Shown piece by piece: positions 1 to 64,000 of a DNA stretch of 64,000 bases (within the stretch, counting starts at the first letter, position 1; each line of letters begins with the position of its first letter). Origin of the DNA: Ectocarpus siliculosus (Eukaryota; Sar; Phaeophyceae; Ectocarpales; Ectocarpaceae); assembly GCA_000310025.1 (NCBI GenBank), contig FN649738.1, forward strand, positions 2,965,325-3,029,324, given 5' to 3'. A program made the position numbers and the translations under genes. Under the pieces are notes generated by a model. That model was not told the DNA's origin and ran no database searches. It was given only the letters and a program-made list of their open reading frames with translations.

Positions 1-3000
1 CATCCCATGTTCTCTCCGACAAAGAAGTGGCACCAAAGGTGGTAAATACTATGGGCGTGCCAAGACCCCCCCCCCCAAACATTCTATGCGTCCACCGTGA
101 GACATCCATCCCATGACAATCTCACGTCTCTAACAGCACACACGCGGCGTTATCTACAGCCACGACGACGAAAACGCCGCCATCGTAAGCACCGGCCGAA
201 CACAAGCTGAGCAGCAGCAGCAGCAGCACCTCACCAGCGTAATCGCAACCCAGACTCACACAATGTCGGAGCAAGCTAAAACCGCCACACTCTTGGTTGG
301 TCAAGCTAGGTCGGGGTTAGCCAGCGTGTTGCGCACTGCCCCACAAGATCTTGAGAGGGGTGCCCATGCTGGTTGGCGACAGACGGCAGCACAAGCCACA
401 GCGAATCCCAGCCTCTCTGCCGGTCCGGTGTTGTCTGCTGTTTTCATTTGTACCTAATTCCGGCTACTTTTCATTTGTCCCTCTTCTAGGTTGTATAGCT
501 TGTGACGACGGGAATTGTTTCTGCCCCATGAAGAGCAAAGCGGTACTGGATAGCGGTCGTTGTGTTTCTTCTAAACATATCACAACGGATCAATCTCTGT
601 CCTTAAATAAGGGTCAAGAGTAAATTAGCAAGCGATCCATGGCAGTAGCGGAGGCACTTCCTGTGATTCTGCGATTCTACGAATGTTCTGCTAGCATGCA
701 GACGACAACTACAGCACCAGCACCAGCAGCATCAACAACAACTATTTAACACCATTCTCGCTGCTGACTGCTGTGCTCGCTCGTAAGCGCGATGAAGGGG
801 GTTCAACTCGACTAAACGACAAACAATCTTCGCGTGGGTCACGGGCGCTTCATGGTACAACATAACGGGGGGGGGGGGGGTATACTTACCACGCAGCTTG
901 GCAACCAACAGCGGTACCCTGTAGCCCGTCCTATAATACCTCCTCCTCGACGAAAAGAATGTGGTGCACCAGTATTCATTTAGTGCAGCTTGGGCGTGCG
1001 AAAAAGATGTACAGCAGAACTTAGTGCAGCATCTCGGACGCGCGTGCGGTGGATACCGGTCATTCCCAAAACATTCGTCGTCGTTCTTAATCCGACGAGA
1101 GAGATTCAACAAACTCCGGAACGAAACTCAAAAGATGATTCCAATGCAGGGACGGACGCGCTGTTGACGATCACCCGCCCCGCCCGCAGCCCATGATCAA
1201 ACATAATTGGACACACCCAAGGGTACGCAAAATAAAAGATGACGCACCCGGTGTTGGCAGTCCCGCCTATTATACAGACCTGCCTGAGCACCGTTTACAA
1301 CCCCAAGAGCGATGTAGGCCTGTTCCAAGCAAGCACCGCCAACCCAGCACCTACCCGCGTCAGGAACCAACCGACAAGCACCTATCCAAGCAAAGAATCA
1401 TCGTATCAACGCCGACCTGTGCATAGCACCTACATCTACAAGGCGGAACAACAGCCTACTTTAGCAACCATACCTGCACACCAACCTATTGAGCACCCAG
1501 TGTCGGTCGGCACACCAACCTTACAATATAACTTATCCAACCAGCGACAACCTTAGCACCCATCGTGTCGGTTTGGGTTATGGTTAGCATTAATAGGTTT
1601 TTTAGCCCCCGTCAACGGTCTCGGGGCATGGCATACTTGCGTACCCCTGGAGGGCGCATACAAGTACAATGTTTGGGCGCCCTTACGACTGCTGTGGTAA
1701 AAAATACTTCAAGTACCGAATACACAAATTGAAGCAGCCAAGTAACGGGTACATACACCGACGTCTAGCCTTACAGGCAGCCGCGGTGATCTTCTCAACC
1801 GCCAAAGCCTGGCGAGGAGTGCTATGCATAGCGGTGATTAATACGTACTTGAGGGGGTCAGGCCTTGAAGGACCGCTCCATTTGACTCAGTGGGAACACT
1901 TCAGATAACACGGGGGGGGGGGGATACACAACGTCAGAATGTCACGAACGAACCAAGAAAACCAGGTCCGTTCTCCAACATGGCTCTTGAAACATGCCTC
2001 CGTTCTCTCCTTGCAGTATACTCTAACATACCTGGAGTCTCTCGCTAGAGTTGGATTTAACAATGCTCTATGTAGGCACAGCTTGCGACGAAACTCCTGC
2101 TTTCTTTCGCTGCCTTCTCGATGATAACATGACCACGCAAACTACCTGCTGCATGCAGAATACCACCATTCGTAGTACGCACACTATTGCTGTGGGTAGC
2201 AAGAGGAGATAAAAAGAAAAGAGCTCTCCATTCCACAGCAACACTCAATTGCGAAGACATCCCGCCACCAACATGGCCCTGGAGATCGAGCGCTCACACA
2301 AGCCTGGACTAGTCGGAGGGGGGGGGAACCGCAGCACACCGACAGGTTGGTCTACATGGGGACGATTCTTACCGGACTGACGGCTGCAGTGCGGCACGCT
2401 ACTCGAGCAAGCAAGTGGTCCAGTGGACGGTTGGGGTGACCGCAACAGGGTCACAAACCCACCCTCCTCATTATACATGGTTCCAGGGGGACGAAGAAAC
2501 AAGTCTTGCGATGCACGACAAGGGGGAAGGAATAGGAATTCTACCTTGCACTTGCTGCAAAGTCTATGTAGGAGCAGCGGTCGGCGCAGGAGAGAGCGCG
2601 TGCTGTTACAGAGCTCTGAGAAAAGAGAACATCACAGCCAGCCGCTTTCTGAGACTCTCACCACTCGGCCCAAGGGAGAGGCGGCGTGATTGTTGTTTGG
2701 CCAAAAACCCGCGCAACTTCCTAAAAAAAAAATCACGGACTGCAGATGGACTATAGACGCATCCGTAGCAGGTTGAAAACACTGCTGGAGGGATGGTGGG
2801 CGTAGAAGAGCACGCCACGCTCCACATCACTGCAGCAGCGACCGCCGTGCAAAACGCTGTGGTCGAAACCAACAAGCTTTCACAGGACTTTCTGCTGTAA
2901 ATGGTCTATATGCATGGAGAGTGTGCAAGCCATGATGGTTGCGTTATTGTGTTTGTTGGGCACGCGGTCATACGACGGCATCACATGACAAAAGAGCAAA

Positions 3001-3652
3001 CACGTGATAGGGACGTGCACTCAACCCTCTCCCTGGAGAGGTATTGAGATCAACCTGCTTGTTGCTCTCTTGCTCCTTATATATTCGATCGGCTCCTCTC
3101 TTGCGACTGCTGCTGTACACATCCATCACACCTCTCAAAAGAAAACTCTTCAAAAAATCACGGACACAGCAAAGCTTGTAATTGTGGAAGGGTTATGTAA
3201 TCCAGATCAGACCGCACCTTAGTGGTTGCAGAGATGGATGCAGATAGGAAGAAAGCGTAGGCCGCGCGCCCTTTCCCAAGCTTGCTGCTCTCCGTCCGCC
3301 CTCTCTCTCTCTCTGTCTCTCTCTTTCTCTCTCACCCCCACTGGTTGAGGAAACACCACACGACAGCGAGAGCTACGGAACAACACTACACTACTTTGTA
3401 CTCTGAAAATGTCGGAATCAATCTCTAGACGGGGGGCACGCAATTTTGTCTTAAATTTTGATGCCAGAGGGACCCAATCCTTAAGACCATTTGTTTTCGT
3501 CTTATGCATTCCGCAGAAGTTACGCCGCCTCGCCGTCCCCGATGCCGCGACGATGTTGCGATCCAAAGAAATAATCACACCGCCAGAGATCCGCCCACCG
3601 TCGCCTTTGCTGCTTAACTAATTAGTCGCCAATGACGAGATAGCGAAGGTAA
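1..3652. other. Upstream intergenic region, no gene supported
   Basis: I find no reading frame here with plausible codon use, splice signals or a recognisable domain on either strand. The stretch contains G homopolymers at about 867-880 and 1912-1922. A degenerate low-complexity zone rich in AGCACC and CCAACC words lies at about 1340-1560, and a CT tract at 3301-3333. The last few hundred bases must hold the promoter and 5'UTR of the giant plus-strand gene that starts at 3653, but I see no convincing TATA box or other core element. Confidence 0.6.
3301..3333 (+). repeat. CT-rich microsatellite upstream of the giant gene
   Basis: A pyrimidine tract built of CT units with a few GT and TT interruptions lies about 320 bases upstream of the start codon at 3653. 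CT tracts of this kind often lie in promoters or 5'UTRs of algal and plant genes, but no function can be shown from the sequence. Confidence 0.7.
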
Positions 3653-6600
3653 ATGGCGACAGACACAGCAGGAGCGGCGGGAGTTTGCGCTGTAGCGGAG
3701 CCGGGCGGGGACGATGATGACGACGACGATGGTTGGCTGTTCGCCGCCGCATGCTCCGATGGGATCGGCGGCAGCCCCGACGCGATTGGACGCTACGCCG
3801 CGATCATCAAGGACGTCGACGCGCACGTCTACCGGCGGGGGATGGCGGTGCTGGCGATGGGGAAGGCCCTTGGGCGCGAGCTCGGGAAGCTGTCAGGAAG
3901 CTCGGCTTCGGTACAGAAATTCCGACAGGTTGGTTGTGCAGAGGACATGCATGCAATATGATCGATCACGACCGACCACGACGACGCCGCTCCTCTCAGC
4001 AAGATGCATAAAAATTGGTCTTCAAAGAACGAATAGATTTCGGGGAGACACAGGAGAGTGTCGTATCATGCACAGGAAACAACGTATAAAACAGACCGAG
4101 ACTATTGTACACAAATCAGGTTCCTGCTTGTAGACTCAGTGTTACAACACAATACGCTGTCTACTCTGTATATGGTAGACTATGTCATACAGCAGTCTAT
4201 GTACGTAACAAAAATGTTGGATGATTTGCAGCAGGTGCTGTACGTGCGCCCCCTTCACTGTTGCACGCCGCGGTAGAAGTTATTTAGTACGAAGTACTTC
4301 GTATATAGTTTATGCCTTACGGATGCACCACTGAACCCTCCAACAACAACAAATGTCGACCAAGGCTACGCCGGCGGCGGATGTTCCCTCCAACCGAATG
4401 GGCACACGCACGATTCAGGTTTTAGCAAGACTTGCGCATCTCATCTTGTAGTACTGTGCGGTGCGAGCCCGTACTACAGGGGGCAAGGTCTTGGCTACCT
4501 GCTATCACCTACTACTCCCTCTGCACGCCTTTCGCAGATTTTGATTACCCAATGGCGCACGTATGTCTGCGCCTTCTCTCGTCTCCTACAAGTTGGGCGC
4601 CACATTGAAGGTTTGTACAAAGTGCACTGTTCATGTGTAGGAGAAGCCTACAGTTACACTCGATTGCGCCTCTCCCCTTTCTCCCCTTGCACTTGAACAG
4701 GAATGCGGTGGCGCCGGTGGTGTTCTCGACTCCGTTCTGGACATCCTCGGTCAGTGCACCGTAACATCACGCACCAAAGCGGGGCGTCGAAGGGGGAAGG
4801 CCCCGGCCTTGTTGGCCGGGTGTGGCGTTGCAGACGCCCTAGCCATTCGCACGAACTGCTGTGCCCTCGTCTCCCTGTTGGCTTCGGCCTTGCTGGAGAC
4901 GGCGGCGACGAGAACGACGGGGAGCAATGGCGCCGAGAACGTCCAAGTTGCCCCTCGTCCTGACCAAAACACCGATAGCCCACGAATGGAAGAAAATGAC
5001 AAGCTTGGCGGTGGCGGTGGCGGTGGTGGTGATTGCGAAGGCAGGGGCGCAGACCCTCTTTTCCAAGCTGCTTCCCATGGCGTCGGGGTTGATGTATGTA
5101 CCGCGTTTGTACCCATGAGCGCCAAACCTAACCCCGATGTGGTCTGCCTGGTTCGGAAAAAGGGGTGGGCGGCGAGGCAACAACAGCAACAGCAACATGT
5201 GCAGCCCACGGAAGGACCAGTGGGGACGATTACGACTCGAAACTCGAACCATTCCCGAGTGTGTGGAATCAACAGCCTGCTCAAGACCAAGCAGCGTTGG
5301 GCGCGTCGTACCCCGGGCGCACGGCTTGGTGGTAGTACCCCTGTCTGCGAAGCGGCCACGGCATCTTCTGACCACCCACAAAAATGCAACGGGCTAAAAG
5401 CAGCTAAAGGCCAGCATTTGGACCGGGTAGCGCTAAACGTAGCCCATCCGAGCGGCAGAGGCAGAAACCGCGACACCAAACACACGGGAGAGGTTGTTAG
5501 TGGCGGTGCTTTGCCCAGGGAACACTCCCCCTCATCGGAAACCCGGCAATGGCGTCCTCGTCATCACCAGTCTGTGTCCGACAGACTTGCTTCCCCGCCC
5601 AGACTCAGTCGTGTCGGGGGGGGTGGAACCCCCGCTCCTGGGCCGCGGCAGCCGGGTCGGTCTCCTCCATCAGAGGGGCGACGTAAAGTGGACAATGGGA
5701 ACACTGTCTTGCCGTTGGGACTGTCAAGCCCTGTCCACCAAGACCGAAATATACCAATACCGGAAAATGTGAGCTACGGGGGGATATTTCCGGGAGAATA
5801 TGGGCATCCTACGGTTGGGTGTGTCGTGGAATTGCCTTGATTTGTCCATCCACATGATAGCGGCCTTACCAGGTCCAGGGGGTTATTTCGTTACTGCTGA
5901 TTTGGCAGGATGTGCAAGTTGTATAGTATTTCGAGGTGGCCATATGATGGCGCGTCCCCATGATCACTCAGACGATATGATGGCATAATATGCCGTATTT
6001 CAACCGCATGGTGTGTTCCATTGATTCAGATAGCGGGTGTTCGGTTGAGCCTGCGTTTGCAGGGAATGCGTGCTAGGTGGAAGTAAATCTTGAACAGAGA
6101 GGAGGCAAAACGAAAGCAGCAACAACCTTATCTGTGGTCGGACTTGTTACACACAGCCCCACAAAGGATAGCAGAGAAGAAAATGTCATTGCACCCTGTC
6201 GAAGCTCCCGAATCAAACTTCGTCTCTAAGATCACTGATTAGACCTGGCCGCCAAGCACGTAGCATTCAGCAGCCCAACAACCGATAGGTTTTTCGTTGG
6301 AGGAAGATCCACGGCTTTGTCAACGATGGGAGTTATCACGGTGACTGTCGACAACAAAACGCATCAGGCACGGCGCGTTTCACGCCACGTCATTGCGACG
6401 TTTCGGTTTTATGGTGCACGTTATCTGAGTCTATTCTGCTCTATGTGATGTTCGTGGTTGTGCTTTAAACCTGTGGTTAAGAATTCTCAGGTGTGGCACA
6501 CGGTATCAGTTTCGCGGCGAAAGCATCGGAAAGAAGCACCCGCAGGCGAGCGGTCGCCACCGGCCATCACCCTCACCCCGGGAGCAAGATCGGAGAGGTT

Positions 6601-9600
6601 CAGGACCCAGCCTCCCGTACGGCCAGCCGTTCTTTTCGGATCGGATCCCGTGCGCGAATCGGAGGTGGGTCATTTCTTGTCGCCGACAACGAAGAGAACC
6701 GATTATCGCCGCCGGGACCACGAAAAAGGGGTTCAAATCTCGAACATTCCTCAGCTTCACTTGAGCGACGGAATTTCGAATCACGTCCCTGTTTTTGTCA
6801 CAGTTTGTTTGCAGCACTCGCTGTTGATGTTTCCGTGTAAGAACATACCATGCACTTGATCGCGACCAACACCGAAGGGTAGGGCATGGCATGCTTCCAG
6901 CTGGAAAGAGGAGGAAAAACCAAGATAGAAACGGACATCATAGTGCAGTCCAGTCAGCGAGCTCGTCAATGACTGCGTGGAGGGAGCCTGCCGTAGCGCC
7001 AGTCGCCCTTATCCCCCCCTCCCGTGTTTAAGGCGGCCACCGGCCCTTGCGCTGGATAGTTTGAAGCTCTGTCCTTTGGGTCATAGGTCGAGAAGAATGA
7101 CGTTCATGCCCTTCAGGAGGTACTGCTGTGCGTGGAATCCTAACGCTGTGTATCAAATCGCTTCAACAGTACAAGCAAGCTTCACCTCTGTTCGCGCCGC
7201 CCCTTCGCGACTAAGAAGCACCTTCGTTTACTTTTTGCCGTTCGCTTTCTTCGTTTCACCGGGGGGGGGGAACACTGCAGTTCAACACCTACTGGGGGAA
7301 GGACAACAATGCCTTCGCCGCAGACGCCAAGCTGGGCTACCAGGTCCCTCGCCTCTGGTTCCCCCACGCTAAACCTGGGCAAGCAAGGGATCACTTGGAG
7401 GGGCGAGCGTCCGCCTCTGCCGGCGTTTCGATGCCCGGCCCCCGCCCCCGGGCTTCCGGGGGTGCGGACCAACCGATCGGGAGCGACGCCGTTGTCCAAG
7501 AGTACCAGCAAATGCAGGCGTTTCGAACTTACAGGTGAGGTCGTGAAGTACATAGCGGTGCTACCAACCTGAAGATGAGAATGGAGTCGAGGGAGGTCGC
7601 ACCCGCGTTACTTGCTATTTAACCCTGTGTTGGGTGACTCATCACCAAAGCAAGCCAGGTACTACCTTACTCACAGGACTCCCGATTTGGGATGGGCAAG
7701 GACTGTAAGAAGCTTGGTGAGTGACATTTTCACCCTGTCACGCGTTCAACCAAGACCACTTTCGCCGATTCTCTCTCACGGGGTAAATCACTCCTATAAT
7801 GCAAAACAAACATCTCCCGAACGAAGGTTAACGCGTAAGTAGGTCGGGCGAGAGGTATACAGTACTCCTAGCCCCTCCGGACGACCCCTCCCGTCCCCTA
7901 CGCTGATGTCCATACTTGCTCCCCGTAACAGCGCCCTAGCGCAGACTCGCCCCTCGTCTGCCGAGCCACTGCATGGCGTCGAAGCCAACGCCGCCCTCGT
8001 AAGCACGCTGGGAAGGCTTCCTGAAGAAGAAGACGCCGCGATCGCGCAAGAGTGGAGTCCTCGCAGAGGACGAAGGCCCCGACGACTACTCCGTGCTGCT
8101 GCTGCCACACAGCAACAGCACGACGATCTAGGCCAGCAGATGTTGGCGTCGCCGTCTGCTGGCGGCGGTCGGCGGCGGACTCGTGACAGCTCGTCCAGAT
8201 CACCTCGACCAGGGAGAAAGGAACGCGTGGGACGACGCCCAGACAATGCTCCGTCCGTGCCAAGGTCGCCTCGGACGGGAACGTCGCTGTCGTGCTCTCC
8301 GGCCAGGCGAGGGAGAGGCAGGAAGAGGCGCCGCCGGGTCGGCAGACGTGGAGGAGGAGGAAAAAGAACATTCCAGGGGCCACATGGCGACGACGATGAT
8401 ACTCTATCGCTTCATACTGCCAGCGACGGAGGCAGCAGCGGCCGCCGTTCTTTCGAAGCGAGTAGATTCTTGCCGTATGGCTTGTCGCCAAGCCCCGCAA
8501 GGCGCTACGACCCCGCCGCAGCGAAACCGTTGGGAAATCTTGGCGGGCCGTTCATGCTGCCCGGGTCACCGTACCGCACTTACAGAGCCAAACACTATCG
8601 CCTCCTTCGGGCGCAGTCTTCGGAGCGAGCGGCTGCCCGAGCGAGGCGCGAGAAACTCCGGGAAAGTCTGGACAAGTGGTGGGTTCCCAGGAGCAGGAGC
8701 GCCGACGGTGCTGGTCCAAGGCGAGCACGCCGTCACGGGAGCGGGAGTTCGGGTATGACCTCGCCGCTGCTACGGGGGGGAGGATTCGGCCTGCTTCAAT
8801 CGCGAGTCACGCAAAAGGTGGGTGGTACTCCCCGCATGGTCTTGTTTGGTTTTCCCGCCGAGAGTGATGATCGCTTCGGACAGAGATTATACAGCGCATG
8901 TTGAAGTATTAGCTTCAGGCACGAAGGGGGGGGCTCTTTGCTTAGCCGACCTTACGAGCTTGTGCCGGTCTCCTTTGCCACTTCGTCACCGCGCGTGATA
9001 CCTATTTCGTGTCCAGCTTAACTTGCACCCGCGCAACGCCAGATATATTCCGCCATCCTTCTTGAGCCACTCGAATACCCCCAATCCACCAACCAATCAA
9101 CACACCCATGATCTGAACTGGGCAGGTAGCTCTGGGGTATCAGCTCCCTCGCGATCGGTGCAGTGCCTCTGGGCGCGAACGGGCCGCGGCCGCTGCTGCA
9201 GAACAAGCCCTCCGCGCCATGTACAAACCGGTGCCTGAGCCGATGTCTCCCGGACGCGCCGATCGAAATCGGAAAACTACGGCCCACCTTCGCCTCAGCG
9301 ATTCCTTGTCCGATGAAGAGGAGATCACATACCACGATGATGATGTTTCTCCAAGGCCGCCCTCAGCTGGACACGGCGACATCCTCTACGGTGACAGCGG
9401 CAGCGACAGTAGTGTCGCTGCCTACGACGATTCTGATGCTGCTGCGTCCGGTCGAGGTCGAGAGGGCTTTCCCGTCACTCGACATTTCGCCCGATCTGGA
9501 ATGCGTTGGCCCAGCCCACCAAAGCGCGCGAGGGCGCGACCTAGCCACTACCAACGCCGCTACCCTGCGAGCTTGGGGAGGACAAGGGACGACGGTCGTC

Positions 9601-10301
9601 GCCGCCGCTGTCGTCATCAGATGGCGGAGGAATCACGGGGTGGAAGGGCACACGGAGGTTGCCATTCGTGGTCTCCACCGCGGACGAGAACGCAATCCTA
9701 CGGCGCTTTCCCCACGGTCACCACTGCGAGCAGCAGCCGGAACACGACCGCCTTTGACCGCGAGGAAGGGCGAGAGACGGCGCACTCTGGGTACGACTAT
9801 TACTTCCAAGACGGCGCGGGATACGAGCGTGCTGCCGGGTATTCCAGCCATCGCCACCGATCCCTCTCTCCCTTCCTTCTACCGCTCGACCCCTACCGAG
9901 GCTCGCGGACCGTCGTCCGCGCTGGAAGCCTTGTCTCTCGTCGGGATGCTGCGGCCGCTGAGGTCTCCTCTCGTCGAGCTGCTCTCGCCAATCGGAGGGC
10001 TTCCGAGTCGCGGGTCGCAGCGGAGAGGCCTACCACTGAAGATGCGCCGACGTCGTTCTCGTCCCCCGGACACGGCCGTCGGGGCAAGCAGCGAACACGA
10101 ACACGTGGTGTCGACGTTGGCAGCCTCGGGGGCGGCGGTCAAGGGTATGGGTGGGCGACGAGTGGAGCGATACAGGAGGAAGACGAAGAGCTGCGCGGGG
10201 ACAGGATCCGGCGTTTCCTGCCGTCGGTCGAGAGCATGAGCAGGGAGCTGGAGGCGATCAAAAGGGCCGACGCTGCTATGAGGGAAGAGCAACTCGCACA
10301 G
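3653..10301 (+). other. Giant gene exons 1-6: N-terminal helical start and low-complexity arginine/serine region
   Basis: Exons: 3653-3928, 4701-5768, 6491-6664, 7281-7534, 7932-8817 and 9144-10301. Exon 1 starts with an acidic Asp run and then a helical stretch that continues into exon 2 (for example ECGGAGGVLDSVLDILGQ). The rest of exon 2 is low complexity with poly-Gly and poly-Gln. Exon 4 has an ordered-looking patch near FNTYWGKDNNAF and PRLWFPHAKPG. Exons 5 and 6 are rich in Arg, Ser, Gly and Asp, and exon 6 ends in a charged helix (SMSRELEAIKRADAAMREE). Phases run 0,0,0,2,0,0 at the exon ends and match throughout. No enzyme domain is visible. The lack of introns inside these disordered exons contrasts with the finely divided remainder of the gene. 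Confidence 0.75.
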
Positions 10302-13300
10302 GTGTGCGCGCCCTGGGCGGAAGATCATGTCACTGAAACCGTTCTTCGGATGCTGCAAGTGGTAACAGTTTGATAACCACCCCATAGTTCGACGCTTGTG
10401 TGCAATGCCTTCGACCAACCGATCAGCATGTTGCTATCGCCCCGATCAGGTACAACTGAACACCAATGCGCTGCCTCTGGCGCTCCTACTCGTGCATCCC
10501 GGTGGCGCGGCCCGAGTGCGAGACTTCGTCGCGCGAGCTCTCTCGCTCTGGCAGAGGGAAAAGTCGAGGGCGAGGATGACACAAGCGTTGGCGAGGTTCG
10601 TTTTAGTGGTGTTCCGCGACAACCCTTCCTCCCCCGTGCCCTTCGTTTGCATTTGCTCTGTGCGTCGTGGCTGCACTTTTTGCATTGAGCTAGGGTAGTC
10701 ACAAGGTCTGTCAGTTCTTCGACCGTCAGCAAAGGACGAACAGGGGAACGTTTAGCGAGGGAAAATGCCTTGGTTCGTCTCAGACGTCCGCTGTTCCGGA
10801 CGAAACATCGTTGCACCATATGCGAGCGGGCGTGTGCTTTGTGTGCTACATACCGGTAGCCGATCGGACATGCTAGTGCTTGCGAAGTGCGCATAGCCAA
10901 GCTAGATACTACCGCCCACCAAAAGTTCAACTTTCTTCTCGCTCGCACGCGGTTGTGGCCTATTCCCTCCCCAGGTGGAAGATAGAGTGTGAGGCTCAGC
11001 GATTCCGTGAGCGGGGCTTGGGGTACAGGACACGTTTCGGAGCCCTCAAAATCAAGGTAAACAGCCACCACAATAATATTGTACCACTCTGGTATAAACA
11101 AATTGCAGAACGTGGCAAAGCGTTAACACGCGGGGGGTGTCACCGCATGGGCGGAACCTTGTGAAGTCGCACATGCTCATGGTGGCAATCAGTCATACTC
11201 GGTTGTTCTGGGTGCCCGACCGGCAATCAAGCCGTCTTGGGGTCCGCAAAACTGAGAGCTGGGCTGTCTCAACAGCGGCCGGCCGTGTTTTGAAGGAGGT
11301 GTCGCTTTGGAGAAGGCTTCGGCATGGCTTACTCCCGGTGATATAAGTGTGCAGCTGATGGAATTTCCGATTGCCAACGAGGCCATAGTTGTGCACAGCA
11401 CGTTCATTGAGGCCAACGTGTCCAAAAATCACGTTAGACGTCTTTTCGACCGGGATGCCACAAACGTTCAGTAGTAGTCACCAGAGCTATTTGCACCAAA
11501 GCAATTTGTACATGGTCAAGACGAATATCTGAGCTCAACGTTGTTGGTGGTGCTACCCAGCAGTGATGCTCATAATTCTTAATTCAAACGCTAAAATATC
11601 GGTCGAATTCGGGTTCCCTTTGAATGTACACTCTTTGCCTAACACGTGGGGAGATAAAATTTCCTCTGGTATGTTAAGTATGGCCTAAAGGTAGGGATTC
11701 CTGACCACTGGGTAATTTGGTCAGGTTGATACTCAGTTGGATTTGCAATAGAAGCTGACCGTTGCGTCTTGGTTGAACGTCTTATAAACGGGCCAAGTAC
11801 GTGGAAGAGCTCATAAACGGGGGGGAGAATGTCTCCTCGTAGCTCTTTGATTGTTGCTCAACACCAAGCGCCACGTGAGACCTGACGATGCTGCATCCGG
11901 GTTCGATTTGTGTCGTCTTATTCTGACTCCGAACGGCTAGGTATCCAAACAGGTTGCTCATTTAATGCTCGAAGGGGTCTTACGCGCTCCTTCCTCTCCG
12001 TGTTTCTTTACCCCTTGTTCATGCTTGCCGGTGGGCTTCTTTCCGTCGACTGTGTGTGTGGCGAATAAGCAACTCGTGAAAAAACGGAGGCCCATGATAC
12101 TAAGGGCCAGACTGGCAAAATGGCGAGCGTTCTGCCGCATGGAAATTTATACCGTTAGGGCGGCGTCAGCGATCCGGATACAAACACAGTACCGAAGGTG
12201 CGCCAATCAAATGCCTCGCGGAGCTTGATTCACCATTCCCCTGAAATATATGTACCAGCAGCACCTGAAACTCGGCGCAGAGATAGATTTCGATTATCCG
12301 GATGGAGGGGCTGCGGAAGAGTTGGCCATGTCTTGAAAGGAACTGATGCTTGGGAAGCCTTTGGTTGGCTTTGAACCCTTGTCGGAACGAAGCAAAATTT
12401 ACCGAGAGGAAGAGTTTATGAAGTCTTCGAAGTTGCACCGTGGTGGATACACGGAGTGATCTCGAAGCTGTTGGGTCCTCCTTGGTGTAACGTACAAAAA
12501 CAGCTCTGAAGTTGTGGACCATTCTCGCACTCGTGTTCGTTCCCGCTCTCGTCTCCCTCTCCGCCGCCCCCCGAAAAGATGGAAAGCGTTTCGATTGTTT
12601 CTCAGCATGCACTACAGCAAGCCGCTCGGGGGAGCCCTCAGTGACATTTATCTGGAAGAGGAGAGAGAAGGCGTTCAATTCAAGTGAGGCGGAGGAGGAG
12701 GGAGTGGGGGGGAGGAGGAGAACGAGGCCTTTCGTATCGGCTACACTTTTCTCGTACACCGCTCACCTTATTATGCATATCGTCCCTTGAGCATTACGTT
12801 GTAAAATGGTTGTCTTTCGTCCGAATGCCCATCAAAACCCCTCACGGAATACTTCAACTCGCTGTTCTTTTTGTTTTGAAATCCGTAATCCTTCGTGACA
12901 TACTCGTGTGCACGATGCACGGGTCAAACTGGCGGTGATTAAAGTGGCCTAGACCGATGAATAGTGGTGGTGGGCACATGTGCAATCTGCCAGCATCACG
13001 TCAGCGTACGGAAGAATCTTCCTCAGGCTTGACAAGCAGGAGTGTGCTATTGTTTCTGGAAAATTATTTGGTTAGAGCCCTGGTGACGAAGGAGATAAAA
13101 TAACACCAGCGCACCAGTTGGCGCTTGTTCCTAAAAATCCATTGTTTGAACCCCCTTCCTTATCTCACACAGCTGATCGCACAAAACTTGTTGAAGCCGT
13201 GGTCGTGAATGCAGCCGCTGCCTCGGACGTGTTGGTACATGAATACTTTGCGCGCGTTCTCTGAATGATTCACCTCGGGAAGTGATCGTAACTAATTTTG

Positions 13301-16300
13301 AGCTTTGTGCCCGCTTTCCCTTCTCGTCGCCCACCCGTCCGCTCGGTCGGAAAAAGGATTGATTCGAGCATCAGGAAAGACCGCCGGTGCTTCTGGGCAG
13401 CTTCCATCGCCATCCAGACCAGGTGGCGCATGCTCCCGAAACGGGCCTTCTTCCGCCTCCTCAAGAAGGAGGTCAAGCGCGTGCAGACGCACTTTCGGAT
13501 GTGGAGTGACCGGCGTGTGTACCTCTTCTTTAAGCGACAGGTAGGTGAACTCGTCTGCCAACACCGTGGCAATGAACGTTGTTGTCGCAAGCGTCGTGAT
13601 CTATGCAAAGTTGTTGTCGCAAGTTGTTGAGGGTTCGGATCGCAAGGTACCACGGCATGTGACGCCTGTTTCTGGATGTTTATCGATCGATGTGCCGACG
13701 TTTTCTTCTAGCGGCAGGTGAGTCAACCGTTGTATGGCAACGGCTGCGTGCAGTAAGTGTGAACGCGAGCGCGCCATGTTGCAAGACGTCGTAAAAGCAC
13801 GCCAAGGAAACCTTGTAGGTACCGGGCACGCGTCATGTAGTTTCTGAAGCACGAACCTGAACGCTCATTTTCATTCCCTTAGTAGAAGGTAAAACCTGCT
13901 TGTGCTATCGGACACGAAACAACTGGAGCTTCGCGATGTGCTGTTGAACAAGAAACGGTCGTTTAACAACAGGTGTCGTCCCGAGACAAACATCAAGCTA
14001 TTCGCCCTAACAAATGAAAAATTCAAAATTACGGGCGTTCGTACAGCGACCCACTTTGCTTGCACAGGCAGACTACCCTTGTGCAATTAAATTAGCACCC
14101 GTACGTTTCCGGTCGTTTCTACGCTCACCTGTTCCCCTGCAGACGATCATGGCGCAGAGCTTCGCAAGGTTGGTGATCTGGAGGCCCAAGTGGTGCAGGT
14201 TCCGGGTAATCCCTCCCGTCATACAGCGCTTTGTCCGCGGGCATCTCGCCAGGTGTGAGGGCGTGATGTGGTGTTTTGATTGTGGCGGTATCCAGCCCTT
14301 CACGATTTAGACACGTTATAGTGTGATTGCCCTTCGGGCGTGTTGTTGTGCTGCGGATGCCTTGTTTGTGTGCTACCTAGGTTGGTGGTATGCCGTGATA
14401 TAAAGCTCGGCGATGGAACTCACTCTCAATACGTCAACGGACGTTTCCCCCCCGTTCTACAAGAACGTGTCCCCAAGAAGTACGGCTACAGTATTTTGAA
14501 CCGCGGGCTCGTTGAATTTGTGGGCAACTCGAATGCGGCAATAAATATAGCTTTTGGCGTATACCTTCGCTTACACTCGAGCGTATGTTCTTACGTTTTT
14601 ATGTCCCTTTGTAATAAATGCGCCTCCCCGCTTTGTTTCCTTTCCGGCATGAGCGAACAGACAAAAGGTCCGTCGAATGCGACAAGCTCAGTACAGAGCA
14701 CTGGAGGTAACGATGGGGAAGGCGGTGCCGTTTCAGACGGCGTGGAGGGGCTTCGCCGCGAGGCGGGCTTTGCGAGCACTTCAAGAGGAGAAAGATAAGG
14801 AGTTTCATGCAGCGGTACTTCTGCAACGCGCGTGGTACAGGTGAAATCCCCCCCTGTCACCAGACTAATCCAGCTAGTAGGTTGCTTCATAAAGGTCCGC
14901 TTTTATGATCACCAGCGACCATTTGGGTCCACCCTTCACTCCTTGAGAAAGGGCAGTGTGGAGGAGCGTCAAACGGCAACAGTCATGTGTTCGCCCCGAG
15001 AACGGCTGGGACCACATTGTAGCTCCGTCGAGGCCGCTCTTACGATGCCCGTGCCCGTGGCCTATTTAGCTCCCCGCCACGGAGTACTGCCTTTTCGTCA
15101 CCTCAAGCAAGATCATCAGCCCTCCACCTTGACAATACTCTGGGCAGCTTCAACACTCGTGTACCTAGCACGTCTTTGGTCCCCGAACCGTTCTCCGGCT
15201 GTGAAACGTGCGCCCGCCATCCCCCAACGCAAGCCTCCTGTTTTTTCTGAATGGTCTTGGGCATACCCCGTGTGTGCCTCCTCTTGGTTCATCGAAGAGC
15301 ATGTTTACTTTGGGGGCTGGACAGAGTAGTCCACGTTGCTGTTCCTCTAAATTTTGCTGATATGGAAGGAGCTGCCAGAACCGTAACCCTCGCGGAAAAA
15401 CGTTGGCACCATTTGTATGCCTGCAACGCTCGTGACACCGAAAATATTACCTGTACCATCGATCAAGCGGACAGCACTCCTGGTACATGTTTTGTTGGAT
15501 GCGGGTCATCCGTTAGTAGGTCAACTCTTTTTGGATCCTTCTGCAATCACGTTTCGCACCGGCGAATGCACTCATGGTTACGCCAGAAAATACTTTTGGT
15601 GCTGTTGCTCCGAGCTACACTTGTTCACAAACCTCTCGCGTCAACCTGGTGCTGATGGCCAACCCTCCCGTGGGATCGTTTTTTTTTCGCACCAGACGCA
15701 TGAATCAGTTCCCGGCGTTTGTGCTGGTCTCATGCCTGCGGATAATGGACAAGTCCGACACGGATAACGCCAGATCCGCCCGGCTGTTCGACCTCAGCTT
15801 GCGCGCGAGACTCTTGCAGGTTTTTCCTTGTTTGGCTGTACGATTGTTCCAGGGTAGATCAAACAACGTGGTAGTCAATGCAAGCCCGGTATATCTCAAC
15901 ACCTTGTTGGCGGAGCTGAGGTCAGCAGATTCTACGTTCGGTTTCCATCCAGGAGCTTTTGTGCTTGGTAGTCTTGAATTCACTGAGTACCTCGCCGAGT
16001 TGAGCGTGACACCGTACCCTACTCGCGGTTGACTGCATGCTTTCCACACAAGTTTCGGTGCTCCGAAGCTGTTATTGTTCACTGCTGGAATCAAGAAAAA
16101 AACATCGGGCCACATTTTGTGCCGCGAGTCTTTCTCCAAGCGAGAGAGGAACATAATGCATGTGCGAGGCATGACACCCTGTGGTTGTGTCTATTCACTT
16201 TCTGCCCGAGCTCTCCGTGCACGAACTAAGCTCCTTACGAACAGTGTCGTTGGAGGCCAATAAGGGTCACCGCATCCCTCAACGCTTACTGATCGCGTCG

Positions 16301-17352
16301 TCTGTAGAGTGCGTTTCAATGCAGTGTTCTACCTTCGGCTTCCGTACCTCTTGACCGTTGCAAGCTACAAGCCCTCGTTGTTTTTGACCATTTACCCGTT
16401 GGGCACAGCGTACATACCGGCGGAGGTATCGGTTTCGGCAACGGAGAGCGGCGATCTTGATCCAATCGTGGTGGAGGATCCGGACAGGATCAGATTTCGT
16501 GGCCAGGTGGGTAAATGGACGGCTTGGTAACGATAACGGGTATAATCCCACGAACAGAGAGGGTAGTGTGTCTCGTGGGCACTTACCAAAGCCTGGACCC
16601 GTTCTTTCGTTCATTCAACATCCTATGGTTGGCTTTACTCTGATCAGCGTTCCCGCTTACCACCAGCGAGAGTTCTTATACCGAAACCCCATCTTGTTCA
16701 ACTATTCCTGCAGTAGGTTCTCTTCTCCTTGAGGGAATAACATATGCAAGAAACACCTCCCCGTAGCGTGCCATTCGCCGATCGCCATCCAGGGAGAGTT
16801 TTACGTCGAGTGTCGTGTAACGTGATAGTTTGGCTTGTCATACAAAGACGTGCGAACCTATGACTCAGGTGCGAAGCCAGGGACAGCCATGGTAAAAGGG
16901 TGCATGCTGTTTAGTACAAAGTACCTGGTTTTGCTCGGCTGCCAGTGGACGTAGACTTGAATGATTCGATACGTGACTCCATTGGGACAGTCTCATCCAA
17001 CTTTTGATAGGCTGTGGCGCGAGCCGGTCGTTGTTCCGGGCACAGCACGTTTTCAAGGCATTCCCCCGTTAACACGTTGCCTGCGATATGTACTCTATGG
17101 GTTCGCAAACGAGAAAGACCCACCAAGCACGAGACGTGGGCAGAAGGCCAAATCGGCACGCACGTTAATTGACACCCATCGCTGAGCATCATGATGGTTT
17201 TTTGGGGGTATACAACAACTTGCAAGAGACTAAAAGTTCTGAATCTTACTTCAAAGCAACCTTTGTTTCGTTCTCGTGGATCCGTTTCATGATTCCTTCC
17301 TGTCTTGTCTGTCTGCCTGTCTGTCTGTCTGTTCTTCTCCTTATCTGTCTGT

Positions 17353-17423
<71 letters not shown>

Positions 17424-20400
17424 GTGTGTCCCTCGCGAACCAGACTCCGAGCGGAGAAGTGGGCTAGTAGGAAGCTTCGCTGCTGGCTGACGGCCTGCAT
17501 GAAGCAGAAGCACCACGCTTCGTGGCTTATCGCCCTTTGCTGGCTAAGATCCCGCCCCGGACGGCTTCTGATACATCTTCAGGTACGAGGTCCACGTTGG
17601 TGTAGTCTAATCGTATCTCAAGCATGAGAGCACGATCAAGTCATATTGTGATTATGACGGTACCAAGATTGTACAGCCAGCCCAAGAACGGAATACACAA
17701 CCACGCATGTAGGCAGTGCGACGACCTGTTTTGAAGTCGGGAGTGGTTAATGGCGAGTGCGATACCACACGTCTGTCTGCATCATCCTGATGGTGGTTGA
17801 AGCACTCCTGGCCATGACGTCTTGGTCATGAAAAGTGTGATGCCACATGTCTGTCTGCGTCGTCATGTTCAAGTCGGGAGTCTCCCCGAAACATACACGT
17901 TGCCGGAGGCTGGGGAGACTGCTAGTTCACCGAACGCGTGACCTTCGTGTCAATTCATGGCTGCGCGTCGAGAAAGACTACCAGTTCGTGCACGTCAATA
18001 GGTCACAATATTCCAAGTGAACTTACGCCTTCCCCGCATCCTTCTCTGCTCGCTAGGACTTCCGGCAACGAGAGGAAGAGGAATGGTGGAAGGTGTGGCG
18101 GGAGGGACGAGACTTGGCGGCCGCTAAGCTGCAGGGCGCGGTACGAGGACAGCGAGTGCGGAGGGAGCTCTGGGCGGAGGTATGCCTATGGCAGAAGATA
18201 CTTGGACGTTGATTCGCGTAGCCAGAAAGCAAAAAAATCACTGCTTTGGACACGATGGGATAACGTATCTCAGGTCCATGTACACCGTGACGCAACCAAA
18301 GCACTCCTTGGCGCTTTTGTTGCCTCACCTTGACTACGAGACCACTGACAACATTCCCTCTTCCACCTGCCTTACGTCAACCCCGCACCTCCGTTGTGAC
18401 CGCTCGCCTACGTTCAGCGCGCGGCCGTGTTCGTCCAACGAATTGTTCGGGGCTACATCCATCGTGCGCGCGCGCGCAAAAGACTTGAAGAGAGGAGGAA
18501 GGAGCAGGCTGGTGACTACGTCTTCGAACTCCTTGAAGAGGTACCGTTGAGTAGATGGACATGCGGGCGAGATTTTGCGGAGGGAGGGAACATAGGGTGG
18601 AAACGGCGTGCGGGCCATGAGCACGAATCTTGTTTTCATCGCCGGCATACCGTCAGATGCAGGATTTACACTACAAGCCAAGGGTATGATGAAACATGAA
18701 ACACTTGTAGACTCTTGAGAGAGTTTTGTGTACACCTCTTCCGAAACAGCATACTGTCGCACTCTCAACACCGATGCCAGCGGTGACGGAGCTCACAGAA
18801 GTAGGACCACAGTACCTTGCGGCGACTATGCCTTGAATTGCTCCCTACTGTCGACAATGTATGCCCCCCAAGTTGTATCACACTCCACACGTGTTCATGC
18901 ACACTACAGGGGATTAGGAAAGAGACGTCTAGGCGGGCCTGGATCAGGGCGTCCGCCGGGGACAAGCTTCGAGCCTGCGGCCGAGGGCTAGCAACGCGAA
19001 TGGTCTTGAAGCGGGCAGCCGAACGAGTACGGGTGGAGATTCTCATGGCCATACGATTGCAACGCTCGTGGAGGTCGGTTCAAGCTCTCTCAGGCAGCAT
19101 TGATCACTCGGCTGTCCATGCTAATGGAGAGTTGACTTGGAAAGAATGAGGCACAAAGAGAAAAATACGGGGATAGAAAGCCAGTGTGCGAGCGGTTACA
19201 GGTGGTGGGAGGCAGTACAATTACAGACGCGGGCACAATCTGAGCCACCACTTGGTGGAGACGCTTGTGGCCATCCATTTCAATGCTCGTTGAGGGTGCT
19301 GTACTCTAGAATCTTGGGTAGTTGATCGTGTTGCACAGCAGCCCCTTTCCCGCTCTGATGGGTAAACTGCTAGCGTACGTACGTGGACGTGGTCGGTGGG
19401 GGTTGAATGGGTGCCACCAAACGCGCGAGTCAAAACCCTGGCATCATCACACTAAACGAGACCGAGGCTGCCCCCATAGCTCTGCAACAGACTGTTTAAG
19501 AATACATGTTCTATCTTAGGGACTCGTTTTCTATCGCGACGACAGGGAAACACCGGGAACACGTGGGGAACATGCCTCTCAATGCACGCCACCGTTAAAC
19601 ACATACCACTTGTCATCACGACCATCCCCTGACGATCGACTCCCAACCTTCCTGTTCCCCGACCTCGCGTTTCTTCACCCACCCCGCCGCGATGCAGATA
19701 CCGGCGCGGCATGCTGGCATCTATACGACAGGCCCTCAAGGAACTCCGCCGGATGAAGTCTCCCTTCGCATCCGTCGGACCGCGAGTGGAAGACGTGGCC
19801 GCCGCATCGATAGCGGCCGCCTCGGTCCATCTGAACCCTCGCAACGGCCCCGCCGGCTGCGGCCTCTGGAGGCTATGCCGGCGGCTCGGGTGCGATGGGG
19901 ACGTGTTTCCCCTCTTGAAATCTGCTGGGATTTCTGGGTCTGAGGGTTTGAGGTGAGGGGTTCTGTGCAACCGCTACATGTAGCCGCGGGCTCTACATGT
20001 GGCCGTGGTTGTCCTTGTTGTATATTCTATCGCCATCTGTGCCCCCAGAGACGTTGGTATTCTCCACCGGGAGGCAACCGCGTAGCACACGTCAGCACCC
20101 TGTTCTCCGAATGTAAGAAGGACCGCACGTCAATGTTATCTACCCGATTCATTGGTCCGTTCAGAATGCATGAGCACCACGCGTTGGCGGCAATTCGTCG
20201 ACCTGAGGTGCCCAGTTCCAACAAGAACGAGAATTTTCCGTTGTTCCAGAACCTACCCCTCTTCCTGCATCCTTTTCTCACCGACAACACACGCCCCCGC
20301 CTCTATCGTCCGTGTCCCCACCGCGGTCTTGCCCCCAACTCTGCAATACAGAGGACTCTTCGATCAGGACCTCAGAAAACTGGGCATTTCCGACGTCCCT

Positions 20401-23400
20401 CTCGCGAAACAGCGGCATGGAGGGGGCAGCGGCGGCGGCAATGGCGAGGGTGTTTTCGAAGCTGAGAAGTTACGGGCGTTGCTGATCGGGCTGGTTTGTA
20501 CCGCGGACCCAGCCCAGCCCGCGCCTAAACAAGGACCTGAAAGAGCCCTATTCAGCGATTTCGAGTACATAGAAGGTTACCCTCACGTACGTACACGTGT
20601 GCCGCTGGAATATAGGGGGTGGGGGGGGCTTGCGCAACACGGACACTAGTTTGTTGATAGAACATTGCTTAGATTATTCCTCAACAGGTGTGGCTACAGA
20701 CTGCGCATACGTCGGAATGCGACGCTCAATACGACCAACAATCTACCCATCATTTTTTCGGGCCCATCAACCTCTAACCCTCCGTGCCTTTCGCAATGTT
20801 GGAGCAATATGCCGCCCTCCTCTCTCGTTCCACACGCACAACAACAACAGTACAGTATCACCTTCTGGGTCAGAAAAAAGAACGCTCGCCTGAAGAGTTG
20901 CTCACCCAAATGCCGGAAGAAATCAAGTGCCGCCCACAACAAAAAAACGTTTCGCTCGCGGTCTGCCTTACCAACACCACCCCACATCGCACTACCCCAG
21001 CGGCGGAACATGATCCGGAAAGTGTTCCTGGAGTGTTTCGGGGCAGCGATGGCTCAGCGTGCAGACAACTTCTCGGCCGCTTTGTCGGAGGGGGGACCGG
21101 GCGAGCGGGCGGAGGTCACGGCTCACCAGCTGAGGCGATATTTCGGGCTCTGCGGTACACCGTCTACTGCTAAGGTGCCACGCACTCCGTGGATCTCGTG
21201 CAACGTTTCTAATGCTGCTAGCGTCCATCAACAGGATTCAATGTGTGGTCGCAGAATGGTCAGCTTGTTCGAGTGAAAAACACCAGCACGCTGGATTGTC
21301 GCCGATCAAAGCGATTTGTTTTTGTGAAAGGGGAAGAGCCATTTTTTCATGTGATATGCTGTCTTCACTGCACTTGTGGCGTGCACCGTGGCCGAACAGT
21401 ATGTTATCTCCTTTGACGTCTAAAGCACCGAAGTGAGTCAGCGCGTGCCGCGCTGAGTACGGCGTTCCTCATGTTCAAGAACGCCTCCATCATGTGTCCC
21501 CCATACGGTTGTGTTCTCCTCTGAACGTGGTCCACACCTCCACTACGACGCATTCACAAGGAACCCTGTACGTTATTCTCGTCGGCTGCCAATGCTGTCC
21601 CCATCCCTCGGCACAGGCGCGTCTGCCCTCGCTCATCACTCCAACGCCGGAGGACGAGCACCGCCGCGCTTCCGCCAACGACAGGCGCCGCCTCGCGTCG
21701 AGCCTCTCGTTCTTGTCCGCCGGCGCCGACAGGGTTTGCTTTCTGTACTGCGTTCCCCCGGCGGAAACGAGGGCAGGGGGCGGCCCGGCAACGAAGCTCC
21801 TGGAAGACCTGCGGTCCCTCCCGGAGAAGGCGGACAACGAGAAGCAGCAGCAGCGGGCCCGACGGGCGGCGCGCGGGGATACGTTCGAGGTTAGGTTTGT
21901 CGCGCGGGCTGTTTGCCTCGTGATGCCGTTTCTTGGTAGTATCGTCCAAAGGGCTATGGAATGTCGATCCAAGATCCCGCGAGATCTGGTCGGCCTTTTT
22001 GGGCACGTCGCTTTACACGTTTTTTGTGCATGACAGTGCGTCCGCATCTTTCGGTGAAAATACATCACTTGTTGGCAATGAACCTGCACCAGAACGGGTG
22101 TTTCGATCGAACCTTGCTGAGGCTCACGTCTGGGGGACGATGCGCTCAAGTGAGCCAGCACCGGTAACTAAGTAGGTCCGTATCAGCGTTCTAGAAGCCA
22201 AAAGCGAAACCGCCATTTGTAGGGTAGAAAACGTCCTTCTACGGTACTCGTATGCTACTCTTGCACACATCATACAGCCAACGTAGCAGTAGCTAAATAG
22301 CCCATCCAAATCTGGGATCGCTTCTCCCCCCCGTCGGAAACCACTACAGTTCCAACCGCCGTCGCCCATGCCAACCGCCGTCGCCCATGCCAACCGCCGT
22401 CGCCCCGTTGTCAGGTTATGGACGAACACCGGCGTGCGATGATGGCCGTGGCGACGTCACTGTACGACATTCTGCAGCACCTCACTGAACTTGGACACGC
22501 CTCCAAGATTGTTCGGAGGGCGTACCGCTCGCACGCGGGGAGGAGCTTGCTGGCGCTCTCGAGACATGAAGTGCGTGAAGGCACACCGTTCCCACCATGA
22601 TCTGCTGCTCCTTCGTTGTCGTCGGTGTTGTCGTGCAGGCGTACACGTACGGAGATGTAGTCGCTCCGCGCGACGCGTTTGAAGTACTACATGAGTACTG
22701 TACGTATTCTGTTTCTCGTTTCCTGGTTATCTCATGCCAAACCAATCGCCAACCGCACGTGCACGTGTGTGTGTGTGACAACAACAGCTGGCCCTGAAGC
22801 GGCACTACGATGGCTACCTGCTGGAGCGCGGGACTAACCACGTGAAGGTGGAATGGGAGAGGGCGAGAAAGGCCGAAGCAGAGGAGCAACAACGCCAATA
22901 CGAAGAGTGGCTACGACAGGAGGTAAGAGCGCGGGTGTTGGGCAGGGCCACCATACATCTGGTAGGAAATAATTTCTACTCACGTTCATCCCTGGTGTCT
23001 CGTCGTATGCGCACATTATGGCGGTACGTTTCACATCATACTAGTCAAGCACACGTAGTATTTACTTAGGTTCTTCGCGGTGCTTCGCGGTGCTTCGCGG
23101 TGCTTCGCGGTTCTTCGTGCTTGAAGAAATGCCTTCGGCGAATACTCGATATATCTGTCTCGGTTATACAGGGATGTTAGGGTCTAATCTGACACTGCAA
23201 ACTTACACCGCCCACACATGGAAAATTATATCCCAATTTTCGCCTCCCCACTCAATGTGGGCATCGCGGTTCTCCCAGGAGAAACGTCATGTAGAAGAAG
23301 AGCTCTATCGGTGGGGGGTGTTGCGCTACGGGTGGCGAGAAGAAGATCTGGAGGGAGTTCCAGGCGTGAAGGTGACGTCATGTGTAGCTTATTCTGCCTG

Positions 23401-26400
23401 GCCGAGTTCGGTGCATCGCAAAGCTACGGTAGCAGGGGTCGAGGCTTCAAGGATTATTGCATAAAATAGCAACGACTAAAAGACAAGGGTGAGAGCGACG
23501 CGGGTACCCCCTCACCGAGGACCCTCCGTGTCCCTCTTCTTGACCCCATCAAAAGCAAGCAGTTTGCGGTACGTTTGAAGCTCGAAAGTCTTCTCCCTGA
23601 ACAGTGTTCTGGAGCTCAGAGCCAGTAACATACCGCCAGAAGTTGCGATCGCTTCAAGCCGCCTCGGATGTTCAGAACGTACCCATCCGTCGAGTTTATG
23701 TGCTCATCAACAGCGGGCGCCGATCTATATACTCCCACCTAGCTCTTCTTGTCGGGGATTGGGTGAAAAGAAGCCAAATACAACCAACGTTTATGGCAGG
23801 TTTACCGCCTGTATAAGAGGGTTCAAGCGAAATGGGACGCGGCCGAGGTTGGCCCGAGAGGACCGGACATGGTGGATATGTTGCAAGGTGAAGCAAGAGC
23901 GCCCTTACCGTCGAAATCTGTTTATTCGTTTATTCTGTAGAATGAGCAAGAGACAGAACGCAAAAGATGCAATAGTAAAATATGGCGGCAGGGAGTAGAT
24001 TCTTGCATTCCACGGGAGAAGTGTTGAAAAATGTTTATGCTACATGCGTGGAATGCTTCTGCACCACTGGTTGGGTTGGGACTGTGTTCAAACAACCTAA
24101 ATTCGTCGTATTTACCCAAAATCGAGGGATTCAAAGAGCGTTACAACCACTGTGCCTATACACATGTCGTTAAGCATGGCGGCAAGTGCAAGTTTTCACA
24201 AAGTCACTTTCTACACTTCATCGATCGCTCGGGCTGCACCGTTGGTTGCATCCCGGTCTCCCGTGTCAACTAAGCCGGTTGACAGCAGTTCATTGTTTTA
24301 CTTTCTCTTCAAGCCAATCGAAGCCGAGAAAAAGTCCAAGTCCAAATCGAACTCTCCTCATGTTTTCCTTCTTTCTTTGCGCCGCGCACTAACAGAGGAA
24401 AGCGAGGTTTACCCGCTCTACCGCTACGAAGACGAGATGGCCGCGAGGAAACTCGTTCGCGCGGGTCGGGCGTACATCGCTCGAAGGGTCTTATACATCC
24501 TCCGGCGGGATAAGATGAGGTACGCTTCGCCACATACCGTGGTACTTGTTGTTGTCGTGGATGGGGCTCTTCCACAAGGAAGCCATGTTATGACGGACGC
24601 GCATACCTTCACGCTTTTCATTGCGCCGACATATGCCAAGGCATATTGTCGTTCATAAACAAGAGTTCCTTGCGACTATTGTGCTTTGTGTAGATCTCTT
24701 CTCATGCAAGGGACAGGGAACAACCCCCTTCCCCCATAGTCTCTACTGTACCATTCTCTATGCACTAGTTCAACATGTCAATTTTGATTCCTTCATAAAT
24801 TGCGGAGGAAACCACGACTACCGAAAAGGAAACAACAGTACGCGCCGGCAGAACAGAAACACAGCCCTCGTTCTTTCGGCTAATGCAAGCGACAGTTGCC
24901 CAAGCGCAGAGACCTAGAACATTTTCGAGTACGAACGTTGAGTATCATATGACCTAACAAGCCCCCATAGGAAGTTCGGGCACATACATCATCGGAACCT
25001 TGCCTTCGTGTGTCAGCATGGTCAGGCCTGCTCGCAGCTCGACCCTGACGTTGTCCTGCCAACAAGACCTAGAACATTAACGTTTACCCCATCCCTGATA
25101 GTTTGTTTCACTTTCTCTCCTGAGTGCGGACGTGTCCCAAATCGAAATCTCCCGACGCATGAGACAAAACAAATGCCAAAAGCGGTTGCTCGCTCTGTTG
25201 TTCTTGATGATGGCAATGTTAGGCTGGAGAAAGAGCGCCTGGAGCGAATCGAGTGGGAGCGAGCGGAACGGATTGCAGATCAGCATGTGACTGTGAGAAA
25301 ACTCTTAGCAGTAGCTGCTGCATACACAGAATCGGTCCATCTACGCGCAGTGCCTTCATACATAGCCCCATACCAATCCTGCTTGGCTGTGGGAACAGAA
25401 TCCGGGGTGACAGCTCACCACACGAGGTGAACAGTAGTTTATTTTCACGTGCACCAAACGTTGTCCTCCTGCTCCCACTTTGAAGGAAATCCCGCTCTGG
25501 GAAACCCCAGCTGCCGTCGTGGACGACATTTGCAAAAACAAATTCTTCCTTGCCCCAAAAACCGAAAATAACTACAACGGTCGTTGCTGTCCCGAAATTA
25601 TATAGTAGTAAAAGAGAGCGGTGTTGAGTGGCACATTAACGGGCGTTTCCGCCATTTTGATCCTTCGTATGGAGGCATATTTGAGGCATGACCTACCGAA
25701 CCCTTCCTGATCCTCGTCCTCCTCAGAACAATGTAGGAACTTTGAATGGTCTCAACACCTCAGAAAGGGCTAGAACTTTGCCGTTGGTGGTCGCACAGCT
25801 TTGGTAAGCCCCTCTCCCTTCCCCCGTCACTGAGTACCACCCACCCACCCCGCCCCGGTTATTATACCCGTTTTTTTTTCTCAGGCCCGGCTTCCGCTGG
25901 TTACTGTTTCAGCGAAGCGATACTTCCATGCGACGCCTGACGAGCTCAACGACGACCCATACATTGAAGGTGCGGCTGCTAAACATGTTTTATAGTTATT
26001 TGATTGCTGTGCAGTCGAGCACTTGTACTACGTCAAATGGCACCCTGACCATCGGCCACTAGTATTGCGGTAAGGGACGTGCAGCCACACACCCTCCTTT
26101 CCTCACCCCATTTGTGGGCTAGCGCAAATAACCCGTCCGTAAAACCTCTTCGCTATTTCACGCCCAGAAGGTCGCTCACCACGACACAATTGAAACGCTT
26201 ATTTCGTGTGCTCCCTCAGGGGAGGGTGCACCACGTTTGGTCTCTCCGACGAGAGGATTGGCATTTACTAATCGTTCTGAACAACGCTTTGAGGCGACGT
26301 TTTCTGGTTGACAACCACGCTTGTCCGTACGCGTGCGCAGGAGAGTTCGAACCGCCCTCGGATGACCACCTGAGCCTCTGGGTAGGCTTCCTGGTGGATG

Positions 26401-26508
26401 CACGAACTCCGGCGAGACCCTCCAAAACCGGTTCTACCGGCAGGGGACGAAAGGGCAACAACAACAGGTCTCCAAACTTTGAAGCCTCATCTCATTCTAG
26501 TTGCAAAG

Positions 26509-26569
<61 letters not shown>

Positions 26570-29500
26570 GAGAGAGAGACACAGAGAGAGAGAGAGAGAC
26601 ACACAGAGAGAGAGTGCGAGAAGCGAAATCCGACAGAGAGATGTAGAGATAGAGAGGCCTTCATCACTCCCTAGGAACCTACAAGAGTGCCGTAGAGGCA
26701 GTTTGTCCTGCGCACCTTTGCCTCCAGTCGAACCGCGGTGCACAACCGAAGGAAGGTTCTACGTAGTGGGCCGTGACCCGTCCTCTCACCAAAAAATCTA
26801 CTGTAACAGGGGATCGACGGCTGCTGCAGCGAACGGTCCTTCCAGTGGCGGCAGCAGCAGTAGAGCCTCACAAGCGACATCGCCGACGAGGGGGGAAGGC
26901 GCATCGGGGGGACAGTGGAGGGGCCCGGCAGGGGAAGGCTGGATGCGAGGCGAGGTGTTCCTGGTGAACCCAACCGAGGTGGTGTCCGCGGAAGGGGTCA
27001 AGAGGTACCCGAAGGGCACGTTTGGAATCAGGTGAGTCGGCGGGGAACGCTATCAGGCGAATGGTTATCTGTTTGCTGTGCTTGTTTCTCTCCATGGTGC
27101 GTGCTCCGCCCGGCTCTTGTGACCGTTTCTTGGAGAACTATCGTTCATGGGAGGAGCGGGTCCTGGTATCGGAAATATGTGGATGGGTCGCAATTTCGTA
27201 GTTTCCTTTGAGTTTAGACATGGTAGCTATGATAGGAGGCTTGTGCCGCGATTGAATGCTGCGTTTGTCACGACGATATCCTCCCGAGCAAGGTGGCCTC
27301 TGAGAGAACCAAGGTCAGGATATGGTTTTGCTTGCTATTTACTACGCTAGTGCATTGCTCGACGGACTGCTAGACTTTCAGTCACCATCGATCGCAGTAA
27401 CAAACCGTTGTCATTTTCGCAATCGTCGATCGTGTCGTTATATATTGGCAGCGTCAGCAAGATGCATGGGCATATTGTGCCACAACCCCACACAAAATAC
27501 CCTTGACAGTGCCGGTTCCTTGTACTCGTTCATGCAGGTACCTAGATACAGGCGAAGAGATCCCCGATGTGCCTCGCGACTGCATCCGCGCGCTCACGCT
27601 CACGCCCGGGATGAAGGTAGAGGCGAGATACGGCGGGGGCCTCGACTACTATCCAGGGGTAATCGAAGGGGTTAATACGAGGTGCGTTTCGGATGACGAC
27701 TCACGGCTGGCCGGCGCGCGTGCATCGTGTTGCTTCGGCCTCAGCATCCCTACCACTTTGCTCGAGTGGGGCACGTTGGTGTGTGTACCAGGGTCAAGCG
27801 TGGGTGCTGACCAAGGGTCATCGCGGTAGGCCACTGTTGGCCGTGTGTGTATCTGCGTGGCACCTCCCAGATACGGCGACAGGGCGTCACGGTGCAAGCT
27901 TGTCTCTTGTTTTGTCACATCATGCCTCTCTTGTCGATTTCTGAAATATTCACACGCGGAAACTCAACGACATACACAAGTTGCTTGAGCCACACTTGTG
28001 GTAAGAATTTTCATCATATAGACTAGGCCGCAAGATTCACCGTATCGCACCTACGGCGAGAACTCTGCCTCTCCTCCACCCCCTTCGACTCTCGCGCTCC
28101 CTGTTCTATACAACAGAAATGGATTGGCCCTGTCCTACTCCGTCAAGTACGAAGACGGGGACACTGAAAAGGTGGTCAAGCGGGGTCACATCGCTCCCTT
28201 TCCCGAAGAGGTGAGAAATTTGAGCGGGACCTTGTGCGCCCATTGTCTTTCGCTGTTTCCGACTGATGAACGCACCGGCCATGACACCGAGGGAAACAGG
28301 CTTTCCCCGTATTCACACGAGACATGCTCAGGAGGCACTACTACGCTTTGCTTCGGGGCTTGGCCCCAAGAGATAACCCTTACCCTAGCTTTCACGCCCA
28401 GACGTGTACGCTGGGATTTGTTTGCTGTTGTTGCTGGTGCTACCAAAGTTGGCCATCATCCACGTGGCACCTCCCGAGCTCTTGGAACTATATTCCCGGA
28501 AAGGGATCACTCTTTTGTGGTATTCTGCTGCCGTTGAGGCCGCCCGCTCATGATGTCTCGGCGTGAAGGTAGCCCATGGGAAAGTCCCCTAGATAAGGGA
28601 CGAAATGCCTCCTTTCTGAACCTCCTCCAACCTTTGGGTCACCGTTTCTGTTAGGTGGCGGCTCTGGATGCCGTGGCGGCCGAATTAAGGGGGAAAGCGG
28701 CTGTCCGACGCGATCGTGCAAAGTTTTTACAGCGTCGCAGGTGCGCACCTAATCAACGTGCTAAATGCGTCGTATTGTTGTTATTGTTGTTATTTAATGA
28801 TCGAATTTGCCCATGTAGGTAGACCAATCTGTCTCGTACGGAACACGTATTACATCACCCAAAAACCTCTGCAAACGTTCAACAATATTCCAATTTCTCT
28901 GTCAAGGAAACATAGGGTTCGAGGGTGGGCACACAATATCATTAACATCCGTTTCATGCGCGATACGCGCAGGCCCATGGCGTTGCAAGACTGCCGTGCC
29001 AAAACCTGTTGAGTTGAGGTATAGCACCGTCGGTTGATATGCCTCACATTCTGCGCGCGGCTTCAAGGCCCCGCTACATGATACAAATAGTTCGGTAGCT
29101 GTGAAATGTGTTGGCCCTGAAACTGCACAAACTCCTTCGGCTTGCTCCTACTTTTTACTCCTATTAGCTGCACAGAGTTCTCCTCCCGGAGGCAAAAACA
29201 GGCGCCACAACGCTATTGGTAGGGTGTCGTCTCCCGCAGTGGTAGAAGATGAACACGCAACAATCACCCGGAGTCACGACCTAGCATACGCTCGGCTGCT
29301 GTTGCCAAAAATCGTCGACAGGGCCGTGGTTGCGTCTGCGTGGCGCGAACGAGTCCAAAAGGCGGAGGACGACTATCTCGCCGCCGCCACCGCCGCCGCT
29401 GTGGTCGCCGAGGCAACACCAAAGAAGCAGGCCTCGGGCAAAGGAGGGGCAAGGGGTCACCACTTTGCCTCAGCTGCCGTCGCCGCCCGCCGAGTGGGTG

Positions 29501-31541
29501 GTGCTAAGGGTAAACGCGGTAGCACAGGCGTTCGAGGCGGCGTCCGCGCAGGGAACGGCCGAGGCGGCTCTGGACGCGACGTCAGCGGCGGCGGCGATGT
29601 GGACGCGCTGGCTTGTATAGGTAAGCTGGGGGGGGATCAACGAAGGCGTTGGGGCACTTTTCGGTACACTGTAAACAGTGTCGGATACCGTACACCAAAA
29701 GCGAAACCCTAGCAATACCGTCGTTGCTTTTGGAACCTATCGGCATGAGCGGTGTTCCCCGGCTGGACTCATACTTGGGCCAGTGATTTTGTCGGTTGCC
29801 ATTCAGTTACCACTACTGTATTGTCTGTTTGTGGCAACGCACTTTTGACTCTTGTAGGTGTCGGTAGATGCGGCCAACTTGCGACATAACTCCCCCCTCC
29901 TTTCAAATAACGTCAGTCTTTTTTTTTTACCCGCGATGCCACTCTGGTTCCAGCATCTCTTCTTTGCTAGCTCCACCGATGTTCCGCGTGCAACAAGCAA
30001 CCGACTGCTTATGTCACCGATCACCACCGCCGCACGAAACAGGCATGATCGAAGCCGCGGAGAGGCTTCATACGGAGACCAGACCACGTGTGGCCGTCGC
30101 GCTCAAGATCGACTACACCCGCCAGGCAACGCGCTTCGGATGCAGCCAAGTCCAAACTTCGGCGGGCCTTTTGTGGAAGTCGAACGTTACCAAGGCGTTC
30201 ACAAGGGGCAGGCCAAGGTTTGACGAGGGGGAACAGCACAGGGCAAGGCTGCTCGAATAACGATCGTGTGGTTAATGCGACGGACGCACAGCTGCATTGT
30301 TGTTGATGTTGTTGTTGTCTTCACCTCATAGAAAGTTCCGATGTTTTCCCAAATCTACACGCATCGGTGATGCAAAAAAATGAAGATACTCTTGAGAAAA
30401 AATGGTCGATCTAGCACTGCAAGTAAATTGGTGGAGACACCGAGTACGGCCACCAGGGTTGAAGACAAACGCATCAAAGTGCAAAGTTGAATCAATCGCC
30501 CAGCGCTTTACTTCTTTCGTTTCTGCACCAAGCACGCCTTAGAGGAACCCATCACCTTGCCCGCAAGGCCCGAGGGCAAGCAATCTAATGATCAGTGCAA
30601 CGCCCCCTAAACTCACAGAAGCTCTAAATTACAGGTATCTAAACATTTTGTGGCCTTCAGCACCGTTGAAATCCGCATTGGCTAACCCCTCTGCGTGTAG
30701 GTATACCTTCGAGGAATCGGCCGCCATGCGCAAGGTGCAGGCCGCCTGGGCGGGGTTCATGGGCAGGCGAGCCTTCCGCGACCAGCTGGCGAAGCAAAGC
30801 ATCCGCGGTCTGGCAATGGTGTGCATCAACGAGGCGTCGTCTCATGCTTGGATCGGGCACGAAGAGGTAATAGCTCCCCAAGGCAGGCTGAATCAAGTAC
30901 TCTGCACTTCGAAGCACGCGCATATCTCCATAATACTTGCCCGCGTGCTTCGTACCGATGTATGGACCGACCAAGGAAGACCTCTTGGGGTGCGTTCCCC
31001 GTACGAACCTGCCTGACCCCGCCTTACCCACACTCTCCCCTTCTCCCCGACGCGCCCGTGTTTTCCTCTATCGGCATTACACCAATGCGTACACCAATCA
31101 GGAGGGGCTAACCATCGAAATGTGGCTGTTGAGAGCGGGGGTTTCACCCCCGGACGCGCACAGAGTGGCTGCGGGTGCCACCAAAGCGCTTTCGCAGCTG
31201 GCAGCTTCTCGTGGCGGCGGCGGTGGCGGTGGCGCCGGATATGGTTCCAAAGCTGGCGGGAAAAGCGGTGGCAATCGCCGGGCACAGCCTTCTTCCGTGT
31301 CGTGAGTTTCCTCTGCTGGCAACCGCGGTTGACCGCTACAACTCTCGTGAAGTATTGCTTTGAGCAGAATTGGGGGGTGTAACCTCACTTTCCATCCGTA
31401 AATCCAGCAGTCAGACAACATTCACTCCCCTACACCCCCGCTCGCACCCCCGCCCCCCGCTGACAACAACTGGTATGAAATCATGCATCCACAACCAGGT
31501 GCTCTGCCTTCCGGAACTGGCTGGGGGGAAGCAGTAGAGGT

Positions 31542-31579
<38 letters not shown>

Positions 31580-34500
31580 AGCGGCAGGCGGAGCGGTGCG
31601 CACAGGTGGTGGTGTTGCGTCGGGGGCCGCCGGTGACGCGAAGCTGCTCAAGCTCGGGCTCGAGTCGACCGTGGATCGGCGGAGGGTGATGGCGGTGGTC
31701 ATGAAAGAGGAGCCGAACCCTTCCTTAATCAACTGGTTCGAGGTGTGCTTGGATTGGAATGCTTCCACCCTAACAAGTGGGCAGAGTGGAAACGAAAACG
31801 GGCAAGAAAACCATCACCGTAGCCTTCTAGCGTAAGGGGTCCAACTCCAAGCGTTAAAACAGGCAAGGTAGGTGCCTTCCGGCAACCTGTTGGGGTGTGG
31901 GGAACAACTAAACCGCAAACGTGTTGCCGAGGATGAGCACTTGAACTAGTGATGAAATACGCGAAACCACCTCCGCCATGTTTGCTCGTTTCTGTTCCCA
32001 ACACCGCAATCTACAGGGGCCGACAGACCACAAGACGGTTTCGGCCGCCATCGCCGCCGGGGAAGCACAGGCGTTCAAGCTCGTGTGGAAGACCTTCCCC
32101 GGGAACCAGTCCCGTGCCGAGAGCATGTCGAAAAGGGTGGCGGCGTCAAAGTACCCGGTGACGAGGTGGGGAGGGTGATTAACTTACACGTGATTCGCGT
32201 TCAATTGAATCGAGTCTTAAAATGTCCCGAACCTTGCGCTGCGTTGAGTCTCGCCAAGATCGTACTGATGGGCTCAGACGTATGTGCCGATCGACGCGGA
32301 CTTGTCGTCCAGGGACACTGACGCCACTCACTAAAACTTCGCTCGGTTTTAAGTGCAGACGTGACGAACAATACCGGAGCAACATCGTAGCATTTCAACC
32401 TACAGGTCAAGGCTACTTTGAAGGGGGTCTGACCAAAGCCGCGCTCCCGACTCTCGTTCGAGGGACCCCTCTCGCTCTATTCGTCCGAACTCTGGTGCTT
32501 AACTGCAGGATGCAACTCACGGCGTGGCTCAAGAGGCACGATGGTCGTCCCGGAGTCGCCCAGTCATCCATGTCCGAGCAGCTCGTCGACGTAGCGGTAA
32601 CGTCCTCGAGGGAGGCAGAGTCAGCGGCGTACGAGGTAGGCGAGAGCGTTTCGTGGTGGTGGTCTGCGGCCTTACATTCCAAGCGAGAACGGCGTGCAGG
32701 AATACCGCGAAGATTATCCACCGCCACGCATACCACGAGGATTTGTCAACCATCACAAGAATAGGCTGTGTTACCCAGCTATCTGCCAGTGACTACGGCA
32801 TGCACGTCCCTCGCCAGGTCATTCATCTCTCAATTACTGTTCCGGGACACAGCGGGCGATCGACGTTTACCCCGCAGCATGCCCTGGCCCCGGCAGAAAC
32901 CACTGTTAAAGCAAATAAAACGGGTATTCGCTTGTTTTGGCTGCCAGTTTAAGAAGAGAACGATTCCAGAGGTTTCCACTACAAGGCTTAAACGGAGGCA
33001 TAGGTGTACGATAGCTTCTCAATCGAAATCCGCACACCGCCGTCCATCAATGTACGGACGTCTATCCCCACCCGAAACACACAGGTGTACCGGCTCTTCT
33101 GTCAGCGTCTCTCTATACTGGCCTCCAATATGCGCCTCACGGGGCTGCGGAGCGCCATCACTCACGCTGCGGCCAAAGCCGACGGCATCCTCGCAACCCA
33201 CGCTGATGCCGCTTTCGACGGTAGCAAAGACAACACCGGCGAAGGCAACCTTGCTGCTAAGATGGGTTCATCATCGTCCTTATTAAAAGGATCTCGCAGA
33301 AAGGATGGCAGCAGCAGCGTGGATGCTGCTTCTGGGAATAGCAAAGGTTAATATAGCACATCCGCGATAGTCTCATACTCTGTAGAGGACTTCAGCTAGT
33401 CTTTGTCAGAAATTTGGCATTTTAATCATATCAACAACAGTTGACGTACACCGGGAAGTGACACCAATGATGGGTCAGCCCTCTGTAACAGTTTCGACGG
33501 TACTGTTTTCAACCGTTTTCACCCCCACGATCCAAACGAGTGCATTCTTTGACGAATGGGTTCACTGCAAACGTGCTGCTGTCATGTTTCACAAGACGGT
33601 CGGAAGCAAGCAACCGCGGCCTTGCAGGCGCTGAAGGGGAAGCTTGGCGATGTCGGGGAAGCGGAAGATGCAGCGTCGAGAACCTGGGCGCATGCAAGAG
33701 CGGCGCTGGTGCTGAGAACAGAAGGCGTGTCCGTTGCTTTGCGCTGGGTTTCCGCTGCAAAGGCCATCCAGGTATGCCACACATTCTTGGGAGCATCTAC
33801 ATGAATTTTGGCCGTCATACGTACGTATTTTCGAGGTGGACATCCCCCCAAGACGTTGTCATTGGTCATGTACAACATTCGTCAAACCCATACTTGGGTG
33901 CACTTAGTCGAGCTATGTAAGACGTACCGCCTCGATCCAGTGGTGTCGCTCTTTTCAACGTACCGTACGCACGAGAGCTCACTGCACACCCCCCCGCCGG
34001 TGCCATCATCACCACTACCGACGACCGAGAATCGATCGTTCTCCATCGCCGTCATTCTCACATAACCCCCGCAACAAAAAAAAAGGTGGCCTTCCGAGGG
34101 TTCCGGTGCCGTAGTTCCTACCGCGCGCTGCTGGCAAGGAGGAGGCGCGCCGCGACCATGATACAGTCAGCGGAGCGGCGCAAGAGAGCATGCGCGACGG
34201 CAGCAGACCTGAGAGAACAACGCGCTAGCCCGTGGGAACAGCTGTGGGACGACGAAAATGGCCGACTGTATTTCTTCTTCAAGGTGTCGTCGATTGCTGT
34301 GCAGGCTTCAGATTCGTCCTTTATGACATGTAGCATCGTTGGAGTCTGATGGGCTCATCGTGCGCGCCTCGCGACGTGCAAGAGTTGTCTTTAGTGACAC
34401 AGAGGGAGATTTGGACATACGAGGGCACGGGCAACATGGCAACCGTCCCTCGTGCCGTACAAGTTGGCTCTATCGATGCAATTGGGCAGCAGCAGGGGTT

Positions 34501-37500
34501 GTACTTCTTCGGTAAGGCTTATCTCGACAGTACTCGTTGTCTCCCCTCTGGTTCGATCGCGGTTGCTTCTATGTTTACAAGGCATACGTACCAGGAGCGA
34601 AGGTGAGCTTCACTACGTCTCGTTAACACCATTTGCTAGAATGTCGCAATAATCCACTGTCCTGAAGCTTCGCGCTGAATACAAGCCTCCTCCTCCCGAA
34701 ACTTTTGCGTCGCTTTCGGTTCATAAATTCAATACATCAGGATACGGGTGAGTCATATTGGGACCCTCCGGATGAGCCGTTCCGACCAATGATCCGCGAC
34801 CGACTGTCTGGAGCCCTCGTTCAAGCCTGGCCGCAGCTAGAAAGAGAGCTGTTGGAGGTGCAGTGGGGGTGCTGAAGAAAGTAGTTTGCAGTTTTCGTCG
34901 TTCTTCTGAAGACTATATGTGAACTATTTCCGGAGCTTCGAGCATCTTACATTCCGGGAGGGTCCCAACGGTAACGGTTGGCACACAACAGTACAACTCC
35001 TTTCATTTTTACACATCTTGAAAGGAAGGAGCATTACTTCTCGCCAATCAGGAAGAAGAATCCTCGAAACAAGCGAAGTCAGAAAGTGTCTTGTTCCGTA
35101 TTTCGCAAGTTTTTTTTTCCCACTCGTTTCATTGATGCCCGCCCTTCTTTCGCAGGCGGTTGGAGCAGCACCGGGGTACTGCATGCAATGCAAGACAGAG
35201 AAAGCCACCCGAGTGTGCGACCAGTGCACGTTTGGCGGACGGAAAAAGCCTGCGTGGGGCGGCGGCAAATACCACTTGTGCTTCGTCTGCTTTGCGGTGA
35301 GAAAAAGGACAAGTTTGACGCTTCTCCCTGAACCAGTTTGTGGGTGTTTCCTTGTCTCTTTAAAATGTGTATTGTTGGTCCACTTGCCCATCTACGCGCT
35401 GCAGCTTTTGAGCTGTAGGTGTTTTGCTTTCAGTCCTATTCTACTGGTGGCGGTGATCCTCCGAACAGTTGCGGTATGTCAACGTTCCACATCTAGGCTG
35501 ACCACGAAAAGAACGAGTCGTGCCAAGGAGCTGCTAGCAAATTCTGCATTGGTTTCGACCATTGTTTCCTGGGATAGCGCGATCGAACTTGCATGCTACT
35601 GTCTATCCCGCCTCTGCCGGGTTCCTGTTCATTCCCCACCATCCATCCTTTCGCAAGTTTCTTTGCAAACCTAAGCCATTCCATCACTCGCTCCGGAACA
35701 AACAGCTGTTTACTAAAGGGATACTTGTTCGTTTTACTCCGTGTTCCTCTCCCTCGCGCATGTCCATTTCTCGGCGTTTACAAATGTGTCTCCAGGAGCG
35801 ACACGCCGACACACCAGAACTCACCAGCCACACGTTCACTCCCGTCCATACGCCTGGGAGTGGCGAGCTCACGTGCAGCCTGTGCGACCGTCCGGCCTCG
35901 CGCAGGTTTGTTAGCGTTTCCGATGCTGCTGGTGCTCCTTGATATTATTGTCGCGTTAAAACACAATTTGCTCAATCTATCTATCCTGCCGATGAGGGTG
36001 TGGCCCTTGAATACGCGATCGTCGCGCCCAGCCTATTGGAAAAGAAAGCTTCGTGCCCGTGTACTTCGTGCATCAGTTCGTTGGCCCGGTCCTCTGCTGT
36101 TTCATTAATGACAAGGGTGCCACATGCAGCAACTCGGCGTAGGACACGCTGTTATCCCCGATGCACATGTCGTACCATGCGCGGAATGTACGTCAACGAC
36201 AACTGTCGCGAAACCTCGCCCCTCTGCACTTCTGATACAAATACTCAATCAGCAGGTGTGTAGACGAAAGGGTTCCGAGCGAAAATGAGAACGGAGCAAA
36301 GTTGGAAGCTTGTGCTGCTCACCCAATCCTAGTCGCAGAAGACAACAACAAAAAAACGAACGGCGATTGATAGATGCCTGACAAATGCACGCGCGATCAA
36401 TCGTTGGTGATCAACAGGTGTAGGGGCCTCGAGCTGCCGGAAAGGGCGCTGGTCGTCGCCGCTCGCATGCTGCAGAACGCGCGGCTGGCGGCCGTCTTGG
36501 AGGGCACGGCCGCAAGGGGGCACCCACCCCATCCGTCGTCGTCGTCGTCGCGGTCGCCGGGCGTTCCCAACAGCTCGTCCGCGGCCACGACGAAGGCGTC
36601 AAGCTCGACGGCAACGGGAGGAAGCATCTCCTTGGGCGGTGGTAGCAACAGCAACAAGACGAGGAGGGCCGGTGATCCCCCGGTGTCCCGTGAAGAGTTC
36701 GAGCGCATCCTGGCCGTTTGCGACCTGCCCTACAGCCTCACGTGGGCGGATGCTACCTACGAGCTGTGTAACGGGGAGGTCGGGGTGCAAGGAGAGGTGG
36801 AGGCCTACGGCGGTTACGGCGAAGGCAAGGCCAAAGAGAAGAAGAGGAAGGTGCTGCGAACGTCTGAGCAGTTTTGGGCTGCCTTCGGAGCGGCACTGGT
36901 TTCGGCCGGCGATGATTGCGACGATCTGCTGTGTGGGTGAGACCAAGGAAGCCGGGAACAGGCACATCGGACTAGGAAACATCTTCGGCCACAATTCAAC
37001 CAATCGCTTACCCCAGCCACGAATACCTTCCTCTCCTGAGCCCATTCATAAGGTCTTCGGTTTCGACTTTAGATATGCTCTACATGAGCGATGCACTTTT
37101 CTTTTCCCTGCCAAGAGCCGCCGACCGCAGAAGGCTGAAACGAAAAGAAGATCATTTATATATGGCTTTTGTGTTTCCTGGTTCAGAAGAACAGCCTCTT
37201 GGAGATGAAATCGGGTACCCGTTGTTTTCCAAGGGCATTGTCGATGGGGCTGCGCGTACCACAGGGAGGACGTCTAACGGTGTGAGAGATCCACATCGAC
37301 CTCGAAAAAATATCACCAAGCCGATCTCTATTGACAATTACTTGAAGTTATGATATGAATTTATGCTCTGCTTTTGGCACAACAGCGAGTGCTGGGAGAG
37401 CGTCCACAAGCGAGGCGTCCGAGCGAGTCACCGCTGGGAAGGCTTCCGCACGGGATCGCCGGCGTGCGTGGCGTGTCGCCGCAGCCCTGCAGAGCGAAAG

Positions 37501-40500
37501 TGCAACGTCTGCAATGATCTACTGTGTGCGCCCTGCTTCATTGAGAGGTCGGAAAATACGCTTGGTCATTTGGCTGCCTGGGCGGTATGTTTGAGGGGGT
37601 CTGGAGATTGTGCTTCACGGAACATGAAACAGGCGCAGAACTACAGTAGCGGTAGTGTCAACAGCAATAGCAGCAGCAATGCCTATGCCCGCCATAGCTC
37701 CAACAAAATTTCTTCCCCCAAATCGCTCGCTTATTCCTGCCGGTTCGTTGAATTTCAGCCACGCGCTCCAAGCAAGAAATCGTAGTACTCCTACCGCTAG
37801 TACCGACGAATCTTTAGATCCATGCGAGCGCGCGCTGAACAAACTCAGCTGTTCTCGTGGTCTGACCAATACTACTAGCATTTTGCAACGGCACGTGCGA
37901 TGCTCGCTGTTTTTCACAGTCACGCTAGGGGGAAGAAACAGCGACACTCTTGGCGGACGTGCCTGGAGGAGCCGTTGGAGCTACCCCGGTGCAGTGAATG
38001 CCATCGTAGGGTGGGCGACAGGCGGTGCGAGAGCTGCGAGGTAGACCTATGCGACTCATGCCAGGCCTTCACGCACGCAAGGGTGAGAGACAACGCGCGA
38101 ACCTGGTTTTTAAAGGGCACCTTCTTGTGCAATACAAGAAAAAAGACGAGTGTATGCCCGCATACTGACGGGGGGGGGGCTCCGTACATCAGCAACTCGC
38201 CGCCTCTTCCCGATTTACCTAACCGTACTTCGGACACCACGAAGCCGTTAACCAGAGGCACACCTGAAATGCATATTGAGTGCGCGTTTCGATCCTTGCG
38301 TTCTGTGTGCTGCTCGACGACCCATGAGCAGACATGTCCTCACGCCAACGAAGAAGGGCGTAAGGGCTCCTCAACAGCTGGCGGCGACCACAGCGGGAAG
38401 CACGCGCCCAAGAGAGCTTCGTCTAGTGGGGCCGTCGGATGCGGGGGTCGTCACCCGGCGGTCACGAAGCGACAGAAGAGGGAGACGGACGAAATTTTTG
38501 CCTCCCTCACCCTGGAAGGGACCGAGGTAAAAGAGAAGCTGATTGTTGCGCGCGTGCAAGGGCATGTTCCTCCCAAAAGACAACTTTCTTCGCGTTTGTT
38601 TTTGGAGTCTGCCAATTGCAAAAGGCATGATAAACGTAGGCCTTTTGCAGATGTGGCCGTGCACCCAGCGCCACCAGTATTTTTAAGGATCATGCAACCA
38701 AAATGTGTTTCTTGGTCTTGACTATCTTCTCCGTGTACTCTCGTCACTTAATGCTTTCGCTCTCTGGACCACAAAACTGAAGAAACCAGGAGGAAACAAA
38801 GCGCAGCGATACGCGCCCCCTCGTTCCCTTCCTTCTTGCTTCGCGTGATGGTCGGCGTGCTGGTGTCTATTAGTAGCTTCGGTCGATTGGACGTATATAG
38901 CCCTCTTGATCCAGCAAAAATAACATGTCTCCGCGCTTCCGCTCATGGTCCCTCTTTGCATGCCTGCTCCCCCCCCCCCCCCCCCCAACTAANNNNNNNN
39001 NNNNNNNNNNNNNNNNNNNNNNNNNNNNNNNNNNNNNNNNNNNNNNNNNNNNNNNNNNNNNNNNNNNNNNNNNNNNNNNNNNNNNNNNNNNNGGTCCTTT
39101 TTGAAAACCCCCCCCCCCCCCCCCCCCCCCCCACCTACCTGTTCCTGGTTGCCTACCGATCGACCTGCGTTCCTGTCTACATCACTTCGGTTGATCTGAC
39201 GAAAAAACCAACACGGTTCCATATGGAAAAAAACAAACAAACGAAAGCTGAAAGGAGACCTCAGAACGTTGTACGCCCTTGACCGAATCCTGGGAGTTGT
39301 GGAAGATTCCTCCGAAGACACAGCCACAACAGAAGCAGGGGCAGCTAAGCAACAGAAGAAGAGGAACGGGGGTGAAAATGAAACGAATACGAAAGAGGAG
39401 GGCGAAGAAGACAAGGAGAAGGGGGAGGAGGAAGAGGAGGAGATAGACGAGATGCCGCTGGTTTGTGATGTATGCGGGAAAACTCCGGACGTCGAAGTGA
39501 GTGCTCGAACCGAATGGGGGCTGGGTTCGCGTGAGACGGCCGACGGGGCGCGTCGTTAACCTTGCTGACCACTGCTATTGAATACCCGTACCCGTGTTTT
39601 TGTTGCAGCCAATTCGACATCCCCCAAATATGCGAGGCAATGGTTTGAAGCATGTGGTGTCGGACCCGTGTATTGGATCGTTGCTAGGCAGCTATCAAAT
39701 GCCGTTACTGTAGTTTCCTCTTCGTTTTCGGTTTGGTTAACACGTTTCGCTCCCGCGCCCCTTTTTTCTTTTCGTTTTCAGTGCGAGGAATGCGGCACCG
39801 TGTACTGCTCCAACACCTGGGTCGGCAACCCCGGGTGCTTCATCAGAGATCACGAGCGGGGGAATCGCCGCAAACACACCAAACGCGGGTAAGTCCAGCG
39901 TAGTAGAGGGTGCTGTTTGAAATAGGGCGAAACATAACATAGTACATCTACTGCCGGGAGGAGAGATTCTTGAAAATCAGACCTGATGGACGAAGAAGAA
40001 ATATCGCAACATCGAAGGGAACACGAAAGCGCCCGGTCCTTCGCATGCGCCTCAGGTGTTTCCACCCTGGGAAGTGTGCCCAAGGCGTATGTTTCAGTTT
40101 AGATCGGTGATGCGCTGAAATAGGTCTGTGGCGTCTAACCGTGGCCTTAGACAAAGAGACCACGTGAGGCTGCCGAGAAAAGTTTCCCTCTCTGTCTCCC
40201 TCCCTGCCTGTCTCTTCAAACCTCCTGCATCGCACAAGTTGAAGTCGCGCCGACCAGATAATAGAGTGAGTTGAAAGATGGGTACGCCGTGGGGCACAAC
40301 GGCATCGAGCACGGGGTTGGATCGGCCGGATATTGTGCTGACTTGGCCTTCCTCTCCCGTCTATGTCAACGCAGATACACGCACGCAAAGGACTTGTTGA
40401 AAAGGGCAAAGAGGAAGGAGAAGGAGGAGAAGGAGCGAAAAGAGCGGGAAAGTCGCCAGAACGGGGAGGCCCGCCGGGACGAAAAGGCCAACAGAAAGCG

Positions 40501-41154
40501 GCGCCTGAAACTGGCTCAAGAACGCGAGGTGAGCACCGGCTCCGTCGAAATAAAAGAGCTGTACCGCACGTTAGCTCTGAATCCGCCCCCACCTGTTCGT
40601 AGCAAGAGCAAACTCCACTTCGACCGGCTGACGCTCCCCGCCCCTCATGACTGTCCTGGGTCTCGGAATAGCACGGGGTAGTCTGGACAACCATTTCAGC
40701 GTTGTTGTTTTGGCGCGCGATTGTTGCTGGTGCTCTTCCCGCTCTACAATTCGCCCCAACCCAACAGTTGGCGCGCGAGCTGAGGCTTCAGAAGGAGGCC
40801 AAGAAGGAGCTGAAACGACGGATTCGTCGCCGCAAGGCCCGGGCGGCGGGCCTCAACCCTTCTCTGCTCCCCAGACTCAGGGTCAAAGCAACGGAGTTTG
40901 CAAGCAAGCGAGGCTTTTTCTTGTCACAACACCCGAATTTTCTCTCCGTTCGAATACCTCCCGGCATTGCGATGACCACGCGAAGACTAGTGGATGCCCT
41001 CCGGGGGCATGAGAGGGCGGCGGGTCGAAGGGACATTGATACTATTGGTGGTGACGGTAGGGGTAGAAGAAGTCCGAAGGGAGCGGCGAGAGACCGAAGC
41101 AGAAGTAGGACCAGAAGCCCGGCCAAGAAAAGGCATCGAAAACGCCTGAAATGA
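3653..41154 (+). CDS. Giant multi-exon gene: IQ-array, Tudor-like, WW and B-box zinc-finger protein
   Basis: I chained about 57 exons on the plus strand. Every junction has GT and AG ends and a matching codon phase, and the coding length is 12,213 bases (4,070 residues plus a TGA stop at 41152-41154). The start ATG at 3653 directly follows an in-frame TAA, so translation begins there unless an upstream exon exists. Order of parts: helical N-terminus and low-complexity region (residues 1-1270), IQ motifs (about 1400-1850, 2180-2350, 2800-2830, 3235-3285), tandem Tudor/Agenet-like modules (about 2450-2570), WW domain (about 3290-3325), five B-box-like fingers (about 3350-3890), basic SR-rich tail (3950-4070). 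IQ motifs bind calmodulin or related EF-hand light chains, WW binds proline-rich peptides, Tudor-like folds bind methylated ligands, and B-boxes bind zinc and proteins. I do not recognise a named family. A calmodulin-regulated scaffold is an inference. Splitting into two genes is possible but the unbroken phase argues against it. The exon lists are in the block entries. Confidence 0.8.
10450..19952 (+). other. Giant gene exons 7-21: first IQ-motif array
   Basis: Exons: 10450-10595, 10975-11056, 11355-11432, 12070-12197, 12606-12683, 13375-13540, 14143-14252, 14697-14840, 15696-15819, 16409-16506, 17444-17582, 18057-18179, 18418-18540, 18910-19073 and 19698-19952. IQ-like motifs (hydrophobic-Q-x3-R/K pattern) seen: AASAIRIQTQYRR (exon 10), AASIAIQTRWRMLPKR and VKRVQTHFRMWSDRR (exon 12), PPVIQRFVRGHLAR (13), VPFQTAWRGFAARRA and AAVLLQRAWYR (14), AAILIQSWWRIRT (16), ASWLIALCWLRSR (17), AAAKLQGAVRGQRVRR (18), AAVFVQRIVRGYIHR (19), LMAIRLQRSWR (20). 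They lie about 30-50 residues apart. IQ motifs bind calmodulin or myosin-light-chain-like proteins and stiffen into lever-like helices. No myosin motor precedes them. Exons 9-11 are short and the acceptor of exon 10 is the least certain. Confidence 0.78.
17301..17416 (+). repeat. CTGT and CT microsatellite next to a splice acceptor
   Basis: CTGT-type repeats at 17301-17353 run into an almost perfect CT tract of about 29 units at 17359-17416, followed by the acceptor AG just before exon 17 at 17444. The tract is in the right place and orientation to be the polypyrimidine tract of that intron. Confidence 0.9.
22352..22404 (+). repeat. 19-base minisatellite, three copies
   Basis: Three head-to-tail copies of a 19-base unit (CCAACCGCCGTCGCCCATG), the third partial, lie in the intron just before the acceptor of the exon at 22415. 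The copies are identical where they overlap, which suggests a recent expansion. Confidence 0.9.
23071..23117 (+). repeat. 10-base tandem repeat in an intron
   Basis: About five units of TGCTTCGCGG or TTCTTCGCGG stand in tandem within the intron between the exons ending at 22922 and starting at 23279. No function is evident. Confidence 0.9.
25885..28740 (+). other. Giant gene exons 31-36: two Tudor/Agenet-like modules
   Basis: Exons: 25885-25969, 26015-26069, 26810-27031, 27538-27681, 28117-28210 and 28655-28740. The joined protein holds two similar beta-rich blocks. The first has GWMRGEVFLVNP, then GTFGIRYLDTGEEIPDV. The second has GMKVEARYGGGLDYYPGVI, then YSVKYEDGDTEKVV. Both show the pattern of Tudor or Agenet folds: an entry strand with G-x-V or a bulky pair, an aromatic Y-x-V-x-Y strand, a D-G-D/E turn and a following V strand. 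Such modules bind methylated Lys or Arg or act as SH3-like protein binders. The intron between exons 31 and 32 is only 45 bases. Family assignment rests on pattern alone. Confidence 0.65.
26511..26632 (+). repeat. GA microsatellite with CA interruptions
   Basis: A long GA tract broken by short ACAC blocks fills about 120 bases of the intron between the exons ending at 26069 and starting at 26810. A reading frame passes through it, coding for Arg-Glu repeats. I treat it as intronic because only the acceptor at 26807-26809 keeps the phase of the flanking exons. Confidence 0.9.
29202..33346 (+). other. Giant gene exons 37-44: linker region with an IQ motif and alanine/glycine tracts
   Basis: Exons: 29202-29620, 30043-30217, 30701-30866, 31102-31301, 31499-31742, 32017-32165, 32509-32635 and 33085-33346. 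Exon 37 begins ordered (LAYARLLLPKIVDRAVVAS) and ends Gly/Arg-rich. Exon 39 has an IQ motif (AMRKVQAAWAGFMGRRAF). Exon 40 looks like a helical bundle piece (IEMWLLRAGVSPPDAHRV) and ends in poly-Gly. Exon 41 contains a GCG repeat coding for poly-Ala. Exons 42-44 are helical with no known motif. The start of exon 37 is the least certain junction. A second frame inside exon 37 is open as well, but it breaks the phase of the next exon. Confidence 0.7.
31543..31573 (+). repeat. GCG trinucleotide repeat coding for poly-alanine
   Basis: An almost pure run of GCG units lies inside exon 41 of the giant gene and codes for about ten alanines in the supported frame. Other frames would give poly-Arg or poly-Gly. 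Confidence 0.85.
33596..34857 (+). other. Giant gene exons 45-47: IQ motifs and a WW domain split by an intron
   Basis: Exons: 33596-33771, 34086-34283 and 34741-34857. The joined protein has AAKAIQVAFRGFRCRSSYRA across the exon 45/46 junction, a clear IQ motif, then ATMIQSAERRKRA. Next is a WW domain: SPWEQLWDDENGRLYFFF in exon 46, completed by DTGESYWDPPDEP in exon 47. The first W, the aromatic strand, the T-G turn, the second W and the closing P-P are all present. WW domains bind short proline-rich ligands. The acceptor of exon 46 follows a run of nine A, which is unusual, but phase and protein continuity support it. Confidence 0.82.
35156..39888 (+). other. Giant gene exons 48-55: five B-box-like zinc fingers
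   Basis: Exons: 35156-35296, 35796-35905, 36418-36936, 37386-37547, 37929-38082, 38332-38526, 39248-39496 and 39782-39888. Finger 1 is CMQCKTEKATRVCDQC, then YHLCFVCFAERHADTPEL. Finger 2 starts CSLCDRPASRRC, then after about 165 residues DDLLCGECWESVHKRG. Finger 3 is CVACRRSPAERKCNVC, NDLLCAPCF, GKKQRHSW. Finger 4 is CSECHRRVGDRRCESC, EVDLCDSCQAFTHA. Finger 5 is CDVCGKTPDVECEECG, then RDHERGNRRKHTK. The repeated Cx2C-x7/8-Cx2C-x4-Cx2C...H...H spacing is that of B-box fingers. Exon 54 also has a long Glu/Lys run. Its acceptor (39246-39247) is purine-rich and only moderately supported. The intron between exons 53 and 54 contains the N gap. Confidence 0.8.
38969..39132. other. Assembly gap of 100 N between two poly-C runs
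   Basis: Bases 38993-39092 are N. The left side ends in a run of about 18 C (38969-38986) and the right side begins with a run of about 25 C (39108-39132). The gap lies inside an intron of the giant gene, so it does not by itself interrupt coding sequence, but an exon could be hidden if the true gap is longer. Confidence 0.98.
40375..41154 (+). other. Giant gene exons 56-57: charged helix and basic SR-rich C-terminus
   Basis: Exons: 40375-40528 and 40768-41154. Exon 56 is a Lys/Glu/Arg-rich helix (for example RAKRKEKEEKERKERESR). Exon 57 starts with another basic helix and ends with RDRSRSRTRSPAKKRHRKR before the TGA at 41152-41154. The tail resembles SR-type and bipartite nuclear-localisation sequences, so a nuclear location is plausible. 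A small intron inside exon 57 cannot be excluded because part of the exon reads as less constrained sequence. Confidence 0.75.
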
Positions 41155-43741
41155 CCTTAAGCAGTGAATTCGTTCGTGGATACTGACCGGGTTGCCGCGG
41201 GAGCGACGAAGAGGGCTCGACATCAAACAATAGCTGTGACACCGACAACGTACCCGTTCCGCGAGCAGGACCTGATGCCCAGTCGAAGGGTGGCGTATGG
41301 CAAAGAGGTTTTCGGACTCTTAAGAATTGCTTTGGCTTGAGTATACGGGTTGAACATACGGCCGGTGGTTCGTTTGTTTTACTTTTGGGTTCAGGCTCGT
41401 TTTTCGTTGGTGTGTATCGTACTATTTGTCGTGCGTTCTGATAGTACTTTTTGGGTGTAGTCTTTGATAATCCCTTTGATTTGAGTTCCTATTCGCTTGA
41501 TTGGGCTCGACGGGCCAATGTTATGCCAGAACAAGCAAGACATCTGCAACCAGTTGTGCAAATGTGTGCACCAGTTCCTTTGCCGGCTGTGGCGTTGAAA
41601 TGCAGTGGCTTTCCACAACCGCACTTAAGACATTGGCATTGATGATTCGCCACATGAAAACCTAAACTACAGCTTGTGGTGCGAATCGGTTTGAAAATAT
41701 CCTTCCCCCAGATGCAAAAAACTATCGCCTGGGAGCTAAATCTTCTAGCAGAGGAGGGGGGCTGGGGAGGGGGAAAGCACATCCCGGCCAACTCCACACC
41801 TCGACGACTCCAGCTTGATCATGTTTTGGAGGGGGAGCTCAAAAGCACATTACGGTAGCTGGCGCGCCCTCCTCGGGTTCGTGCCGACGTTCAACCCAGA
41901 TCGAGAGAAATTAAATGGTTCCAGATGTTGCTCTCACACGTCCGTAGGCTACCCACCCTCCGAAAGTTATGAACGAGTGGGTGCTAATGCCTTGCAGGCA
42001 GTCCTTGCCTACGCGAGAGCACGTGCCTCGTGCAGTATGTGCATCTCACGTACTTCCGCCGAAGCATAGGATTTGAATGTAGTGGCACACTCCGTCCGTA
42101 TATGTAATTTTCTGTTGTATCCACGCTGGCCACTCCTTTCTCGCTTTCTATCGCGGCGGACAAGTGGTTTGGGGTACAATATGCATACGCATTGACTCTG
42201 TTTTATGCGCCTAGACGATCGATCACCTTCCTTACCCCAAATCTCTCCTCCCTCATCAGAAAAAAGTCGTGTGCTGCAAGGGTTGGTTTGGACACATTTT
42301 TTCGCACACCTGCCCCCTCTCTCTCTTTCTCCATATCTCTCTCGCCCGTGGCGGCGGGAGGGCACGGGGGAAAAGAAGAGAAGGGGATGGGATTCAGAAA
42401 CGTTTCGGGGCTACCCCCGGGGCTGTTGCAGAGAGGGCAGGTCTACGACACCACCCCCTACAGAGGGCGTCACTTACCAAAGAATATTGCATGACCGCCG
42501 AGCACGTATTTCGTATTTTGCCACGTTCTTTTGTCGGACAGGCATATATTCTACCCGGCTAACCCTGGGATTTTCTATTGTTTTCGTTTCAACAACGAGT
42601 GCCCCATGTTGGACCTTCATGTCTAGCGTATTTATCCGTTGCTCACGAGCCTACTAGTACTGCAATGCGGGTTTCCACTACCAATGTACGTTCCAACGGC
42701 AGCTTCATGCTGCGGGTGCCGCCATGGTCTTCCTCAAGTTGTGCACAGTAGCCATACTGCCGCGTTTGGCTCCGTTCCTACCCTAAAATAGCAATATAGA
42801 TTGGTGGATTCTTGGTCTACCTCCGGAGCTTACTTGATATGTTCAAAACCTAACGAATTCCTACCTGCCTATCTCTTAACTCAAGCAAAGAAGGAAAAAG
42901 TCAAAAGTGCCAAGACATAACGGGCAGAGACCCTCTGATATCCAGAAACTGACTGATTGTGTCTTCCCATGAAGGTAGAAAGTACATTGCTGCGTTCCAA
43001 CTCGAGATTCAAACGGCAGTACCGGTGGTTGTATCAGAGCGTGCACGACAGTCGAATGGATGTGGGATGAGCCTACATATAGAACTTGAGCAGTTGTGCT
43101 GTTGGTGAAATATTTATAGGCTTCAATGTGTACGTGGCGTACCCCACCCACCCGCCCTACTGGTCTAGGGGGAGACGATGAGCGGTCCAACTCCTGTGCG
43201 TGGCCCGTCTCCAAGACCCTTTATTCCATCCGCGGTGAATTCGACGCAGTTAAGGAATCAGGAGTCAGGACGTGAGCTAAGCGCCTACGTGGAAAGGATT
43301 CATGCGCCGCTGTTTGACAAAAGAGGGGTTTTATGTGCAAGTGTCATAAGGTTTTTTAGGTACGAGAGCGGGTGCCCGAAGCGTGTCATCATGTACGTAC
43401 CTACAGCTTACCTCTGTGTCGTTGTTGTTGTTGTTGTTGTTGTTGCCACCACTGTCACTTCTACTTCTTCTCTATTTGTTGGTTGCTGTCTTGTCGTCGT
43501 TTTCGTTGTTGTGTATTTTTTCCTGATAGAATCTCGAGAGAGTACCTATTTACGATAGATCTATGGGCATCGACCCTCGCTCGGTACCCCCATTCCCTCC
43601 CCTTCTGCCCAACCTTCACCCGTATCACTACAAATAGCCCACTTCACTTAAGAACTTAGTCTAGCGGTTAAGAAATTTTGAACCTCGAAAAATTCAGAAG
43701 CTAAGAACTTGAGCACCGGTTAAGAACCCCTACACTACAAC
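41155..43741. other. Convergent intergenic / 3'UTR region
   Basis: The giant plus-strand gene stops at 41154 and the minus-strand PP2C gene stops at 43742, so this stretch holds both 3' ends. I see no supported gene. It contains a TTG trinucleotide run at 43420-43446 and a few copies of the word GGTTAAGAA near 43660-43730. Several short reading frames are open but have neither splice context nor recognisable composition. Confidence 0.6.
43420..43446. repeat. TTG trinucleotide repeat
   Basis: About eight tandem TTG units lie in the convergent intergenic region, probably within the 3'UTR of the PP2C gene or just beyond it. Confidence 0.85.
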
Positions 43742-46700
43742 CTATATAGCGGCCATTTGTAGCCCACAAGAGGAACTAAGTACCCCAGCCTCGGCCGAAG
43801 CTAGAGGTTCTTTAGTGCGGGCGCTATCTGTACTACACATGCTTCCCCCCAGGCTGCTTTCTCCGTGACAGCTGCCCATGCTTCCCGTAGGCATATACAT
43901 ACTGCCAGCGCTGCCCCCTTGGCTGCTGGTTCGCCGGTTTCTTTTGAGGGAGGACTTGCGTGAGTGGCACTTCTTCTTCGACGCGGGAAGCTGGTTGAGG
44001 CAAATTACAACGCAGCTGCAGTTGTCGCCAGACGTTATGAGAGCCTGCGTTCGGTCGGTGGAGTCGGGCTAGGTTCGGTTAGGAGGAGAGGTTTGTTGGG
44101 ATGAGGTTGTATTGTGAGGCGGGTCGGTGATGCTACTTTCTGTTCTATGTTTATTTTGTCGCTAATGAGGACGAGGGGAGGCCTCTGTCTGTCAGGGAGG
44201 GGGAGGGGGCGCAAGAAACGAAGCCTGTGGGCAATGAAATGATTTTGCCCGACGAGCAAATAGTGCAACTCCCATCTGACATGTTCATATTTCTGGATGT
44301 ATCCAAATTCTTCGTTTTGGTATTGGTGGCGTGCCGCATATACTTGACGGTCACAGTCATCAAAGTGAGGAAGCACGTGTGGTGACAGGACTTTGGGTTG
44401 CGTTGTTGTTGTTTTGGCGCCGTGAAGAGCTTGGTACTTCATGCGCCAAGTGGATCGAAATGAATGTCGAAACACATCGCCAACGGAACCCGGCTCTGAC
44501 ACGAAACCCGTGTGTGGATACCCTGGCTCGACTCCAAACTGTCTTGGAGAGGGAGATACGAGCGCAGCGAACTTGCGCTGTGATATGTCCGGGTGTTCAT
44601 ATGCCCATGGGTATTTCGTTTTTCCGCAGACAACGTACCTTGTCGATGAGCTCAACAGCCGCTCGCTGCACGTCCCTGTGGGTGAGCAGCCTCCGGTGGA
44701 CGTAAGACACCGCTTCTTGGTTGCTCAGGACATCCCAGACGCCGTCGCAGGCCAGGATAAGGAAGCTGTCTGTCTCGGTCAGCTGGATGGAGTGCACCTC
44801 CGGCCGCGAAACGATTTGCTGCTCGTCCCACAGGCCGTCCCCTTCATGTGGGGGGTACACCTAGTATCCCGTGGTTTGCGTTGTTGTTCGGATACAGACG
44901 ATGCATGCAATACGGCAGTTCGGGAGGGGGGGGCGAAGTTTTTTTGCGCAGGGACGGTAAACGGGAGGCATTACTGCGGTGTTCGTTTCGCATCTGGAGT
45001 CTAGAGTAAGCCCGTAGGCCAAAACGCATTATTGTTCCTTTGCAGGAGAGGTTACAATTTCCCCATGATTTGACAATAACTTTTCAGAATTTTTCTAGGT
45101 GTCGAAGGTTGAGAAGTGGACGCTAAAAATCGGGAGGACGTGTGCTCATTTGTTTGCTTAGCTCAGTGTTTTGTTGAGAGTAGGCATTCCCTGAGACGAT
45201 GTCCGGTTTGTCGCCGAGCGACTCTCGCTTTGTGACGGGGCTGACTACACATTCCCCTCTCTCTCTTCCTCTCTCACTCTCTCTCTCTGCTTGTTAATTG
45301 TACACTTCATTTTGGGTGCTTTGCTTCACACGTGCTGACAGCTGGTTGCAGGTGGGGAGGAGGGAATCTTTGGCAAGGGTTTGGGCGCGAGGACGAAAAT
45401 CGGTGAAAAAACGACAATCGCAAGCGCAACCATCCAAGAGAACGTCACGATGTATTGATAAATACATGGCAAACCAGCCAATTACCCATGTACGACTCGA
45501 ACAACTCAAACAACGAGCAGCGAACTACGTGCAATCGGACAGAAGTGTCAACGCAAATCAGAAACCGCGGGGAAATCGGTACCTAGAGCAAGCTTCGCAG
45601 ATGAGTACATTAGTGTGTGCTACCTTGCAGTGGATATCGCCAAACGACCTAGACACGCCCAGGATCCCGTTGACCCGGCCGCGGGACACGAACCCTCCGG
45701 CAGCTTCCACGCGCGCTGCTTCGGACGGCACGGAAGGCGTGTGGTCCCGCGTGATCGCGACCGCACTGCCGCCCCTACAGAGCACCGCTCGGCAGTCTCC
45801 CACGTTTGCGACGTGCAGAAACACGGGCAGTTGCTGTTGGCGCTTGTTCAGAGAAGAATGACGAGAAGAGGAAGAAAGAGAGGAGGAAGAGCACTGTCTG
45901 AGGTGTGGTGGCTTCTGCTCTTGCAGCGGCGGCGGCACTTCGCCTGCCGTTGTCACGGGGGGCGCGGGGGGTCGGTGGACGATCGCCATCACCGCCACAG
46001 CCCCAGAAAACGTCTGTTCAGTCTTCTTCTGCTTCTTCAGCGAATTGGCAGCGAAAGTTGATTTTTCGACCACCTGAATTGGAAACCAGCGGAAGAGGGA
46101 AAACACGAATAGCGGTTAAAGTAGCACTCCTGGTTATTATTACGTGCGACATTTCTTGACCATGTTCCCGATACGAGGAAGTTTGTATCTGGTCTCCTAA
46201 GCTGCTGAAGCCGATTGGATCAAGGGTGAAACCGTATTGAACATCACATGCCAGACCCCGGTAACACTCCTCCTACCGTAGTTTCATGCAGAGAAACGGC
46301 GCGGGGAGGGTGGCCCCGGCTCCAAGACTCGTGAGCTAGAGACACTTAGCCAGCGACCAGAGAGAATGACTCACCTCCGGGCCCATCTGGCGCTTGCTGT
46401 CGCTGATCTCGAGGCACTCTTGATCCATCTCGAGACATCCGTCACATATAGCCTGGTGTTCCAAACCACCGTCCATCGAGTCCGGAGGTACGACAACGTC
46501 AGAAAAGTGTGTGGTCATGTGGGAGGGGTGATCCAAAAGCAATGTTTGTTGTTCTACGTACAGTTCCCATCTCCTTTTCGTGTCGTTGTTCCGGAAGTTC
46601 CGTCCTTTTTTCCATGCATTCTCATCTTACGTGCGTCAATCTGTTTTTGCTTGGGCTCCTGTGGCGGCAGGAGAACCTCGCCTGAAGGATCGCATAACGC

Positions 46701-49700
46701 CGGTGTTGAGAGATGCCACCAGGGATTTCCTCGAAAATCGTAGCGACGTGCTGGCTAAGTACCTACTGCGTTTCTCTCTAGGCTTGGGAAGCGAGGCAAG
46801 AGATATCTTTTTCGGACATCCTCCAGGATCAACACCAGGTCAATGCATGTGTTTTCACCATTCGTGCTGAGTTCGGTCGGGTAACAAGATTTGTGGTTTC
46901 CCTCGGGGAGGATCATCTCATGCAAGTCCTGGAATTGGTGAAGTCTCCTGCGGTGACTGGTTGTCCCACCCCGCACTTGTTTTGAGGCAAATTATGAGCT
47001 CGCATCGTGCCAACACTCATCCCAAACTTACTTATATGTTACCGAGACTTTCCTGCACATGCGGGAAAAGCAGTCATTGAGGTCGGCGATGAAAAGCTAC
47101 GCATGATCATACTAGATGGCGAGTCTACCGCTCTTGCTCCCGGCGCGGTGGAGAACCAAGGCCTACGGGAAACAGAAGCGACCTCCACAGCACCCATTGG
47201 TGATCATAACAATTGCTTCTTGTTTCTCTTCAGTACCTGTGGAATGTCCGACGGAAAGTTCGGGCTATTCAGTACCCGAAGGTGTAGGGCATCTTGGAGG
47301 CGCGTCGCCACGTCGGCTCCACCGTGACCTTATCGTGTGCGTTAATTTTGGCCGGGTTGTTTTAGTCAGCCATGCGTTCCGTCGTTTACAGAAGGAAACA
47401 AGCGCCATGTGCAACAGAGAGGACGTAGAAGAAAGGAATAGTCAGTCAAAGGCATCGATGGGGTCTCGATCTTCGCGCCCCTAGCGTACCGGGCATAGAA
47501 CATGGCGGGCGTCAGCCGATCCGACCGGCTTTGCACTCGGCGATAGGCGGTGTCATGTGTTTTTTTGGTGAAAGGCAAGAGGTCGCATGTGGTCAGGATG
47601 AAAAGCAGATTAGCAGAAGAGAAACACAAAAACGGTGGTGGCATTTTGTGCACTGTTTCTATTTTCTGTGTTTCGCCAGATTATTTCGCCAGGGCGTCCG
47701 GCCCTCTGCCCGACATAATTCCTTTTCCAGACAGCTTCTCGTATTCCTCAACGCCAATGCCTGTTTCCCCCGCGGAGTCGACCTCTAGTCCGGAGCCTGT
47801 TCTACCTCTTCGAAGCATTTATATACCATGGCATGCCTGGTCATGATGCTGTTGTTCTTGTTGCCCTACACGAAACAATGTTCCGTTTTTTCTGCTCAAC
47901 ACCTCTAACATCCGTACTCTGGCCCGATTGGACGCTGGCGCCTTCTGTAGTCACAAGCTAAAGTTGGTGAAACGTCGAATGGTCGTAAAATGACTCTGAA
48001 AATCACCACGAACGCGATAGTATCAAAGGGAGAAATAGGGCTCCAGGAAGTCAGATGTCGTAGGCAATACCTCCGGACAAAGGGCAACCCAACATATTAG
48101 AGCACGTCATTGGCACTCGACGCGCGGCACGCGAGGAAAGGAAAAATAAACAAGCATGGCGGACAAAGATCACCGACCGATGTACATGTAGATAAACAGT
48201 TCGTACCGCATACACAAGTTTTACAACGGTCGTAAACCGGCAACAATTCCGGGAAGAACACACTTGGTGCACTCTCACGAAGTGTCCATACGGCAAAACT
48301 GGAGTCATTCGTACAAAAATGTGCTGCTATGCTGCTATCTGTACGCCGGGTCTTGTGTGATCCCTTTCCCAGATGCGCTTTTTCCTTTCCCGAGTTTTCC
48401 ATTTACTAGAGAATGCTGAACCTAAACTAAATCGTAGTTACATGCCAAATACAGCAACCTCGAAAAGTGCGACACTGCTGCACATACGCACCGTCGAATA
48501 GGCCAAAGTATGAGGCGGCCTCCGGCGTTCCCGTTGGCGCCGTTGATGTTGCTTTGGTGGTTGCCGTTGCGGCAGTCTTTGTCAACGTCGCAGCTGTTCC
48601 AAGAGCAACAGCGGGCACCGTTCCTTTGGCCGCCGTCGCAGTGGCAGTTTGAGATCCGACTGCCGACCCAGACTCTGGACGTTGCTCTTCCGACGGCAAT
48701 TCGGGCGGGCTATTCGTGGTGCCGGCACCATTGCTGCCTCTGACAACGCTGAAGGCATCGGTCAGGCATGCCATTGTGTCTTCCATGCAGTAGCGCTTGC
48801 CTTGGTCCAGGGAAACGCCGAAGCGAACTCCCACGTCAAGGTTCACCTTGATTGGAGGTGGATTGGAGATTCAGACAAGAGAGCTTCTGCAGCCACCGGA
48901 GAAATGCAAACACTTCAACAATACCACGTCGAAGAGATCTTATCATTTTTTTTCCGCGCAAATGTCGTGGAACTCTGACACCCTGCCGTTATGGAGCAGT
49001 CCGGTTCAGTGACCACCACCATCCATCCCAGAATGGGTATTTTCCATTCTCTAGCGCCATACAGCTGCAACGCGTTCGCCCTTAGCACCGGGCCCGCGTA
49101 GTTCGAAATGTACCACGATCATCACGGGATGGAATTCATGGCCCATATGGAATGGCGATCCATGCCATGCTTAGATTGAACATGTTGTTCCAACCGACTT
49201 GTCCCGCGCACGTGCCCAAAATCTGCTGGTGTGGGCCTCTGCCGTGCCTCAGTTAGACACGAACCCCCGAAATCGTGCTACGAACGTGTCCCAGTCTACG
49301 GGCTTCAAAATGTGTTCTGGTGTCTGTAATATATCATTCCGGGGGGAAATCAACGCCCAAGAAACAACGATACGACTTGCACAAGGTCGTACGTTGTCGG
49401 TACTTCGAATTGCGTACCTGTCCCGCCCAGGCCCTGGCCTGCACGTGCCCCAGGAGTCTATTCTCGCCCCCCGAGGAGGACGCAGTCCTGGAGAGTTTTG
49501 AAAGTTTGGCGCCAGAGCCCGCGGTCAGCGCGAGGATTTCCTGGTGGTCAAGATCCCGTAGCTCCGGGTCTTCTCGCGCCACCCCCTGAGTAACATTTGA
49601 AGCCTTTCGTTGAGTTTCGAGAACAATCACGTCCGGATGGGATCAAAACACTACCGGCATAAGCCCTCAGGACCTGCTTCTTCCTGGGTACTGTTGCCAG

Positions 49701-52700
49701 ACAGAGCCATAGTCTCCTGATGACGCAGTGGAGACGGCCTGCGACCTTAAACTCGAACCTAACCCAAACTATTCGCTAAGGCCGTGCAGGTTGTCCCTTC
49801 ACTTACGTTCCCGATGAAGTCAAGGCACTCCGTGATGTCCGCCACGCTCAAGGACTCTCCCATCCCGTCGCTGCTGCTTTCGTTCTCCGAGTTCCCGTCC
49901 CCGGCGCCGGAATCACCCTCCTTGCCGCTTTCACTGGCTGCGGTCAAGCCTTCGCCAACGCGACCCTCTACTCCGCCCTTGGCGCCGCCGATGCCGGCGT
50001 AAGCACAAATGAGCTGATAGCTTCTGAGGTCGTTTCTTCGGGTCTGCGGGCCTGCTCCGTTGCGCCACCTCTCCATTCCCCAGTTGCTGCTCTCGGCACC
50101 CGAGCTGCCTACGTAGCTAGTGGTCGAGTTGTTTTCCGCGAGGCCCGTGCTGCTGTCCGATACGATTCGCAGGCTGCCCAGATTACTCCTGGCTTTGGCG
50201 TCGGACATCCCTGGTGGGGTGGAGTGCCCCCCCCTGCGCGTTCAGGTTCAAGACGACCCGGACCACAAGTATTAGCAGCGAGTGTGTCAACCCTTCTCTT
50301 CTCGATGCCGCCACATTTGATGGTGACCGAAACCAATATGTTCAGAGTTGAGTGCCACATTTGTTGTAGCGAAGAATCGGCAACAGGAAGCCATGGGCAT
50401 GAAACTTCTTGGTATCGCCTGTTCAAAAGGTCCCATCTGCAACAAGGCCCGTTCGCGTGTTTCGAGATCTGAGCAACTAAATATTTTCCTAGGAAAATTC
50501 AAATGAGTGCATCCGAGAAGCTCGCACCTAATCCAAAACCCACAAGTTATTCCTGTAAGCGGCCTTTGTTCCGCGCAAGCACTCACATGTGGAGTTCTTC
50601 TGGCTCTTCTTCGTCGATACATCCCATCGACTCTTCCTTCCCGGCGAGCAAAGCAGATCGGGATACAGTCTTCCTTCTCTCGATCACGCCCCCCCCGCTG
50701 CTACCGCTCCCCACCCTTCTTTCCGAAGGGTTGCCCCCCGATTGTGAATGGTCGAACGAACGCTCTGCCGCTCCTCCCCCTTCTCCCTCCGCTCCTGCTG
50801 ATGTCGGTGGTTTTTGGAACTTGGAACGCAAGGGTGTTGCCGTGGTCGCCCTCGTGAAAGTCTCCTGCTCTTCCTCGTCTGAACGGCCGGCAAAAGACCC
50901 GTTGCTGCTGCTCTTTACGGACATACTACTGCTGTTCCTTCTTGGTTCGCCGCCTCCGCTGCCGCCACCACCATTGCGTCGATGTCGATTGTCCAGTGTG
51001 GTGCTGAACTTGATGGTGGGGTTCTTTTTCTTGTTGGTGTTGGTGGCGATGTTTCTTGGTGGTGAAAGTAGAGCAAAGGCACTCCTAACGGCTGGGAGGC
51101 TCGAATGCGCTGCTCGAGCGACGGCCGCTGCTTGTTGGTTTTCGTGAACCATCCTGGGGTTGTTGTGGGAAGAATCCTCGCTCTCTTGCCCACTGCTTTG
51201 ATTGTTGTGCGACAACTTGGCCTGAGCGCGTGCGCTAGAGCCTCTATTAATTGACATACAGAACGCCGGAGAAGGGTTGGGTGGGTTGGATGGGATTCAT
51301 GGAGTCGACTTGCGGACGGCAGAGGGAACCTTACGATCCCGGCAACCAGAACAATAGAGACCATATTTCAGTAGGGGGGTGAGGGGGGGCGCCTCTCTTG
51401 TTGTTATTGACTTGGTACGCGGTGCTCGCGTATCTCGTTCGACAGATCTTTTTCTGAACGAGTATCATGTTCTGACCCGCGTAGTGCCTTTCTGTGTACT
51501 GCACGCTGCTGTCCTTTCGAGGGCCATTCTTGATCGCACTTTCTTGATATGTGTCAAATATCTCTGGTTTTGTTCTTACCGCTCGAAAATGTCAGCACCA
51601 ACCAGTTCTTGGGACGCATCGTAAGAACATAGCCCCTTTTGCTCTGGTTGCTGTACATGACAACAAGGACCCCAACCTTCGATGGGAACAGACAGGTCCG
51701 TGTGCATGTTATTTGGAAGCAGACGAAACAGCAACACATCCGTCTCGAGGAAGCGTTTTTCCTCCTCACATCCTGGTACTGGTGGCCTTTTCGTCCGGGA
51801 AACCGATTCTTCGCCCCAATGTCTTGAAGCCAAGCCCGCTGCCGTGGGCATCGCACTTTGAAACCTTTGCTCTGTTGGCCCGATCACTGCGATGGAGGGG
51901 GCAAAGGGCCGGTACGGTGGTCGGTCACGGTCGAGTAGGTTGGTGAGGGAGCAACATGATGCCACAACAAAGCTTCGCACCATTGGCTTACCCATTGAAC
52001 CGCTCCAACCTCAAGAGACAATCTCACATCTGTTTGTTTCAGGCGTCAACACTGCCACATACGACTATTAGGCAACGTTAGACCAGTGTTGCAGGTAGTC
52101 GTGGCAAGGCTCCCGGTAGTAATTCTCCCTCTTCTCTTGTGTGAAACGCTCTCGGGCCTATTCGGTGTGCACGGGTTGGTTCCCTCGATTTGAGTCAGGG
52201 AATCAATAGTCAGTTTCGGTGGACGTTTCCGGAACATTGGCAAGAGTCTCGTTCTGAGAGCTAGCACGAGGACGTCGACAAAGAATAATTCCGAGCTCAC
52301 CCGACTGATGAACGGCGGCTACCAACCTCCCCTTCTGCGGAAGCCCGGAGGGAGCTGACGGCTTTCAGCGACGAAATCACCACCCTCTTGTTGGAGCCTA
52401 AGGTGGGGTTGGCCCGTAGCATCAGGAAGTCTGGCTTTCTCACCTGACCGAGAGTTGACCAAGAAACTTCTTTTTCAGCAGCGTAAGCGAGGCAGGGATA
52501 ACTAGTACCACGCTAGCACTGGTTTTGTTACTCTCATTGAACTTACCAGTTGCTGCGAACGCTCCAGGGCGGATCTATCCGTTAGCTCATGGCGGGCGAA
52601 TAGGGGAGACGCGCCTGTCGCGCCGATGGCCGGACAAGAACAGACGCTCCTGTAGTTACCCCCGCGGTCGGCTCCTTGACGACCAGGGCCTTCGTAACGG

Positions 52701-53248
52701 CCGCCGCCGTCGCTGGTTCCTTCCTCTTCGTCGCTCTGCTCAGTGTTCGACGGGATTCGCTGATCTACAGAGCCCAGTAGGGACGGCGAAGAAAGCAAGC
52801 TTGACAGCGGCATCGGCGACCTCCGGAGAAGAGCCTGCCCTTCTCTCTTTTGTGGGTGGGGCTTCACCTGCCGCCGCAATGGTGGGATTGCGTTAGTAAC
52901 GACAGAAGATGCCGTGGCGTTGGGCTCATGCTGCTGGGTGTCCGGCACCGGTAGAGGCGCGGGTCCCGCGCACTCGTTACTTCCCGCAAGTACATTGCTG
53001 CTGCTCCTTGTAGCGGCAGCATCGGCCGTGTCGCTCTGGTCGCTTTCCTGGTCCTCTTCCTTGGAGGTGGCGCTGTTGGATGCAGGTGGCGCCACCGGTG
53101 TTGCCCTGGCTGAGGCTGGGACCGCACTCGAAGCCGCAATTTCGTCTGGCAAAGTCACGGTAAGGGCGTGAAGAGCCAACCCTGGCGGGAGAAACAAGTG
53201 ACTGGAACAAGGGACGGCGCAGGAGGGATGCGGGTTGGTCGCGGCCAT
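43742..53248 (-). CDS. PP2C-family (PPM) serine/threonine protein phosphatase with long disordered N-terminus
   Basis: Eleven phase-matched exons: 53248-52547, 52443-52301, 51243-50587, 50188-49807, 49585-49418, 48846-48492, 47328-47237, 46452-46375, 46013-45624, 44860-44639 and 44044-43742. They total 3,492 bases (1,163 residues). The ATG at 53248 has an in-frame TAA two codons before it. Residues 1-680 are low complexity. The catalytic core (about 685-1085) has [19 protein letters not shown] (completed across an intron), [44 protein letters not shown] and [12 protein letters not shown]. All metal-binding Asp/Glu positions of PP2C are therefore present and an active Mg/Mn-dependent phosphatase is expected. 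Two inserts break the core: a Thr/Ala-rich one of about 60 residues before YFGLFDG, and one of about 50 residues before the VANVGDC strand. The gene lies 463 bases downstream of the CNB-kinase gene on the same strand. Weak points are the AAG acceptors at exons 6 and 7. Confidence 0.9.
43990..48846 (-). other. PP2C catalytic domain, exons 6-11
   Basis: The six exons carry the PP2C motifs in order. The exon 6/7 junction splits the glycine codon of FDGHGG, and joining restores [16 protein letters not shown], which is strong proof of the splice. Exon 8 encodes [20 protein letters not shown]. Exon 9 encodes the central sheet and the GDCRAVL strand. Exon 10 encodes CDGVWDV. Exon 11 encodes the final DN motif and a Ser/Lys-rich tail to the stop. 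Confidence 0.9.
46671..46838 (+). CDS. Possible nested exon with Dpy-30-like motif inside a PP2C intron
   Basis: On the plus strand, inside the PP2C intron between 47237 and 46452, a reading frame preceded by a fair acceptor (ending at 46670) reads [20 protein letters not shown] and then [15 protein letters not shown]. This matches the Dpy-30 dimerisation motif pattern (L-K-x-x-I/V-x-P-x-L ... R-x-x-x-x-L-A-x-Y-L-L), though two residues shorter in the turn. The donor at 46839 (GTCAAT) is weak and I could not chain further exons. It may be a nested gene, a relic, or chance. Confidence 0.3.
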
Positions 53249-53711
53249 TATTTACTTCGAGATGAGAACATCCTTTCTCTCTAAGTCTGTGAAGTCGTGA
53301 TTTAACCGTTCACCAACAGACGTATTTTCTCTCTTGATATGTGGCGAGGAGTAGCAAAGCGTGGCCGAGGTGCTCGGACGTACTAGTTTCAAGAAAGGGT
53401 GGAAGGTGAGAGTGTGCCTGCGTGGACACTTCTCCCATATTGGAGTTTCACATAGATGTTTCACTGCATTCGGTGAATCTTTCTTGGCACAATCACCTTC
53501 AGATGGCAAAACATTATTCGTTAGTCTACAGATCTTTCCTGGTCGCATGTTCGTCACTACCCCTAGGAAGGTACCTCTATCCTGGTTTCCATAGAGACGA
53601 GAAACTTTCTTCACGACAATTGAGCACCTCGTGCGTCTCTACTTACTGTCTTTGCGATAGCAGACTTGAACGTCGGGTGCTGGCGTGGTGTAGCGAAGCC
53701 TATCGACTCCT
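53249..53711. other. Short spacer between the CNB-kinase stop and the PP2C start
   Basis: Only 463 bases separate the TAG of the kinase gene and the ATG of the PP2C gene, both on the minus strand. The spacer must hold the kinase 3'UTR and the PP2C promoter and 5'UTR. No core promoter element is clear. The closeness leaves open a transcript covering both genes, but the stop codon and a new ATG separate the reading frames. Confidence 0.7.
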
Positions 53712-56700
53712 CTATATTTCGAATCGTCGAGACACCCACCCTTTGTCCACGATGTTCTCCAAGATTCTTGGGCTGGCGATCTTGTCGTCGCCGTCGCTCC
53801 ACACTTCTGGCTCCTCGTCTTCCTTCTCCTCCACCTTCGCCCCCACCTTCGCCTCTTGCCCTAAACAGCGGCGGGCCCCTATCCTACCTCTTCCTTCCTC
53901 CCTTGTCTCTCCTCCGTCCGCTGTAGGGTCCGGCTGCTGCTTCCGAATCTGGTCGTGATGCTGCTGGGTTTCTTCCTGTTGACGAGTTTCCGGTCTGGTC
54001 GGCGAGGGAGAACGGTTGGACTTAGAACTCGGCGGCGGCGAATCTAAGAACAAAGGTACCGACGAAGTCTTGTTGTCCCCCCGATCCCCTATGCGGCGGG
54101 CATGATCATTGTTGAGAGTAGGCACATGGCGTTTGGAGGTGGACACGTTGACGCTGCTTCTGGCCCGCATGTTGCTCTCGCCGGCACCACCGGTGGCGCG
54201 ACCGACCGCTTTGCCTCCCTCCCCAACGGCTATGTCTCGTACGATGCCGTCACCACCGCCGCCGTCGGCAGGGTGGTGCATGGTAAGATGTACCGCCCGT
54301 CGCTGCCACGTGCCCTTGCTTCGCAAACCTGCAACGTGCGGCTCCGCTCTCTCAACCATGCTGGGCACTCCTGGTTGTCCTTCCTCTATCTGTGGGGGGC
54401 ATACGCCCTCTCGCGTCACCCATTCATGGTTCATCGCTTCTTCCAGGGAAAGTCTGGTGTTCGGGTTCTTGTCAAGCATCCTGTGGAGGAGGTTCACGAG
54501 GTACGGCTCTATCTGGCAGTCCGAAGGAAAGGTGAGCCCCTCCATTTTTATCGATGCCATTAGCGCCCTGTACCTGTTGTCGGTTAAGGTGGGGCGGCGG
54601 AGGTAGCGTAGCGGTTCACACGCACGCACTTTGTACTACCGTGCGACCGTACACTGTTCTTTTATTGTTGTGTTTCTTTGAATTGCGTCGTTAGTTATTC
54701 GGTTTCTAGACCACGTGTTGGGGAGAGAGCCGCACGGAATGCGCATCGTCTCGCCAGCCGCATTGGCTGCGAGGCACGCCGTTACTTTTATAAAAACCCG
54801 TCTCTCTTCTCACAACGTACCAGTCGGGGGACTGCGACTGCAAACGCAAGCGTCCCGTAACTGACCAAGTCCTCAAATGGCACACACTACTCTACAACAC
54901 CCGACAATATACCGATTACTCCCGAAATTATTCCCCCATCCAGAAGAGAAAAGGGATGGGACGGTGGGGTTTTAGCTAGTTGCGTTGGGTTGCTGTCCTT
55001 CCGTCTCTTCGCGCGCTCTGTAGCTTCCGCTCGTCACTCAGCTCGCTACAGCCGCTACGTGCTTTCATCCACGAAATGATAACATGGCAATTCATTTTTG
55101 CATTTTTGGGTCGTGACCCTACGTTTCCAACAAATATTGAGGCTATAATTCGATGGTTTCACCAATAACCCCCAGTTTATTGTTCTATCTCTTCGACGAA
55201 TAAACAATCCTATGTTTGATGGGGGAACAACACAATGGATGGTTTCGATGATGTTGTCTTGAATTCATCTCCTCCAAACTCTCTGGTGGTAAGATGTTGG
55301 TGCAGTCCACTCACGTTCGTCCGAAGAAGGGCAGCTTGCCGACGACCATCTGGTAAAGCGATATCCCAAGAGCCCAGACGTCGCTAGCAAACGATATCCT
55401 AGACACTCCGCCCTCTCCGAAGAGCTCTGGGGGGTGGAAGCTCGGGGTTCCTCCCACGCGCTGTCCGCGTTTCTTTCGACGGTGCCTGCGGCGATCCCGA
55501 TCTCGATCCCTCCCGCCGTCGTTGGGCGACTCTGCGCCTGTTCCGCTGCTGCTGATATCGCCATCTCCACCCGCGTCCTCAGAGTTTACGATCACGCAGG
55601 CACCAAAGTCTGCTATTTTCACCTGTCACAGACAACGTGCAAAGAGGTTAGGCGTAGGGGGGAACTGAAAATTCGCTTGGATAAGCATGGCAGCATCCTC
55701 TGGCGGCGTGTTTCGTTTCGCGAGGCGCAATCCATCTCTTCTAGGCTCTCGACTGCGTGCGCGGGGTGCAGCACCGCACTCACTCTGCCCTCGGCGTCTT
55801 CCAAGATGTTGGAGGGCTTCATGTCACCGTGGATGATGCCAAAGCTGTGGATGTACTGGAGTCCTCTGGCGGCTTGGATGAACTTGGAAATGGCGGTGTG
55901 CTCGGGAATGGGGTCCACTTCGTACTGCTCCTTGAGCAAGGAGCCCCTTTCCATGAAGTCCTGGATCATGTACACCTTCCGCGATCGAGGATCGTCGATA
56001 ACCTCCCACAGGGTCACGACGTTGGGGTGCCTCAGCATCTGCATCACGGACACCTCTCGCCGGAGAGTCCGTTCCAGGAGCTCACGTTTCTGCCCGCCCC
56101 TCCTCGGTTTTGTGATGACCTAGGTTCCGTTGTCATTCACGAAGACGGGGTCGCTTTGGTACAGGTACAGAATACAGATAGTTCAATGTGGCATGCATGG
56201 ATGATCAGGTGTCCTTTTTGATGTGTGCCGCACAAGGCCTCGTGCTTCTGCAGGTGAACATCAAGACGAACCTTCATGGCGTTGACTTCACCAGTATGCA
56301 CGTGAACCACCTTGTACACCACTCCGAAGCTGCCCTCGCCGATCCTCTCGCACACGCGGTAGTCGTTGATCACTCGCCCGCTCGTCTCTCCCTTCGTATC
56401 TCCCGCGAACGTCAACTGCCCAGTGGATCGGAAGCTTGATCGTGTCGCACCTCGCACCGCCGCCAGTGCCCTCAAGGTGGAAAAGTCGTTCGAAGACCCG
56501 ACCCCGTGTCTCGGCGCAGCAAACTGGGATCCTTTGTTCGCGACGTGCTGCTGGTGCTGGTGCTGGTGCTGGTGCTGGTGCTGGTGCTGGTGCTGCTGTT
56601 GTTGTTGCTGCTGCTGCGGTCCTGAAATATTCTTCCTTTGCTCCCGATAGCAGGCGGTCTGTAGAGCCGCCTGCTCCATAATGCTGTTGAATGCCTTGTC

Positions 56701-59700
56701 GCAAAGACACGTCCGAAAGACGTCTTTATGTAGGTACATGCAGGTCACCTCAGTCGTCGCGCGGACGCTTGCGTTTCTCGGCTCATCGTAGATCAGTGCC
56801 ATCTCTCCGAAGCTGTTCCCTTCGTACAGCCTTGTCAAAACCCTTTCAGTCGGAGGGCTACCGACGCATGACCACTCTCGATCGCTCCAACCCGCGACCT
56901 CGGGCTGTGACGTGGAATGGTTTGTGGCCCATTTCTCAGCCCTAATGGCCGCCGATGCCGTCGTCATATCATCATGTACAATCACATTGTCGATGACTTT
57001 CGGTGATTCTTCGTCCACCACCACCGGAATATCCGCCGCTGCTGACATTCCTGCCGATGCGCCCGCCGCTGCCACCGCTACCCCAGCTACCCCGGGCCGC
57101 CTGTCACTTCGAGCCCCTGTACTAACAACAGTTTCTGTCAGCAGCGTTGTTGGGCGACGGTGGTTCTCCTCGGGCGGAAGCCGACGAACTGGTGTATTTT
57201 TCTGGACACGACCCTCAGTGAGCGGTAGGAAAACCATTCCAATGCTGTCCTTCAAAACACTGTTTTCGTTACTGCCACCGCTGCTGCCACTGTCATCACC
57301 GCCACCGCCACCGTTGACCCACTGTCTTTGGTCGTCAACGGCGGTGGGGGGCGTATCGGCGGGAGGGGACAACGTAGCCACGAACTCGTGTTCATCGGAC
57401 GAATCTTTGTCGTCCATGTCTTCGACGTCGTTGTCGTCATCGCCGATGTTGCTCGATGATGCGGAAGAAGAATAATCCGAGCCGTGGGAGTCCGCAGTCA
57501 TCGCGGTAACCGTGACCGTACCGTGCGCTATCATGTAAAACTTATCTCCCGGTTCCTGTCCGCAGGGGACGATGTCGGGTCGGGTCAAGTCGATTGTGAT
57601 GGCAGGAACGGGTTAAACTTGCCGCCATTGTGGTAGGTGTGCGGGATTGACGAGCATTGAACAAATTTTCCACGATGCCCAGAAACCGATCGGTTACCTT
57701 GTCCAGTTTTATCTACGAAGGGGTATACTTGAAGCATTATTTAGGTCCAACTTCAACGAATAGGTACGTTCAGACTGGCACCCGGCAGTGCAGATTATCT
57801 GGGTACTAAGTGTGTGCACGAGCCAAGCTGTACAACGTTGGGCCAGAAACAGCAATCGTGATCACATAATAAAAACCATTACCGCCACCATCACAGAGCA
57901 ACAACTCACTCCTTCCTTGATGATAACCTCGCCAGGCTTGTAATCAGCGTACTTGAGAGCATGAAGAACCGCCGTCTGGGCCGTTGCGGGTAGTTTGGCC
58001 AACAAATTTACCTGCGTGTGGACGGCCGATAGACGAAGACCGATCGCCTTATTCTTGTTTTTTTACTCCTGATTTTCATGTGTCTCCCAATGCTATGCGT
58101 TGACGAAACCCAACGCATCCGCCCCAAGTATCCCTTGCCTAGTCTGCAAGAGCGTCTTCTCTACTCGTTTCCCGCAGTAAAAAGGTGGCCGTGAGAGTTG
58201 TTCGCCTCACGACCGCATCAAAAACACGAAAGAAAACATGTTAGGTTGAATCTCACGGTCGTTCTCTTCCGCAGCGAGGAACATGCTTGCGTACATCTAC
58301 TCTTCCACTTGTTATACCTTCTTCATGAGCAGGTAGAGCCGAAACTCCCTCCAGTGATAAAAGGCCGGCCAATAGAGAACGGCCAATGACGTGTCCACTG
58401 CCGCCCGCACTGTAGAGTTCCGCCGGTGTTCCTTGCTGGAGTGTTCGTGTTTCGAATTCCAGAAAACAAGACCAGCGTTAGTTGATCAGAGCAGCAGATT
58501 CGTGTGTTAACCAAGAGACCAAAAGTACCAGCCAATACCGTGTATGCAAAGCGTACAGGCAGCACATTTTCATTCACAGTTTTCAGCCACATAGTTAACC
58601 AAAGTCAAGAGTAGGACTGAACATCAAGCATCTATCAATCACGTGGCATGCCATGAGCACTTGCCCCGCGCACTCTACGCTGACGACGGTTCTTGCGCTA
58701 TGTATCCCTGCGCTGGCGCCTGTGTTCGCGTGCAACCCAGCGGGCACATGCTCAGCGCGTACTCGCCTGTAGACGAGACCCTCTTCCCCGAAAAATCCCT
58801 TCCCAGGCACGAGCGGCAGCACCTGTTGTGGCTCATCTCCGTCTCCGTTGGTCTCCATGGTCAGCATACCACCCTCCTCGGCGTCCAACTGCCACTCCGC
58901 ATCTGCGGCGAGGTCTAGCAAGAAGTAGAGGGCGTCCGAAAGGTCTCCCTCCTTGTAGACGATCTGCCCCCTGGAGAAATCGACAATGCTCAGGCACTTC
59001 ATGAGCTCCACCTGCTTCGTAAGCGGCAGCTCACCTTTGCGTTCACGCCCGTGGGGTGGAGATAGTTTGACAGGGAATGACAGAAGTCAGATTCGGAGAT
59101 TGTTTCGTTGGGACGAGTGTCGGTCCGGCCTAGTCCGGGTGGGTGACTGCTGCGCCCGACCCAACTGGTGGCCATCGAATGTGGTCCGCACCCGAAAGTA
59201 TGGGGCGCGGTGTGCTATTGGTGCAACAGAGGTTCGCTAGAAATTATCTTCGACAGGTCAACCGCTGAATTGTTTAGGAACATTGGCTGACGGCCTTGTA
59301 TCGATGCTGTCCAACCCAATGTATATGCTAGCGGGGAAAACTTGGGGGGGGGGGGGGGGGCTCCGCGGAAGAGCTTCTATGTTGGAGGGTGAAGGTGCAT
59401 GCATGGGGTCATGAGAGCGGTGTGTCCCTTCAGTGGTGCGTTGGAAAGCATTCGATAGTACCGAGGGTCGAAACACACACTTATGCCGTTCCAACCGGCT
59501 CGATCGAGGGGCCAACACCGGTTTCTCACAGAAGTGAAGATCTTCTACTGCCAGCAAGGCATCCCGCAGCTTCTTGCTCTCCGACAGAAACCTGATGTCC
59601 TGTGCATCCAGGTCGTGACCGCCGCAAACATCGCCGTTGCGACCGTCGTCAATTCCCCCGCCTCCGACACGGCCATTGTCAACTCCTTCTCGTCTACTGC

Positions 59701-62700
59701 CATCCCCGTCTTCATAAGCGGATCCGAGAGATTCCTCCAAAAAGTTGTGCACGTCGATACTCGACTTGCTCTCGTTCATCCCTGAAATGGAGCTGAACCC
59801 CGAGAACGAACTATTTTGCGGTGAGTTGTCCAGTCCCCAAGTGCCGGACGGGCGTCGGTGTCTACCCAACACCCCCACTCCCGCTGTTACTCCCGCTACC
59901 ACCCCTGCCTCCTGAGCCTTTTCTTGGCCGTTTTCCGAGATCTGCACCTGGCGTCTACTACCGCTCGGAACAACGCTAGAGGGCTTGGGGCGAGATTTCT
60001 CTTCCGCGACGTCGTCGCCGGAGTCGTTGCCGGCTGCTGCCGCCGGCGAGTCGATCTCCGTACAAGGCGTGAGATTTACGGCGGGGGAGCGATCGCGACC
60101 CCGTCCTCCCGAGGCTCTTCGTGTATGCCTCGGCTTCTCCAGCAGCGACCGCCTCGACCTGGCCGTACTTTTTCTCGAATGGATACGCCGGCCGCTTTCA
60201 GGGCGCCCTAACTGGGGGTCCGTGGTACTAGAGATGAGCGAACCCTTGCCGAAATGCAGGGACAGGAGCGAGGAACGGCGCCGCCTGAAATCCTCCCACT
60301 GGGGGGAGCGCTTGAGAAGCCACGGCCTCGCATCCGGGGATAAGCCGGTCTTGCGGGGCGAACACGAAGAAGATTTCCTCGATGCCGGTGTCGGAGAGCC
60401 GCCGCCCGGGTGCCCCTGCTTTGCCTCGTCTACAGCGCTTAGCCGTCGTTCGTCGCCGTCACTCTCCTCCTCCCCACCATCGCTTTTCAGCCAAGCCTGT
60501 CGGTGCCAAGAGGTAATGCCGGCCGACAGCAATGTCGGGCAAGCATGAGGATCCATGGAGATGGTAAATTGCTTCGTGAGTAGAGCCATGAACGGCAGGT
60601 ACACGAAATTCTAACGCAGGGCACGCATGATCGATTTTCACAAACCCCGTGCACCAAGCGAACACTGCGTAACGCCATCTAACCGACCCGTTCACGTTGT
60701 TGGGCGTGATTTCGTGATTTCGAGCTCGAGCTGTAGCCCTTTCGACCGGACCAACAAGGCACACGCTGGCGTTACGCTCTGGATACTATCTACAGTTTAG
60801 ATATGAGTACTGGGATATTGCACCAAAACCGCCGCGGTGAGGGCAGCAGGGCATGAATCCGAAAGCTTCAGAAACAGAGAGAAGCGGAATGGTCTACTTC
60901 GTATTGTTCAGGTAGCCTGGAAGAAGCGAAACATATTATTACTGAGCGACTTGCGGGAAGAGTCGAATCAGATGAGGCACTTCCTACGGAAGAAAGGAAG
61001 TGCAACTCAAACGCTCAATCACCTCCCAGCGGGAGTCATCTTCGTCGGCCGTGTAAGAATCCTCGAAAATCGAACCAGCGTCGCATTTGTAGTCGTGCTT
61101 GTGGGCTGTCCATCTGCTTCCTGTCACCCCCTCCCCCCCTGTTCTGCCCCTTGCAGGTTCATCGTTAAAATACGAATGATAAGGCCGATTCCACAGCCCC
61201 AAACCGCCACGCTCTTCATCGTCCCCAGCCGGTGATGTGTCCGTCCCAGACGTAATAACGTTCTCCATGACGCCCGTTGGACTCCAAGGGGGGGACCGGT
61301 ATTGAACGTTGTCATTGTCGCCACCATGACGGATCGGGGCGATAACGATAGGCACAACATGAGCGGTACGTTCATTATTGCCACCGATGTCACTGCGCAC
61401 AATTGGCGTTGTATTCCTTAGGATAACGTCCCGCTGTCCCTTTTGCGCTTCCGGTGCGGAGATAGGAAGCACAGAACCGGCGGTACTTCTTCCAACCCGT
61501 TCTTTGTCGTAACCCCTCCTGTGGAAGCCGTCCGTAGCGCCCGGGTCCTTTCCGATGTACCTATTCGACGTAATACCGGCGCTGCCGCCACCTTTGCCGT
61601 GCAAGTCACCATCAGTAGCAGAGCCCGTGGCAGCGTTTTCCTGGTATGCGGCTACGCTGGCCGTTTGATCACCACCACTTTCCCCTCGTTCGTCACCGCC
61701 ATACTGGGCGTCGCCCGCATCTCTTGGTTGCTTACTGCCGTCCTCGTCATCCGAGTTCCAGAGGAAGCTAGCGATTTCGCTGTAAAGCACTTGCTGTCGC
61801 TCAACGGCGGTGTTGCCTTCTTCGCCACCCTTCTGACCCCGGTAATTGCCCACACCAATGGTATCGCCCGGACATCCCATGGTTCGATGTTGCAGATCTG
61901 TAGGCGGCAACTTATGCTGCCGAGGGAGAACGCCACGGTTGTCGTGCTCTCGACGAGCACCCGTGCGAGCAGCTGCTCCCCGACGGAATTTGCCGGGTTG
62001 TACACCAGGGTGACCACTGTGAGAAGCAGCAGCAGTACCACCGCCACTACCACCACCAATAGCACTACCACTTTTGTCTCCTCCGCGGTGCCTATCCCTT
62101 GGCACGTTTGGAATACCGTCACTGCTGTTGTCGCCATCGTCCGAGAATAAGAAATGGTTGATCAATCCACTAGTCTTGCGCTTGAATTCGTCATCAGTGT
62201 TGGCTTCACCACTATCATCGTTGGCCCTCGCTGACTCATTGTAGGCAGTGGTTCTGTCTGGGTCAGGGCTATCGCCATTACCCGTGGCAGCCCTTTCGTC
62301 TCGTCGTGGATTCGTGTGGCCATCACCTTCTTGGCGTTCGTGCTTGTGATCGGTGTCGTACGTACCACCTTGACTTGTCCGACCATGAATGTTCCTTGCT
62401 TCCCTCTTCCCGCGACCGGTTGAATCCAGGCTATTTGCGCCAGTGTAGGTTGCATCCGAACGGTTCGTGTGGTCACAGCTCCCCACGTCTCCCGCATGCA
62501 ACTGCTTGTTGTATGTCACCGCTTCCTCTGCGATGTTACCGCCCCCTCTAGGTCCGGAGCCACTACGGTTCTTGTTGTGACAATCGGAATCTTCGTCGCT
62601 CCATAAAAAGCGTTCCATCTCTGAACTCATCGGTCGTTCTTTTTTCGTGCCAACGGCAAAGTTTGAAACGGCTGTTGCACCTACTTCTGGATGCTGTAGT

Positions 62701-63286
62701 TGCTGCTGTGTCATGCCGGCGATTGTAGCATCATGGTCGTTGTCGACCGGTTGCAAAGTTATGCTTTCTTGCTGCGTTGCCGCTGCTTCCGCCGCCGCCA
62801 CCACGCCACGCTCGCTCTTGCGCTCATCGTCCGTGGAGATAACCTCGTCAATTTCGGGCAGATGTCCCCTCCAAGCACTAGCCCACCTTAAACTTGTCGC
62901 ACTGTTCAGGGTGGCCGTAGTAGCTGCCGGTGAGGGTGGGCACGGGAGTCGTGCGTGGATATCGTGACGAGCAGCGGGGCTTGCGGAATAGTCACACACC
63001 GCCGGCGTGACTGGGGGCGTGGGATGGTCCTCTCCTTCGGACAGTACCAGTCGACCTGAGCAATGAAGAAACGCAATCACCAAGCAACCAAACGAATAGC
63101 GGGGATTAATGCCAACTTACAGTAGTGTGCTTCGACGATGGGAATGCCCAAAAACCCTTCGAAGGAATTCTTGGACGCGCGCGTTAGCCACCAGCACCAC
63201 TCACTGTGGCACCGATACTTTCTCGTTTTGGCGAGAGGCTGCTTGGTATGCTCGATGGTCATACTCGCAAGCAATTTGTCCACCAT
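53712..63286 (-). CDS. Protein kinase with two cyclic-nucleotide-binding domains and CaMKK/GRIK-like kinase domain
   Basis: Ten phase-matched exons: 63286-63121, 63055-61023, 60610-59530, 59034-58643, 58344-58318 (27 bases, tentative), 58011-57910, 57555-56272, 56119-55784, 55622-55315 and 54573-53712. They total 6,591 bases (2,196 residues). The ATG at 63286 has an in-frame TAA upstream. Residues 1-1080 are mostly disordered and acidic. CNB-A (about 1095-1225) has [17 protein letters not shown] and [15 protein letters not shown] (about 1234-1500) has [24 protein letters not shown] and [15 protein letters not shown]. The kinase (about 1660-1965) has [54 protein letters not shown] and HEWVTREG. 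The last motif, [14 protein letters not shown] and the HGD loop point to the CaMKK / plant GRIK (SnAK) group, upstream activators of AMPK/SnRK1. Cyclic-nucleotide control of such a kinase is an inference from domain order. Confidence 0.87.
54407..56375 (-). other. Kinase catalytic domain of the CNB-kinase
   Basis: Four exons carry it. Gly-loop GEGSFG, the VAIK-type Lys in [16 protein letters not shown] catalytic loop, DFG, the activation-loop end GTPSFHPPE and the DVW motif are all present, so the kinase should be active. HGD replaces the usual HRD, as in plant GRIK kinases. About 30 extra residues rich in Asp/Arg/Ser lie between DFG and GTPSF, where the activating phosphosite would be. The [13 protein letters not shown] and HEWVTREG segments match the C-lobe of CaMKK. 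Confidence 0.88.
56546..56616 (-). repeat. CTGGTG hexanucleotide repeat coding for Gln and His-Gln repeats
   Basis: On the minus strand the tract reads as a Gln run followed by alternating His-Gln pairs between CNB-B and the kinase domain. It lies in the coding exon 57555-56272 and is likely length-variable between individuals. Confidence 0.9.
56720..59034 (-). other. Two cyclic-nucleotide-binding domains of the CNB-kinase
   Basis: CNB-A lies in 59034-58643 and CNB-B in 58011-56720. In CNB-B the phosphate-binding cassette [15 protein letters not shown] keeps the conserved Glu and Arg, so it should bind cAMP or cGMP. In CNB-A the cassette keeps FGE, but the region that should supply P-R-x-A/T is replaced by a longer, dissimilar loop, so binding is doubtful. 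CNB-B is interrupted by about 200 low-complexity residues between its VTVTAM strand and [11 protein letters not shown]. The linker between the two domains rests on a tentative 27-base exon (58344-58318, FRLYLLMKK). Confidence 0.85.
59344..59360. repeat. G homopolymer of about 17 bases
   Basis: The run lies in the intron between exons 60610-59530 and 59034-58643 of the CNB-kinase gene. On the coding strand it is poly-C. Confidence 0.9.
59530..63286 (-). other. Disordered N-terminal region of the CNB-kinase with FL(W/F)SDD-type repeats
   Basis: Exon 1 encodes an unusual aromatic/Cys segment ([16 protein letters not shown], then [15 protein letters not shown]). Exon 2 (63055-61023) encodes about 680 residues rich in Gly, Asp, Ser and Arg. 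Three similar acidic motifs occur in it: [11 protein letters not shown] (near 62586-62620), [14 protein letters not shown] (near 62127-62160) and [13 protein letters not shown] (near 61738-61773). A weaker relative, [16 protein letters not shown], occurs in exon 3. Exon 3 is Ser/Arg/Pro-rich and ends in a helix ([18 protein letters not shown]) leading into CNB-A. No enzyme domain is visible. Confidence 0.8.
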
Positions 63287-64000
63287 GCGCGAGACAAGGG
63301 GTGTGTATTGAACTTAACTTGAGAATTGGAAAGCGAAGCAAAGGTAAATTGCTTCGAGAGATTTTCGATGCGAGGCCTTGGGACAGCTCGGGCAGAGATG
63401 AAGAGAGAATTGTGCCCGAGCTGCTGCGTACCTGCCGGCGAGATGAGTCTGTGGGTGAAGCACAGCTAGGCATATGTGATCGAAAAAACAGCGTGCCACC
63501 TGCCACGTAAACGTAGGTCACACAGCCGCTGCATTAACCCAACCGAAACAGCACGGAAAACAAAGAAGCAGGTGGCCTTCCTTGTTTTGTGACGCGCCTG
63601 TGCGCCTCTCCTTCGTAACCGAAAGCAAACGGGGACTCAGGCTTGTTCACAAATACAGATGACGAGAACTGCATCGGAGAAGGATCGGCAAATGGTCCGG
63701 CCCAAATGGTTTAGTAGCTCTGCTACCCCCGTTTAAAAGTTTTTTACTGACTTGATTTACTGCCACGTGCGGCTTGTTTCGCCCCTGAATGGATTTGATA
63801 TGACCCCGGATGTCGAGTTGATCGAACGTGTCTTTTCATCCCAAACGCTCTCTGGGATGGCCTACCTATGCATACAAAGTTAGCATCGCGAGGGCCATCT
63901 GTGTCGCGTGACCGCCCCCGCCCCCGACAATCTGGGTGCAAAGGGGAGTGAGTTTGGAGATGTGGACTTTACAGTAGACTACCAAAATGACCTTTCAGAT
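63287..64000. other. Upstream region of the CNB-kinase gene
   Basis: This is the region 5' of the kinase start codon on the minus strand. I see no supported gene, RNA or repeat in it. A noncoding 5' exon or promoter is expected but cannot be placed by eye. Confidence 0.55.

Follow-up and report, generated by a model that had tools for sequence, protein, structure and literature searches.

The locus described here raises the question of whether a 37-kb stretch of the Ectocarpus siliculosus genome encodes a single, very large protein, and whether such a protein would be one of a kind. The stretch lies within the window that we analysed, i.e., 64,000 nucleotides of contig C13 (C13:2965325-3029324; GC content, 54 %) in a genome assembly of 189 Mb and 492 contigs; positions given without a contig name are those of the window. 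A first-pass annotation, made from the letters alone, had proposed a protein joining an IQ array, Tudor-like modules, a WW domain and five B-box fingers in an order matching no named family. Our analyses suggest that the stretch most likely encodes a single, very large predicted adaptor protein in which calmodulin-binding regions are combined with Tudor, WW and B-box modules.

Gene model

Without guides, a home-made HMM gene finder trained on 264 kb (the window plus 200 kb of neighbouring sequence, of which 63,405 bases are N) returned at its stricter settings one plus-strand gene of 24, 28 or 31 exons with ends exactly at 3653 and 41154, which corroborates the ends originally proposed. Two looser settings instead placed the start at position 7 of the window, by way of weak exons. 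An initial self-trained version of the finder called too many introns (between 951 and 1,632 across its four rounds), merged far more, and was discarded. The full exon chain was obtained with guides, namely 54 peptide stretches marked in three frames of 10.3-42.3 kb and in the unprocessed letters at 3-14 kb. With these guides, the finder linked 60 exons; 14 of these were removed by hand (whole or re-cut) and 10 were added. The resulting model is slightly smaller than first estimated (~4,070 residues, ~57 exons):

3653..41154, plus strand: whole gene model, hand-curated; 56 exons, 12,069 nt of coding sequence, 4,022 aa; ATG at 3653, TGA at 41152-41154; introns of 148-1,013 nt, median 442
38993-39092, no strand: 100-N assembly gap inside a model intron, between exons 38332-38551 and 39324-39496

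Exons may be absent from the model at this gap, just after which lies a run of 25 C (39108-39132). A splice site scores under 1.5 in eight of the 56 curated exons, one exon within the IQ array (15696-15819) is doubtful, and many short exons of the guided run have low or negative coding scores. When the minus strand was run separately with the strict finder, a 3-exon gene at 17354-22047 was predicted, overlapping the plus-strand model, together with a second gene that reaches 40094 and overlaps the last exons of the plus-strand gene. Dinucleotide arrays are present in the model introns (GA at 26512-26621, TC at 17358-17423); the GA array, open in all three plus-strand frames, mimics an exon encoding RE repeats. 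An Rfam search returned nothing at gathering thresholds.

Elsewhere in the window, eight neighbouring ORFs were scanned, five of them giving no match. The minus-strand ORFs at 45558-46106 and 53712-57588 yielded Pfam matches to PP2C phosphatase (4.2e-28) and the cyclic-nucleotide-binding domain (1.1e-11), along with protein kinase pieces under cut-off; plants are known to combine PP2C, cNMP and kinase domains.

Is the exon chain one gene?

The unbroken phase of the chain, its length as a multiple of three and its single stop had been taken as strong evidence for one protein, an argument that we do not retain because these properties are enforced by a phase-constrained model and prove nothing. 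Since the chain is uninformative by construction, we made a phase-blind splice-site test at the junctions, in which the best donor and the best acceptor near the guide ends were chosen irrespective of phase for all 53 inter-guide gaps. The best-scoring sites were in phase at 35 of 53 junctions, as compared to a mean of 20.2 after shuffling of the acceptor phases (P about 1.5e-5), in a test that is not fully blind because some guides came from phase-aware runs and a few end inside exons. In a skip-one control, which paired each donor with the acceptor of the next gap, 25 of 52 pairs were in phase. Because the phases are unevenly used, this permutation replaced a binomial with a chance of 1/3 (1.2e-6). 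The agreement was seen in both halves of the gene (22/31 vs 11.8 permuted, P 4e-5; 13/22 vs 7.8 permuted, P 0.016).

Forcing a gene boundary into any of the 55 introns lowered the score by at least 12, of which, by our own reckoning, ~6 is the built-in start/stop penalty. Without guides, the chain is weakest at 10.3-12 kb, between the N-terminal part and the IQ array, where a split costs 12.2; with guides, weak links are found at 7534/7932, 14840/15696 and 34857/35156 (split cost, 12.6-13.6). A low score (1.1) is also seen for the donor that precedes the N gap, at 38551. Moreover, splicing is needed to complete the Tudor and WW modules, and the sites involved are top-scoring regardless of phase. 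The same need exists for finger 3 and one IQ motif (AAKAIQ/VAFRGFRCR, the stroke marking the junction), but their splice sites are not the top-scoring ones and were picked by hand or by a phase-aware run.

Domain content of the predicted protein

The following features were placed on the model:

3653..10301, plus strand: low-complexity N-terminal region of ~1,300 aa; G/S/A/P/Q make up 43-47 % of each 250-aa stretch as far as aa 1250
12070..19952, plus strand: IQ array; Pfam IQ (PF00612) 5.1e-9, 35.6 bits (cut-off 20.3), five stretches, aa 1301-2043
19698..20493, plus strand: possible, weak SAM-like domain; Pfam SAM_2 E 0.21, 12.2 bits (cut-off 20.5)
22415..24541, plus strand: charged segment with further IQ-like motifs, by eye; motifs without Pfam match
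26950..27622, plus strand: possible Tudor-like half across the 27031/27538 splice, by eye only
27538..28210, plus strand: Tudor/Agenet-like module across the 27681/28117 splice; profile matches, all under curated cut-offs
33596..34283, plus strand: IQ motif made whole at the 33771/34086 splice, plus another IQ-like stretch, from the model and IQ patterns
34086..34857, plus strand: WW domain interrupted by the intron at 34283/34741, phase 0/0; Pfam WW 1.6e-5
35156..35905, plus strand: finger 1, encoded by exons 35156-35296 plus 35796-35905, followed by the opening CxxC of finger 2; ANCHR-like_BBOX 8.8e-4
36418..38082, plus strand: tandem made up of the second half of finger 2 and fingers 3 and 4; ANCHR-like_BBOX 8.1e-13, zf-B_box 1.3e-9, three stretches each
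39324..39888, plus strand: finger 5, interrupted by the intron at 39496/39782; under cut-off for both ANCHR-like_BBOX (0.0076) and zf-HIT (1.9e-4)
40375..41154, plus strand: charged C-terminal tail; coiled coil by eye, closing with a basic, RS-rich run and the stop codon

The N-terminal region gave no Pfam match below E 0.1, either in six of its exons or in the 33-nt exon 7087-7119, which was scanned inside a piece. The IQ array, in turn, is borne out by a Pfam match above cut-off in the spliced model; six relaxed and four strict IQ patterns fall in aa 1301-1870 (shuffled means, 0.49 and 0.02), and degenerate further motifs can be discerned by eye within the array. At the 33771/34086 junction, which completes the IQ motif ahead of the WW domain, the best-scoring acceptor is a different one and out of phase. 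A three-frame Pfam scan with X at the stops proved insensitive, with one sub-threshold IQ in the one 9.9-kb stretch scanned.

Of the Tudor-like modules claimed in the plural, one is supported by profiles, under their cut-offs (Tudor_5 1.6e-5, 25.0 bits vs 31; Agenet 5.9e-4, 20.7 bits vs 27; Tudor_3 2.1e-4; PTM_DIR17_Tudor 4.3e-4), and the second, upstream of it, is discerned by eye only. A PDB sequence search with aa 2044-2619 returned one match, PHF20L1 (E 0.38), over the Tudor module, and the same search with aa 3202-4022 returned nothing at E<=0.1. The WW domain was recovered by Pfam just below cut-off (25.3 vs 26.9 bits), over profile positions 3-31 of 31.

In the spliced model, the fingers match the ANCHR-like B-box (PF22586; 4.4e-14, 52.7 bits, cut-off 27) and zf-B_box (PF00643; 6.5e-8, 33 bits, cut-off 24.1), in four stretches each. 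The proposal of five B-box fingers stands for the block of fingers 2-4, whose three stretches at 36.9-38.1 kb reach 48.7 bits (cut-off 27), and is weaker for fingers 1 and 5, which remain under the ANCHR-like_BBOX cut-off at 19.8 and 16.8 bits. Within the block, finger 2 is imperfect, with no clean second CxxC pair, and finger 3 is joined across 37547/37920 (phase 2/2) by a hand-chosen splice. The second half of finger 1 is 33 % identical over 42 aa to a finger on contig C18.

Related loci in the same genome

A genome search with four protein pieces, covering 800 of the 4,022 residues, revealed only domain-level matches apart from the locus itself, and no Tudor match next to other B-box loci. 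Using the Pfam models genome-wide, we found B-boxes at 21 places (E<=1) in 17 loci, the window included, and WW and IQ at at least 125 and at least 118 places, respectively, many of these under cut-off. In the exon-by-exon B-box scan of the genome, only one finger of the window appears, under cut-off (23.4 bits). A WW or IQ match lies within 15 kb on the same strand at six of the 16 other B-box loci (7/17 with the window), where chance predicts 1.1 % per locus, and on the opposite strand at none of the 17; ten of the 17 lack a WW or IQ neighbour within 15 kb. Five of these regions were read over 4-10 kb each, as motif and profile matches rather than gene models:

C18:1.2155-1.2234 Mb, one strand: three IQ, then a sub-threshold WW (25.5 bits), three B-box-like fingers and a last IQ
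C26:5.780-5.787 Mb, one strand: seven IQ-like motifs, two B-boxes, two WW
C1:1.970 Mb, one strand: IQ-like motif, B-box, WW, the last two under cut-off
C6:1.667 Mb, one strand: WW and B-box; 1,045 of 4,001 bases are N
C3: four IQ-like motifs several kb ahead of a sub-threshold B-box with an internal stop

The C18, C26 and C1 loci resemble the window in that IQ motifs, WW and ANCHR-like B-boxes, some of them under cut-off, lie on one strand within about 1-7 kb, while the likeness of C6 is confined to WW and B-box on one strand. All three of IQ, WW and B-box were found at C18 (its WW under cut-off, as listed) and C26, and the fingers of both loci are 30-50 % identical to those of the window over 22-60 residues. 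Module order varies, since C26, unlike the window, carries WW after the B-boxes. Given that parts of the domain combination recur in the genome, the gene looks like an outsized member of an undescribed group and not a one-off; what sets it apart is the combination with Tudor, which was seen at the window alone.

Tudor-like repeats that are 37-51 % identical to the Tudor of the window occur in large numbers in open frames of 1,767 and 485 aa (C27:3540390-3543677 and C153:25-1329), and nine WW matches lie on one strand within 8.5 kb at C15:1688048-1696493. A scan of viral contigs with a 193-aa piece gave seven pattern matches and no confirmed relative.

Discussion

Could the chain have been assembled from more than one gene? 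Two or three adjacent genes on the same strand may have been wrongly joined, for example a low-complexity gene at 3.6-10.3 kb, an IQ gene at 10.4-25 kb and a Tudor-WW-B-box gene at 26-41 kb. The lowest unguided split costs do fall at 10.3-12 kb, some splice sites are weak, one exon is doubtful, and the other loci that we read carry IQ, WW and B-box without Tudor. Such a split is nevertheless penalised at every forced boundary and is at odds with the phase agreement in both halves; moreover, IQ motifs lie on both sides of the Tudor module, and at other loci IQ is found close to the B-box. We consider this explanation unlikely, though it is the most plausible of those opposed to a single gene.

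The C-terminal end poses a narrower problem, as finger 5 and the tail, which follow the N gap, could belong to a separate or cut-off transcript, with the main gene ending near 38.1-38.6 kb. The gap itself, the weak donor before it and the minus-strand prediction reaching into this part are in line with such an end, whereas finger 5 is again B-box-like, albeit under cut-off, and an unguided split at 38551/39324 costs 32.9; we regard this version as rather improbable. A third view, in which open segments line up by accident or the gene has decayed, draws on the many short exons of low or negative coding score, but it is hardly compatible with profile matches down to 4.4e-14, with the excess of in-phase junctions over permutation, or with fingers that share up to half of their residues with those of other loci, and we give it very little credence. 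Hence, the single-gene reading, i.e., one ~4,000-residue non-enzymatic scaffold that is an enlarged, Tudor-bearing member of the genome's IQ/WW/B-box set as grouped by us, is the one that we favour, with a probability of roughly 0.6. No catalytic domain was matched by Pfam in the segments scanned, and the giant multi-domain scaffold put forward in the first-pass annotation remains the best reading.

Several known proteins share parts of this layout. IQGAP proteins are scaffolds with WW and IQ, and also CH and RasGAP domains; the window protein shares WW and IQ in one scaffold with them, but it has Tudor and B-boxes, and neither CH nor RasGAP was matched in the segments scanned. TRIM proteins carry a RING finger before the B-box, and in them, as in the window protein, B-box zinc fingers lie near a charged segment; unlike them, the window protein has IQ, WW and Tudor, and, in the segments scanned, no RING match except Prok-RING_1 at finger 5 (E 0.39, 11.1 bits vs a cut-off of 29.1). 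The B-boxes score best against the model named after ANCHR/ZFYVE19, a protein that has a FYVE domain, whereas our protein has several B-boxes and no FYVE match in the segments scanned. Myosins and ASPM possess IQ arrays, together with a motor (myosin) or a CH domain; IQ array and WW are shared with the window protein, in which neither a myosin motor nor CH was matched in the segments scanned. The protein would be a variant within multi-domain calmodulin-binding scaffolds, with calmodulin binding predicted from the sequence.

In the literature, WW domains and IQ repeats are described to occur in myosins, and heterokont myosins to have gained many domains (PMC3942036). Calpains of brown algae and oomycetes contain WW (PMC10762896), in an account whose available part mentions neither 'IQ motif' nor 'B-box' nor 'Tudor'. 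The one paper found to name all of IQ calmodulin-binding, B-box and WW domain is PMC2394772, where they are entries in tables of single domains. Among titles and abstract openings, with few subscription journals covered, we found no brown-algal IQ/WW/B-box protein family and no named family with the order seen here, and the earlier statement to that effect stands uncontradicted within this coverage.

Along the sequence, the modules are ordered as IQ array, Tudor, IQ, WW, tandem B-boxes and basic tail, with WW and Tudor just under their cut-offs. Judging from the names of these domains, the IQ array could form a long helix carrying calmodulin or related EF-hand proteins, and calcium might alter its shape or occupancy. 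The WW domain would bring in proline-rich partners, and the Tudor module would recognise a partner by its methylated Lys or Arg; protein contacts or self-association may be driven by the tandem B-boxes. Possibly, calcium would thereby set the timing of partner assembly on the scaffold. More tentatively, and less probably than the reading of this one locus, brown algae or stramenopiles more widely may possess an undescribed family of calmodulin-gated IQ/WW/B-box scaffolds that arose by domain shuffling, in which the added Tudor of the giant member would tie calcium signalling to the recognition of methyl marks. The modules are all known; that a single ~4,000-residue protein uses them together would indicate an unnamed class of scaffold, as would the repeated pairing of IQ, WW and B-box across one genome, and the locus offers a concrete target for how this lineage wires its calcium signals.
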